Source of the DNA: Amphiura filiformis | Taxonomy: Eukaryota; Echinodermata; Ophiuroidea; Amphilepidida; Amphiuridae | Reading direction: 5' to 3' | Assembly (NCBI RefSeq): GCF_039555335.1 | Contig: NC_092631.1 | Span: forward strand, 3,413,001 to 3,477,000 | DNA length: 64,000 nt | Part shown: piece by piece, positions 1 to 64,000 of the stretch | How positions within the stretch are numbered: the stretch's first letter is position 1 | Layout: every line of letters starts with the position of its first letter | Notes under the pieces: generated by a model | The model's input: only the letters and a program-made list of their open reading frames with translations | Told to the model about the DNA's origin: nothing | Databases searched by the model: none | Made by a program: the position numbers and the translations under genes

Positions 1-1560
1 TTTTGGGCAAAAATTTGTTGATTTTGCCCCCCTCTAAAATGACAAAATCAACAACAACAACAAACCTGTGTAGATTGGTGTTTTTGGTTGGGGCCATATG
101 GTCCATATGATATCCCTGATGAACTAGTTTCTTGTCTCGGCCAATGACCGCTTAAGTATATCGTATCTAAGGAGCTGGTTCGTCGGATTTGACTCGCCTT
201 CACTGCTTTGGGTTTCTCAACTGTGGAAAAAATAAAAACAGAGAAATAGAACTGATTATGATATGTTTCTTTTAAAAAATGATATATGCTGAATATGCTG
301 TGTCACCTTGTCACCTAAAGACCCCTATTTTCTAACTTGAGTGGCAGTTTGCATTTTGAAATGGCCTAGTTTCCTTTGATGGTAATATCCCACAAATTCT
401 GTAAGAATGGCACACTTATATCAGAATTTTGAGGCCTGTCTCAGACATCTCTTGTTCTTAAATGCCATTTCCCACAATTTCTGATGTATTTCTTTATCCA
501 AAAAAAAGGAGGATAATTTCCCTTCAGATTACCAAATTTTCCAGGAATGTGATTCCTGCCCAGGCCTGCTCTTGCCCAATGATTCCATAATCTCTCACTC
601 AAAGACTCATTTTTACCATCTTTTAAAAAAACTGTATGCCACCTTAGTGTGAATGTCCAAGCCTTGCACAAGGATTATTAATTTCATCATACGTAAGTCC
701 CCCTCCATGATCATATCACCAAACATCATGTGTTCCACTGTCACATGTGCTGTGCACACAAAGATGAATGGATCAGTTCAGTTTAAGTTGCCGTCTTGTT
801 GCATCCTTTCTTTCAATTTCATCACATTTTGATCAGTCATGGAATGCAAATGTTATCGCTCAACAATAGCAATATCCATGTTCAACATTAATATGTACAA
901 GTGGGAAACCTGACAGGTTGTATGACTACAAACAATACACATCAGAACCATACAAAAAACCTCTTTGATCCTCCCGATGATAGCATATGTTCAAGGTCTC
1001 TTACTGTGACAATGTAATGCCATTCTCAAATACACAAAGAATTGTTTTCAACTCGTTCCCAGTTCATCATTCCCAGTTCATCATGCATCTGACGTGATGC
1101 TATTTTAATTCCTTTTTGAAAGGTTTTTGCACTTTCTTTGAAAATTAAAAATAATATATTTTAGTGATTATTTTAAAGCAGCAGTATGGACTGAAAATTG
1201 TGGTCTTCAATATTTTATACAACTTGTGTGCACATCTAAATTGAAATGGATAATTAGATGCCAGAGGAAATTTTAATAGAGCTCTCAGAGAAAACCTCTT
1301 AGAATGGAATTGGGGAGGGGTGTCAAATATTAAACCATTACAATTTCCAAAAAGTCAATTTTTAAGTCCAAAGTGTAAAAAATAATTTTAGAAAGGCACC
1401 AAATATTCCTTCTTGCTCTTGTGCAAAAAAAGAGCTCCATTTTGGAAATCCTGGAATGGCAATCGTTTCTGATATAAGCCCAACTACAGAACAATGACAG
1501 ACATTTTTGGCCAAAATTCTATATCCCCCACCCATTCACGCTGCACAAAAGCGTTATATA
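1..1560. other. Non-coding stretch, no gene seen
   Basis: AT-rich sequence with stops in all frames and no convincing exon. The first 60 bases (GCCCCCC-type sequence) resemble the interior of the hAT-like MITE at 23349-23558 and may be the end of another copy cut by the window edge. The stretch probably belongs to the first intron of the GLCCI1-like gene whose exon 1 is at 26987-26732 on the minus strand; that placement is inference. Confidence 0.4.
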
Positions 1561-1562
1561 AA

Positions 1563-1691
1563 TCCATACACCCACCAGTTCCACTTGATTGAGAGGGGTC
1601 ATGGTATTGAGGCATCAACACACAAAGTCAATCTAGGGTGAAAGTGAAACCAACATCCCTCTCACTCCAGTGGAACTAGTGGGTGTATTAT
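1563..1691. repeat. Short MITE-like inverted repeat
   Basis: Two arms of about 19 bp, TACACCCACCAGTTCCACT near 1567 and its reverse complement with one change near 1670-1688, enclose about 85 bp. There is no coding capacity. The arrangement fits a short non-autonomous DNA transposon; no clear target-site duplication was seen. Confidence 0.5.
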
Positions 1692-1714
1692 GAGTTTGCA
1701 AATTACTTGACTTG

Positions 1715-1745
1715 AGCTTGATCTTGATCTTGATCTTGATTTTTA
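1715..1745. repeat. CTTGAT microsatellite
   Basis: Imperfect tandem CTTGAT hexamers (cttgagcttgatcttgatc and onward), about four to five units. Confidence 0.7.
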
Positions 1746-2589
1746 TCTGGATGCATGTGGGTTGGTCATTTTCACTAGTTCACAAGAATCTAGTGATAAT
1801 ATTACACCAAACCAAGCTGGACAATCAATGGTCACCTACATCTATTCATTTGCTATAGAAGCATTTTTCTTTGATTTCAAATTATGCACTTTAGGCTACT
1901 TTGCAAGTTGTAGTCTCTTATGATCAACCCATTTCGCTCTTTCACAAAACACAAACACATCCCCAGAGTCCACTTTGCCCAGAAAAATTTCCTTGCTAGG
2001 TTTTCGAATTGGAAGCGCTTCTAGTTCTGAAGCGGTGAGTTCAGAATATAGAAAATTGCAATACCCCGGTACCAGTTTCCAACGGTTTTCAAATTGCAAA
2101 ATTGCACCCTCAACATAGACAGGCCATTATTGTTAACATGAATTTGGAATGAAAGGCAAAGAAAAGCTGAAAATGACATTAATTAGTCTGACAAAGTCTT
2201 CTCCAAGAAGTTAATGCCATAAACTGGTTTTACACCAAAACACTGAATTCCATTTTCTTTACCAGTAAAACAGAAAACTTTGGACTCTACCTAAATGGTC
2301 AACATCCAATTATTTTGTTTGTTTAACCGGTCCGTCTGGGCGGCCATATACTTGGGTCCTGATGGGACCAGGCTCAAGCAAAATGCTCAAGCCAAGCTTT
2401 AAAAGTATATTAAGCATGCTGAACTATAACAAATTTTTACAATTTTGTTCTTAGTCCATGGATCAAGAAATAAGAAATTAGGAATTCTTATATTGTGCCC
2501 TAATACAAGGGCTAAATTTTGTTTGATCACATCACATTGTAGCAAAAAAGGAGAATTCGTACTGCAACCGAAAATCCACATATTGGCTT

Positions 2590-3365
2590 GTCATGTCATC
2601 ATCAGTCGGCTGCGGAGCAGGCGACTAGTTACAAGCTTTCTCCAACTATCTTGGGCAAGGGAAACAATTTTGTTTGGCTGGAGCATCCCTTCAGTATCTC
2701 CCAGGAGGTGCTGGACAGTACAGTGTGCACGGCCATCCCGGTTTCCTCTTCCCATGTGGTGGAATATAAAGGGCATATTCTTTCACAGGCTCGCCATCTT
2801 CAAGATGCAGTATATGGCCGAGAAATTTGAGTTAATGAATCTTGACTCTGGCAACCAGTGTTGGGCAGATTGTAGATGGTTTCATTTGGAATCTGATCCA
2901 CACACCTGATGTTTAACATGACTCTGAAGATGTTGCAAAGGCATTGATCTTGTTTTCCATGTCCTTGGTGATTACCCATGACTCACACCCATACAGAAAG
3001 ACAGTAACACAAGTTGTCTCAAGCAGCTTGATTTTTGTTCCGATTGGCAGGGATGGGCTTCTCCAAACGCGTTTCAGTTTCCAGAAAGCTGCCCAGGCTA
3101 GTGTTTTTCTTCTTTTTAGGTCTCCAGCACTAGAGCCCATCTTGGAACCCAAGTACTTGTTCAAAGTCTGTGACATGGTTGATGGTACTACATGTGTACC
3201 ATAACCCGAGGTACTCACACCTCCGTCACTACGATTTCCACTGTCCTTCTCCGTACGAAGGTCTGAGACTCCTGAGCCTATCTGGTCCAGGGTACACATA
3301 AAATACCACTTTTTCTCATAAATACCACTTCCTACCATTCCCACGTGAAGATGAGACTTAAACAA
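2590..3365 (-). pseudogene. Non-LTR retrotransposon (LINE) RT C-terminal remnant
   Basis: The minus strand encodes pieces of the post-catalytic part of a LINE reverse transcriptase. The segment at 3365-2913 contains WKLKRVWRSPSLPIGTKIKL followed by LYGCESWVITKDMENKI, a block typical of the thumb/C-terminal region. A second piece at 2776-2591 (LLGDTEGMLQPNKIVSLAQD) follows in another frame, ending in a motif like WRKLV. Frameshifts and stops separate the pieces, and neither the catalytic YADD region nor the endonuclease is present. It is a dead, 5'-truncated copy. The clade (RTE/CR1-like) cannot be fixed by eye. It lies in the presumed GLCCI1-like intron. Confidence 0.75.
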
Positions 3366-5035
3366 AACATATTTGGTGCATGTTTGTAAATTTTGAGCAC
3401 ATTTGAGGATGTAAAAGACCAGACTTGTGACTGTTATCGTCGGCGTGTTTTGAATTCTTCCTATAAATAGATGCCGTCAGTGTGACGTCATCACCGCGAT
3501 GTGAGTTCACGGTGCCCTGTTTCTATGTACGTACGGCATTCATGGCCCTATGGTGAGGAAGGAACAACTAGGGCCATGATGTTTCGGGCTAGTACTACCA
3601 TAAACTTCAAATGCTGGTTGGGCGTCATGTACAGGGGCCAAAACGGACTCTGCACTGCTGCATTATTTTGTTGGTATCTTATAAATGTACAAGTAAAACA
3701 CAAAGAGTTAGAAAACACTTTAGGTTTGAGCATGGTAATACACTTTATAAAATCAGAGGTGGTGAAATAATTGTGAGTTAACTATAACTAGGCCCTATAT
3801 TTTCCCTACAAAATCTGATGGTTCAAAATAGTGATAAATTTGTTCATGTCTGATGCCGGGGTCTGATGAAATCAGATTGAATTTATATCATTTTGCAAAT
3901 TAATAAAATAAAAAATAATGGTAATGGTATAAAACAACAGGAAGCTTGAAAAATTAACTGTGCACAAAATGTTCTTCTTCAGCACCAGTACATCCCACTA
4001 GGCCATTCTCTCATGGTAGCATACAGACAGGAGAAGCATACATTGAACCATCCATGTTGACCTACATGTTGCGCTGCAGGGCCCAGTTTAACATCCATGA
4101 TTGAAGATGATACTTCACAACAATTTTCATAAATCTATTTTGTTATTTTAAAGGTGCTGGGGGCTTTAAAGGAGCAACTTGATATGTTTACAAACTCTTT
4201 CTTGCTTTGAAATTATTTATAAAGCGGTTGGTTTTGTAAAGTTCATTGTTGGTGTGGATCTTTATTTTGTAAGCTGTTTTTAAAATTTGACACCAAGTTA
4301 AAAGTGGGTGGTATGATTTTTACATAAATTGTGTTTTATATTTTACATTGAGGCGTATAGGCCTACCAGTAAAACAATTCATTTTCAAATTTTGAGTTAG
4401 GGACCATTCACAAACACTTATTAGAGGGGGGCCTGATGCAAATTGGGGTTTTGACCCTCCTAAGGGGGGGGGACTGGGAAAATTGACCATGTTTGGTTTG
4501 CTTTTTATAGGGCAAGGCTAAAATGAAATGGTAAACCAAGCAATGGGGTTAGCAAGTGGTAATTGTTTTATACAATATACACTGTAGATAAGACTCTCCA
4601 GTTATTATATGATAGCAGTACATGAAGAATATTTCAAGACAAAGTCGCTTGTGTGATTGTGACTCACACGTTAAGTGGCATCAATCTCATAATGTAATCG
4701 GGATTTACTTTTCCACATGATCTTCTTTGTTGCTCTGTAATAATGACTAAACATGCACGAGATGAGCACATGTGTGAGTATTTTGCATCACGCACCGATG
4801 ATACTCAACATGAACTGCTCACATCATGGACTTGTAATACTGTCACAAATCACCTCATAGCTCCTCATGAAGTCAAAATAACCAGATTAGTCGACCACCC
4901 CCACAAAATCTTTTAACGTTCCTTTAAAAATCTGCCTCAAATATTCCATAAAAGAATTCATTTTCAAAATAAATGTCATGTAGCAGATAAAAATCATTAT
5001 TTTTTTACTAGTTTCAGCATTAATTGCAATTTAAT
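3366..5035. other. Non-coding stretch
   Basis: No gene recognised. It contains short unclassified repeats, such as G/C-run sequence near 4430-4490 resembling MITE interiors elsewhere in the window. The open frames seen are short and carry no recognisable domain. Confidence 0.35.
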
Positions 5036-5039
5036 ATTA

Positions 5040-6314
5040 GGTCGCATGTCATAAGTTGGGTATGCAAAAAGGGTGGAGGGATTACACTTTTCTGAAAATT
5101 GCGATACAAATTTGATTGGCTTTCCGTAACCCCATATCCTACAGCAGTGACTGATACCTCATTTTAAGCCTAATTTTATACTCTTTCAGTCTACTAAAGC
5201 ATATAATTATACATCATTCAGTAAAAAAATCACATCAGTTGAAATGAAAAATGCCACGGGTGGAGGAGCAGGCGGATGTGGAGCAGGCGGATGCGGGAGT
5301 GTGCAATAGGGCCTATGTGAAAATTCACATGTCAGCATGTCAAAACTACTGGTTACTTTTTTCAAATCTTTTGAGGGTATGATGTATTGACAGCTCTGAA
5401 TGTTGAATTTGTACAACTAAAACAATTACTGACTCGTAAGGTGGTATTACACCCCTGATAAATTTTGTGACTAATTTTGCATTTTCTCAAAAAGTAACTA
5501 CACACTGGTAACAAAAGTTATATGTATATTATATAGGGGCACGGAATCCAATTACTTCACTGAAATTTCAGTGATTCAAGACAAGGGGTTCATTATATGT
5601 TAAGAAATGTGGTACATTCTAGCGGTACCTCTTTTCTTATCATAAATAACGTACCGCTTGTCTTGAGAATTGAAAATCCTGTGTAGTGACTGGATTCCTT
5701 ACCCCTATAATATACATAACTTTTGTTACCAGTGTGATATTATTTTTTGAGAAAAATGCAAAAATATTCACAAATTTATCAAGGGGTGTAGTACCACCTT
5801 AAAGGTTATATGTTCCATTTATTCCATTTTTAATAAAACCATAGTTGAATTTCAGTATTTTTAGCATGATATGCTAATGTACATTTCTCTTCTTGATATT
5901 CATTTCCTCAATAATAGAATAACCATCTCGCTAATTACTCGTAAAAAGGTCATTGACCTCCACAACGTAATTAACATACGTACAATTATTTTAAATAGTT
6001 CATTCCAAGCATTAATGTATTGAGAACATATCCTCCAAATCTGATGACATTCTTGCATAAAATAAAAATTTTACAGTCAATTTTGTAATTGAGGTCCGAT
6101 TTGAGAAAAATGCATTTGAAAATTGAGATTTACATAGATGCCTGTGTATTAATTAATTAGTAATTAAGCATTATCTCAAAAATTAAGCATGTGCTAAGGT
6201 TAAAAGTGGTGGTAATTGTTAGAAGTTGTCAATATATACAACATATCAAAAAATACATTTTTTGTCATTTTTGACCATGTAATGGAAATTGTACCCAACT
6301 TATGACATGCGACC
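5040..6314. mobile_element. 1.27-kb non-autonomous DNA element with 23-bp TIRs
   Basis: The left end 5040-5062 (GGTCGCATGTCATAAGTTGG...) and the right end 6292-6314 are reverse complements over about 23 bp. ATTA stands directly outside both ends (5036-5039 and 6315-6318), consistent with a short target duplication. There is no transposase ORF. A second TTAA-type MITE (5440-5798) is nested inside, so this element is older. The superfamily is undetermined. Confidence 0.65.
5440..5798. mobile_element. TTAA-type MITE, copy 1 (nested)
   Basis: Termini GGTGGTATTACACCCCT and its near reverse complement AGGGGTGTAGTACCACC, with TTAA outside the right end and a decayed TAAG outside the left. Inside, a second inverted repeat is built around CACTGAAATTTCAGTG-like sequence. 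It is the same family as 62717-63078, where both TTAA flanks are intact. PiggyBac-type target choice is inferred from TTAA. No coding capacity. Confidence 0.65.
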
Positions 6315-6548
6315 ATTAGTCTTTGGTTTGATTCATAAAAGTACCAGCAGCACTATTATAAATCGTAAGGTCTATGGTCATCAAAGAAGATATCTTACCC
6401 TTCCCAGAATCCTTTGCAATATTGATACATATAGTTAATCAAATGACACTATTATTTTGTACAGGTTCCATTTGTTTTTAAGTTGAGAATACACTGGGGT
6501 TGAGATTATATAGGGCCCCTTGCATGCCTAGAATTTCACATTTTCAAG

Positions 6549-6750
6549 GAGGGACTGCATTATGAGGAGAGCGAGAGCAATCGCTCTCTATTGCTCTCCT
6601 TAAATCTGACATAGGAGAGTGAATTTTAGCTCTCCTTAGTTGACCTTTGTCTCCTTGTAATATTCTTTTATATGCTCTAAACTGCTCTCCTTGGAAGGCT
6701 CCAGAAGAGCTATTTAATGCTCTCCTGCAAATTCCAAAAGACAGTCCCTG
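6549..6750. mobile_element. GGAGAGC-rich MITE, copy 1
   Basis: The ends GAGGGACTGC and CAGTCCCTG form the inverted termini; the first base is mutated relative to the CAGGGACTG of other copies. TTTCAAG is directly repeated outside both ends (6542-6548 and 6751-6757). The interior is almost wholly built of GGAGAGC/GCTCTCC-like words. Related copies are at 36017-36211 and 37938-38141. Confidence 0.7.
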
Positions 6751-6925
6751 TTTCAAGTGCACTAATTTTCAAGACCAAGGTAAGCAAAGGACAGGAAGAC
6801 CAATGTACTGGTGATGTACTGAAGAATGCATTGACATTATGGGCCACCAAGCCCAACAATAAAGGGCATGACCTTCAAGTTGGTGGTCTCCTGAATTTAG
6901 AGGACAGGGCCAGCTAGCCCTCCTA

Positions 6926-7087
6926 TAGGGCCTTTTAAACACACTATATGTGAGAACCCCTAAAACTCAGTGATTGTAATTCTGGGGAATTAGCCGTCAC
7001 TGGGTTTAGCAGTTCTCTGAATATAGCCAGGTTTTATGATCATTATGATATAGCATGATTTTGGATCACCAGAGTTAAAAGGCCCTA
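6926..7087. mobile_element. MITE with TAGGGCCTTTTAA termini, copy 1
   Basis: Terminal inverted repeats of 13 bp, TAGGGCCTTTTAA and TTAAAAGGCCCTA, enclose about 136 bp. The interior (CACTGGGTTTAG...ATATAGCCAGGTTTTATGAT) is shared with the copy at 23162-23338. No ORF. Confidence 0.65.
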
Positions 7088-8167
7088 CTACTACTAGTAG
7101 GGCTAGGGCCAGATGGGCCCTTGTGATGCATTCAAATTTCCTCAAAATCAACTAAACAGATTTGTGAACTTTGATTAAAAGGTGGAACCTTCTAACAAAA
7201 TACAAGACAAATTTACATAAAACAAAAAGTCATTTTTTGAAGTACCATAGTTAATTATCAGTTCTATTATCTACAATTGATCAATCAGAATAGTTTTAAA
7301 AACTGACATCTCTTTACTCATCGCTGCAATTTTGTATTACACTTCATATAAAATTGCAGAGAAAAAAGAAATGTCAGTATTTTAAAAATACACTTTAATT
7401 GATTAATGGGAGAGATTAAATTTCACCCGATACATCGGATGATCAAAATGTGTAAGAAATTGATCTGTATGTCAGTTTTATATAAACCTGAAAAAATTAA
7501 ATGTCATGGTCATTTTCCTAATGTAGTTATGAAGACTACTGCAAAACCGTGCATAATAAAATATACTCTTTGATTCCGCACATTTGGCAAGAATCCTTTG
7601 TTCACACTTCCATGCAATTTGTTCTAATTTCCCAGTTTTCTTGCATGCTGCACAGACCATAGAAAAAGATCTAGGATCTGTACATGTATGCAGCTATGCT
7701 AGCTTTTAGCACTGCACACTGCACCAGTATTATAAATTTGGAATATCTATATTGGCCTGGATGGCAATTTTTGCAAGATTGATTTTACACTAATCAAATT
7801 CAAATTTATTCAAAAAATAAATCTTGTTGGGATTTTTAGATTTTATGCAGCTAGAATTTTTCAGTTTTAGGTGGGGATTTTTAAAATTAACTTTCAGTTC
7901 TAGAAATAGGCAGAAATGTGCCACAAAATACATGTAGTGTATTGGACCCAACACCCAACTAGCTTAGAACCGAACCCCTCAACTAATTAAAATTTGGGGA
8001 TATTTAGTGCATGATGTCAAGCCGCAGGCACACTTGACAGATTTTTGCTGACCACTGTGGCCCATGACACACCTTATAAACCATACAACATTCAGGGATG
8101 CAGTTCAATATAACCATCGCAACCATTAATTACCCAAATAATGTACAGGTGACCAGGCAGCTAGTAG
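7088..8167. other. Non-coding stretch
   Basis: AT-rich, no exon or clear repeat structure recognised. Confidence 0.35.
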
Positions 8168-8570
8168 TATAAATGAAAGGCAAAGATAAAAAGACTAGTT
8201 TGCGTCTGACGTCATGGTCAATCAAATTCTCTATGATCCTTGATTGGCTAATAGCGCGTATAAGGAAGGTCGATTCATCTGGCTGGTGCCGATCGGAGAA
8301 AAGGAATAGCAGTGAAAAAATATGTACTCTTACAAGGCAAAAAGCAACTTTTCTAGGCATTGTGGACATGGTGCCTTCATACTATTAAGACCTAACATTT
8401 GAGATGGTTTGTATGTTTGCTGGTGCAAAATTAACAATAAGGCGCCCGCTTTTACCACCGTGTTCAGCAACTCATATCATCACAACACTTGTAAACAAAC
8501 CGTGCTCGAAGTTTGATTGACATATGACGTCAGACGCAAACTAGTCTTTTTATCTTTGTCTTTCATTATA
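8168..8570. mobile_element. MITE with about 55-bp TIRs (TA-flanked)
   Basis: The left arm 8168-8226 (TATAAATGAAAGGCAAAG... to GTCTGACGTCA...) is matched by the reverse complement at 8512-8570 with only a few changes. TATA-like termini suggest TA target duplication, as in Tc1/mariner-derived MITEs. No protein-coding remnant was recognised. Confidence 0.7.
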
Positions 8571-9294
8571 GTAAGGGCATGATTTTCATGCGAGGGCATT
8601 ATTTTCATGAGAAAATTTTCAAACCGCCCCTCCCCTAATAAGCACCCACTTAAGGAATTTTCTTAATTTATTAAACCTATAATGCACTTCCCTTTGCAGT
8701 AAGCAGTAAGTGCCCCATTTGTAATACATCCACAGTACAATTGAAAGTTGAAAATTACCATTGCTTAGGAATACGATAATCATTTATGCAAATGACTTTA
8801 TTGACTTCACACTACATGAGTGTGTATAATATAACTTTAAGCACCCAGGGCACCAATTATGTCAAAATTTACTCTCAGAGCTATCCAATACATACATGTA
8901 CTTCCTTTTTCAATTGCACACTGATGCTATCTACATCGAACATATGGATGCTCCAAGTTTAAGATCAAGGGATTAACTAAGTTTTATTATACGTTTGTGA
9001 TTGAACATGAATGTTCCCGTCCCTGATTTACACATTTCCTTTAAGATTCCCCTAATTTCCTTCTTAGAACAAGCCAAGATTTGGGCAAATTTCACATTGA
9101 ATAATTAAAGCATGAAATATTTGTGTGCATGAAAATTGTGCAAATTTCGCGAGTGCATTTGATTCACAAACTTTTCATACACACATATTTTTTCTTCCTT
9201 TTGGCCTTACAGGAAATGTAGTCCTGACGTAGAAACAGGTTCTCCCCAAAATGCAAAATGTTAATGCTGCTAAAATATCATGCTTTACGCACAC

Positions 9295-9526
9295 CAGGCC
9301 TCGAAATAAGGAGGGCCCAAGAGCCCTCGGTCCCCAAAAATCAGTGAGGGCCTGCAAAAGGTACATCAGGCGGGCCCAAATGGGCCACAAAAAATTTACC
9401 ATTTTTCTCACTTTTTTGTGGAGTTCATAGGTTAAAACCAATGGCCCAAATTCGGGCCCACAAAAATTTGTGCGGGCCCTCAAACATTTTAGATTGAGGG
9501 CCAGAAATTCTGGCTTATTTCGAAGT
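9295..9526. mobile_element. hAT-like MITE, CAGGCCTCGAAATAAG family
   Basis: Left end CAGGCCTCGAAATAAG; right end CTTATTTCGAAGT. CGCACAC stands outside both ends (9288-9294 and 9527-9533), 7 of the 8 bases expected for a hAT duplication. The interior is a GGGCCC-rich imperfect palindrome. Confidence 0.65.
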
Positions 9527-9610
9527 CGCACACACACAAAATTTGTAGGCAGCAAGCTTCCTATATGTAGTTCTTGGCTCCCCCAGGCTTACCTTTATCG
9601 ACACCCTGCC

Positions 9611-9646
<36 letters not shown>

Positions 9647-9682
9647 ACAAACAAAATAAATAAATTTATAAACAAACAAACA
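9611..9682. repeat. (CTAA)n microsatellite grading into AAAC/AAAT repeats
   Basis: About eight CTAA tetramers followed by CAAA and TAAA units, immediately before the LINE remnant. Confidence 0.85.
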
Positions 9683-9719
9683 CAAGTGGTATGGTAGCCA
9701 GCATGATCAAAAAACTGTA

Positions 9720-11562
9720 ATGCAAGTGGATAGTGACACATCTGCTGAACTTGCTAATAATTTTTGTGATTATTTTGTTGGTAAGGTAAATAAGATAAGG
9801 TGTGAACTTGATATGTATTATCCATGTAGCAGTAACTCTAACACATCTCATGAGAATCAATCTGTTGTTTCATGTAACCTTTTTGATTTCCAACTTATCA
9901 CTGTAGACGATCTGTGTAAAATCATTGCTAAGTGTCCAACCAAGAGTTGTCCTCTGGATCCCATGCCCACATGGTTGGTCAAACAACATCTTGACACCCT
10001 TGCTCCCATTCTGACTGCCATTGTCAATGTTTCCCTCTCTTCAGGTGTTTTTCCTGCAGAGCTTAGTAAAGCAGTTATAACACCAGTCCTGAAGAAGCCC
10101 TCTGTTGATAGGAACCTGTTTAAAAGCAATTATCGTCCTGTCTCAAATTTGCCGTTTGTGGGCAAACTTATTGAGAAAGTGGTTTCTACTCAGGTCTCCA
10201 ATTACATCAATGTCTATCAGTTGTCGGATCCGTACCAGTCAGCCTACAAAGTTTCTCACAGTACCGAGACTGCGCTTACCTGTGTCCAGAATGACATTCT
10301 TAGGGCTATCGACAACCAGCGGGCCGTTCTACTTCTGATGCTTGATCTTTCAGCAGCTTTTGATACCGTGGATCACGGTATCCTTCTGGAACGGCTCGCT
10401 GGTGATTTCGGTATCAAGGGTAAGGTGCAAAACTGGTTCAAGACCTACCTTGAGGGTAGGACTGGGAGAGTTCATATAGATGGTGCTTTTTCTGACGATA
10501 AAAACCTCATTTATGGAGTCCCCAGGGCTCAGTCATCGCCCCCAGGCTTTTACGTACTACACCCGCAAAGTTGGTCAAATCATTGAGAGCCATCACCTAC
10601 TTTACCACATTTATGCTGATGACGTTGAGATTTATACAATCTTTGATCCGAATTGTCACGGTGATGCTGCTTGCGCATTATTTAAGTTGAGTCAGTGTGT
10701 TAATGATCTGCAGGCTTGGATGCTTAGAAATAGATTGAAACTCAATCAATCTAAGACTGAGTTTTTTATTGCTTCATCTGCTCACCACTATAAGACCCTG
10801 CAATATCTCACCCTTCATCTTGGTAATCAGGAAATTCCTTCTTCCCCTAGCATCCGTAACCTGGGTGTTATTTTTGATTACTCCATGACAATGGCTGATC
10901 ACACTACCAATTTGTCTCGTACCATTAACTGGCAGCTGCGAAATCTAAATCGTATCCGTACAATACTTAGATACCGACACTTGTCATAACATTGTCCGCC
11001 CTCTCATTTTATCCACACTGGACTATTGTAACTTACTCTTCAATGGTATAGATAAAAACACCTAAACCGTCTTCAAGTCCTCCAAAATAAGTCTGCCCGT
11101 CTTATCTTCAGGCAACCGAGTCGCAGTCATGCCTCTCCTCTTCTCCAATCTCTCCACTGGTTGCCTGTTGCCCAAAGAATACAGTTCAAGAGTCTTCTCC
11201 AGACATTCAAAGCATTTCACACCCAATCACCTGATTACATCTCTTCTTATTTTCAACCTCGGACCCACAAAACATCTTATGCGCTTCGATCTGACGCTGC
11301 TGTCACATTTGAAGTGCCTCGCTCCAAGAAACAAGCTGGCGATCGCGCCTTTTCAACAGTGGGGCGCGCGCTTTGGAACGAGTTGCCCACCACTGTCCGA
11401 GGTCAAGAAAATATTACCACTTTCAAGAATCTCCTTAAAACCCACCTCTTTCCCACTCATTAGCTCTTTTTCCTTTCTTGTCTTTCTCTCTTTTAGCGCT
11501 TTGCCTACTTCTGTAAAAGGCGCTTTATAAATCACATTGTTTATGTTTTATGTTTATGTTTA
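9720..11562 (+). pseudogene. CR1/L2-like LINE reverse transcriptase, 5'-truncated and frameshifted
   Basis: An open frame at 9720-10586 carries ELANNFCDYFVGKV, then the fingers/palm blocks SNYRPVSNLPFVGKLIEKVV and LDLSAAFDTVDHGILL (first catalytic Asp). A frameshift near 10525 breaks the GVPQG-type motif. A second frame (10480-10989) resumes with YHIYADDVEIYT, the YADD catalytic core, then LGVIFDYSM. A further shift near 10985 leads to TLDYCN in a third frame. The C-terminal block LLQSLHWLPVAQRIQFKSLL...RAFSTVGRALWNELP ends at a stop near 11463. This block order is characteristic of CR1/L2-type non-LTR elements. A short 3' region ends in TTTATGT-type repeats at about 11562, the usual simple-repeat tail. 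The endonuclease is missing, so the copy is dead. Confidence 0.85.
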
Positions 11563-13213
11563 AGCCAAAAATATATTCCTTATGTGCACAATCATTTTGC
11601 AAAGGGCCAAAAATTCATGAATTTCTATACTTGCAGTTTAGGGCCGTTCAACTTACTGAGTACAATCCAAATTTTTTTGGGGGGAGGGGGGTGAATCTGA
11701 ATTTTTTATTTGAACCATGAGGAGGAATGTTAAGTTTTAAATGGAAAAATGGAAAAAAGGGGGAATCCACCATGTGGATGGAAGGGGAGCACTAAATTTT
11801 CAACCAATTTATTTTTCAAAACTCCCATTCCCCCTGGTGTAATATTTAATGGTCTTTGAAATGTATTCCTTTTTGCTAGGGATGTGCCATATCAAATTGA
11901 AGGTTTATATTTTCAAATCCTTTCAAAAGTATTGTGGTGAAAAAATATTATGCTATGAGGTAGTCAAAGCAATGGAAAACTATCATACTAAAAACAATAT
12001 TTGCAGACTCCATATTGGCAAGCATGTCACGCATGTATGATGTACCTGAACATGTGAAGGCATGAAGCACAGTTAATTGTTTGAATAAACTCTATCACCT
12101 CAATTGCAAAACTTGCTATACAATTCACAGGAAATACAATATTTAAAGCAATAACTTAAAACCACTTCTTGTGCAAAATTTATTAATATACACAAAATAC
12201 AGCAACACTTCCACTTCAAAAATTCACACTTGTATACAAGGGGATCACCTCAACAATAAACTTTTCTTCTCAGATAGTCCCTGCAGCAGCTGCTTTTACA
12301 AGAGCCATGCAGAAGCAAGCTCAAGCCTTTTATCATAAAATGGGTGCATGCAGTGTGTGCACTGCTCACATTATGTTTTGTTGATCTTTAACTTGAAAAG
12401 AACCTTTTCTTCTTTTTATGCAATTAGTGCATACTATTATTACTAAATTGAATTAAATTATTCTTTGCAGATGTAAGGATTGACGAGAAAATATGATAGA
12501 AATATAATCAAACAATTTAAAATTATTTCATATTTTCAGAGCACCTTTCACATTTGATTTATCAACACAATTTCATTTAATTTGATTTTTCGCCTGCTTG
12601 TTCGATGAAAAAAGCCTCTAATGGTATTGGTAAGTTTTAAGTGGATAGAATTGGAGCAAATTTTTTGCATGACCATTGGCCAAATCATGGGTGTGTGAGT
12701 GTGTGTATTCATGCTTGTACAATGCAGTCGTAGCAGAACTGTTTTCTTTCTTGGAGCATGAAGCACTCTAATTAATATCCATGGACAAATTGGTCCTCAC
12801 TCCTCACCCTAAAAAGTTGTTGGTTCAGGGCAGTAGCAATTTCGTGTTGTTTTGGTGTTTTGTTTTTAAATCATTAACTTTTACTTTTGAGGCAGTTAAG
12901 CAGCAGCAATTTCTTTTCATTTTTTAAAATTGTAACTTTCACTTTTGGAAAGAATTTTCAACACTTGATTATTTGACGACGACTTCCGTTTTCACTTTAA
13001 TCGACCACCCTCCTATTTCTTTCTTTTCAACATATCTTCCAAGGTTTCGTTTCTTTTGACACTGAAATTTGGAATGCAAAGACAAGGATAGAGTCAAAGT
13101 TTGTGGGGTAATGTGGTAAGTGTGTCGGTGTATACCTGTATACATGTATAAGGACATACATACAATGTACAAGACTTTTCACATTTAAACCATGGACCAC
13201 TTACAAGCAAGCA
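11563..13213. other. Non-coding stretch
   Basis: No gene or well-bounded repeat recognised. It contains G-rich MITE-like debris at 11640-11830 and otherwise AT-rich sequence. Confidence 0.35.
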
Positions 13214-13221
13214 CCTTCCAA

Positions 13222-13518
13222 CAGGCGCGTAGCCAGCATTGTCAGTCCGGGGTGGCAAACGTCAGTATCGTCCCTATTTTTACTCTCCTCTACTCCCTTT
13301 CCCTTTTCTTTTTCCTACCCCTTCCTCTCCTTTCTTTCCCCTCTCCTTCCACTTTCCCTTCTCTTTCTCCCTCTCCTCCCCCTTTCTCTTCGCTTTCTCC
13401 CCCTCCTTCCTCTCTTTCTCCCCTTCTTCTCGTCCCCATTTTCCTGCTTCTTCGTCCCCATTTTAGGGGTCCGAGGGGGCAGTCTGCCCCACCTATCACC
13501 CCGCTGGCTACGCTACTG
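13222..13518. mobile_element. hAT-like MITE with perfect 8-bp TSD (GCGTAGCCAGC family)
   Basis: Termini CAGGCGCGTAGCCAGC and the reverse complement of CAGTAGCGTAGCCAGC. The 8-bp sequence CCTTCCAA is repeated exactly at 13214-13221 and 13519-13526. Most of the interior (about 13266-13450) is a pure C/T tract, so the apparent long ORFs here are low-complexity artefacts. Confidence 0.8.
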
Positions 13519-13726
13519 CCTTCCAACAATCTTCTGTTTACAATGGTCTGCAGTAAGTCACAATTGCATAAAATTTTAGAGTTATATCCCCTAACATGCA
13601 ATAAAATTCAACCACGATTAGTAGGCATACTGCTTACTATCATACAATGATACACTACAGCTATTGGGCAACACACAAAAATCCACCATTTTGGTCCAGG
13701 GTATGTCGATCAAATGTTGATGTGGA

Positions 13727-13896
13727 CAGGCCCGTACGCAGGATTTTTTTGGGTGGGTGCTGATTTTGAAAAAGTGGACTTTTTTCAAGAGAGGGAGGGG
13801 CCGATTTTGTGAAAAGTGGACTTTCTTTCCAAAATTTGGACCTTTTGACCAAAAAAGCCTCAAAAACCTGCACCTCTGCGTAGCCGTACGGGCCTG
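13727..13896. mobile_element. hAT-like MITE with perfect 8-bp TSD (CAGGCCCGTACG family)
   Basis: Left end CAGGCCCGTACGCAGG; right end GCGTAGCCGTACGGGCCTG. GATGTGGA is exactly duplicated at 13719-13726 and 13897-13904. The interior holds repeated AAAGTGGAC words. Partial relatives occur at 23860-24100 and 33101-33290. Confidence 0.8.
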
Positions 13897-14233
13897 GATG
13901 TGGATGTTCTCATTTTGATAGCAATGCACAATATTGTCCGCGATTGCTGAGTGGTGTGCGCCTGTGTGTCCTATTTCACTATCTATTCCAATGTGCCATT
14001 GAATTGGGGATGAAGATAGGGTGGTCCCACTATGCGGTCCACCAAAAACTCAAAATGGTGGGTCGATGTCCACATTTTATTTGCATGGATGTGTTTACAC
14101 GTAGGTGATCACTGTGTGTGTACTGTGTATGACTTTGCAAGTGCCTTATTTATTCCAAGTAACCGGTACCCTAATTAATTCACTGTACAGTTTACTTTTG
14201 AATCCCAACGATTTTCGATGTAACCTGGGGTGT

Positions 14234-14284
14234 ATGTATGTATACCACAGATATTGGAACACAATATCTGTGGTATACATACAT
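14234..14284. repeat. Perfect 22-bp-stem hairpin
   Basis: The arms 14234-14255 and 14263-14284 are exact reverse complements and flank a 7-base loop (GGAACAC). It could be a minimal MITE remnant or a small structured RNA. Nothing shows it is transcribed. Confidence 0.6.
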
Positions 14285-15007
14285 GTGTATATGTGGGGTG
14301 CAAGGGGCCGAGTTTAGCTTCCAAGTTCCATTCACTCCCTATATTTCTTGTTTACTGCACCAAGGTACTCAGATGAGAAACCATGTAACTACTAGATGCA
14401 CATAGGACCAAATGGTTAAGTGATGATGCATGTGACCTTTCCTTAGTTTCCTATTTTGTTATGATTCCTGTAGTCCCTTTAAAATTGGAATTACTGAGAA
14501 GAAAGCCTGCAGTCATGTGTAGGCAGCCAGGTGTTAACACCTTGGCTACCAATGCCAGGTCACATCAGGTCGCAGTGTAAATGCATGGCAATGGTACCAT
14601 GTTCAATCAGTTCAGTTTTCCAATTTACTCAGTAATCAAGTGGTTCAAGGTTTTTAAAAAACACTACATTGAATCCCATTTTTGGCCTCCAAATTAGTGT
14701 TTGTCCCAATTTAATTGTCTATGGTTTTTCTAAATTTAATTATTTTATTTTTCTGTGCACTGAAAAATCAGAAGTAGATCAATCAAGATCAGCAGATGAA
14801 TACATTCTCAAAAAATACAGTGCAAATTTTTGAAGGAAAATATATTATTTCCAGATGAAACATGGGTCTATATTTAAAGCTCAATCTTTAAAAAAAACCA
14901 CTTACACAACAACAAAAAACACCCCTTTTGTATGTGTCACATGTCCTGACCATCCTAAACTAGCAATTGTGGTCCTTTGTAGCTATAAAATAGTCCCAAA
15001 CAAAAAT

Positions 15008-15190
15008 GTTTGGTAGACTCATAACCGGTGCGATCTTACCTTTCCGATGTTGATTAAGATACTTCTTGCATCGATCCCGAGATGCGGAAAAACCAATAGT
15101 CATTTTGTCCCACATAAATGAATAAATAACAAAACCCCCGATCCCCGAGTGGACTCACCCATTCGGTGACGTCACACACGATAATCATCC
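15008..15190. repeat. DIRS left inverted terminal repeat
   Basis: From GACTCATAACCGGTGCGATC through CGATGTTGATTAAGATAC to GTGACGTCACACACGATAAT, this is the near-exact reverse complement of 22105-22278. The outermost 15 bases (CCGGTGCGATC versus ACACCGGTCGATC) have diverged slightly; the inner ~140 bp are almost identical. Confidence 0.9.
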
Positions 15191-15245
15191 CTTATCCGAC
15201 TTGGGCAGCCCCTACTCGCCAAACTTGTAGGGGCGGCGGGGTCGG

Positions 15246-15372
15246 ATAATCAACATCGAAAGGTAAGATCGCACGGTTATGAGTCTACCAAACATTTTGT
15301 TTGGGACTAGACTCAGTACACCGGTCGATCTTACCGCTTCCGATGTTGATTAAGATACTTCTTGCATCAACA
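15246..15372. repeat. DIRS internal complementary region (ICR)
   Basis: 15248-15308 is the reverse complement of the left extremity (about 14992-15060, including AGTCCCAAAC). 15308-15370 is the reverse complement of the right extremity (about 22220-22282, including GTACTGAGTC). The two meet at ...GTTTGGGACTAGACTCAG..., which defines both element ends to within a base or two. Confidence 0.88.
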
Positions 15373-15628
15373 TCTGAAAGATCGATCTAGCAAGTAACCG
15401 ACGGATGGAGGTACAAGATTGGCCAGCATCTGATAAGGATCGGGAGAGTGGGTATCATGGTAATCGCGATGTCAAACTATTTCCCCCCCTCACGGCCGGG
15501 AAACAGAAAGACTACGTGAACAGACAAAAACCCTGAACTGAAAGTGCAGTGGTTAAGAATAGAAACACTGGTTCTTACCATGTTGTAATTCTGATTGTCC
15601 ATAAAACACCTGATACCCAACCACCATA

Positions 15629-16527
15629 TTATCTCCGCAGAATAGCCCTGGAGAACTTATCGCCTGGTCGTTGGTTTACGTTTTTGTAATAAACCGTGGA
15701 AAAGGACGACGGGTTCTTCCAAGACACAGCCTGACAAATCTCTTCAATGGGGACCCCCCTATGGTAGGCCCACGAAGATGAGATAGATCTGGTTGAGTGG
15801 GCCTTGGGGCGAGCGTCTTTTGCCGCCCGAGTCCACTAACACCTGGACCAGCCACCGTGCCAGAGTCTGTTTAGCGGCTGGACCGTGCGGTTCTGGCGTG
15901 AGTGATAAATAAGCGGTCATGAGCCCCTCTTAAGGTTTGTGTTCGCCAAGGTAGTGCTGTAGCGCCTCACCGGGCACCACAACCTGTCTTCGGCTATTGA
16001 TTTAACCCTGCCCAATACTGGGGAGGAAGAGGGCGAGTGTCGGAATGTACTTCGCTCATTTTTGCAAGGAAATCCGGGCGAAGAAACAGCGTCGCTCCGT
16101 TGTTAGTAATCATGAGGCTGACTTGAGACTGCGTGCAACTCTGAGCAGCGCCGTCCGAAAAGCCAACGCCAGAAGAAAGGCCGCTTAAGAGTGACGTATT
16201 TAAGGGTCGCTTTTGACAGGGGCTCAAAAGGGGACCCTTAATATACTCCAAGACTGTGTTGAGGTCCCATGGAGGGACCACCTTCCTTCCCGGCGGGCGC
16301 TCGTTGAACATACCGTCGAGAAGAAGACTTAGGGACCCATCTGAATTGATAGTCGACCCGTCTTCAAATCCCCGATGAATCGAGAGAATGGCTGACTTAT
16401 AGTTGGCTATCGTTGCCTGCTGAAGTCCTGACCTAAACTTTTCTGTCAGAAAATCTGCCACTAGAGGCACAGGGGCTCTAGTGGGAGATGTATTTCTCTC
16501 ATCGCACCATGCGTAGTAGGGAGCCAA
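15629..16527 (-). pseudogene. DIRS tyrosine recombinase (YR), frameshifted
   Basis: Reading right to left, an open frame from 16527 starts with MAPYYAWCDERNTSP and has FLTEKFRSGLQQATIANYKSA, the N-terminal core-binding region of DIRS recombinases. Beyond PPWDLNTVLEYIKGP the frame shifts repeatedly and the track ORF ends at 15994. In another frame the catalytic C-terminus is recovered: AHSTRSISSSWAYHRGVP (HxxR box) and VSWKNPSSFSTVYYKN, with a Tyr suited as nucleophile. It ends at a TAA at 15631-15629. The HxxR and Tyr boxes are intact, but no continuous ORF exists. YR would cut and join the circular cDNA into the host. Confidence 0.85.
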
Positions 16528-16599
16528 ACGCTGACTATACGGACGGAGGGTAGACTCTCGTCTACCACCCGGCGATGAGAGAAGCAGCTTCTGATGAAA

Positions 16600-17450
16600 A
16601 GCCTCCCTCCGCCGCGACGTTCCCTGATAAGGGCCATGCAGCTAACTGCAGGTGCTCTAGTGGTAGACTTGGTACCTCTCCTCCGGGCATCCGGAGTAGA
16701 TTTGGTAACTCGGGGAGGACTCGCGGCTGTGCCGCTAGTAGATCCACCATCGGCCGAAACCACAGGTGTTTCGGCCAGAATGGTGCTTTCAGAATTGCGT
16801 TGCAGTCCTCCCTCCCGATCTTGGTCACTACCCTTGCGAGCAGTGAGATCGGGGAAAGCGTAAGCAGTCATTCCTCCCAGTCTCACGGACAGAGCGCCCA
16901 CGGCGAATGCCTGTGGGTCTGCGACCCTCGAGCAGTACACCGGCAGCTGATGATTGCGATGAGATGCGAACAAATCTATCGAGGGGTGGTACATCACCTC
17001 GAAGATCGTCTGGGCGACCTGCGGAGCAAGGGACCATTCTGTAGGTCCCGACACCTTTCCTCGTGACAGATCGTCCGCGAGGATGTTGGTGACTCCGCTA
17101 TGTGCATCGCTCTCAACGTAATCTGCCTGGCCTTGCACCACCCTATCAGGCGAGTGCGTGCAGGCACAACCGTGGTGACCTGGTGCCCCCTCGTCTGTTG
17201 AGGTAGGCTACCACGGTTGTGTTGTCCGTTGGACAACGATATGAGATCCCACGATCACCTTCTCGAAATGCTGGAGAGTTCTCTCCACTGCCCAAAGTTC
17301 GAGAAGGTTGATATGGAACTCCCGTCTCCGTGGCCGACCATAGGCCCGAGACTGAGTCCCGTGGATGTGGCCCCCCAGCCCAGCTTTGACGCTGGCCGGT
17401 CGTCACTACGTGGACGCACCGCTGGTGCAGGGAACCTGACACCTTGAGTC
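16600..17450 (-). pseudogene. DIRS RNase H region and RT-YR linker
   Basis: From about 17402 leftwards one frame reads ASVKAGLGGHIHGTQSRAYG, then EFHINLLELWAVERTLQHFE, the pattern of a DIRS RNase H domain; the Glu in LLELWAVE is kept. Just upstream the TTDAS-type catalytic Asp is lost to a small indel (the frame gives VVTTG...). Downstream (17141-16600) pieces such as MYHPSIDLFASHRNHQLPVY match the conserved segment after RNase H in these elements. Frames switch at least three times. Confidence 0.7.
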
Positions 17451-18330
17451 AAATTGGGCTGATGGGTCCACCACCAGAGTTCTCTCGCGATCTCCGACAT
17501 CGGAACCGCGAGGGATATTGGGTGACGACTGGGCCTGTAAAAGGCTAGAAGGTGTAGTTGTATAGGCCTCATGTGAAAGCGGCAGTACGGTACGAGGTCT
17601 ACCATACTGGCCATAAGGCCCAAAACCTTCATCCATGCCACAGCGGGTGCTCCCTCTGACTCGGCCAAGAGTCGGGCACACCTCGCCATGTTCGTCACCC
17701 TCTCGGGTGAGGGCGCCGCGATCCCCTCCTTGAGGTTGATCTGGGCCCCTAAGAATAGTGGTGTCTCGCGTCGGGACCAAATTGGATTTCTTGGCGTTGA
17801 TCAGAAATCCCAGGTCCCGCACCGCACGGACTACTAACTCCACGAGACACTGTGTCTCCAGTGGGGTGCGTCCGTAAATGCACCAATCGGCCAGGTAGCC
17901 ACACATGTTGACTCCCCTGCGCTTCAGGTACGCTGCCACCGCCCTGACCAGGAGTGTAAACACTCTGGGGAGGTGGACAAGCGAATGGCAGGCATCGAAA
18001 CTGGTAAGTTTGACCCTGTACCTTGAAGCGTAGAAACCTCTGATCTTGAGGTGCGATCGGAACATGCAGATATCGTCCGAGAGATCTAGCGATGCCGCCC
18101 ACATACCCTTGATGGGGCAGGCTAGCACCAAGCGAGAGTCTCCATTCTGAACCTCTTGGGCCTGATGAACTCGTTCAACGGCTTGAGGTTCAGAATGGGC
18201 CTCAATCGCCGGTCTTCTTTGGAGCCAGAAAAAAGTGCTCCAAAACCCCTTGGTGAAAGGGGGGTAGACCGGGACAATCGCTTGCCGTGAGAAGCTGAGT
18301 GACCTCTGATAGTAGTGCCCGACGCTGGGG
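17450..18330 (-). pseudogene. DIRS reverse transcriptase, frameshifted, catalytic motif altered
   Basis: Blocks in minus-strand order: VLEHFFLAPKKTGD, RPILNLKPLNEFIRPKRFRM, ASLDLSDD (first catalytic Asp), then in a second frame HVPIAPQDQRFLRFKVQ and GQTYQFRCLPFA, and in the first frame again PRVFTLLVRAVAAYLKRRGV. The catalytic motif reads GYLADWCIYG where active DIRS elements have LDDW, so one catalytic Asp codon is GCC (17891-17889). It is followed by LGFLINAKKSNLVPT and, in a third frame, ELWWWTHQPNLTQGV. Family assignment is firm; activity is excluded. Confidence 0.88.
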
Positions 18331-18739
18331 GCCGTCTGGCGGCACTACCGTGGACCTCTGAATCGTGCAGGCGCACGAGGGGTGGCTGGTAAATTCCAGC
18401 CTGTAACCCCCACTGACCACTGACAATACCCAGGCGCCCGGTGAGATGGCATGCCATCTCCGGGCGTAATGCACAGCGGCCGCCCACAGGGGAATCCCCT
18501 GTGGAAGTCCAAACCTGCCGGCATGGACTGTCGACCGCCGTGCCCTCAGGACCGATCTGGTTTGCCACCCTTAGAAGAACGGCTCTTGTTAGGGGGCTTG
18601 CCATACGATCCAGAACTACTCTTGCGCTTCCCAGATTTTTTGGGAGGTGCTGGAGTAGCCTCGGGCTCGGGTGTAGTCTGTGGTGCGCGTCCTGCTGAAG
18701 CCGGAGCTGGCGCTGAAGAACGCTTAGAAGACTTCTTCT

Positions 18740-21479
18740 TCTTGTGCTTCTTCTTCGCTTTACTGCCCTTCCCTTGGTCAGGGCAGCCTCTGACTTCTTC
18801 AGAGTGCTCTCATTGGTGGCCTTCTTTGCCCGGTCCTCCACCGTAGCGCAAAAGGCCTGTCCAAAGAGTAGCCCCTGTCCCACCGAGTCAGACTTCTTCA
18901 TTGCTTCAGCAAAGTCGGAGCCGTAAGTTGACTGGAGGGACAAACAGGCATTCTCCCGGCGGCGAGATGACATCCTATGGGCTAGGCCCATAGAACTCTC
19001 GTTGAGGTTAGCTGTTAGCACCGCTAACAGATTAACCTCGCGGAAGCGTTCCGACGTTGCCCCGTGGTCGTTCGCTACCTTCCTACCGAGGTGTTCGGCA
19101 AGCGTGGTAGCAACGCTAGAGACTCTGATAAGCGGCGTGCTCGCTTATCGATGAGCTTTAGCTCCTCCTCCCACTGGGGGAGAACGACCCCAGGCGCCTT
19201 TGGCCGCCAGCGGCAGGCGCTTGGCAACGTCTGGATCCATGTCAGGGACCCTGGGGTAGGTTTCGCAGTCCTCCTGCGAAACACGCAGTGGAAGCGTGCA
19301 AGCACGCGGCGTCGAAGCTCCAGCGAGCCTGACAGCCCCACGAAACCTACCCTTGAGGTCCGCCGGGAATGCAAGTGCAGGCGACCCTTGTGTGGACGCC
19401 GCTAGCTGGGCATCCTACTGAAAAGATGCCCTGGTCCTCCTGAACGGACTCCTCCTGAGAGAAAGCCAGGCCCAAACCTTGGGCCACACGGCTCATCACC
19501 TCAGCGGTGTCCGCAGGTAGACCATTGCTAGCGAGTTCCTCACGGGAAGCGGGGAAGGATACCTGAAGCTAGCTGCACAGTCTCATCAGACTGTGAGTCG
19601 CTACTGGTGTCATCTTCCGACTCCTTTCCCTCGCCTTCAGACTCTGACTCACTCTCTGATGAGGAAGAGATCTGACGACGGGCATCTGAAGGTGGACAGG
19701 GAGGTGTCGCCACCGTGTGGCTAGCCAACTGAACACCAGCAGAAGAGGGAGTACTCCGCTAGACCCGAGATGCTAGCTATAGCACCCGGGATCCGCGACG
19801 CCTCGCTGCTGTCGCCTCTAGCCATAGCAGTGTGCGGCCTACCCTGAGCTGTATCAGGGTTAGCCACTCGCCGCCGGGTTGGGTAACAACTGGTGGTACT
19901 GCTTGCCCAACGCTAGGCGGCACTTGCCACGGTGCTAGACCGTGGAAGAAACCACCCTGCGGCGGATACCACGGGGCATACCCTGTTGGTAGCTGACCCT
20001 GCAAGGATCCGCCACCAGGGAAACCCCATGGAACGGCAGTACCAGTACCGCCTCCCCCCCCCTGTTGCCACAGAGACTGTGGTAACCAGGACGAGTACTG
20101 CGGTACCTGCGTGGTTGTAGCGTAGGTGCCCGGTAGGGCTCCCGGCTGCGTACCACTGTACCCATGCTTCACAGCGTTCCCCGCTAGAGGATCAAGCCGT
20201 GTGTATGGGTACCCCGCTATACTGGCTGTCCCTTGGCTAAAAGGAGCTTGCCTAGTATCACGGGTAGCTGAGCGTGTATACCCTCGATCAGTCACCTCGC
20301 TACCTGAATAGGCAGTATCAATCAATGGAGCCATGCTCCGCTGAATAGATAGTGATCGATCATAAGAGGGTAATTGACCCATTGACTGTAATGGATCACC
20401 CACGCTCTGCTGGCTCTCGAGGACATAAGTGGGTTGTTGATCAGCCAGGCTGTTCAAACTACCTACCTAACCTCTTGAGCCTCGCCCAAGGTCGCTGTGT
20501 GTGGCGGACCACTCACGGCAGCTATGGGTGCGTGCATAGTGGCTACCACTGAAGTCAAGCCGTAGCTCGCCTCGGTAGCTGCCACTGTTTGCACTTGGGT
20601 CGCTGTCCCGTGAGAGACTGCGAGCCCAACCCCGGTATAGCCGCTAGCCAGTCCCGGAGGACAGCCGGCAGCCATTCCAAGGCCCAGGAATCACTCGGCG
20701 GTCCCACCATGGAACGCTGCCGTGTGACAACCCCAGTTGGTTCTGCTAAGACTACACCAAGCGTTAGCCCGGTATCGTCTCTGCTAAACCCATGCACGAT
20801 TTCATTCGACCCTTGCGGGGAACGAAGCGTGCTGCGTGTCGTGGATCAACCCAGGCAAGCCCGGGTTCCACTGGCACGCTGCGTGCTACAGACCGCCGAG
20901 GCAAGTCCGCTGCACGCTGTATGCTAGGATTCAACCCAGGCAAGCCCGGGGTACCCTTGGCATACTGTCCGTCGCCGGCTACTTCCGCGGGTGCAAGACC
21001 CGCTCGTTCGCCAGCAATAGACGGGTGTCCACCTGCAAGAAACTCGCTAGAGATCTCACTGGTAGACTGGTACTCGCCTGTTAGGGCAAGTACCGCCCTG
21101 CTGCCTGCTACTAGCTTAGACGTTAAGTCAGTGCTTTCGCTGGCTGTTAGGCCTTCGGCTCGCTTAGCAGTCCCCGGAGGGTCCGCCTGCTTGCCCGGGA
21201 CCGGAGCCCCAGAGGTTACCTTAGCGTGGCCCTTGCCGCCTCGCTAGTACCTACCATATCAATCTTACCTGTAGGCTTCTGTTTCTTAGTCTTCGTCTTC
21301 TGTCTGTGTCGAAGACCTAAACGAGCGCTACTTTCTAAATCCTCGAAGTGGATGTCCGATAAGCCTATGCAAAAGGAAGCACACTTATTTGATTTAGAGC
21401 AATCCCTGTGGGAGTAGCAGAGTGGATGCGGGTCCCACTCTGGAACAAGGGAAGGGCATGATTGACAAGGCCTAGACAT
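18740..21479 (-). pseudogene. DIRS Gag-like region, broken
   Basis: The minus strand begins with MSRPCQSCPSLVPEWDPH..LCYSHRDC, a Cys/His-rich head like those of DIRS Gag proteins. Then come a Lys-rich patch (KTKTKKQK), a long Gly/Pro/Tyr-rich stretch (20457-19777), a Ser/Glu/Asp-rich acidic patch (19728-19600, SSSESESESEGEGKESEDD) and a helical part at 19374-18740 (QWEEELKLIDKRARRLSESL, LTANLNESSMGLAHRM). Several frame changes interrupt it. The role as particle protein is inferred from position and composition, because DIRS Gag is weakly conserved. Confidence 0.65.
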
Positions 21480-22104
21480 TGTAGTAATCGGGGAGCGTAC
21501 AGCACTACCCCCCCGAACACAAGCTCAAGCCCAATAAACAGACCCACACGCACAGTGGCTGGCGCTGATGTAGTGGTATGATATAAAAATATATATACAA
21601 AGGGATGAAAACTGAAAACCTTTTGGGGAAGATTTGTCAGGCTGGTCCTTCGAAACCCACCAACTCTTAGCAGTAACTCAAGGCGTCATCAGACGCAGCG
21701 TACTGAAAGATATAACGATAGAGCATACCATAAACATAGCGATAATCACTCACCATACATGTATACACAGTATTGTACAAACATCTATTGTAACTTACTA
21801 GTCTGCTATAGTTGTTTTACGTGAGAACAAAAAATAAAATGGCGTCCTAAGGGCGGCCATTTTGAAAACGTGTGTCCCGTATACGAACGGAAATACACAT
21901 ACAAGCTAAGTTTTTGGATCGTTTTTGTCACTTTTCTAGCCGAAAAATGTCGTCAAAACTATCTCCCTAGCGACTATACTGGTTGGTTTTTACCTCAGTG
22001 TAACAAACAAACTGTATATCTCTAAATCCTTTGGTTCGTAATGATACTTAGCGTTGGTAAAGAAAAATCCACACGTCTATCTCATCTAGAAACCAAGGAG
22101 GATA

Positions 22105-22282
22105 AGGATGATTATCGTGTGTGACGTCACCGAATGGGTGAGTCCACTCGGGGATCGGGGGTTTTGTTATTTATTCATTTATGTGGGACAAAATGACTAT
22201 TGGTTTTTCCGCATCTCGGGATCGATGCAAGAAGTATCTTAATCAACATCGGAAACGGTAAGATCGACCGGTGTACTGAGTC
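22105..22282. repeat. DIRS right inverted terminal repeat
   Basis: Reverse complement of the left ITR, running from the GTGTGTGACGTCACCG area to GTACTGAGTC at the outer edge. The minus-strand leader between this ITR and Gag (21480-22104) has no ORF of note. Confidence 0.9.
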
Positions 22283-22567
22283 CAGAGGATGTCCGACTCT
22301 GAAACAATGTTTAATTTGAGGACCAAAATGGTGGATTTGTGTACATGTATATTATACTAGCTGTGTATTTAAGACGGTAAAAAAAGTGCCTACCAACAGC
22401 GGATAATATTTTTAATGCACGCAAAAGAGGATGTATACATGTAGCCATTTGGCATACAATCACAACCTACAGTGTACTGCACACCTCCTAAAACAGAGGA
22501 CAGTGCTCCTTTACGACTGGACCATGGTGTAAAACACTAAATCAGGGAAGAGAGAGTACATCCTACA

Positions 22568-22748
22568 CAGGGTTCAAATTCGTTTAAAAATTTTGCGTAC
22601 CGGTAGCAGTTTTTGGCTAATTCATCATAATCAGGATACTTCCATATTATACTAAAGCAATAAAAAGTGCTACAAATGCAAAATTGGGTAGCAGTTACTT
22701 CAAAATGTGGAGCAGACTGCTATGCGCTACAGCCGAATTCGAACCCTG
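22568..22748. mobile_element. hAT-like MITE with perfect 8-bp TSD
   Basis: Ends CAGGGTTCAAATTCG and CGAATTCGAACCCTG. ATCCTACA is exactly duplicated at 22560-22567 and 22749-22756. The 181-bp interior has no ORF. Confidence 0.85.
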
Positions 22749-23161
22749 ATCCTACATGGTTTTTTTATAGGATAATAAATTGATAGTATTAGTATGCATG
22801 CATCTTGTCAATGTCAAACACAACACTGTCTTCCCAGCTGGGTGTTCTGACTTTGTTTGCATGTCCTTGCATTGCACAGTTAAATTGTTGATGGAAGGTG
22901 TCCTTATGAGGACAATTTGACACCAAAATATGCTCCATTTTTAAAAACCCTTAGCACAACCTTGGATGATTGAATCTCTATTGTGTGCTGTAATGTGTAA
23001 GTGTGTGGAAATTCAAATACATTTATAAGACATTCCTATGTTCTTATTGTGATGTCATACATTGTGCACACAGTTTATTCACAATGGCCCATAAAGAACA
23101 GCTAAAACAGGGGACATTTCATATTAGACTCAAGAGCTCCTAGTCTTTTCTAGCCGTTCTA

Positions 23162-23338
23162 TAGGGCCTTTAAAGACACTATATCCGAGAACCGCTAAAA
23201 CCCACTAACGGCTCCACCCGAAAAAAAAAAAATGCTTTTTTTCTGGGGAATAGCAGTCACTGGGTTTAGGAGTTCTCTGGATATAGCCAGGTTTTATGAT
23301 ATAGCATGGTTTTGGATCACCACAGTCAAAAGGCCCTA
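23162..23338. mobile_element. MITE with TAGGGCCTTT termini, copy 2
   Basis: Left TAGGGCCTTTAA, right AAAAGGCCCTA; the interior matches 6926-7087 apart from an A-rich insertion around 23221-23235. The next MITE (23349-23558) inserted just outside its right end. Confidence 0.65.
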
Positions 23339-23348
23339 TACTAGTAGG

Positions 23349-23558
23349 CAGTGGCGGCGCCACGGGGGGGGCATGGGGGGGCAAATGCCCCCCCAGTCAG
23401 AACTCTTGCCCCCTGTTGCCCCCCCAGAAAAAACCCAAAATTACGAAAATTTCCACTTTTTACGGTAATTTTATGCAAACTTTGTTGATTTTGCCCCCCT
23501 GAAATTCACTTTGCCCCCTCAATGCCCCCCGAAAAAAAAATTTCTGGCGCCGCCACTG
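23349..23558. mobile_element. hAT-like MITE, GCCCCCC-rich, perfect 8-bp TSD
   Basis: Ends CAGTGGCGGCGCCA and TGGCGCCGCCACTG, exact inverted repeats that are themselves palindromic. CTAGTAGG is duplicated at 23341-23348 and 23559-23566. The interior is dominated by C and G runs. Confidence 0.85.
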
Positions 23559-23566
23559 CTAGTAGG

Positions 23567-25090
23567 GGTAAGTCTTTTCAGAGTTTGTGCAATTAAAATC
23601 CAAAATTAAATTTCAAAATCTGATTAGCTTGTTCGCCATAAAAAAAATAGGGACGGTGGTCCCAGATAGGTCGTCTGAAGGGTAGTGAACACCACAAAAT
23701 ATTCATTTGATTTTGAAACATTTTATTTTTATTTTTGAGAAACCCTTTTTGATTTTCAGCCCAATTTTCAAGTTGACCTAAAATGACCTTTGACCTTAGT
23801 ATGTGAACCTGAACAGAACACCACCATTTCCAAGTTCCCATCATGCAGCTTTGGCTGAAGCAGGCCAGTACGCATGATTTTTTTGGGGTGCTGATTTTGA
23901 AAAAGTGGACCTTTTTTCCAGGGGGGGCAATTTTGTAAAATGTGACTTTACCTCAAAATTTGGACCAATTGTGACCAAAAAGCAGAAAAAACCCAATTTT
24001 TTTTTCTCATTACGCTCGCAAATTGTCATATTTTGGGACTTTTTTGTATACTTTTGCACATTTGGGGGGATGGGCACACATTTGGGGGGATGGGGACACA
24101 CCGACTGACAGACGGACGGAGACACGATTCGTGATGCCACAATGTCTCTTCCTTCGAACAAATAAAAAAAAGCAGCACCTCAATTCCAATGCAGCATGTT
24201 TCTACCGAGTCAGTGTCAGTTGCCGTGCCATGCCGTGTATTGGCGAGTAACAAGCCCAGTAATCCATTTGAGGTGGATCAGGCCGGGTCAAAGCATGTGA
24301 TCCATGCAGTAGAAATAAGTTGTGTGATCGGTTGCCAGGTAAGGATTTGAGGTCATAACTTATGAATCATGCCAATTGATGTAAAGCTAGATCATTTTAT
24401 TAATTCTGCTGATAGGCTGTACAGCCCCCAAAAAAGGGTTATGTTTCAAAAAGCTTAGGGTACGGTACTAGCTGAATTGAAGCAGCTAATCCTCCTGAGC
24501 ATTTTGACACCTTTTAAAAAAAAATCGGTTGAAAAATGAGACAGTGCCGGCCAAAAAACTACGCATTTTTTTCACTATTTTGACAATTATGGGCGTTTTC
24601 TTTGCTGCTTGTTGGATTCTAATGATTATTTACATGATTTTGGGTCCCCTGGATATATGCAATTTTTACACAAATCGTATGTTTTGATGCAAGTTTAAGA
24701 GCCAATTTAGGATGTGAGGGCGCTGTTCAACGTAATAGCTGTTACGTATCCCCCCTACTAAAATTTTATCATTTCTTATTATCAAATCAAAGTTAATAAA
24801 TAGCAGCATCTGTCCAAATTTGAACTCTTTACCTTATTTCACTTGTGGTGCGTGGTACCCTTTTGAAAATGTGTAGGGACGCTTCCATTGACTTATATGT
24901 GATACAAAGTTCATTGACCCCTGTATATTGCTATGGGCAGGTTACCCCTGTATTTTTAAAAAATTAGTGCCACGGCCACACCAAATGTGATAAATGGCTG
25001 AAAATTTCAGAATATGGATGATTGATGATTTATCTCTAGTATGATAAAACTTAAAAATCAAAAATGGTTGCGAACGGGGTCGCTAAAAGG
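23567..25090. other. Non-coding stretch with partial MITE
   Basis: No gene. 23860-24100 is a one-ended copy related to 13727-13896 (CAGGCCAGTACGCATG... and AAAAAGTGGAC). The rest is unclassified. Confidence 0.4.
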
Positions 25091-25094
25091 TAAA

Positions 25095-25870
25095 GCGCCC
25101 TCACAGCCTAATTTTACCCAAGGCTCTAACCTTCACATCCTTGTGGCATGGTGCAAGTGTTCTTCTGAGAAGACCTAGTGTTTGGTTGGCTTTGTTGACG
25201 ATTTGGTGTGAATGGCTGTTCCAGTTGAGGTCATGGGAAACAGTGTTCGAAATAAGCACAAATCCTCTTGTCCAAAAATCACTGGGGACAACCAAATTGA
25301 GCTATGTACTTATCCCCTAGACAACCATTATATTTTACCTCCAAATATATGACACATTTTGGGGACAACCAAATTGTTTTGAGGACAAGCAGAATTTATG
25401 CTTTAGTTGTCCTCGGGACAACGTCCATATTTTCCCTATTTCGAACACTGATGGTAAATTATACCTAGATAATCATGTTGATTGACTCTGCCAAGGACGT
25501 CTCCGAAGATGGTATACTGGTAGTCGCTTGGCTTCCTCTTGCGGGTGATGCTCAGGATTTCTTGATATTAAATTAAAGAGCCTGAAGGTCTTGTTGCAGG
25601 ATTTTGTGATCATCTGGTGAGTTTAGACTATAAACGATGCTGTCATCGGCGAAGAGGCGAATGCTTTCATTTTAATTGATGTTATCTTGATTGCCGTTAA
25701 TAACAAAAATAAAGCTGGACCAAGCACAGATTCCTGGGGAACTCCTGATGTGACATCAACCCAGGAAGAGTGTTGACCATTCACCGAGACAGCCGAGCTT
25801 GGGAGTGGTTTGCGAGAAAGGCACTGATCCAGACTGACCAGAGCAGGCATTGATTGAGTGCATCATAAAC
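25095..25870 (-). pseudogene. LINE reverse transcriptase fragment split by a MITE
   Basis: Minus-strand pieces are VNGQHSSWVDVTSGVPQESVLGPALFLL (25850 leftwards; the RT block before the active site, with Gly changed to Glu in GVPQG), then a frame with DDSIVYSLNSPDD near 25630, and, after the MITE at 25241-25450, VSHDLNWNSHSHQIVNKANQ and LGLLRRTLAPCHKDVKVRA. This order is that of a jockey/RTE-like RT. Stops and frameshifts are present. Only about 0.55 kb of LINE sequence remains. Confidence 0.8.
25241..25450. mobile_element. hAT-like MITE inserted in LINE fragment
   Basis: Ends CAGTGTTCGAAATAAG and CCCTATTTCGAACACTG. The flanking 8-mers ATGGGAAA (25233-25240) and ATGGTAAA (25451-25458) differ by one base. 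The interior is rich in GGGGACAACC-type words. It separates two contiguous parts of the LINE RT, so it is the younger insertion. Confidence 0.8.
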
Positions 25871-26731
25871 TTGTTAATTCTTGTAAACCTTACAATCATG
25901 CAATCTCTACTGGTGCCCCATATATTTCCCGGGATGTGGTGGGGGATACTTGAATAGTATGCTAAAACCAAATGTCACTACGAATTTTAATGCATCATCC
26001 CGGCCAGGCCCCCCCCCCCAGGCCTCCACTGACACTGTCCATTTTCTGAACCTGGTTTCTGTACCAGTAAATCCCCCTTCAGTGCCGGCCAGAAAGGCTT
26101 TCCCCATTGCCCACCCCACCCCGGCCGGCCGCCCCCATCCCAGACTCCTCAATTTATTGGACTGAACATGCTGAATGCCACACATCATCCTGATAAAAAG
26201 TTTTAACACATCATCATGTCATGATCACATAGTAAAACTAAAACACAGGACTGATTTTTTACTTGACAATTTTATTCTACATGTACATCAGTCTCAAGTG
26301 CATGAGAGTTCAGTCATAATTTCATTCATAAAAGTAATTTCTTTCATAAATTGAGGGAGCTGTATCACCTCCATGGTTCACGGCTCACTTCGTCAGCACA
26401 CATGCAAATTTGTTCTCATGACGTGATCGATAGGGCCAGCAGGCATTTTTCCACACACAAGGGAAAATTTAAACGCAATTATTTGTCTTACAATGGCAGA
26501 AAATAACAAAAATTCTCAAAATTCTGAAACAGTAATACCTGGACTAGAGGGGGTCTGTCGGGAATTTTTAAAGATGTTTAATACAAGGAAGAAAAAGGCT
26601 GAAGAAAGAGAACATATCCACGACGTGTTCTGACAAGTTCACAAAATTGCGATGGATGAACAAAAACATTTTTGTGTCGCCGATTTTTATAGAGAATATC
26701 CGAGTTACATATTAAAAATAAAGATTCTTAC

Positions 26732-26987
26732 CTTTAAAACCTGGTGTACTGGGGCTTCTTTCTGGGGATGCTCTGTGATCAGGCGATCTCCTGCTGTGCT
26801 TTTTGTGATTATCTGGCCAAGGTTGTGTGGGGGACGACGCTGGACCAGGACTCGATCGGCGTCCGTTGCTACCGCGGATCGGGCTGCTTTGCCTGAGAGT
26901 AAATGGCAGTGTAGCTCGCATTGGCTGCGGGCCTGCTCTTGGGGAGGCATTTCTACGTTGGGGTCGTTGAGGCGGTTGTGCGGCCAT
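26732..26987 (-). CDS. GLCCI1: GLCCI1/FAM117-family protein, first coding exon
   Basis: The exon starts at ATG 26987-26985 and ends at a canonical donor (AAAG|GTAAGA, intron from 26731), giving 85 codons plus one base. The protein begins MAAQPPQRPQRRNASPRAGP, then QPMRATLPFTLRQSSP, a Ser/Pro/Arg-rich run, and RRSPDHRASPERSPSTPG. The SPRAG-QP-RAT-PF-L block is, from my knowledge of the family, the conserved N-terminal signature of FAM117A and GLCCI1, and RSPE/D-HR-SSPER-SP follows in GLCCI1 too. Biochemical function is poorly understood; human GLCCI1 is glucocorticoid-induced. The next exon should carry an RR(T)SSLDT block; I did not find it in the 26.7 kb to the left, so the intron is probably very long. 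The plus-strand ORF across this exon is a shadow. GLCCI1 and FAM117 cannot be separated from one exon, but neighbouring UMAD1 and RPA3 favour GLCCI1. Confidence 0.82.
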
Positions 26988-27140
26988 TATCGCAACCAAA
27001 CTTCGCCCACTTATAACCCAAAGTCCCTTTTAAAAGCTCCCAAAATTTCAATTCCTTACGATCATCGACAGCGCTAATATTGGCCCAAAATTTGGGACCC
27101 GTTTTTCCGATGTTTACTCTCTTCAGTCTGCAATCGTTTC
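26988..27140 (-). promoter_or_regulatory. Probable 5' UTR and promoter of the GLCCI1-like gene
   Basis: Locally CpG-richer sequence (GTTTCGGCAGCGCAGGCAG, TACGATCATCGACAGCGC) sits directly upstream of the start codon, with no obvious TATA box. The assignment rests on position and composition only. Confidence 0.35.
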
Positions 27141-27568
27141 GGCAGCGCAGGCAGCAGAAATTATGTAGCCTCGTCCACGAATACTAAAGCCCAAAATGGC
27201 ATGTAGCCAAATCAGGCCCAGGAAATTATTGAGCATAGCGGAAGTGATCCCAGGTCGTGCAAATTCTGATTGGAGAAATAATAATGCGGTAAATTTATTC
27301 AAAACATTGACACAACAAAGAGACCCCATATAATTATACATATAAATATATAAAGGAAAGGCAAGGGGATATCATGTAGAACTTCATAAATTTATGAACA
27401 TTCACAATTTGACAAAATACAGACCAATATTAATAAAAATGCACCGTTTTGTAGGCTGGCATGCCTGCCTGGGGCCTGCAAGTGGCCACTGCAAAATTGC
27501 AGTGGCTCCAGGTGCAGTGGCTCAGTAGGCTCAAGGGGCTGCAACCATAGACTTTAGATTTTCAACGT

Positions 27569-27990
27569 GGGGGGGACTGCAACTATGAGCCACTAGGGTA
27601 CAATTTCCAAAAGGCCTCCGAGGCCTCCCAAAAAAATGCTTACCCCCCCCCCCCCGGCCTGCCAAAAATCTGCCCCCCCCCCCCCCCCCCCCTTGCATGC
27701 CTTTATTTTTTTGGATCATCTTAAATACCGGTAGGCCTAGTCTAGAATTAGGGGCCTACTATTTATGCCTAGGGCCTACCGGTACATGTTGCAAGCACAT
27801 CAAGCAGGAAATTTTGCATATTTAAGCGTTTCCTTAGTGTTTTCCTATGCCTTTTTAGAGTGGCACCCCATAAATGTGTGCCAAAAATCGCTGCCCCCCC
27901 CTCCCTTTTGGCGTGCCAAAAATTGCCCCCCCCCCCCTTCGGCTCGCCAAAAATTTCTCCACCCCTCCCACCAGGACTCATAATTATTGC
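27569..27990. mobile_element. MITE-like element, C-run-rich, decayed termini
   Basis: The right end CATAATTATTGCACAGCCCCT matches the right end of the element at 28789-29970. The left end (GGGACTGCAACTATGAGCC) is a diverged inverse. The interior (GCCAAAAATCGCTGCCCCCC and long C runs) corresponds to 28850-29000. Boundaries are approximate. Confidence 0.45.
27639..27692. repeat. Poly-C tracts
   Basis: Two C runs of about 13 and 19 bases separated by GGCCTGCCAAAAATCTG. Run lengths may be unreliable in the assembly. Confidence 0.8.
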
Positions 27991-28788
27991 ACAGCCCCTA
28001 AGGCCCACAGGCCCAACCACAGCCACTGGGCTTTCAAATTAAGGTGAAATTTTGTGTTTACACTAATTTTGCCCAACATAAAGGTATACGGTATACATTT
28101 TGCAGGAATTTTGTGTTATCCAGGCAGGCCAATTTTGAATTTTACACCCGATTTGGGAGGGGCAAAATTCTTTTTTTGGTTTTTAGGGGTTGAAATTGTA
28201 TTTTGTAGAGATGAGGTAGGCCTATAGCAACTCAGTGGGGAGGGCCGGGGGGGGGGTCCCACAAAGACCACACTTGAACTGACGACATACATAGGGGGAG
28301 GGGTCAACAACGGTTTGAAATGGCATGGCAGTGATTTTTTTCAGTGTTTTATCCAGTCGAGGAAAGTCAGGAAACTACATGAAGGAAGTTATAAATGTTT
28401 GGGAACACCCCCTTCCTGGTGCCAGCACTCAAACTTGTCAAGACTTTAAAGAGCCTGCGATTCCGATGCTGAAAAACGGGTGGGGGGCCATGACTAAAAA
28501 TTGGTTCAATGGGTATTTAAACAGGTGCTAGACCCCGGGGCTAGACCTATTTTTAGTATTTGACCTATATAAAAAAGCCCCCCCCCCCAAAAAAAATAAA
28601 ATAATCAGAGGGGTCTTTAGTAGAACCGTTTTGAGACTGAAAATGACAGCCTGCATGGGCCATGGTGATTTATAGGCCCAAGTGTTTTGGGCCTATAAAA
28701 TCCCCAGAAATAATCAGAGACCCCAGAAGGGAGTGACACAACAAATGGGGTTATAGGATGAGGGATAGCTGATTTTGAAAACAAATGA

Positions 28789-29970
28789 AGGGACTGTGCA
28801 ATAATTAGCTCCCCATGGGCACAGTGGGGCTTTTCCTACTTATCCTTTTTTAGAGCGTTGGGCCCTATGTGGCTGGTACCCCATAAAAGAGTGTCCAAAA
28901 TCTCTTGCCCACCCTTTTTTGACATGCCCAAATTCTCTTACCCCTTCCCTCGTGTGCTTCCAACCTGCTAAGAACTGCTTCCCTCCCTCTTTTAAGTCTT
29001 TTGTCCTGCCCAAAACGACGTCCCCTTTATAAATAAAAAAAGCCATCTCTCAACACGCGATATTCAAAATTCCCGCGCCGAAATTGTCTAGAGCAGTGAC
29101 GTCCCAATAGTTCAATGAAGCCTGTCGACAAATGAGCACAAATAACCATGACGTCACTGCTCTAGAACATTTCAGCTGGAATTTTGAATATCGCGTTGAG
29201 AGACGGCTGTTTTTATTCGTTTTTATGGTTAATATGAGTTTGATTGAAATAAAACCATGTGATTCGTGCTTGATAATTATTTTTCTAACATATAAGACAT
29301 AATGTTGTGATTGCCGGACACTTCCTTTAATAATTCTATAACCCTGTTTTGGGTGTTAAAAAATTATAACCCCCCTATTTTTGGTCTGAAAATTCTATGA
29401 CCCCCCTGTATTTTTGGGACCCCCCCCCCCTTCCGAAGAAAATGCCAGCCCCCTTAGGTTCTTAGTTTCATACTAAGGGACTATTAAAAACTTACTATAA
29501 ATCTAACAAGAATTTGTCTTTAAAGAAGACAAGTTCACGGATCAGGTGTATAGTACTTTGAGCTACTTTGGTCTAACATTTAATATTCATATCTAACCTA
29601 CTCTGCACTTTAATACGACAATAAATAAGTGATATGAGGCTTAATAATGATATCTGCGTCTTGACTCTGGAAAACAATTTGTTTTAAAACCTCATTTTCG
29701 CGTGAATTTATTCACTTTCTGTACCATATTTCACAAGTTTAGCTTCAATATGGCAAAATTTTTCGCGCGCATTTGTAACATTAACTGATTTTGTCGCCAA
29801 AAGATGCCCCCCTTAGAATTTGTCTTTCCTCCCTCTGAAAAAGTGCTGGCTACGCCACTGGCCAAGAGGGTGGGGCAAGCAGTTTTTGGCAGGCTGAGAG
29901 GGGGCAAGCATTTTTAGCACACCCTTTGGAAATTTTACCCCTCTGGCTCATAATTATTGCACAGCCCCTA
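28789..29970. mobile_element. 1.18-kb non-autonomous element with about 20-bp TIRs
   Basis: Left AGGGACTGTGCAATAATTAG; right TAATTATTGCACAGCCCCTA, inverted with two changes. There is no transposase. The interior includes MITE-like C-run sequence near 29400-29440 and a nested hairpin element at 29033-29222. Confidence 0.6.
29033..29222. mobile_element. Nested hairpin MITE
   Basis: The arms run from the AAATAAAAAAAGCC area through CAACACGCGATATTCAAAAT to the reverse complement near 29176-29222. A second inner inverted pair, TCTAGAGCAGTGACGT at 29087-29102 and ACGTCACTGCTCTAGA at 29151-29166, is exact. No ORF. Confidence 0.65.
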
Positions 29971-30322
29971 ATAAATCATGGATGCTATAGCAATAGCAAT
30001 TTGAACTGCAGACTGAACCTCCTGCTGAACCTCTGGCCTCAGCAAAAAATTTGCCCAAGAAAAAGCATCACTGCATCAAAGCCTAGAAGTGGGGTGGACC
30101 CAGGAGCTTCCAGGGGTGGTCCCCCACCATCCCACCTGTTGAGGCTTGTGCTCTGCACTCACAGAAAATAGTCCCAAACAGTAGTTCAAGTTCCCAGAAA
30201 GGAAATTATTTTTACTCCCTACCCCCAGCTGTGGGATGCTGGCCGCTGTGATGTGTTAAATGTTTTAGGCCTGTTTTTACCAATCTATCAAATTCCACCC
30301 TGAAAGTCACCTCTGGAAAAAT

Positions 30323-30816
30323 CAGGGTTGGTGATTTTTTTATTTAATTTTTTTTTTTTTTTACAAAATCGATTTATTTTATTTAAATCGAATTTTGTAT
30401 TTAAATCAATTTTTAATTTTTTTTTTATTCCAAGATCTGTCATACCCCATGATAAAGTTAAGAGACCAGTGGAATGCTAGACATATGCGCAATCGTATCA
30501 GGTATTTACAAAAAATCACAATGCGTTTTCAGATGTGAACATTTTGAAGAAACAATTTGGTAAAATCATGGGAAAAAACCTGTTGAATTCTGCACCTTTT
30601 TTTAGCAATAGATAAAATGACATAGAGGTATTTAATTGTATCCAAAAGGAGTAGAAGCATTACAAATGAAGTAATAAAACAGTCAATTCAACATAGACAT
30701 TAGCTTAAATTTATCAAAATGGTAAAAGCTGAAAAAGTTGATTTAAATCAGCGATTAAAAAAAATCATTTGATTATCGTGATTTAAATCAATTGATTTTA
30801 AATCATGCCAACCCTG
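30323..30816. mobile_element. hAT-like MITE, CAGGGTTGG...ATTTAAATC family
   Basis: Left end CAGGGTTGGTGATTT; right end AAATCATGCCAACCCTG. The flanks GGAAAAAT and TGAAAAAT agree at 7 of 8 positions. Sub-terminal regions are filled with ATTTAAATC words, as in widespread animal hAT MITEs with this terminus. Confidence 0.75.
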
Positions 30817-31242
30817 TGAAAAATCCAAGAAAGAAGAAACATCAACAACATTTTTATACATCCATGAAGCTGTGCTTTCCATATATGTATGACAAATATT
30901 GCAGTATGCCGTTTAACTTTATTTTCATAACACGCTGCTTCATGATATACAAATATTATGTACAAGTACTAAATTATAAATTATTTAACAAAATTTTTAA
31001 AGCTTACATGGTTTTTGGTATACACCCATATTTTCATAAAGGGTCACAACTTCTAAGTTCCCCCTATGAAATTTTAAAATAAATTGGGAAAGTGTTTTTA
31101 TGAAATAGGAAATTATGAAGGTTATTGGTAGCCTATTTTGTTTTACACACCTGGTCCAATATACAATGTCAGACTCATAAATCATTGTGTTTAATCACAA
31201 TGGCTCACTACGTAAGGAAGATGCACTTTTGAAAGTTGCACT

Positions 31243-32956
31243 CAGGGATGCAAATTGTGCGGGAGCGGGGAGCACCGCTCCTAGGAAATGACAGTCAAAA
31301 TTGAGGAAATAATGCGTTGAGAAGAAAAAAGAAAGTGAGGAAAAAGAGGAAAGGAGAAGAAAAAGAAAAGAGGAAAGGAAGAGGGAAAGTGGAAAGAAGA
31401 GGAGGAGGAGGAGGGGAGGTACAAGAGGGAAACATGTCTCAGCAAAAGATAATAAGTTAATAGGTGAAGCAGTGAAGCTACTGAATGAAAGAGAGGAAGA
31501 CACTCAAGTGGGTAAAATATTGAGGAATTCACATGATTGTCCAAGAAATAAGAGCCTTAAGTATTAAAAGAGGAAGGTGTTGGTGTTAGAGTATACGTAA
31601 TTATGGATATGGGTAACAATGCATATTTGAGGAAATTTACAATCATTCAATGTAATTTAACAGGAAAAGAAGTTGGATGGTATAAATTGGGCACATATCT
31701 GAGGAAAATCAGAAGTGCCATTGAGGAGATGACGACCTGGAAAATTGTGACGGAATATAAAAAGAGACTAAAGCACTAAACAAGTTGTAAAGGGTAGTAA
31801 AATGGACCCATTAACATTAATAGTAGACTTCTCCTTAGTCCACTTGCCCATTGTGCATACTCTGGCATTACATTTTTAAAAGCATAAAACTCCGATTTGT
31901 GCAATTGATAGATTTTCACGTATGATATTTTCAGTCACCGTACTCCCTCTGTTTGTTAGCTTCCCAAGTGGTGGGATTTTTACTCGGGCTTTCGTGATCA
32001 ATAAACTGGTAGATTCCATAAATCAGAATTGTTCAGTAATGAAGTGAGCCGTTATAATTATGCAAGATATGTTGTATTCAATAACTTTTACTGTCACTAA
32101 ACTCTTTATGACCATTTTGCTTTTGAACGTCAGTATAATTTTGAGTTCAACGGAATGCGTTCATCATGATGACATAATTATTTTTATTTATCAAAATTCG
32201 ACTATGGCATAGTCTACATTAAGAGGTAAACATAAAAAAGGCAGTAACCCAACCACTAATGGAGATACAATGGTCAGCAAGTGTCTCCTACTGACCAGCA
32301 CGATTGAGGAATTTAAAGGGGAACAAATAGAGAAGGCCATATATCAAACTACTTGAACATGATATGCAAATTTGATTCCCTATTGATGCAAAAATTGAGG
32401 ACGTTAAAACTAAGGGGATGCTGCAAACAGATGCAAGTGCTAAGCAAATGATTCAATCTTTGTAATAATATTGTTAAAGAACACTTAGAAGAAGAAAGAC
32501 CAAATGCAAAAAAAAAAAAAAAAAAAAAAAAAACCAGGTAGGAATTTCTTGATAAGGATAAGTAATAAGAAGAGGCAAGCTAGAGTGACAAAAAAATGAA
32601 AGAGAAAAGTTCTACCTCTGACAAAAAATGAAAGAGAAAATTGGGGGGGGGGGAGCAAGGAAAAGAAAAGGAAAGGAGCATGTGTTCCAGCAAAATTCAC
32701 ACCAATCATGGGCCAAACTAATTATAATCATGATAATAATATTATCATACCAAATTTTTGTGCGCTACTTTCCCAAATAAAGCCCCTTTTGAAAGCTCGA
32801 AAACTTTACATGTAGAATCTCTTTAAAAAACCATCCTATGTTACCATTCTCATCTTTCGAAGTGCAGAACAAACCTATTTTATGTCTGGTATGATTGAGG
32901 AAATCTTGAGCCTAAAAACCTTGCTCCTGAGGAAGAAATCACAATTTGCACCCCTG
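31243..32956. mobile_element. 1.71-kb hAT-like element, perfect 8-bp TSD, no transposase
   Basis: Ends CAGGGATGCAAATTGTG and CACAATTTGCACCCCTG (16 of 17 bp inverted). GTTGCACT is exactly duplicated at 31235-31242 and 32957-32964. A purine tract fills 31311-31420 and a poly-A run sits at 32508-32533. The word TTGAGGA recurs at least seven times. No open frame of transposase size or motif is present, so it is non-autonomous, or an ORF has decayed beyond recognition. Confidence 0.82.
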
Positions 32957-33100
32957 GTTGCACTTCTGGTCGATTCAACCCTCACAAAGCATGCATAATG
33001 TAAGCTACAGTCTAGAATATTCTGCATGTTTTGTGACAATGAGTGGACAAAAATGCAACTTCCACAACGGCATCTTCTTACTGTAATACATATTGAACCA

Positions 33101-33290
33101 GGCCCGTAACTAGGGGGTGGATGCCGAAGGCCCAAAAAGTCACATTGTGAACGTAGTGAGTGAAAAATAGGGGTTTTTATGCCTTTTTGGTAAGAAATTG
33201 TTCAATTTTTGAAAAAAAAGTCCACTTTTTCAAAATCCACCCCACCAAGTCCACTTTTTCAAAATCAGCCCACACCCAATAAATCCTGAT
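33101..33290. mobile_element. Partial MITE, CAGGCCCGTA family
   Basis: It starts CAGGCCCGTAACTAGGGGG and carries the AAAAGTCCACTTTTTCAAAAT words of 13727-13896 in reverse. The right end is not clean. Confidence 0.45.
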
Positions 33291-33354
33291 TACAGGATTG
33301 TATTGCACCACTGTAACCAAACAAGTGGATCAAGTGTGTAAAACAAATATCGTA

Positions 33355-33602
33355 GAATTCCATCCACAAGCGTATGCCTCTAAATGAATGTTTTTTTGAT
33401 GAGAGACGAAAAGGAGACACCCTCTACAACAACATTACAATAGATTGGTCTTATAATAATACTTGTTTGGTTTGTACAGCCACCTGTATCAGTGATATAG
33501 CTGCTCAAACTCCAAATAATGTTTTCGTGGTGGATGTCTGCTTTTTGTCTCTTCCGTAAAAAACACTCATTTACAGGCATTATATGCTTGTAGATGGAAT
33601 TC
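33355..33602. mobile_element. MITE with GAATTCCATC termini, copy 1
   Basis: Left GAATTCCATCCACA; right TGTAGATGGAATTC. The core ATTACAATAGATTGGTCTTA is shared with the copy at 55770-55982. The short ORFs inside are not conserved between copies. Confidence 0.65.
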
Positions 33603-34216
33603 AACGATACCATTTATCATTTTTTTAATTTCGTGGACAACATTTTCTTTTCATGTATTTTAGTCAAAGGGGGAAACTCAGAATTTGTGAACCTTTTATT
33701 ACGCTATTTAAACAAAGCAATTGAAACCAGATTGATATGGACTGGTCATTTACAAGCCTTATATTCATTTTGTCAGTCAAATGCAAGAAGTTTGTCAGAG
33801 CATAATAATGAGGCCAAAAAAGTTGCTGTGTTGCTCTTACCCGCCAGACCCAATTTTTTAAAATTATTTCAGATAAAAGTTGTCAGAAAATGAAGCAAAA
33901 AATCAAAAATCAATAGTTTTCATGTGGGGTCAACACAACAATTCTTTTGGCCTACATATAATAGAGGGCTAACAATCTTCTGTATTTAAACTTTAACTTA
34001 GTACTGCCCTCACCGACTAACCCTTGATAAACAGAAGCGGAAAGCATGAGACTAAAAACTTAGCATCTAATAATAGATTGTTTTCTGAATAAACATATCA
34101 ATAACAATAATCGGTAAACCACTGCACCAAAGTGGTTCTGCCACCAAGTTTGCTGTGCAATCTGACAAATAACACCAATGTTTTAGTTTCACTCCAAAAC
34201 TAGGAATAAAGATGTC

Positions 34217-34358
34217 GACTGCTCATTACCAGAAGTGGGCAAGTGCAATAGCTGCCATATGTAGCTGCCATATGTAGATGAGTACAATATACGAGTGTAA
34301 ATTGCCAAATGCTCACAGGGCAGCTATTGCACTTACCCACTTCTGGCAATCAGCAGTC
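34217..34358. mobile_element. Short MITE with 40-bp TIRs
   Basis: The left arm 34217-34256 (GACTGCTCATTACCAGAAG...) and right arm 34319-34358 are inverse with few mismatches. They leave a 62-bp centre with a duplicated GCTGCCATATGTA. Confidence 0.75.
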
Positions 34359-34950
34359 AATGTACTGGACTCAATATCTTCTCTTACATTTCCTGTTAGG
34401 TTTGAATAAAGGGTTTAATTATTTAAACATGCTACCCACATTTTAAAAGTTTTTGTTTTAAAACTTACATGTGTATAATCACATTATATTATTTCTTACT
34501 TCTTTTTCTTTTTTTACCACCTATTTGATATGGGTAGCTTCTTATAAAAATAAACTTTTTATTCTTTCTTTTTTTTTTCCTTTTCTTTTTTGCAGCCACA
34601 AATTTGGACATAACTGAATATTGGTGTAGTACATGATAATCAAAATAAGACGTCTTGAATTAATCAAATTTAATATTCATGATTGTTTAACTGAAAGCAG
34701 CAAAGGTTTGCTGAAAACTCCATCCAAATTGCACATAATAACTTTGGCAATATGGGCAGTGCTGTACATGTGTATCTAATATAAATAAGTAATAAACACT
34801 TTTGCACAGGAAAAACAACTGTTGAATGAACCTCATGATACAGTACATCTTTGATCTCAGATTATGAGCCCAAATGAGTCCTCAATTAAGTTGTTGTCAT
34901 AAACCCATAACCTACCCCCTCTGAAGTGTGTTTGAAAGCTTGGTTGGTGG

Positions 34951-35166
34951 TATACTCTGATCAGCTCATAACAGGTGAGATTCATAACATTGTGGATTGA
35001 TATAGAATGGCGAACACACAGCTGGGCGCAAGACCTACGCCTACACGAACTGCGCTTTGCATATTGTGAATTTACGCGGACGGCAGGGGGTAGTTGGGAC
35101 TTCATTGATTCGCACAAGTAACAAAAACCAATTAATTCTTGCCTATTACGAGCTGATCATAGTATA
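34951..35166. mobile_element. MITE with GATCAGCTC termini, copy 1
   Basis: Left TATACTCTGATCAGCTCAT; right TACGAGCTGATCATAGTATA. The same family occurs at 56798-57021, and a one-ended copy ends at 42030. Confidence 0.65.
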
Positions 35167-36010
35167 GTCACTGCAATTTCACAATCAGTGGCCTTACACT
35201 ATGATCACTGGGAAGGAGCAGCTGGCATTGGACTTTTCCTTGCATCACTAGAAAGGGGTAGTCACATGGTGTCCCATGATTACTGTACTTGTGACATCTC
35301 ACTATGGCACCGATCAAGAGCTAAAGGAACTAAGGCTATGTGTGAGCTATTTGCTGACACTTTAATAACTGAAATTTTATAGACACCTGACCACCAAAGA
35401 CAATTAGAGCTATTAAAGGAGATCTGGGTTCATATATTGGGGTGTATGTTGCAAACAATCACCGAATCTATGTTGAGAAACGTATAAGCCATAGATATTG
35501 ATGAGCCAGATAGACATAACCATAGACCACGGACAGATCACCTCCTGTTTGTACATAGAACATATGTTTCGATGGTTTTTTTGTATGAGGTTCAACTCTC
35601 TGGCTTTGAAATTCTTGAATAGCCATGGTTGTCCTTACACTTTGCCTTGTGCACATCAATTTCAAAGGGTTCTTCAGGATACTGTAAAAATTTGATAATA
35701 AGCATGTGCCAATTAACGAGTTGCTCAGACAAAAACAAATATTTAGGATAGTTTGTTAAACTTTTTCATTTTTTTCTAAACAAAAAAGTTAACCCAACTA
35801 CAGTACCCTAAAAATTCCTTCTTGTCCAAGCAACTTGTTAATAGACACAAACTATACTTATTATCAAATTTTTACGGTAGTGGCCTTCGTGCCATTTACT
35901 CACTGGCCTTGAAAATGAGTGCCCTTGATATTGTGAAATTCGAGGCCTGGTTCAACTACTTGATTAAGTGTACCTCTGCAGAGGAATGCAGCAAATCTTA
36001 TCAAAGTGTG
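35167..36010. other. Non-coding stretch downstream of UMAD1
   Basis: No recognisable gene or bounded repeat. Short open frames lack domains. Confidence 0.35.
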
Positions 36011-36016
36011 ATCTAC

Positions 36017-36211
36017 CAGGGACTGTCTTTTGGAATTGGCAGGAGAGCACTAAATAGCTCGTAGCGCATTTACAACAGAATGTACAGAGAGAATGGTCAA
36101 CTAAGGAGAGCTAAAAATCACTCTCCTATATTAGATTTAAGGAGAGCAGTAGAGAGCAGTAGAGAGCAGTAGAGAGCAATTGCGCTCGCTCTCCTCAAAA
36201 GGCAGTCCCTG
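36017..36211. mobile_element. GGAGAGC-rich MITE, copy 2
   Basis: Ends CAGGGACTGTCTTTTGG and CAAAAGGCAGTCCCTG. ATCTAC is repeated at 36011-36016 and 36212-36217. It contains a short tandem array of AGTAGAGAGC near 36147-36175. Confidence 0.75.
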
Positions 36212-36212
36212 A

Positions 36213-36392
36213 TCTACTCCATTTGAAAGCCATATGGCCTTAATCTCTAACAGAGGGGGACAGATTTCAAATGGAGGTACTCATTCAGGTAACCCCACTT
36301 GAAATTAACACTCCCTATGTGTAGGATTAAGGTCATATATTCCATAGAGAGTATATGGATTTCAACTGCAATACCCCAATTTGATTCAGAAA
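36213..36392. mobile_element. MITE of the TGGGCTATTCCAGTTG family, decayed copy
   Basis: Inner arms CCATTTGAAA...GGCCTTAATC and GATTAAGGTCAT...ATGGATTTCAACTGCAAT are inverted. The complete copy is at 58383-58566. Confidence 0.5.
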
Positions 36393-36465
36393 AACAAATT
36401 CTTACTGTTGCCTACTTCTCATATAAGTGAATTTTCAAAATAAATTCACCCATTAACACTATATG

Positions 36466-36672
36466 GAGATCTTTGTTGCAAAACCCCTTACATCCACTTG
36501 AGCAATTTTGAGAAAACATCATAAATATAGGGGTTTGCAACAAAAGCAGTTTTTGGTGGGATGCTTGGGTAGGATGAGCATCCTGCCAAAAACTGCTTTT
36601 TTGAAAACCCCCTTATTTCAGTGATTTTTTACATGATTTTTTGATGTGTTCTCAAAATTGCTATAATTTGAT
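36466..36672. repeat. Foldback repeat downstream of UMAD1 stop
   Basis: AGATCTTTGTTGCAAAACCCC...AAAGCAGTTTTTGG is matched inversely by CCAAAAACTGCTTTTTTG...TTTGATCAAAGAT. It may fall within the UMAD1 3' UTR (minus strand), which would give its mRNA a long stem; that is inference. Confidence 0.55.
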
Positions 36673-36855
36673 CAAAGATATAATCCAGCACTATTTTTAA
36701 AGTCTTATGAGCGTGCACCACTGAAGAAAAGCATGCTGACGAAGCAACATGAAAAACAAGGTTATAAAATATTGCCTTCTATCTTTGATCAAACTACAGA
36801 TATGCATATTACACATTGCATAATATCATCTGTCCTGCAGATTCATTCCCATCAA

Positions 36856-37239
36856 TCAGGACACAGTGCCCTGCCAAACATAATCCTCATCTTCCAACGC
36901 CACCTCCGACTCTCGCTTCACATTCTCATCAAACTGAAAGTCATAGTCGTACTGTCTCCAGTTCACCTCCTGTAACTCTGGCACAAAAAAATCTGTAGTT
37001 GACACTGATTGACACAACATGGGTGACATCTGAAAAGGAACGTCTGCAATCCCCCAATTTGAATTGCCTGATTTGTTTAAACCAGGGCTAGTGCTCATGG
37101 TGACAGAGGCAGTCTGCATAGTTCTGTTATCACCAGGTTGTTGTAAGTGATTCCATTGTACAGGGGGTGATGACACCGACGGGTTGCTTGGGTAACTAGA
37201 ATCGACAGCTGCTGGCGGTAAACCTGGTGATCTGGTAAC
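36856..37239 (-). CDS. UMAD1: UMAD1 terminal coding exon with UMA domain
   Basis: 384 bases, 127 codons plus TGA (36858-36856). It starts VTRSPGLPPAAVDSSYPS and ends EDEDYVWQGTVS. The UMA core has the conserved VPF, a central spacer and the YDYDF...E block. The tail is acidic. Confidence 0.85.
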   Translation of the reverse strand, partial: VTRSPGLPPAAVDSSYPSNPSVSSPPVQWNHLQQPGDNRTMQTASVTMSTSPGLNKSGNSNWGIADVPFQMSPMLCQSVSTTDFFVPELQEVNWRQYDYDFQFDENVKRESEVALEDEDYVWQGTVS

Positions 37240-40200
37240 CTGGTAATTAAAGATGATATAAAAAATATTATCAGAAGATATTCACTGAGTTTAGTAGTTT
37301 ACAATGTGTTCACTTCAGAGAATTTAATCAATTGAAATCCATATACCCTCTATGGAAGACATGACCTTAATCTCCCACAGAGAGAGTTTGAATCTCAAAT
37401 GGGGATACCTGAATGGGTGACACCATTTGAAATCTATACCCCCTGTTTGGGAGAGTAAGATCATATCTTAGGGCACATGCATTTTAAATCACCTACCACA
37501 TTTCATATAGTACAAGAAAGCCATTGAACAGTGTAGCGGTTCATTCAAGCATATCGATAGACCAGTCCCTTGCCTTTGTTGATAAACAATGTCAAGTGGT
37601 CTATATGGTCAAGAATTGTTACCCTCTGACTGATGAATAACACCATAAACAAGGCAGTTCTCCTCTTGATTACATGTATGCAATTCTCGTCACCATTTGC
37701 AGTACACATCTGAATATAACTTGCTCACAAGGTTTGAGATGTGCACATGAATAAAACTATGCAGATTAGTGAAATTACATACTTTATTCCTGCCTGTGAA
37801 TTTAAGTCAACATTCCCAGTTTAGCCCAGCCCAAGACTTTAAGTTATCCATATCAGAGAGTGTTAACTGAACAGATGGACAAACAGTCTTACAGATAGAT
37901 GGAAAAGGCGATTAATGGTGCAAAATCAAACGATAGGCAGGGACTGCCTTTTGAGAGGAGTGAGAGCAATCACTCCTCTACAGCTCTTCTTAAGTTGCAT
38001 TTGCAAGAGCAATTTATAGCTCCTCTAGATTCTTTAATGGCCACATGTGCAAACAGCTCTTCTAAAGCTCTTCTTGAAGAGACCAGAAGAGCATTCTACT
38101 ATTTCTACAGTTCTTTTTTAATTTTCAAAAGGCAGTCCCTGTATAGGCGTGTAATTGTGAATGAGGACAGCAAACCCTTAAAAAAAGTTAAAATTTTAGG
38201 ATAAGCAGCAGCCACTGTGGTTTTATAGGGCATGGGTTTTTAATTGACCATTTTGGTAAATCCCATAAATCCTTGCGGTTAGACCCCAGATGTCGATGTG
38301 ACGTCAAATGCGACATCTGGGGTCGAACACACAGACTTGTGGATTTACCGAAAAGGTCAATAGGTGGCCTGCGGGTCAGATCCAACCAGCTAACCACTTG
38401 TGATTGGCCCTTCAACAGCTCTGAAATATACAAATATACAGTAAACATAGCAAAATACAGTGTATTTGGATCTCAGACACAGAACTTTGAAATGAGTTTC
38501 AGTTATCAACAGTTTATTATCCACATTCAGACATTATTATTTTTTAATGAGTCTAAGTATGTGAAAATATTGGATCCAAAACATAATAATGATAAAATTG
38601 GATGCTTTACGCCCAATATTTATTGGTCTCGCTATGAGTTTTAAATATTGGACTCGACTTCGCCTTGACCAATATTTTGAAACTCATAGCTCGACCCATA
38701 ATTATGGGCTCAATCGATCCAATTTTAAATCAATGTGTGTTCCACATTAAACCACAGTTCTGATGCCTATGAAGTGTACACATACAGTGACGTACCGTGG
38801 CCGCTCCTACCCCAGGGGGCTGAAGAAAATTAAATTTTGGCGCCCTTCCTCAACAGCCCGAAAAGGTTGACCCAATTTTTTTTCGGAAAAGTGAAGAGCA
38901 AAAAACAAAAAAAAAAAAAAAAAAAAAAGGATTTTAGGCGCCACCCTAAAAGCAACATTTCTATAGTACCATTTTTCTACTTTTTCAAAATTTTCCGCCT
39001 TTTTTTTTTCTTTACTAATTCTTTTTGCCGTCCTTCTTTTTTGCCGCCCTTCTTTTTGCCACCCATTCTTCTTCCGCTGCCCATTCGTTTTGGCCTCCCC
39101 TACTTTGACCCCTGGGGCTGGCGCCCAAATACCCCCCCAAATATGTGCATGACATGTGAGCAACTCTTTTCATAACACCCCACCAGCAAAATACCCACTA
39201 TAAGCAAGAAAATTCTGCATTTTTGTGCACAAAATGGACAATTGTTGGACTTAATTTTCAACAATATGCATATACACTGCCCTAAAAAAGTTACAGACTC
39301 AAATTGGAAATGCTTATTTTCCAGGAAAACAGCAGACCAGACAGTAACATGAGTAGGTTTATTTCACCTTGAAGGCATAGATAGTCATACAAATATGGGC
39401 TAACTTTCCCCATGGCTATCCAATATGTCATTAACTAGTAGGACTACAACTGGTATCTACTGATCAGTTTATACTCTCATTTCCACTTCTGTTGTTATAT
39501 CAGGTGGCAAGAAATGCCACACTGATATATTGTGATACAGGCGAATCTTCTGATTCTTCTTCTTCCATTTCTTTCGTCAAACCCTCTTTTAAAATGCTAC
39601 TAGTGCCATGCAGACACTTGCACCAATCTCTACCAAACTGTCTGGTCTATATTGTGCGTGATAAATAAAGTAGACAAAGTATAGATGAGTTGACTTCTGA
39701 CCTCAATGCCTGGCAGTATGCGAACGCATCATCACAATTTCCATTGTTTATTGCCTGGCAGTATGCGCGTGCATCATATTTTGTTCAGGGGTCGTGTTTT
39801 TAAAACTCCCGCCACCTCACAATAAGACTATTGAACAGTGTAGTGGTTGCATGGGGTTCACTCAAGCATAAAGATATACCGGTCCCTTGCCTTTTTTGAT
39901 AAACATTGAGGTCAACTCATCTATAGGACTTGACTTTAAAATAATTCTAACCTTTCTGGTGACATGTCACAAGACAATTTTCGAAATAAAATAGATTGAT
40001 ATTAATCCGCAATGCTATAAGGCCCGCCGATTACAGCTCTTCTAAAGCTCTTCTTGAAGAGACCAGAAGAGCATTCTACAGTTCTTTTTTAATTTTCAAA
40101 AGGCAGTCCCTGTATAGGCGTGTAATTGTGAATGAGGACAGCAAACCCTTAAAAAAAGTTAAAATTTTAGGATAAGCAGCAGCCACTGTGGTTTTATAGG

Positions 40201-42290
40201 GCATGGGTTTTTAATTGACCATTTTGGTAAATCCCATAAATCCTTGCGGTTAGACCCCAGATGTCGATGTGACGTCAAATGACGACATCTGGGGTCGAAC
40301 ACACAGACTTGTGGATTTACCGAAAAGGTCAATAGGTGGCCTGCGGGTCAGATCCAACCAGCTAACCACTTGTGATTGGCCCTTCAACAGCTCTGAAATA
40401 TACAAATATACAGTAAACATAGCAAAATACAGTGTATTTGGATCTCAGACACAGAACTTTGAAATGAGTTTCAGTTATCAACAGTTTATTATCCACATTC
40501 AGACATTATTATTTTTTAATGAGTCCAAGTATGTGAAAATATTGGATCCAAAACATAATAATGATAAAATTGGATGCTTTACGCCCAATATTTATTGGTC
40601 TCGCTATGAGTTTTAAATATTGGACTCGACTTCGTCTTGACCAATATTTTTGAAACTCATAGCTCGACCCATAATTATGGGCTCAATCGATCCAATTTTA
40701 AATCAATGTGTGTTCCACATTAAACCACAGTTCTGATGCCTATGAAGTGTACACATACAGTGACGTACCGTGGCCGCTCCTACCCCAGGGGGCTGAAGAA
40801 AATTAAATTTTGGCGCCTTCCTCAACAGCCCGAAAAGGTTGACCCAATTTTTTTTTCGGAAAAAGTGAAGAGCAAAAAACAAAAAAAAAAAAAAAAAAAA
40901 GGATTTTAGGCGCTACGCCCTAAAAGCAACATTTCTATAGTACCATTTTTTCTACTTTTTCAAAATTTTCCGCCCTTTTTTCTTTACTAATTCTTTTTGC
41001 CGTCCTTCTTTTTGCCGCCCTTCTTTTTGCCACCCATTCTTCTTCCGCTGCCCATTCGTTTTGGCCTCCCCTCCTTTGACCCCTGGGGGCTGGCGCCCCA
41101 AATGCCCCCCCCCCCCCAAATATGTGCATGACATGTGAGCAACTCTTTTCATAACACCCCACCAGCAAAATACCCACTATAAGCAAGAAAATTCTGCATT
41201 TTTGTGCACAAAATGGACAATTGTTGGACTTAATTTTCAACAATATGCATATACACTGCCCTAAAAAAGTTACAGACTCAAATTGGAAATGCTTATTTTC
41301 CAGGAAAACAGCAGACCAGACAGTAACATGAGTAGGTTTATTTCACCTTGAAGGCATAGATAGTCATACAAATATGGGCTAACTTTCCCCATGGCTATCC
41401 AATATGTCATTAACTAGTAGGACTACAACTGGTATCTACTGATCAGTTTATACTCTCATTTCCACTTCTGTTGTTATATCAGGTGGCAAGAAATGCCACA
41501 CTGATATATTAATGATACAGGCGAATCTTCTGATTCTTCTTCTTCCATTTCTTTCGTCAAACCCTCTTTTAAAATGCTACTAGTGCCATGCAGACACTTG
41601 CACCAATCTCTACCAAACTGTCTGGTCTATATTGTGCGTGATAAATAAAGTAGACAAAGTATAGATGAGTTGACTTCTGACCTCAATGCCTGGCAGTATG
41701 CTGAACGCATCATCACAATTTCCATTGTTTATTGCCTGGCAGTATCTTGCGTGCATCATATTTTGTTCAGGGTCGTGTTTTTAAAACTCCGCCACCTCAC
41801 AATAAGACTATTGAACAGTGTAGTGGTTGCATGGGGTTCACTCAAGCATAAAGATATACCGGTCCCTTGCCTTTTTTGATAAACATTGAGGTCAACTCAT
41901 CTATAGGACTTGACTTTAAAATAATTCTAACCTTTCTGGTGACATGTCACAAGACAATTTTCGAAATAAAATAGATTGATATTAATCCGCAATGCTATAA
42001 GGCCCGCCGATTACGAGCTGATCAAACTATAGTACAATAATTTTATACTGAAGCAAAATGTACACATTCACACCTGATCATATGATGGAGGAGGTGGTAC
42101 CACACCCCCATTAGGCACTGCAGATGATGTAGGCATTATTGTACTTCTCTCGCTAGCAGACTGACCCACCAATAAAAAAACCATCCTCCTCTCTTGGGTC
42201 TGATACACCGGTGGTAGGAGGTGGTGGTGTGGATGGTGTGGATGATGCAGACCTCCTACGCCTTGGGAGGTTAAAGATGGATGACAGCAT
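36856..42290 (-). CDS. UMAD1: UMA-domain protein (UMAD1-like), two coding exons
   Basis: The minus-strand gene joins 42290-42074 and 37239-36856. The first exon starts MLSSIFNLPRRRR after an in-frame stop, as UMAD1 proteins start with a short basic/aromatic head. It then has a Pro/Thr/Ser linker, REEDGF and, after a frame slip, VGQSASERST and PPPPSYDQ, a PPxY motif that could bind WW-domain (NEDD4-type) ligases. The second exon ends with the UMA signature WGIADVPFQMSPML...YDYDFQFDENVKRE (about residues 136-182 of 199). UMA domains of UBAP1 and MVB12 bind ESCRT-I; that role for this protein is inferred. The splice sites ATCAG|GTGTGA and TTACCAG|GTTACC are phase 0 on both sides. The intron is 4.8 kb and holds the tandem duplication. 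One base too many in a T7 run (42174-42180) breaks the frame. Human UMAD1 is about 137 aa, so this one is longer. Identity is supported by RPA3 next door. Confidence 0.8.
37322..37480. mobile_element. MITE of the TGGGCTATTCCAGTTG family, partial copy in UMAD1 intron
   Basis: CAATTGAAATCCATATACCC...GACCTTAATCTCCCACAG and, inversely, CATTTGAAATCTATACCCCC. Ends are eroded. Confidence 0.5.
37938..38141. mobile_element. GGAGAGC-type MITE, copy 3
   Basis: Ends CAGGGACTGCCTTTTGA and TCAAAAGGCAGTCCCTG are exact inverse repeats of 17 bp. The flanks share only ATAGG. The left breakpoint of the 1.98-kb duplication falls inside this MITE at 38054/38055. Confidence 0.75.
38055..40034. repeat. Tandem duplication unit A (1.98 kb)
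   Basis: It starts AGCTCTTCTAAAGCTC inside a MITE and ends GGCCCGCCGATTAC. It matches unit B base for base except for rare substitutions and small indels, many in homopolymers. Contents include a palindrome around 38273-38350, an A20 run near 38908, a C/T-rich MITE-like segment (38786-39180), and a sequence at 39830-39910 also found once at 37520-37615. No coding exon is recognised. Confidence 0.9.
40035..42014. repeat. Tandem duplication unit B (1.98 kb)
   Basis: Second copy of 38055-40034 in direct orientation, directly abutting. It lacks the 9 bases TATTTCTAC seen at about 38099-38107 in unit A. Other differences are run-length changes (A, C and G runs) and a few small indels such as CAAATGCGACATC versus CAAATGACGACATC. 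Sequence continues past unit B with GAGCTGATCAAACTATAG, the true end of a GATCAGCTC-type MITE. Confidence 0.9.
42074..42290 (-). CDS. UMAD1: UMAD1 coding exon 1 (one-base frame error)
   Basis: 217 bases. As read, the frame from the ATG (42290-42288) hits TAG after GGSVC. Dropping one T from the T7 run (plus-strand A7 at 42174-42180) gives an open frame to the donor with a DGFLLVG-like motif, matching the DGFVLLG of the human protein. TTATTCTACAG just upstream (42345-42335) is a good acceptor, so the exon probably starts at 42334 with 44 untranslated bases, implying a separate non-coding first exon further right. Confidence 0.78.
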
Positions 42291-42334
42291 TGTTTGTATT
42301 GCCCTTGGGTGATGCTACAGATTCATCTTCATAG

Positions 42335-43390
42335 CTGTAGAATAAATCAATTTAAAAATTCATTAATTCCTTCAAAATGCTCATATCATATCACAAAATA
42401 TTACGCTCTGCTTGTCATCAAAAACACTACAATTAGGCAACAATCAACGCTTATCTGCATGCGCAGCGCATCCTGTGGAAGCACCATGGAAGCACTGATG
42501 TCACAAAAACCTAAGTGGTCAAATGGCTCCGTTTTAGGTGATAAGTTAAAATTTACACAAAGACCACAGATGGAAATTGTCTGGATTTTTCAAGTTCTTT
42601 CCCCCGATTTAAATATCAAGATATGAATGGATTTCGCCCAAACATCTCAAGGGGCTGCGGATTTCATTCATTCATTCATTCATAAAAGGTTTATTCATAA
42701 ATTGCCCTCGCAGTATAAAAAACCGAATTGCAACAATTTTACATACAAATTCCACAACATCATAATAATCAATACAAGAAATTACGAAAAATATCAAAAT
42801 GAGCATTGACCAGCAAATATGCCCCATACATGCATACAAACACTAACACATATCCAAGCACAACCCCACACACCCCATCTGCACACTCACACCCATGCAC
42901 CCACCGCCGCACATCCCACAGCATACGCCCCCCTCTCACGCACACAAATCATACAAGATGCACACCATACACTGCCACACTCACCCAACAACCCCACACG
43001 CACCCTCACACTTAAAACCAATTCACAAAAAAAATCCGCCATTTCAGTCCACGGTTAGGCAATGAAAATATCATACACACTTCCTCGGTTAGATAGCAAA
43101 ACACATTGTCCACGTTTGGAGGCAAACACAGACAGGGGGGTGTGTGTGTGTGTGGGGGGGGGGGTTATCTTACAATTGCTATAGTGCCCATATTCATGAC
43201 CTTTAGAGATGTCCGGATCTATTTGTGTCTTTATTACAATTTTAAAAAAAACCAATCAATTATCATGCCATAGATAAATTAGGGTTTTAAAACTTATTTT
43301 TGTGTTTCACAATGTCAATTGTCATGAATGCAGAAGAATAGTTTACTGGTTTGAATAAGTCACGCAGAAAAAAAAGGAAAAAAGAAAGGT
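42335..43390. other. UMAD1/RPA3 upstream spacer, left part
   Basis: No coding exon. It includes an ATTC microsatellite (about 42663-42686), a degenerate CA-rich tract (42800-43015) and a short GT/poly-G run (43136-43165). A non-coding UMAD1 first exon is expected somewhere between here and 47.4 kb. Confidence 0.4.
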
Positions 43391-43393
43391 GAA

Positions 43394-43472
43394 ACTGTTG
43401 GGGCTCGAACCACTAGCCTTTCGTTTCACCGTCTGAAGTACTGTCCATTACACCACGCTGTCATGTTGAAAT
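43394..43472 (-). repeat. tRNA-like sequence (tRNA-derived SINE or tRNA pseudogene)
   Basis: On the minus strand, GCGTGGTGTAATGGACAGTA resembles a pol III A box and GGTTCGAGCCC a B box, spaced as in tRNAs. The anticodon stem does not pair and the acceptor ends do not match, so it is not a functional tRNA. Only one copy was noticed in the window. Confidence 0.4.
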
Positions 43473-43976
43473 AATTACGGGATTCCGTGATATATGGGTG
43501 CGTATTGCATTCTCGTGATTATGAAAATGGTAAATCTCGACAGACGATGTACATTGTTAAAATCAGTAAAATGTAAATAATGTTAGAGCTAACAAAACGT
43601 AAAATAGTAAAATTAAATTAGATGTAGTTTTTAACAAGCTTTCAAACAAAACACTTTACAAATGAAAGTTGACACCAAATCGGCCTAAATTATGAATTTT
43701 GTCAACGGTTTACCATTTCTAAATTAAAGAAACTCCTTGTATTAATATTCAGTATTAGACTATGGTAAACCGTCAAATTACTATGTGATTCAATGGGACG
43801 ATTTACAATCGCACTTTTAACATTTCACGCAAATAAAATGATCAATTTTTAAGATATCTCTGCATGAGTAGGCCTACTTCATGAGCGCACTAATGCGGTT
43901 TTTTTATTGGTTTGTTTTGTTTTGTTTTTTGCTGGGGGGGGGGGGGGTTGGTCTGAAAAAGGTGAAAAAGGTAGTT

Positions 43977-44163
43977 TTTTGACTATATTGCCCTGCACTG
44001 CAGCGTTCACACGGTACCTATGCATTGAACCATATCATGCTGATCACTCACATCTGTAAGATTAATATGTTTGAAAAGAGCGCTATTGTATTCAATCTAT
44101 GATTGTAGACATACACAGGTGATGGGTGCAACCTGCTTGTAGTGCAGGGCAATATAGTCAAAA
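43977..44163. mobile_element. MITE with 21-23-bp exact TIRs
   Basis: TTGACTATATTGCCCTGCA at the left and its reverse complement TGCAGGGCAATATAGTCAA at the right enclose about 145 bp without ORF. Confidence 0.7.
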
Positions 44164-44635
44164 TTGATACAATTAGTTGTTTTATTTTATACCCACATCA
44201 TAGCTTATGCATGAACTAATATTCATTGAAAATTTGGAGTAATTCTATCAAGAAGTTTTAAAGTTACAGCCAAAAGTTTAAAATCAGATGTTAATTTTAG
44301 CGATTGCCTCAGACAATCCCCGAAATATGTCTTGAAACATTAAAGCGTCTTTAGGAAAATAAGTCCCCCCACTCCCCTGTGCAATGTTGAAACATTTACC
44401 TGTTTACCTGTCGTCTTGGGCACTCTTTTGGAAGGCTATAAAGCCTTATAACGCCCATCCAATTTCATCATTACTTGACTACAATAGAGAGAAATTAATG
44501 TGTACTGCAAGTAATTTGTTCCAGGGTGGTGCTACCCCTGTAATCATACTTGTTTATATACTTCATTAATATATTCTTGTTCATTGATTGGTTAAAAGTG
44601 GATCACATGACCAAAAATAGTTCTACCATCAGTAC

Positions 44636-44735
44636 TCCAATCCGTAAATAGTACCTCTAAGCCGTAAATAGTATTTGCAATGTCCCGGATGAGCCGTAAA
44701 TAGTACCTCCAAACCGTAAATAGTACTTTTGACCA
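44636..44735. repeat. Four CCGTAAATAGTA motifs
   Basis: CCGTAAATAGTA occurs at about 44641, 44661, 44693 and 44715, followed by C/T-rich or TTT sequence. Spacing is irregular (about 20, 32 and 22 bp). Confidence 0.7.
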
Positions 44736-44859
44736 TGCCTTCAAGCGTGCGGCGCATTCGATGCGATGGAACAGTTCACGCCACGCTTGAAACTGCCATA
44801 AGCGTCATTAGCGCTGCTGTAATTGGTTAGCCCGATTTTAGCCTATTCGATTTTTTTGA

Positions 44860-45052
44860 GTATATAAAACAAATATATACTGCCTTTATTCGAGGTTCTG
44901 GTTAAAACTATGGTCCCTTGTTGAGATCAATGAATACTATTTTCCTTTAGGGCCTCCGTCCCTCAGGAAAATAGTACTATTGATCTCACCTCGGGCCCAT
45001 AGTTTTAACCAGAACCTCTCATGGCAGTATATATTTGTATACTATATGGTTC
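44860..45052. mobile_element. Long-armed hairpin MITE
   Basis: The left arm (TATATAAAACAAATATATAC, GTTCTGGTTAAAACTATGG, GAGATCAATGAATACTATTT) and right arm are inverse over about 80 bp each, leaving a small centre. Confidence 0.7.
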
Positions 45053-45247
45053 TCTAGGAAGGTGTCAATGCGCAAATATGTTCAGCGTATCTCCAAAGTG
45101 TCGCATCATTGAATGATGAGGGATGGGGAAGGGAAAAGTGTTAATTGATGGCCCAGCTTTCTTCTAATTCCAAATATTGAACATTTTTATCCACATTAAA
45201 AATACACAAGTTGATTTCATTCAAGATGCCTAAAGCGTTCCAAGGAC

Positions 45248-45673
45248 ATATGTGACGTGTCATGTCAAAAAGAGATACTTTTGGGCTGGTTATCAATTCT
45301 GAGGTTTTTACATATCTTAAATATAGAGATATTTTGCTCCACAACGCCATTTTCCCCAATGAAATCGGACGTTCCTAAGCGAAGATATTGAATTAAGTAA
45401 GTTATGGTATTATAAAATTGGAAATTGAGATATCGGCCTTTAAAAATATTATTGACAATGTTGAGAGTAGGAATTACCTGGAAAAATGTCTCAAAAAATA
45501 CAAGATGCCAGTTATATTCCGGTCTGAAACTCTCAGACAATAATGTTAAACATTAACATCACAAATTCGCAACAAACCCAAATTGTGAAAAAATCACCCG
45601 GGCAGATTTTTGGCTATATCTCCATTTACGATCCTGCCCAAAAGTGTCTCCTTTTGACATGACACGTCACATA
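45248..45673. mobile_element. MITE with about 40-bp TIRs (TA-type)
   Basis: TATGTGACGTGTCATGTCA...TTTTGGGC at the left and its reverse complement GCCCAAAAG...TGACATGACACGTCACATA at the right. The short ORFs inside have no domains. Confidence 0.72.
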
Positions 45674-47406
45674 TTTCGGGGATTGTAGGTTCTATAATTG
45701 ATAGATCATCAACGTATTTCAATGTTACCAATGGGGTATCAATGACTGCATCATTTACGACTGCAACGAAACTGAGTGGGCCAATGCGAGTACCCTGATA
45801 GGCACACCACCATTCAGCTTTTTCCAGTCACTAGTTTGACCGCGATAGCGTACACATTGTTCCCTACCGTACCATCTAAAAAGCTGGCAATCCAGGTAAC
45901 ATCAGTTTTGTGACCACTTTAAACTTCAACGGCCATTATTTCAATGTTCATTTTCTCGGTAAAATGGTGATTTAGGTACACGATAACTCAATAAATACAG
46001 CATCTATAGGTAAGCAATTATGTTCATTGTAAAAAGTAAATCAAGAAATCGTTTTCTCATTTTTTTTTTATATCAAGGTCCATTAAATGATATTAAGGTA
46101 AGTGTTTGTGGATTTTAAAAAGGTCATTTAGCCATAATCCCGTTAATAACCTGTCCATTCTTTATTTTCTTCTTAGCTCGCTCGCTTTCTTTCTTTTTCT
46201 GCTTTATTATTTTTGCTTCCTTCCTTCCTTCCTCCCGTACCCTTTAATATGATATTTAGTAGGCCTAATCCTGTTAACCATAAACCGTACCCGTCCGCAA
46301 GTTGGCTGTGCGCACCCGCGTGCGAGTCAAGTGTCACGCTGACGGTAAGTCAACATGGCTACATGCTATCGACAGTGCGATTTCTGCTAGCCAATGCCAG
46401 AGGACGCGTTGGTTAAATTGGCATAGCCCGTAAACAAACAGCCCCTAGGGGGTCTATATATTTGCCCGAAAAACTCACTTTTTTACTGATTTTAAGGCCA
46501 ATTATTGACTGTTTTCAACAAAATTTCGTCCCTGGTATATTTCTCGATCTCCCGTATGAATTTGGCGACATTTGGATCGAAACTGACGGAGCCTTTGATG
46601 TAGTCACAGCTCAGTGACATGGATACATACATAGATACAGCATTCCCTTATTTATAGTAAGATGCATGTCATGTCTGAGCATCGAGATAAAAATATCTCG
46701 AGAGTACTACAAATTTACAATAAAAAAAAAAAACCAGCCACCTTAAAAAAATAATAATTTTATTTTTGATACACCGTCCGTGTGTTTTGATTCGATTATA
46801 ACATTGTCATTTACCATATACCCCACACTCCGGTAACAAACTATTACTTACTTTGATAACAATGGCAAATAAAAATTAACGGTTTTGTTTTAAGCTTACT
46901 TCACTCAGTTTACATGTATGTGTGAGCATGACGGTCGATCTGTTTTGACGGAATGACATTACTTCTAAAAATAACTTGACCCAAGCCCGGAAGAACTTAT
47001 TCAGTTTTGCCAGTTTCCAGTGTCTTTTGACAGAAATGATCTATGGGAATGATAATCTTGAGCAAAAATGATAACGAGAACCATTTTAGGGACTCACTTA
47101 TTTGCATATTTGATTGATTGGTTGACAGGTGTGTCAAAATATTATCCACTTTTAAAAGAATAATAATGATAAGATTAAAACATAATAAATAAAAAACATC
47201 ATTCGGGTTTTTTTGATGGATGAAAATATATTTTTGCCGAGTATAAGTCTTGGAATTTCAAAACTTTAGAGCTGTATAGAGATGATGAACGAGGCTGATT
47301 GACCTCTGACCCCTCATTCCGCGCCATCTGCGATTGCGAAGAGAAACAAAGTTCAGATCACCAGTTTGCATTTCAATTCAGCTTGATTTTGTCGAATTTC
47401 TGGATT
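45674..47406. other. UMAD1/RPA3 shared upstream region, right part
   Basis: There is no coding exon. A CpG-rich patch at 46270-46440 (GCGCACCCGCGTGCGAG) contains a perfect donor ACG|GTAAGT at 46345, and the RPA3 coding exon is preceded by an acceptor-like GGATTTTTCAG ending at 47410. A non-coding RPA3 first exon in the CpG patch is therefore possible, making it the candidate bidirectional promoter. Confidence 0.35.
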
Positions 47407-47419
47407 TTTCAGCATCAAA

Positions 47420-47506
47420 ATGGACCAACCCAAGCCACGAGTCAACGGTTCAATGTTGCCAAAATATCAAGGACAGTGTGTGTGCTTGTTAGGCACAGTG
47501 AAAAAT
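47420..47506 (+). CDS. RPA3: RPA3 exon 1 (coding part)
   Basis: 29 codons from ATG in AGCATCAAAATGGACC to the donor AAAAT|GTAAGT. Encodes the N-terminal strand region ending LLGTVKN. Confidence 0.92.
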
Positions 47507-50500
47507 GTAAGTAAGCTTAACTTTAAGCATCATTCATGCATCATAATAGCCCGGGCCGGGCCCCCAACTCAACACAAAGTCAAAAGTTGACAACCATGAG
47601 CATGATGAGAGTTACCAAATCTTTGAAAGGCCCCCTTTGCAATGATAACAACGAGTAAACAAAATGGCTGGGAGAACTGAGAAAGTCGTGTTTTTTAAAA
47701 AATGTTTCATCGTGACGATCAGAAACCTCAAAAAACTCATTTTTTGGCCGATTTGGATGAAAATGGTGTCAAAATGCTCAGGAGATCATACTGCATCAAA
47801 TAAGCCTGTTCCCTAAGAAATATGAAACATCACCCTTTTTAAAAGGCTGTTTAACCTACCCCTATTATTATATCATATTTCCGTTGTAGTAAAGGTAAAA
47901 TCGGAAGTCATTATCGAACCCTGCTTGCAGACAGGGCTCGATTTAGAGGGGTTTTACATGCACAGATGCATGTAACATTGGTTGTGTGCATGTAACATTT
48001 TGCCTGCGCAAGATATTCAACCCATATTCAAGGATGATCTGAAGTGGTGCATGTAACTTTTATTTTCTAAATCAACCCCTGCTTGCAGGCACCATCCACC
48101 AGTGTTTACTCAGAGGCCATGTCGTAATTTTTGCCCAGTGAAAATTTTGACCTTTCGTATTGAAGATATGGAATTTTTTTCCCAAAACACAAAACAAATT
48201 AGGTCTTTTTGGGAAAAAAATCCATATCTTCAATATGAAAGGTCAAAATTTTCAATTAATTGCCGGCTTTTCCTCCCAGCTACATACACTTTAAAAATAT
48301 GTCATTAGATTTATAAAATTTACTTGAGGACTGTTTTATATCAAAATGTGAAAAATATCAAATTTTAATAATTTGTCATAAAATTTGTATTATATCGTGA
48401 ATTTCAAAAATGAAAATTATTTGATATCAGAAAGACATTCTTCGTATTCAGAATGCAATTCGATATGTCTGATGTGCTCTCATGTCCCACAAAAGTACTG
48501 TCGACACGCTCCAAACGCTCATTCCAGATCCCTTAACCCTTTGAACCCGACGAGCCGCCATAGTGGCTCACGGTAACCTGTACCGTAGTCCCGATGAGCC
48601 GCTATAGAGGCTTCTACCATGGTGTGTCAAGAACCTGAAGAGTCGCTAAAGCGGCTCACGTAACATCAGTTGCGATATGTTTTGTTTACATCAGAATCCT
48701 TTGGCTATCTGGGAGACCGGGGTTCAGGGGTCGGAGACCTTTTCTTTCGGCGTGGCGGGCAAAATGCTGAGGCGATTTTCGAGTGCATTAGGAAGCTCAG
48801 GGTTGGATGTATGGGACTATGTGGTAGGCCAGGGTTCAAAGGGTTAAGCAGCCTTTTCTTTACAGAAACACTGACATGATTTTGCATGTAAAATAGGCAA
48901 TTCCCGGACATTGTAGACTTTGAGGGCCAGTCATAAAAAGTAATGACGGTCAACCTATATTTTTTCCAGCCAGAGGGATCAGGCAAGGGCTGATTTCAAC
49001 CATCATAGCTGTCACTTAAAACTGAGTCACTTCTGTGAAGAAAAAATGATGTTTGCTTGGGTCAAATTTAGCAATTTTTTTTTTTATTAAGATTGTGACC
49101 AACAAATAGTCATTGTAGATGTAGACTCGTAGCCGTGACTACATGTATCTGTTGTAGCCATTCAACCCTGAAATTATGAAATTTGCAAACCTATAAAAAA
49201 GTATATTTAATTTTTTTTTCAGATTGATGGCAATGGTCAGTCTTTTGTCATGACTCTCAGCGATGGTGTAGATGTAGACGTATTTGTTCAGGACCCAGTA
49301 AGTTAACTAAACAACATTTAACTCAAATAAACAAAACATTCAACCTACTTATGCATCATTATTATGTTTTGATCAGTGTTTACTCAGAGGCCGTATGTCT
49401 CAATTTTGGCCCAGTGAAAATTATTTTTGTCTCACAAAAATTTGTAATGCTGTATTACAATTAGTGAATTTAGGGAATTACTGGGCCAAAATTGGCCAAT
49501 TTGTGAAGAAAATGTTTCATTTGGTGCACCCAATTTCCAGAGAGAGTAAACACTGGTTTTGATGTATCCAAGTGTGAATGGATGCAAAACATTATATTGA
49601 TCAAACTGGATGCTTGACGGCCAATATTTATTGGTAGCTAGAAAATATTGGACTAAAATATATGTCTTGTCCAATATCTAAAACTTATAGCTCGACCAGT
49701 AAATATTTTATATTGAGTTGTACATAATTATAAAATGAGGTACAGTATTTAAAATGAGGGTTTATACCAATTATTATATTGCTGTCTTTGGTGCATGCAT
49801 GTACATTGCGGAATCTGAACCCTCCACCTTTGAATCTAGACTGCATTGATCCCCTCCCGCACATCGACATCGCCTGGCTAATAATTACTTTGTCAGCAGA
49901 GATACTAAAATAAATACCCAGGATCGATACACTTGAATTTGCTATGCACGAGTTTGATATGAGAAGAAAATCTTTGGATACCGGGGTAGAAAATGATGAA
50001 TATCTCCCGTAAATGATTTTGTATAAAGAAACCAGATGTGTTCCCTTGCACTTGAATATATATTTTGAACAGATATGATAGTCGTTAGCTTGCGTCTTGA
50101 GAAAGAACCGTGCGTCTTGAGTCAAAAACTGACAATAATTGTGATTTATATGTGCCGAATTATATAGCGCAGTGTATAGGCCAATCGTTGAGGTAGTCAG
50201 TGTTCGATTTACCTGGATTCGCATCGCAAAATGCGAGTCATTTTTTACAAACTGCTACTCAACTACACAGACCAGTAGCAAAAAATGCGATCCAAAAAAA
50301 TTGGGGAAAATGCCTACTTGCGACCGTGAACCACACTGATATACCATCATTTGCAAGTTACCATTTGTCTAAGTCAAAAATGCTTCCATAAATTCCATTT
50401 CCAAGAAAATCATCCACAAAAACATGACCCAAAAGTCCCCAAATCGTAATGTTTTCGCCATTAAACTAAATACAGTATCCTCCCTTATATGCAAATTTCC

Positions 50501-52873
50501 TTTTCATGACGTGTTGTGTTCCATACTTTTATGTATTACCAGATAACAAAAAACATGCATATTCATTTATGACGTCATAGAAGTAGCAATGTTTTTATGG
50601 GTGTATAGTTCAGTGGTGAGACAAAAATATCGTGTTTTCTTGGTGACAATCTTCCAAAATTACACAAGATTTTTAGGCTTTCATAGATTTCTCACATTAT
50701 TTTAATGCTTCAGGTAGTAAATAAGTGAGTTTCCTCTACTCAAAAATGTAGGATTTCTCTTGATTACTGAAGGAAAATTTGTGTTTAGAAAGGGCACATA
50801 TGATAATCAGCTAAGTTTAGGTGCCGAATTTTGAACCACATTCAGTCTGCAACACTGCAATTGCAAAACGTTGCCCCGGGACGTTGCCTCTCTACTATGT
50901 TCACTGGCCCATATGGTAAAGTTTCACATCATCTAGTAAATTTCCTTCCAAATCACAAAATTACCCAGTAATATTAAGCTTAACAAATGTTACAGTTTTC
51001 CATGCGTGGGTGGGGTATGTGGTAATCATTGTTGCAATTTCAAAACATGATCAGCTATCAGATGCATGGATGGGAAGGGCAATTTTATAACTAGAATAAG
51101 GTGGATTTTTCCAGAAGGCGAGGCCTTTCTCTTTTCCAATAGGGGCCTAAAGATGGTATCCATGCAGTGCTTGATTTTTGTCTATTTTTTTAAGCATTGA
51201 GTACCGGGATTGAGTAATCTGTGAGAAGACAAGAAAATACAAAAAAATCGATAAAATATGGTGAAAACAAACTGCTACTCAAAATTTTGGAATTGCTACT
51301 CAAATCTGAAAGTGAGTAGCAATTTTTGCTACACAAAAAAATAGATGAAAATCGAACACTGGAGGTAGTCTAAAAGAATATGACCTATGGCGTACGTGCT
51401 CAACCCACACATCAGCGAGGTCAGTAACCGGCTAATCGGGGCTATTGTCAGTAGCCTTAGTCAGATGTCCTTCGGCCCATTATGCGTCAAAACTATTAAA
51501 CAGGTCGATACAAAATGGCCATGCGTGGCGGTGGATTCAACCTACCATGGCATTTCTGCCTGAAGATATTGGAGCGATGCCACTGTGTCCCGGTTGGTAT
51601 GCCACTGATGTGCTCTAGAGATAAGACTTTCTTGGATTGGTTCATAATCATCAATAATATGCTATTTTTATTGTTGCAGCTACAAGATATGATTGAAGGT
51701 TTAACAGAAGTAGTTGGTGAAGTGGGTGCTGATGCAAGACAAATTCAATGTCAGCATTACATTAACCATGGAACAGTAGACTTTGGTAGGTACACTAGTA
51801 CTCAGGGACCATGTGACAGGACATGGCTTCCACTCATTGTTGCTGGTTTACAAATTATCAACAGCAGCTTTGGAATTCAGAATTTTTTATGCATCTAGCA
51901 AAATAATCTGCTGTCAAAATATCTCTTGGTATATTCCACACATTTCAGTGTGTTAATCTATGACATAATGATGCTATTAATGCTAAATTCGACAGTTGAA
52001 CAAGCACTTATAAAACTTTAATAGACCCTGGTACCAATCCCAGCACAGTTACATTTCCAGGATTGTGTAGCAAATTTATAAAATTGCAATCCAATGCTAA
52101 ATTTGACAGTTGAACAAGCACTTATAAAACTTTGATTTATAGACCCTGGTACCAATCCCAGCACTGTTACAATACAGCATGTGGCTTGTCTTGTACAATG
52201 GGAAAGGAGCCTACATGTTTACCTCTTATAATATACTCTAGAAATGCCAACATAAATCATCAAAGAACAATATTATATCAGTATCAAAATCAGTAGGAAC
52301 AGAAAGCGTATACATGGTGTACACATTCCAGGAAAATGTTTATTAGTTTGTTTGTTTGTTTATACTTGGACCAATTTAGGTAAAAGCAAGGATTGTGCAA
52401 ATTCATCAGGAACTGGTATCCAGCAAATTCCTTCAGAGGTGGCTATATCTGTTCTTTTTGATTATCGCGTAAAAAGAACTGTTACCATTGAATGGGGTGC
52501 CAATGCCAATCAGAATCCCACGCCATAAACAGCACCAAATCGGTAGACTGCTGAAGAACCTTGCTGGAAACTATAGGAACTTAATCCTCGCAAAGATATT
52601 AGTAAATTTGGGAAAAATTTTTTAAATTCTTGTGAAGATGGTGAATATTCTACTTTAATTAGTGGGATATTAACAACATTGAATTTCAAAAAAGCTGCAA
52701 CTTCCAAAATTTGTTTTGCTTGATTAAAATGAGCAAGGAACGCATAAATATTTTACTGAAGACAATTTCTTCTTTTCATTTCAGACTTGAATTTATATGA
52801 TGAAGCTTGCAAGATGACACAGGAGTTTCCAGATTTCTACAAAGTAGGGGTGACTGCACCTCCACCACAATAA
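47420..52873 (+). CDS. RPA3: Replication protein A 14-kDa subunit, complete four-exon gene
   Basis: Joining 47420-47506, 49223-49297, 51680-51785 and 52785-52873 gives 118 codons and a TAA; human RPA3 has 121 aa. The protein opens MDQPKPRVNGSMLPKYQGQ, matching the human PRSRINAGML region, and continues VCLLGTVKN, SFVMTLSDGVDVDVFV, GLTEVVGEV and VDFDLNLYDEACKM, ending EFPDFYKVG. These are the OB-fold strands and the C-terminal helix that packs with RPA1 and RPA2 in the trimer core. RPA binds single-stranded DNA in nuclear replication, repair and recombination. All introns have GT...AG ends; introns 1 and 2 are phase 0, intron 3 phase 1. The gene is head-to-head with UMAD1, as in human. No broken residue or frameshift was seen, and hAT-like MITEs sit in the introns. 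Longer ORFs overlapping exons 1, 3 and 4 read through splice sites and are not the real product. Confidence 0.93.
47932..48081. mobile_element. hAT-like MITE in RPA3 intron 1
   Basis: Ends CAGGGCTCGATTTAGA and TCTAAATCAACCCCTG; flanks CTTGCAGA and CTTGCAGG (7 of 8). The interior repeats TGCATGTAAC three times. Confidence 0.75.
48098..48532. mobile_element. Partial foldback element in RPA3 intron 1
   Basis: 48098-48140 resembles the left end of the MITE at 49374. From 48140 on it matches the right arm and centre of the large element at 63083-63979 (ACCTTTCGTATTGAAGATATGG with its inverse CCATATCTTCAATATGAAAGGT, then the arm ending CCAAACGCTCATTCCAGATCCC). It is followed directly by TTAA and another MITE. 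The left arm is lost. Confidence 0.6.
48537..48843. mobile_element. TTAA-flanked MITE in RPA3 intron 1
   Basis: Ends CCCTTTGAACCC and GGGTTCAAAGGG, flanked exactly by TTAA (48533-48536 and 48844-48847), the piggyBac-type signature. The interior has repeated GAGCCGCTATAG/GAGTCGCTAAAG words. Confidence 0.78.
49223..49297 (+). CDS. RPA3: RPA3 exon 2
   Basis: 25 codons between the acceptor TTTTTTTTTCAG and the donor CCA|GTAAGT. Encodes IDGNGQSFVMTLSDG and the following strand. Confidence 0.9.
49374..49555. mobile_element. hAT-like MITE in RPA3 intron 2, perfect 8-bp TSD
   Basis: Ends CAGTGTTTACTCAGAG and AGAGAGTAAACACTG. GTTTTGAT is exactly duplicated at 49366-49373 and 49556-49563. Confidence 0.85.
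50198..51361. mobile_element. 1.16-kb hAT-like element in RPA3 intron 2, perfect 8-bp TSD
   Basis: Ends CAGTGTTCGATTTACC and AAAATCGAACACTG. GAGGTAGT is exactly duplicated at 50190-50197 and 51362-51369. Near both ends the word ACTGCTACTCAA recurs. No transposase-like ORF. Confidence 0.85.
51680..51785 (+). CDS. RPA3: RPA3 exon 3
   Basis: 106 bases between acceptor TTGTTGCAG and donor TTTG|GTAGGT. Encodes LQDMIEGLTEVVGEVGADAR and QIQCQHYINHGTVDF. Confidence 0.9.
51981..52170. repeat. Tandem repeat in RPA3 intron 3
   Basis: A unit beginning TGCTAAATTCGACAGTTG at 51981 recurs at 52095 (114-bp offset). It includes AGACCCTGGTACCAATCCCA, with a few differences between copies. Confidence 0.8.
52785..52873 (+). 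CDS. RPA3: RPA3 exon 4 (coding part)
   Basis: 89 bases after the acceptor TTCATTTCAG to TAA at 52871-52873. Encodes the rest of Asp90, then LNLYDEACKMTQEFPDFY and a short Pro tail. Confidence 0.92.
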
Positions 52874-53073
52874 GGAAAACAATATTCTTTTGTATCTTGA
52901 AAAGAACAAAAACAAGAACTCTTTTGAGTACTAACTCACTGTCCGCATTGAAAGATAAAGCTGAAGGTGCTTCACTTGAAATAAGGACTGTATTCGTCAG
53001 AGATGTAAATCCTTTGGAAATTTCAGGAATTCTGGAAATGGGGCCATAAAATGTTCTGGAAATGTTAAAAACA

Positions 53074-53079
53074 ATTAAA
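53074..53079 (+). terminator. Candidate RPA3 polyadenylation signal (ATTAAA)
   Basis: ATTAAA lies 201 bp after the stop, just before the Tc1 element. It is the first good signal seen, but it is chosen by position only. Confidence 0.4.
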
Positions 53080-53127
53080 TCATCCCTTTAATCCCTGCCA
53101 TATACACTAGACGAGCCCCTATACATA

Positions 53128-54729
53128 CACTACTCCAAGAAATTAGAGGAACAAACCTATATTTCATGTTTTCATCAAAGATAAAACTTAAATACGTTGA
53201 CAAATTGGTTCAACTTCATTGCAGACAAATTCCATTGTTTGCTAGACATAATGACTAATGAAAAAATGTGTTTCTCCAATCAGCTGGTCCTCAGAGTATC
53301 GGAGTGTCCAATTGTCAAATGTTGGCATCATTTTTGCTTACAAAAGGTTCTCCAAACTTAAACAGTTTTGAAATCAAATTCTCCACAAATCATTCTTAAA
53401 TGGTGCCTAGTAATGGGTATGACCTCCTCGGGCTGCTATACACTCTTCACAACGTCGAGGCCAGCTCTGGATCAGGGTTCGGATAGAATCCTGAGGAATG
53501 TTCATCCACTCTTCAATCAGAGCATCTCTTAGTGACTGGACATTGCCTGGAACTTGTTGCCGTTGTCTTACCCGTCTACCAAGCATGTCCCAAGCATGTT
53601 CTATTGGATTCAGGTCAGGTGACCTTGCAGGCCAGTCCAGAGTCTCAATTCCCTCATTGTCCAGGAAGTTCATCACAACACGAGCGATATGTGGACGGGC
53701 GTTATCCTGCATAAGAATGAAATTTTGACTAATTGCACGAGTAATGGGGACAACAACAGGTCTCAGTACCTCATCTCTGTATCTTACACCCGTCAGTGAG
53801 CCTCTGTCTATCACAATAAGGTCCGTACGTCCGTTCAAAAAGATCCCTGCCCAGACCATGACGGACCCACCTCCAAAATGATCAACTTCAACAATGTTAC
53901 AGTTAGCATATCGTTCTCCTTGACGTCTCCATACCCTCACACGCCTATCATTGGTGGAAACAGTAAATCTGAACAGTACAGGGGTCCAATCACCATCTTG
54001 CCAATGTTGGTGATTTCTGGCAAAGTCCAATCTGGCTCTGCGGTGCCGTGGGATCAAAATGGGACCTGTTGCAGGTCTTCTAGCGTTCATTCCGTCTTCG
54101 TGCAAACGACTCCTTACTGTTTCATTGCTCATACGCACACCAGCCCCTCTGCGGAAGTCCATATTTATGGATCTTGCTGTACTCTGGCAGTTCCGACGAG
54201 CAAGCAACTGGAGATAACGGTCTTGCCGGGGGGTTGTGATACGTCTGCGGCCTTGGCCTGGGCTTCTGCCATACAGACCATCTTCCAGGTAGCGATGATA
54301 TGCACGATTAATGACACTGGGGGATACCCCAAGCGGCTCAGCTGCATAACGCTGTGTGTGACCTTCTGCAAGCATCTGGACAACCCTAGCAACCTCAACC
54401 TCGGTCAATTCGCCATTAACAACATCCCACATGCTCAGAAGACTGAGCGGTACCAGTAGAAATTGGATTAACATGTTGGAATGAAGAAATCTGAGAAAAG
54501 CTTATGGAGTCTGCTTTACACAAAATCAGTGCTTTGAGTAAACACATGGATGTCCAAGGCCGTAAGTCCTTGAAGACAAGCATGATTTCACATTTGACTG
54601 TCCAGTATTGCTAAGAGTACAATAGGCTACACCTGGTATACAAATGACATGTCCTTGATGCTTTCTGTTGATGCAATACCCAGTTAAAGTTATTACATAA
54701 CCTTGTTCCTCTAATTTCTTGGAGTAGTG
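53128..54729. mobile_element. Tc1/mariner element, complete with TIRs and TA duplication
   Basis: The ends CACTACTCCAAGAAATTAG... and its inverse are identical over 27 bp. TA flanks both sides (53126-53127 and 54730-54731), for 1,602 bp in total. It encodes one transposase on the minus strand and lies just downstream of RPA3. Confidence 0.93.
53407..54474 (-). CDS. Tc1-like transposase, ORF open but first catalytic Asp deleted
   Basis: The uninterrupted ORF is 355 codons; the probable natural start is Met15 (54432, MWDVVNGELTEVEVARVV). An N-terminal helix-turn-helix pair (LTEVEVARVVQMLAEGHTQ; GVSPSVINRAYHRY) is followed by GRSPGQGRRRITTPR, a GRPR-like hook. The catalytic core shows MVWAGIF, ILMQDNARPHIARV (second Asp) and ARSPDLNPIEHAWDML (Glu), with 34 residues between Asp and Glu, i.e. 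DD34E. Where relatives have a VLFTDESRF block this copy reads WTPVLFRFTVS, so four residues including the first catalytic Asp are missing in frame. It should still bind DNA but not cut it. The frame is otherwise intact, suggesting a fairly recent copy. Confidence 0.92.
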   Translation of the reverse strand: MLIQFLLVPLSLLSMWDVVNGELTEVEVARVVQMLAEGHTQRYAAEPLGVSPSVINRAYHRYLEDGLYGRSPGQGRRRITTPRQDRYLQLLARRNCQSTARSINMDFRRGAGVRMSNETVRSRLHEDGMNARRPATGPILIPRHRRARLDFARNHQHWQDGDWTPVLFRFTVSTNDRRVRVWRRQGERYANCNIVEVDHFGGGSVMVWAGIFLNGRTDLIVIDRGSLTGVRYRDEVLRPVVVPITRAISQNFILMQDNARPHIARVVMNFLDNEGIETLDWPARSPDLNPIEHAWDMLGRRVRQRQQVPGNVQSLRDALIEEWMNIPQDSIRTLIQSWPRRCEECIAARGGHTHY

Positions 54730-54731
54730 TA

Positions 54732-55105
54732 TTTAATGCAACCAAGCAAACCCCCAGTCACCTGGCTAAGGGCCAGATTGATTTTTAGGAAATCTGTTGC
54801 CCATAATTTACATTCCTGAGATAACTTTAGGTCTCTGACAATAATTATACACTTATATTTACAAAAGTCTTCACTTCACCAGATGAGGGGTGATCGAGAT
54901 CGCTCCAGGAAGTGCAAGTATACTTGCTATCTTTTGTATTACAGTGCAGTCAGTACTTGCTCTTTATATGCATACTGCACTTTGTTACTTATATGACAAA
55001 ACAGCTGTGAACAAAGAAACACAGGGACTTGTAGTGTGACTATGTCTACATGTAGTTGATATGAACTTACAGCCAGCACAATTTTGGTGCCGGCTAATTT
55101 TAGTA
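54732..55105. other. Non-coding stretch
   Basis: No feature recognised. Confidence 0.35.
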
Positions 55106-55107
55106 GC

Positions 55108-55280
55108 TGAGAGTGTATAAGGAGAGAGATTAAGAGATGAATTCGTCTGTGTAGGGAGATTAAGAGATGAATTTGTACGTGGTGTAGCTGTTCTCCCTCC
55201 TTCCGCACAGCTACACCACAGACGAATTCATCTTAATCTCCCCACACTGACAAATTCATCTCTTGCTGTTCTCTCAGGTA
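55108..55280. repeat. Foldback repeat
   Basis: AGATTAAGAGATGAATTCG and related words on the left are matched inversely by CGAATTCATCTTAATCTCC and AAATTCATCTCT on the right, with GGTGTAGCTG/CAGCTACACC at the centre. The left arm itself contains a duplicated unit. Confidence 0.65.
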
Positions 55281-55769
55281 AAAAACACAACATCTTGGTT
55301 GTAACTTGTACATTTTCTGTGATTTCAAAGGTTTTTTTGTGCCGGTCGGTGACCAATATATTTCAGGTTCGTGCCGGTCGGAAAGACTTGGAACATTTTC
55401 AGTGTTTAGTATTTGCTCATTTGACAATTTCTGCTTTCTATATTGTACACAGATAGGCCTTGCACTAACTGCTCGATATGCAAATATACAAACAGTCGGG
55501 CCTGGTACTCTTCACACAAATTTTGTCCCATCTGGAGTTGAAGGTGAAGCATCAGCGGTGGTGGACGGCAGAGCCCACCACTCGGCTTTGGAGCCACCCA
55601 CTCAGCTGCAATTTTTGCATTGGAGCCCACCACTCATAGTACAAAATTGCACAATTTTGTTGAATGTCCTGGCTACAACCCTGTATAAATTAAGGCCAGG
55701 GTGCACGCTTTCGATACTACAACTAGTGAAATATGCACGTCAACTTCAACTCCCAGTGGGTTACCTTAA

Positions 55770-55982
55770 AATTCCATCTACATGTACAAGCATATTTGCC
55801 TTTAAACAAAGGATTTTTTATGAAAGACAAATGGCAGACCCCCACAAAAATATTACAATAGATTGGTCTTATAATAATACATGTTTGTACAGCTACCTGT
55901 ATCGGTAATGTTTTTGTGCAGGGTGTCTGCCTTTCGTCTCTTGCATATATTTTAGGCATATCATGTACATGTAGATGGAATT
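55770..55982. mobile_element. MITE with GAATTCCATC-type termini, copy 2
   Basis: Left AATTCCATCTACA, right TGTAGATGGAATT; shares its core with 33355-33602. Confidence 0.65.
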
Positions 55983-56008
55983 CCGTGGTATGTGATGTAT
56001 TTAGAATT

Positions 56009-56484
56009 TATAAACATCTCAAAAAAAGTAACTAACCCCCTTAAATAATGACCATTATTCAAAAATGGGTGATTGTATTACAAATCTGTAAAATGTGTTG
56101 GAAGCAGAATTTATTTCTGCACATTTTGACACCTCATTTGCAGCAATTGACTAAATATTGACATCACAGCGTACATTTAAATCAATGTAACCCAAGATTT
56201 GAAAGTTGCAGTAAATTGTATTGAAAAGAAATCTGTGTAATGATATCTGAGTGTTTTTGTATTGTAAAAATTTGTATGTAAGTGCAACTTTCAAATCTGG
56301 ACCTCACTACATTAAATTGACCGGTGTTTTATTGTTTTCTGGGCTATCGTATCAAATGAGGTGTCAAAATATGCAGAAATAAATTCTGCTTTCAACACAT
56401 TTTACAGATTTGTAATACAATAGCCTGTTTTTGAATAGTGGCCATTATTTAAGGTGGGTTAGTTACTTTTTTGAGATGTTTATA
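56009..56484. mobile_element. MITE with about 150-bp arms (TATA-flanked)
   Basis: TATAAACATCTCAAAAAAAG... at the left and its inverse CTTTTTTGAGATGTTTATA at the right. Inversion extends inward through ACACATTTTACAGATTTG-type sequence and AACTTTCAAATCT. Tc1/mariner-type TA ends are inferred. Confidence 0.75.
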
Positions 56485-56797
56485 AACTTGTACACTGGAA
56501 AACAACTTTCAGATTGGATTAAATGCAGAGCATATTTGACAATCGCCTTGCCTTGTCCGTTTCTAAAAGTTAGAAATGTAACTACAAAATAACACTGAGT
56601 AAGTCATATATCTTTCACATGTTATATTTTATTAGATACATTATTATGATATGTATAAGAAGTATTAAATCTGTGTAACGGCACAAAATACGGAGTGCAT
56701 TGATAGTCTTATTAAAGTAGTTGTTGGTTTTTCTTTCTGGGTGAAAGCACCTGTACAAAACTGATTCATGATAAAGGATTAAATACAAAAATTTGCA

Positions 56798-57021
56798 CTA
56801 TACATGTAGTTTCATCAGCTCATAATCGGCGGGCCTTATAACATTGCGGATTAATATATATTTTATTTTGAGAATTGTCTTGGGAAATCATTAAATTCCA
56901 AGTCCTATGCAAAATCTAGACTGGACAAGTCACCTATATCACTCTTAACGTGGGTCTACTTTTCCGCAGAGTGATAGCAGCCTAACAATTCCCACCAATT
57001 ACGAGCTGATCAAAATATAGT
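56798..57021. mobile_element. MITE with GATCAGCTC-type termini, copy 2
   Basis: Left ACTATA...CATCAGCTCATAATCGG; right CCAATTACGAGCTGATC...TATAGT. Its GGCGGGCCTTATAACATTGC block is shared, inverted, with 41990-42014. Confidence 0.6.
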
Positions 57022-57107
57022 AAATTATGTGATTTAGCCTCACTTAGGGAACAAACAAAAATATTAATGAAGTCTGGAGCCTTGGAAATGAAATTAGTTT
57101 AGGGGGG

Positions 57108-57232
57108 TTGGGCAGTAAAAACCGTTGTCATTTGTCCCCTGAACATGTTAAAAGCAAAACCTCCTATGTAACCTGTTGGCAGTTTTGTTTTAAACATGTT
57201 CAGGGGCCACAAGCACATTATTTCCTGCCCAA
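57108..57232. mobile_element. Hairpin MITE, TTGGGCAG family, copy 1
   Basis: CCCCTGAACATGTTAAAAGC and its inverse TTTTAAACATGTTCAGGGG lie within TTGGGCAG...CTGCCCAA ends. A second copy, inverted, is at 62462-62597. Confidence 0.65.
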
Positions 57233-58105
57233 CAATGCTGTGCTCTTAAAAACATGTTATTTTGCCCCCACTTCTGGTTTCATTACAGATGGGAAGGGTC
57301 AGGTCAGCTATGGAATGAAACTGGTTACATTTATAGGGCTTCCTCTGTTTTGTTCCCTTTTTTATTAATTGTTTCATTGTTTTGGATACACAATTAGAAA
57401 TTAAAACGGACACATACTGCACACAAAAATTGACTACACTTAAAACAAAAGCAATATCCTAAAAAAATTAACATAAATTATCAAATAAAGAAATTAATAA
57501 GTCGAGAATTTTGTTCAGCGTATTTTGATGTACCTCGTTCGGCAAATTGTGATTTTATTTCCCCAACTTGTACAAATTTGAATGAAAAAGAGCATTTCAT
57601 AAGTGACAAATTTTACTTTCAAAACACCAATTATGAGCACAGCGAGTGACTGTTGATCTGTCATGGTGTAATGAACCTGTTACATCAGGCCAGTGGGAAT
57701 CGTCCTGAAGGAGGAAATGTCTAAATTTGTCACTTTTGAAAAGCTCTTTTTTCATTCAATACAAATTTTCAGGAGTAAAATCACAAACTGGATGCCGAAT
57801 GAGGTATCAAAATATGCAGAACAAAATTCTCCATCCATTGATTATTTTGGTAAGTTAGGTCTAGTGTCTGCTTTGGTTTTAAGAGTACACATACTCTTTG
57901 TGCACAGTATTATATAGAATACGATTTGATAAGGTAGTGATGATTGTAAGGGAACAAACCAAAAGATCAATAAAGCCCTGTGAACAAAACTTGGTTCACT
58001 CAGGAACAGTGGTTAACCATCTTTGATTATGTTTCATGTTACTTCCACTAAAAACATTAATGTTATTCTGTTAGAAGACAAGGTTGCTATGTCGGCACGC
58101 ATAGT
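57233..58105. other. Non-coding stretch
   Basis: No gene. 57590-57740 contains short inverted stretches (AAATGTGACAA-like) but no clear bounds. Confidence 0.35.
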
Positions 58106-58109
58106 AGGT

Positions 58110-58242
58110 GATAAAATTGGTTTTCCAAGTAAAGTGTTGGATGCGTGCCGAATGCGTCCAACACTTTACTTGCGTGCGTCCAACACTTTACTTATGTGTG
58201 TGGCACGCATCCAACACTTAACTTGGAAAACCACTTTTATCA
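58110..58242. repeat. Compound hairpin of GTGTTGGATGCGTGCC units
   Basis: GGTTTTCCAAGTAAAGTGTTG at the left and its near inverse at the right enclose two further CGTCCAACACTTTACTT units, so the same 17-bp word appears four times in two orientations. Confidence 0.7.
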
Positions 58243-58382
58243 AATGTTATTCTGACCCATTTGTTACAGTTTAGGGAGGGTTCAGCTTTGTAACAAAATT
58301 TGTTTTGGGGGTTTCATCAATCTTGGTTTATTCCCCAAGTTGACTTTGATAATTTGACAGGTGAATATTCCATCCATCACAC

Positions 58383-58566
58383 TGGGCTATTCCAGTTGAA
58401 ATCCACCCACCCCCTATGGAAAACATCACCTTAATCTTCCACAGGGAGTAGGAAATTCAAATGGGATTACCTATATAGGTAGCTCCATTTGAAATCTACA
58501 CCTGTGTGGAAGATCAAGGTATATGTCTTCCATAGGGGGTGTATGGATTTCAACTGGAATAGCCCA
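58383..58566. mobile_element. MITE TGGGCTATTCCAGTTG family, complete copy
   Basis: Ends TGGGCTATTCCAGTTG and CAACTGGAATAGCCCA, inverse over at least 23 bp. Decayed copies are at 36213, 37322 and 59320. Confidence 0.75.
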
Positions 58567-59319
58567 ATCTGATTTGGCCACTCTTTTCAGATTCACACAA
58601 TCTGACCTCTCTGGTAAATCCCAAATGCCATTAGACCCTTGTGATGGTGTCATTGATCCATACATCTTTATACTACACAATGCAACAGTGTTCGAAGTGC
58701 ACAATGAAGATGTGCATATTGACGAATTGCACAGTTAAGATGCGCCCATCAGGGTCCACCTAAATGATGAAGTTATAGTGGAGTTCAATAGAGGTTATCC
58801 ACTTTACTCATGTGTGACTTTTAACAAAAGCCGCTGATTCCCGTAGTATTCCTCATTCAAACCAATTCAATGCACGACCTCGGATGGAGTTACCTGCATG
58901 ACTTTGGCTGGCTATTTTGAAACAGTCATGGTTGCACATGCAGGTACTTCTTTTGAAAGTCCTAAACAAGGTATATCAGTCGTTGATAGGATATGCAGCT
59001 TATAGAACATGGATAACCTCTATAAAAGCTCCAATTCGCCAGCGCATTGTTGCGTGTAAGCCAGTTATAACTTATTAGTATGTCAAACCATGATCAAAAC
59101 GCTAGTCACACAAAGTATGGCATTTCCCATTCCAAAAGATGTGTGATCCATTTACCAAAGGGTTACCATTTTATACCATGAAAAAGTCAATCAAGATGAA
59201 TGCAAAGAAATTAATAGCCTACAAGGGCTATCCTGGTTAATGTTTACATTATCATTTACATTGTCATTTTCATGGTATAATTACTCAGACACATAAAATG
59301 ACATCATAAAAGAGGATAT

Positions 59320-59476
59320 AGGCTATCCCAGTTGAAATCCATACATCTCTATTGAAGAAATCTTAATCTCACTCCCACACAGGTTGGTGGTGTAGATTTC
59401 AAATGGAGTTCACACTCCGTGTGGAAGATTAAGGTCGTGTCTTTCATATAGGGGGTGTAACAGATAAAGCGCAATG
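59320..59476. mobile_element. MITE TGGGCTATTCCAGTTG family, decayed copy
   Basis: Left GGCTATCCCAGTTGAAATCC and interior CATTTGAAATC-type words in inverse. The right end is lost. Confidence 0.55.
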
Positions 59477-60099
59477 GTTACTTCTGCAGCCATTTATGTC
59501 CTAGCTGTTATAAAATATCTGGGAAATAGGCAGAATATTGACATGAATTAGGCAAAAAAGATATGGACGTATCAAAGCTGCCGCCCACATGTCTTGGAGA
59601 AATTGGCCAATTAAATTTTTTGTTTCCCATTTTTAAAAGAAAAAAAAGGTTTGTAAAAATATATTTTAAATGTATTGGTTGGAAGAATTGTGTAAATAAC
59701 TTGAATTACTGAAAAAATTTCATTATGTGTTGAAGAATGCAAGTTTTGACAGTTCCGAGCATCTGAATCTAAGCTTATTTTGACTGAGTTTGAGACGGAG
59801 GGGGGAAACCCCATTCCGCAAATAAAAATCTTTGCAAGCTTTGAAACATGCTTCCTTTTGGCCTTAGGCCAAAAAAATTGTATGATTGGCGTAACCCGAC
59901 CAACCCTAAATATATGCATGACCCTAGACTTTTTTTATTTATTAGCAAAAAAAAAAATTCAAAGGCCTTTATCATACGCAATGTACAGCTTAAAATTTGT
60001 GTGTGTAAATTTTTTTTTTTAATTGCCGACCGACCTACCCTAATTTTTCTTTTTTTTATGTTACACCAATCACACCATTTTTTTAGGCCTTATATGATT

Positions 60100-60280
60100 A
60101 GAGGTTAATAACTGCGCATCGGTTATTTGGAGGGCATTGTGAAAATCTAAACATTTTGCCTTTGGAACCGAGGAATATCCCGAGGCGTAGCCCGAGGGAT
60201 ATTCCGAGGTCCAAAGCAAAATGTTTAGATTTTTCACAATGCCTGACTATATATTACCGATGCAAAGTTATTAACCTCAT
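60100..60280. repeat. Hairpin repeat
   Basis: AGAGGTTAATAACTGCGCATC...GTGAAAATCTAAACATTTTG is matched inversely by CAAAATGTTTAGATTTTTCAC...GATGCAAAGTTATTAACCTC. The centre is GGAATATCCCGAGG/CGAGGGATATTCC. Confidence 0.7.
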
Positions 60281-60765
60281 TCATTCGTCACTTTAATCTC
60301 TTCAGCTTACAAAATAACACAAAATTTTGCTCAAAAGTTTATAAAAATAGATGATTTTTACATCTTCCCTTTCCAAAAATCGATCAGGCTAATACAGGAC
60401 GACCAATAACAAAAGTGCGTATCACAATCTGTGCAAATATGGTAGCGCGCAATCCAAACACGGCAGCCAGCGCGAGCGCAGTTTGTTCAGCGCACAACAA
60501 CACGCAAACGCCGGTCAATTGTGTGCGCCATTGGAACAATTACGCATTTTGCGGTCAATTGTGAGATATTAATGACCTCGATTTGCGTTCGGCGTTTTCA
60601 CAAATAACTAAATGTAAATGGATCGCACACATCGCGTTTATTAATGAGGTTATGAATGGATAATAAGCATCTCTTGAAAATTAGGGCAATTACTTCAGAG
60701 CTAAACAATGCTATGGCAGTGCCGGGGGCAGTGCGTCATACATTTATATAAATAAACATTCAATA

Positions 60766-60993
60766 TTAGGCAAAAAAAAGGTTTGTCTCAAAGCTCACCA
60801 GTGGTTTGAAAACAAATGTGAAATGTGATTTTTTTTTTTTTTTTTAATTCCCGACTTGGTATTATGAGGTGAAAAATCTGATTTTTGCCCAATTTTTCCG
60901 GAATAAACTATAAAAAAAAATTTTTGTTTGAAATAAAAAAATTTCAAATTGAGACGAACCTTTTGAGACAAACCTTTTATTTTTTGAGCCTAA
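60766..60993. mobile_element. MITE with TTAGGCAAAAA termini
   Basis: Left TTAGGCAAAAAAAAGG...GTTTGTCTCAAA; right TTTGAGACAAACC...TTTTTTGAGCCTAA. Confidence 0.65.
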
Positions 60994-61475
60994 CATGAAA
61001 ATTTTACATTTCAGTTTAGAAAAATAATGCTGCTTTAATGTTAACTACAGCAAGCTATAGCAAATCAATTTCACATCTGTGACTGATATTCAAAAAATTG
61101 ATTCTTCCTAGCTACTTTCTTGAAAGGTCCGTCAATTATTTTTTCTTGAAAAAGAATACATGCTTAATTTTTTCTTAAAATTTTGTAAAGCAAAATTATA
61201 ATCTGATTGAAAAACCTGATATGAATTGTGAGGATTTGTTACATATAAAAATAATGATTCTAAATTCTCATAAACTGAGAATAATTTTTTCTCAATGTTA
61301 TTTTTTTTTAAATATAATTAGTGTTATGCCCTCATCAGGCTAAAAAGCCAGTGAGCATTACTGCTGGTCTGATGATCTGCAAGAGGGCAGCATCAAAGAG
61401 GAAAGTCAGCAAGATGGACTCAATGCTGACGTTAACATAAACCCATCCCTCCTAGATGCATATGGCATTCATTAA

Positions 61476-61841
61476 AGCCTTAATGTACGATCTTATAATA
61501 TGAAATTGGTTAATTTTTTTCACACCTGATTTTTTTTGCATATTTGTAATGTTTACACATGTCCCAACTTGCACCTAAATGGAATCGGCAAAATTTGTTG
61601 TCTTTGTAAGTCAACAGAGCAAAGTTCGACATATCATAATTTAAAAATTATGATAATATGTCCTCCCATAGGACTGCATGTTAAATGGCCAAAATAACTA
61701 GTAGGGTTTCTTTCACTTTACCTTTTTATTTCAACTTAAAATGGACAGCAACCCTTCCGGGCAGTTATTACTAATATTATTTCAACATTTTGAATAAAGA
61801 ATAACAAAATTAAAATTTGACAGAAATCGTACATTAAGGCT
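61476..61841. mobile_element. TTAA-flanked MITE, 366 bp
   Basis: Exact 16-bp ends AGCCTTAATGTACGAT and ATCGTACATTAAGGCT, flanked by TTAA at 61472-61475 and 61842-61845. PiggyBac-type by target site. Confidence 0.8.
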
Positions 61842-62079
61842 TTAACAAGTCTTAAAAACTGTCACAGATGTGGATCAGTGTAACATTTAAAATGTATGTA
61901 TTATGTCTCTATTGAACTTTTAATTTCAAAAACTGATATCATCATTCTGAAATTGTGCACTAAATCTTTTTAACCTGTTCATGCACAGCTCTTTATCAAC
62001 ATAAAAAGTCAGGTGGGGAATGTGATGCCACTTCAACAAATTGGTCAATGATAAGATGACAATATTTGCTACATCAATC

Positions 62080-62415
62080 CCCAGGGGGGTCACTCCTATT
62101 TTGGCCTGTACACCATCCGCAATAATCAACTTTTGAAAAGCACCCTAAACAAGGATTTACCCCTTGGCTAAAGCAATACCCTAAACAGGTAAACACGCCC
62201 TTGTTTTCACACCCTAATCAGGGATCATACCCTAAATTTCATTTTTTCGCGTATTAGCCAGTGCAATTTTGCTACCCTTTTTCCCGATTTTTCATGTTTT
62301 TGACACCCTAAACACGATACGCGCGTATTGTGCCTACCCACGAAAAACTACCCTTTTTACGCATTTTTATTATCGCGGATGGTGTACAGGCCACAATGGG
62401 AGTGACCCCCCCGGG
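62080..62415. mobile_element. hAT-like MITE, perfect 8-bp TSD, about 40-bp TIRs
   Basis: CCCAGGGGGGTCACTCC...GGCCTGTACACCATCCGC at the left is inverse to the right end (62372-62415). CATCAATC is exactly duplicated at 62072-62079 and 62416-62423. Confidence 0.85.
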
Positions 62416-62461
62416 CATCAATCATACATCCATATTTACATACTTGTGCTATACATCGTTA

Positions 62462-62597
62462 TTGGGTAGGAAAAATCTCATATGTACTTAGGGCCCTTGA
62501 ACATGTTTAAAACAAAACTGCCATGAGGTTACATAGGAGGTTTTGCTTTAAACATGTTCAGGGGCCAATGACACATTGGGAGGTTTTTTCTGCCTAA
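62462..62597. mobile_element. Hairpin MITE, TTGGGCAG family, copy 2 (inverted)
   Basis: It contains TTGAACATGTTTAAAAC and CATGTTCAGGGGCC around GAGGTTACATAGGAGG, the same modules as 57108-57232 on the opposite strand. Confidence 0.6.
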
Positions 62598-62716
62598 CGA
62601 CGATATTAACCAACCCATGCAACAGAACATGAAAAAAGTCATCAGGCCATATACTCACATCATATAGAATGGATGAAGAATATAAAAATGCATAAATTTC
62701 AAATCAAACCATTTAA

Positions 62717-63078
62717 GGGGGTACTACTACACCCCTCGATAAATTTGTGCCTATTTTTGCGTCTTTCTCAAAAACTAATAACACAGTGGTAACAAAAGTT
62801 ATGTATATTATAGGGGCAAGAATCCAATTACTACACTGAAATTTCAGTGACCCAAGACAAGTGGTTTGTTATTTATGATAAGAAATAAGGTACAGCTAGC
62901 ATGTACCTCGTTTCCTATCATATATACTAAACCGCTTGTCTTGAGTCACTGAAATTTCAGTGTAGTAATTGGATTCCTTGCCCCAATAGTATACATAATT
63001 TTGATTACCAATGTGTTATTATTTTTTGAGAAAAATGCAAAAATAGTCACATATTTACCACAGGGGTGTAGTACCCCC
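62717..63078. mobile_element. TTAA-type MITE, copy 2 (intact)
   Basis: Ends GGGGGTACTACTACACC and GGGTGTAGTACCCCC with TTAA at 62713-62716 and 63079-63082. It is homologous along its whole length to 5440-5798. The right TTAA is shared with the next element. Confidence 0.82.
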
Positions 63079-63082
63079 TTAA

Positions 63083-63979
63083 GGGATCTGGAATGAGCGT
63101 TTTGGGCATTTCGACAGTATTTTTGTGGGACATGAGAGCACATCAGACGATTTAATTGCATTCTGAATAATGAAGAATTTTTGAAATTCACGATATACTG
63201 TAATATTTTATGACAAATTATTAAAATTTGATATTTTTCACATTTTTGATATAAAACAGTCCTCGAAGTAAATTTTATAAATCTAATGACATATTTTTAA
63301 AGTGTATGTAGCTGGGAGGAAAAGCCGACGATTAATTGAAAATTTTGACCTTTCATATTGAAGATATGGATTTTTTTCCCAAAAAGACCTAATATTTTTT
63401 GGTGTTTTGGGAAAAAAAATTCCATATCATTTTTTTGAAATTCACGGTATAATACAAATTTTATGACAAATTATAAAAGTTGATATTTGTCACATTTTTT
63501 ATATATAACAGTCCTCGAAGTAAATTTTATAAATTTAATGATATATTCTTAAAGTGCATGTAGCATGTAGCTGGGAGGAAAAGTCGATGATCAATTGAAA
63601 ATTTTGACCTTTCATATTGAAGATATAGATTTTTTTCCAAAAAGACATAATTTTTTTTTGTGTTTTGGGGAAAAAATCCTTATCTTCAATACAAAAGGTC
63701 AAAATTTTCAATTGATCATCAGCTTTTCATCCCACCTACATACACTTAAAGTATAAATCATCAGATTTATAAAGTTTACTTCAAGTACTGTTAAATATCA
63801 AAAATATCAATTTTTAATGATTTGCCATAAAATGTGCAGTGTATTACATTGCGAATTTCAAAAAATCAAAATTATTTGATATCAGAAGGACATTCTTCTT
63901 ATTCAGAATGCAATTTGATATGTCTGATGTGCTCTAATGTCCCACAATAAATACTGTCCAAACGTTCATACCCCTTCCC
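63083..63979. mobile_element. 0.9-kb TTAA-flanked foldback element with duplicated arm
   Basis: The left end GGGATCTGGAATGAGCG and the right end (inverse GGGAAGGGGTATGAACG) are followed inward by arms of about 300 bp that are inverse copies. TTAA stands at 63079-63082 and 63980-63983. A second, tandem copy of the inner left arm occupies about 63421-63650. No ORF. Confidence 0.75.
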
Positions 63980-64000
63980 TTAAAGGGATAGTCTGTGGTG

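Follow-up and report, generated by a model that had tools for sequence, protein, structure and literature searches.

We begin with the genes that lie in the window, by which we mean the whole stretch of 64,000 nucleotides that was analysed. Three of them follow each other: a gene of the FAM117 family on the minus strand, a UMAD1-type gene, also on the minus strand, and RPA3 on the plus strand. The members of this trio are unrelated, being a DNA-replication subunit (RPA3, the smallest subunit of replication protein A), a cell-division membrane protein (UMAD1) and a poorly understood regulator (FAM117/GLCCI1).

RPA3 is complete, with four coding exons between 47420 and 52873 and a product of 118 amino acids. 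Exon 1 (47420..47506), located by tblastn, begins at ATG and ends at a GTAAGT donor. Exon 2 (49223..49297) comes from a search over phase and splice sites, and exon 3 (51680..51785) and exon 4 (52785..52873, stop codon included) complete the set. All three introns are GT..AG and their phases agree. Among 56 candidates for exon 2 the chosen one has the top score, 28.0, tied with two overlapping candidates at 51078 whose acceptor is poor. The spliced product matches the Pfam family PF08661 (Rep_fac-A_3) end to end (positions 1-105 of 105; E=8.8e-23, 81.1 bits against a cut-off of 23.5) and human RPA14 with E=3.5e-19; its alignment holds 41 identities in 114 aligned columns. It is better evidence for RPA3 than the 33.9-bit tblastn alignment, because the latter crosses intron stop codons before entering exon 4. 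Searched alone, the open frame holding exon 3 matched no RPA family and no structure, and an NCBIfam search of the product gave no match. An earlier note on this DNA, made from the sequence alone, had placed RPA3 on the plus strand; the two protein matches and the four phased exons bear this out, and the note's end at 52873 falls on the final base of the stop codon.

For the middle gene we find two coding exons on the minus strand: exon A (42074..42290), with an N-terminal EEDGF/LLVG motif and a PPPPSYDQ stretch, and exon B (36856..37239), with a UMA domain and the stop codon. According to the available text of PMC10445733, the UMA residues of human UMAD1 are V89P90F91, Y125, F127 and E130, of which V89P90F91, Y125 and F127 were mutated, and the protein without VPF no longer binds ESCRT-I. 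The UMA domain here matches V89P90F91, Y125 and F127 with its own VPF, Tyr and Phe and replaces E130 by Asp. The UMA-domain gene that the note had put on this strand is present. Shuffled sequences score as high as the UMA part in 3/1000, 1/500 and 0/1000 cases (three runs) and as high as the whole protein in 2/1000 and 2/500. NCBIfam returned no match for the product; among solved structures one weak match, mL42 (E=0.13), is unrelated. The note had counted the neighbourhood as independent support for the identities, an argument that is circular once the neighbourhood is itself called conserved. Without that argument, what speaks for the UMAD1 assignment is its N-terminal motif, its architecture and the residues of the UMA domain.

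The gene at the left has its first coding exon at 26732..26987 on the minus strand (QPMRATLPF ... RRSPDHRASPERSPSTP), ending at a phase 1 GTAAGA donor. A second exon, outside the coordinates of the note, lies at 66..220 on the same strand (IRRTSSLDTIYLSGHWPR) behind a phase 1 acceptor. The intron between the two is 26.5 kb long, with phase 1 on both sides, and transposon-like pieces are found within it. Spliced together, the two exons reach 28.2 bits against PF15388 (Pfam cut-off 27), with only profile positions 1-27 of 310 covered, because later FAM117 exons would fall outside the window. They score 156 against GLCCI1 in one comparison, a value reached in 0/1000 shuffles, and in another 154 against GLCCI1 and 125 against FAM117A. 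Exon 2 alone scores 78 against GLCCI1, 69 against FAM117A and 85 against FAM117B (the last as a part without its start). Exon 1 by itself is equalled or beaten in 2/1000 shuffles, and a Pfam search with it singly gave no family. FAM117 in 14 control genomes gave 0 matches, which is uninformative. The claim of a GLCCI1/FAM117-type first exon holds for the FAM117 family, while GLCCI1 rather than FAM117B is not provable from these exons. In a non-vertebrate, a single gene would be expected in place of GLCCI1, FAM117A and FAM117B. Further GLCCI1 exons had been anticipated to the left; exon 2, at 220-66 and in the right phase, is one such exon, and the others would lie past the window edge, most of the remaining GLCCI1 giving at best E=0.40 in the window. 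Unrelated families as best hits of the 26987 exon or the 37239-36856 exon had been named as grounds for abandoning the note's view, and the best family matches of both are not to unrelated families.

Chance was judged with human RPA3, UMAD1 and GLCCI1 as tblastn queries, the null being 60 order-3 Markov resamplings of the window, plus the reversed window. The best scores in the real 64-kb window are 33.9, 25.4 and 34.3 bits for RPA3, UMAD1 and GLCCI1 respectively. The highest best scores over the 60 Markov windows are 24.3, 23.9 and 29.6 bits and those of the reversed window 23.5, 20.0 and 23.9 bits, which makes the UMAD1 margin over the Markov control (25.4 vs 23.9 bits) small. Elsewhere in the window, Rfam and tRNA scans gave 0 hits each, and none of ten further open frames, six of them from the right flank, had a Pfam match at 0.01. 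The right flank holds 41 open frames of at least 60 amino acids, seven of which (those six and a Tc1 open frame) were scanned with Pfam. MIOS was tried as a gene to the right of RPA3 and rejected, the query giving a best E=3.6 over the whole window and no exon in 11 kb.

We turn our attention to the gene order. In human 7p21.3 we take RPA3 (minus), UMAD1 (plus) and GLCCI1 (plus) to form the mirror image of the window. That the three are neighbours in human, as the note had it, is documented in the available parts of published papers, which extend it to pig: one human haplotype's gene list reads GLCCI1, ICA1, COL28A1, MIOS, RPA3, UMAD1 (PMC5958065), and one variant at 7p21 is intronic to both RPA3 and UMAD1 (PMC7509520). 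Our main reading, to which we give a probability of about 0.8, is that the three genes of the window, FAM117-family (-), UMAD1-type (-) and RPA3 (+), form an animal microsynteny, and we infer that this order and that of human 7p21 come from the same ancestral block. The trio is a believable and fairly ordinary case of long-lasting gene order, a conserved-looking microsynteny.

A 2012 study is said to have dealt with ancient microsynteny. Our literature search on UMAD1, RPA3 and GLCCI1, with most subscription journals outside its range, found no report of the block; the papers that name all three are, in the parts available, human association and pig studies, and the RPA3-UMAD1 matches listed mostly concern lung disease in rheumatoid arthritis. 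RPA3 with microsynteny led to sorghum literature only, and GLCCI1 with synteny to nothing. For a bidirectional promoter of RPA3, those examined among the matches listed use RPA3 as a knock-down control in their available text, and in a looser search including UMAD1 that gene is absent among the matches listed. In the main text of PMC8851819 the trio was not found, with 0 occurrences of RPA3. As far as the available text of that paper goes, the vertebrate ancestor inherited 70 blocks, compared with 110, 120 and 124 in shuffled genomes, and the two oldest block sets were 91 and 85% lost in vertebrates. By the loose criterion of that paper, the same counts put the vertebrate blocks as a group not above chance.

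The next question is what could have held the genes together. The UMAD1-like gene and RPA3 are divergent, with start codons 5.1 kb apart; a bidirectional promoter pair is taken as one whose divergent start sites lie within about 1 kb and have one promoter. Between the two start codons a CpG-preserved stretch (45800..47000) is a candidate shared divergent promoter, its 1-kb window 46001-47000 having a CpG observed/expected ratio of 1.09, 2nd of 127 windows with a median of 0.51. The highest ratio, 1.22, is at 60001-61000, where no gene is recognised, and of the ten top windows four fall at 15.0-22.5 kb, where they lie within or next to a transposon-like element. A second CpG-preserved stretch, and candidate promoter, covers FAM117-type exon 1 (26601..27400). 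There the ratio is 0.91-1.02 in 400-bp windows, falling to 0.77 and 0.29 in the half-overlapping windows beside it and to 0.23-0.48 in the remaining ones as far as 26.0 and 28.8 kb; the 1-kb window 26501-27500 (0.85) ranks 10th of 127. Scanning 45800-47420 with 13 patterns against mononucleotide shuffles, we find CCGGAA once (0.3 expected), ATGGCGS once (0.2), TTTGAA once (1.7), a full NF-Y site once (0.2), CCAATS twice (1.2; one of the two is the full NF-Y site) and TATA-like sequences twice (2.1), and no E2F, NRF1, DRE, Sp1 or full ETS site. The CpG peak fits a shared promoter and is no proof of one.

The UMAD1/RPA3 pair may have been kept by a shared two-way promoter region near 45.8-47.0 kb, a suggestion that we hold tentatively, at somewhat under even odds. 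FAM117, which follows UMAD1 head-to-tail, may have an upstream control region overlapping the end of UMAD1, or its link may simply be unbroken, and between these two we are evenly divided. A wider proposal, that the block is bilaterian-old or older, that one promoter couples RPA3 (replication) to UMAD1 (ESCRT-I, abscission) with FAM117 as a downstream partner, and that UMAD1 exists outside vertebrates, strikes us as unlikely when taken whole.

Alternatively, the order may be real and passively retained, rearrangement being slow and the ancestral linkage unbroken, with no regulatory constraint; we put this just short of an even chance. Transposon-like pieces and repeats are present in spacers and introns, leaving the length of these free to change, and the available part of PMC8851819 leaves undecided whether constraint or low recombination lies behind microsynteny. 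Against this, the CpG peak sits in the divergent UMAD1/RPA3 gap, and the inheritance of fewer blocks than in shuffled genomes (PMC8851819, same part) argues that such blocks do not as a rule survive in human.

It is improbable that the middle gene is instead of MVB12A/B type, or another UMA protein, so that only two of the three neighbours would be those of human. The UMA domain alone scores 42 against UMAD1 (z 4.5) and 39 against MVB12A (z 4.7), an equal fit in a comparison confined to these two. The sole Pfam match of the protein is the MVB12 family, PF10240, at 14.9 bits, below the cut-off of 22; the UMA exon searched singly likewise has one Pfam match below cut-off. The PF10240 match of the protein is limited to the C-terminal end of the profile (159-251 of 253), so that no MABP-type N-terminus, which an MVB12-type protein would have, is seen in the product. 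The EEDGF..LLVG stretch, readable only across a frame change in exon A, answers to the N-terminal DGFxLLG motif looked for in a UMAD1 and is UMAD1-like, 0/1000 shuffles and 1/500 in a second run scoring as high.

That frame change falls at a run of seven T (42174-42180), and no single frame stays open through exon A. In the adjoining intron, near-identical tandem copies differ by 21 gaps as against 7 substitutions; 15 of the 21 gaps are of one base, and 10 of these 15 alter the length of a single-base run (judged by eye), which suggests run-length errors in the assembly. A decaying pseudogene, with the working gene elsewhere, would account for the frame change and is very improbable, given the intact splice sites, flanking frames and UMA exon, an internal in-frame ATG at 42184 and the errors to which the tandem-copy gaps point.

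Should the order be ancestral, as our main reading has it, one more block would join those still present in vertebrates. The trio also lends itself to a direct test of whether genes for replication and for abscission are driven by a common promoter throughout animals. With the middle gene, ESCRT-I studies gain a candidate UMAD1 sequence from an invertebrate, which would, if true, place UMAD1 outside vertebrates; the available text of PMC10445733 states its conservation across vertebrates. The block also bears on the human 7p21 locus: there, in the available part of PMC7509520, a variant is associated with the expression of RPA3 as well as with lung disease in rheumatoid arthritis.

Compared with UMAD1 as described in PMC10445733, the gene here is alike in being a short protein with an N-terminal DGF-type motif and a C-terminal UMA domain containing VPF, Tyr and Phe. 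It differs in the Asp at E130, an extra PPPPSY (PPxY-like) segment and a longer C-terminal tail, and it appears to be non-vertebrate. Human RPA3 and UMAD1 overlap in that they have an intronic variant in common (PMC7509520, available part), whereas here a distance of 5.1 kb separates the two coding parts; in the 11 kb to the right of RPA3 no MIOS exon was found, and the ICA1 side falls beyond the window. As at human 7p21.3 (MIOS, RPA3, UMAD1, GLCCI1, ICA1), RPA3 stands beside a UMAD1-type gene, itself next to a gene of the FAM117 family, in the order and on the strands that we take for human. Ancient metazoan microsyntenies are blocks of at least three genes kept across phyla (PMC8851819, available part), and the trio resembles them as three unrelated genes found together in distant animals.

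We begin with the content of the window, which is transposon-remnant-rich, animal-like DNA with three readable protein-coding genes besides those of transposons. From left to right these are a FAM117-type gene (minus), a UMAD1-type gene (minus) and RPA3 (plus), with 9,868 bases between the first two and 5,129 bases between the start codons of the last two. With human protein sequences as tblastn queries, the best scores in the window are 33.9 bits for RPA3, 25.4 for UMAD1 and 34.3 for GLCCI1, while the top best scores in 60 resampled windows are 24.3, 23.9 and 29.6 bits. UMAD1 is the weakest of the three matches over chance.

The plus-strand RPA3 proposed in the earlier note is borne out. Its exon 1 is located at 47420 by tblastn with the human query, and two adjoining exons have human RPA14 as their best match (E=3.8e-08). 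The missing middle exon was sought as a phase-matched AG..GT stretch between the known exons, and 56 candidates were scored. The stretch 49223-49297 shares the top score with two overlapping candidates at 51078; the latter are passed over for splice sites poorer than its acceptor TTTTTTTTTCAG and donor GTAAGT. Splicing gives a 118-aa product that spans the entire Pfam model (E=8.8e-23) and can be aligned over almost its full length with human RPA14 (E=3.5e-19, identities in 41 of 114 columns). Immediately right of RPA3 lies a Tc1-type transposase in an open frame of 364 aa (53407-54501; PF01498 E=8.2e-17, DDE_3 E=6.3e-12), whose first catalytic Asp motif seems absent by eye.

We turn to the left gene, which had been read as GLCCI1-type from one minus-strand exon (26987-26732) containing QPMRATLPF and RRSPDHRASPERSP. 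By itself this exon has no Pfam match, and 2 of 1000 shuffles reach its score against GLCCI1, so that composition accounts for part of the likeness. The further exon expected to its left is found at 220-66 (minus), beyond the span first described; it contains IRRTSSLDTIYLSGHWPR, none of 1000 shuffles reaches its score, and the phase is 1 at both junction ends. Joined, the two exons score above the Pfam FAM117 cut-off (28.2 vs 27 bits), and we regard exon 2 as the decisive evidence for the predicted FAM117-type identity. The family assignment stands, while GLCCI1 is not separable from FAM117A or FAM117B: exon 2 is nearer FAM117B, and both exons together are nearer GLCCI1 than FAM117A. The intervening intron of 26,511 bases holds transposon-like sequence, including reverse-transcriptase pieces and one integrase-like piece. 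A GC-rich element inside it (15000-22300; 57% GC at 16001-20000) carries a reverse-transcriptase piece below cut-off (E=0.002) and an integrase SAM-like piece (E=4e-05), with an inverted match of 96.4% between 15016-15204 and 22282-22093; it looks like a tyrosine-recombinase retrotransposon of the DIRS type. Another reverse transcriptase, of LINE type, runs across two overlapping frames at 9672-10986 (PF00078, E=4.4e-12 and 1.5e-07).

The minus-strand UMA-domain gene is upheld in part. Exon B (37239-36856, minus) ends in the UMA domain, and its sole Pfam match is to the MVB12 family, at the C-terminal end of that model, and falls short of the cut-off (E=0.013 for the exon by itself and 0.021 after splicing). 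For human UMAD1, loss of V89, P90 and F91 is described as abolishing ESCRT-I binding, and Y125, F127 and E130 are listed as likewise mutated (PMC10445733). The window gene retains VPF, Tyr and Phe, whereas the human Glu is replaced by Asp. The UMA domain by itself fits MVB12A equally well. Exon A (42290-42074, minus; phase 0 junction with exon B), unlike the UMA domain, does appear to separate UMAD1 from MVB12A: its short N-terminus has EEDGF then LLVG, resembling EADGFVLLG of human UMAD1, with shuffles as high in 0 of 1000 in one test and 1 of 500 in another. No MABP domain is seen in the gene. The motif is read across a frame change, since EEDGF and LLVG lie in different frames with the switch within a 7-T run (42174-42180). 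The assembly probably has the length of this run wrong, since the two nearly identical copies of a tandem duplication in the adjoining intron differ mainly by gaps; further such errors may exist elsewhere. Translation from an internal ATG in frame at 42184 would yield a shorter intact protein. The tandem duplication itself (38053-42019, about 1.98 kb, copies 97.7% alike, 7 substitutions vs 21 mostly short gaps, 15 of one base) is either a very recent event or an assembly artefact. PPPPSYDQ (42074-42097) includes a PPxY-like motif, presumably not in human UMAD1; PPxY motifs commonly bind WW-domain ubiquitin ligases.

The human order and strands of the trio are, we assume, the mirror image of the window. 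That they are neighbours in human is documented: a chromosome 7 haplotype gene list includes GLCCI1, ICA1, COL28A1, MIOS, RPA3 and UMAD1 (PMC5958065), and one 7p21 variant is placed within introns of both RPA3 and UMAD1 (PMC7509520). RPA3, UMAD1, GLCCI1 and MIOS are named for one region in two pig studies (PMC10500877, PMC7724110). In the window, the 11 kb to the right of RPA3 yielded no MIOS exon.

The next question is what might hold the genes together. Methylated gene bodies are expected to lose CpG and promoters to retain it. The low CpG of the window (median o/e 0.51 over 127 overlapping one-kilobase windows) suggests that the source methylates its DNA; in most invertebrates methylation is reported to concentrate on highly transcribed gene bodies (PMC11292947). 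Between the divergent UMAD1 and RPA3 start codons, 46001-47000 reaches 1.09 (rank 2 of 127), and 400-base windows across 26601-27400, over FAM117 exon 1, reach 0.91-1.02. Three of the ten highest one-kilobase windows fall at 45.5-47.5 kb, and one covers FAM117 exon 1. Four more are at 15.0-22.5 kb, inside the transposon-like element or next to it, and the remaining two, at 59.5-61.0 kb, coincide with no recognised gene; one open frame there lacks a Pfam match. The top value, 1.22 at 60001-61000, encloses an inverted repeat (60101-60278) and may mark either a young repeat or a promoter whose gene went unseen. The peak at 46001-47000 fits a candidate promoter that would serve both UMAD1 and RPA3. 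On the other side, the search turned up no 5' exon for UMAD1, and in the UMAD1-RPA3 gap factor motifs occur at about chance level apart from single NF-Y-like and YY1-like sites. Passive retention of gene order is about as likely.

With RPA3 at 36% identity and a divergent UMAD1, the source looks non-vertebrate, and a UMAD1-like gene there adds modest interest. A literature search, with most subscription journals outside its coverage, nowhere named the trio as an ancient block. Blocks of at least three neighbours kept across animal phyla are already known, with 162 new blocks reported in the cnidarian and bilaterian ancestor, 256 in the bilaterian ancestor and, for the vertebrate ancestor, 70 inherited blocks vs 110, 120 and 124 in shuffled genomes (PMC8851819). 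Since such blocks are known and this trio is unreported in the literature searched, it is a believable additional example of them.
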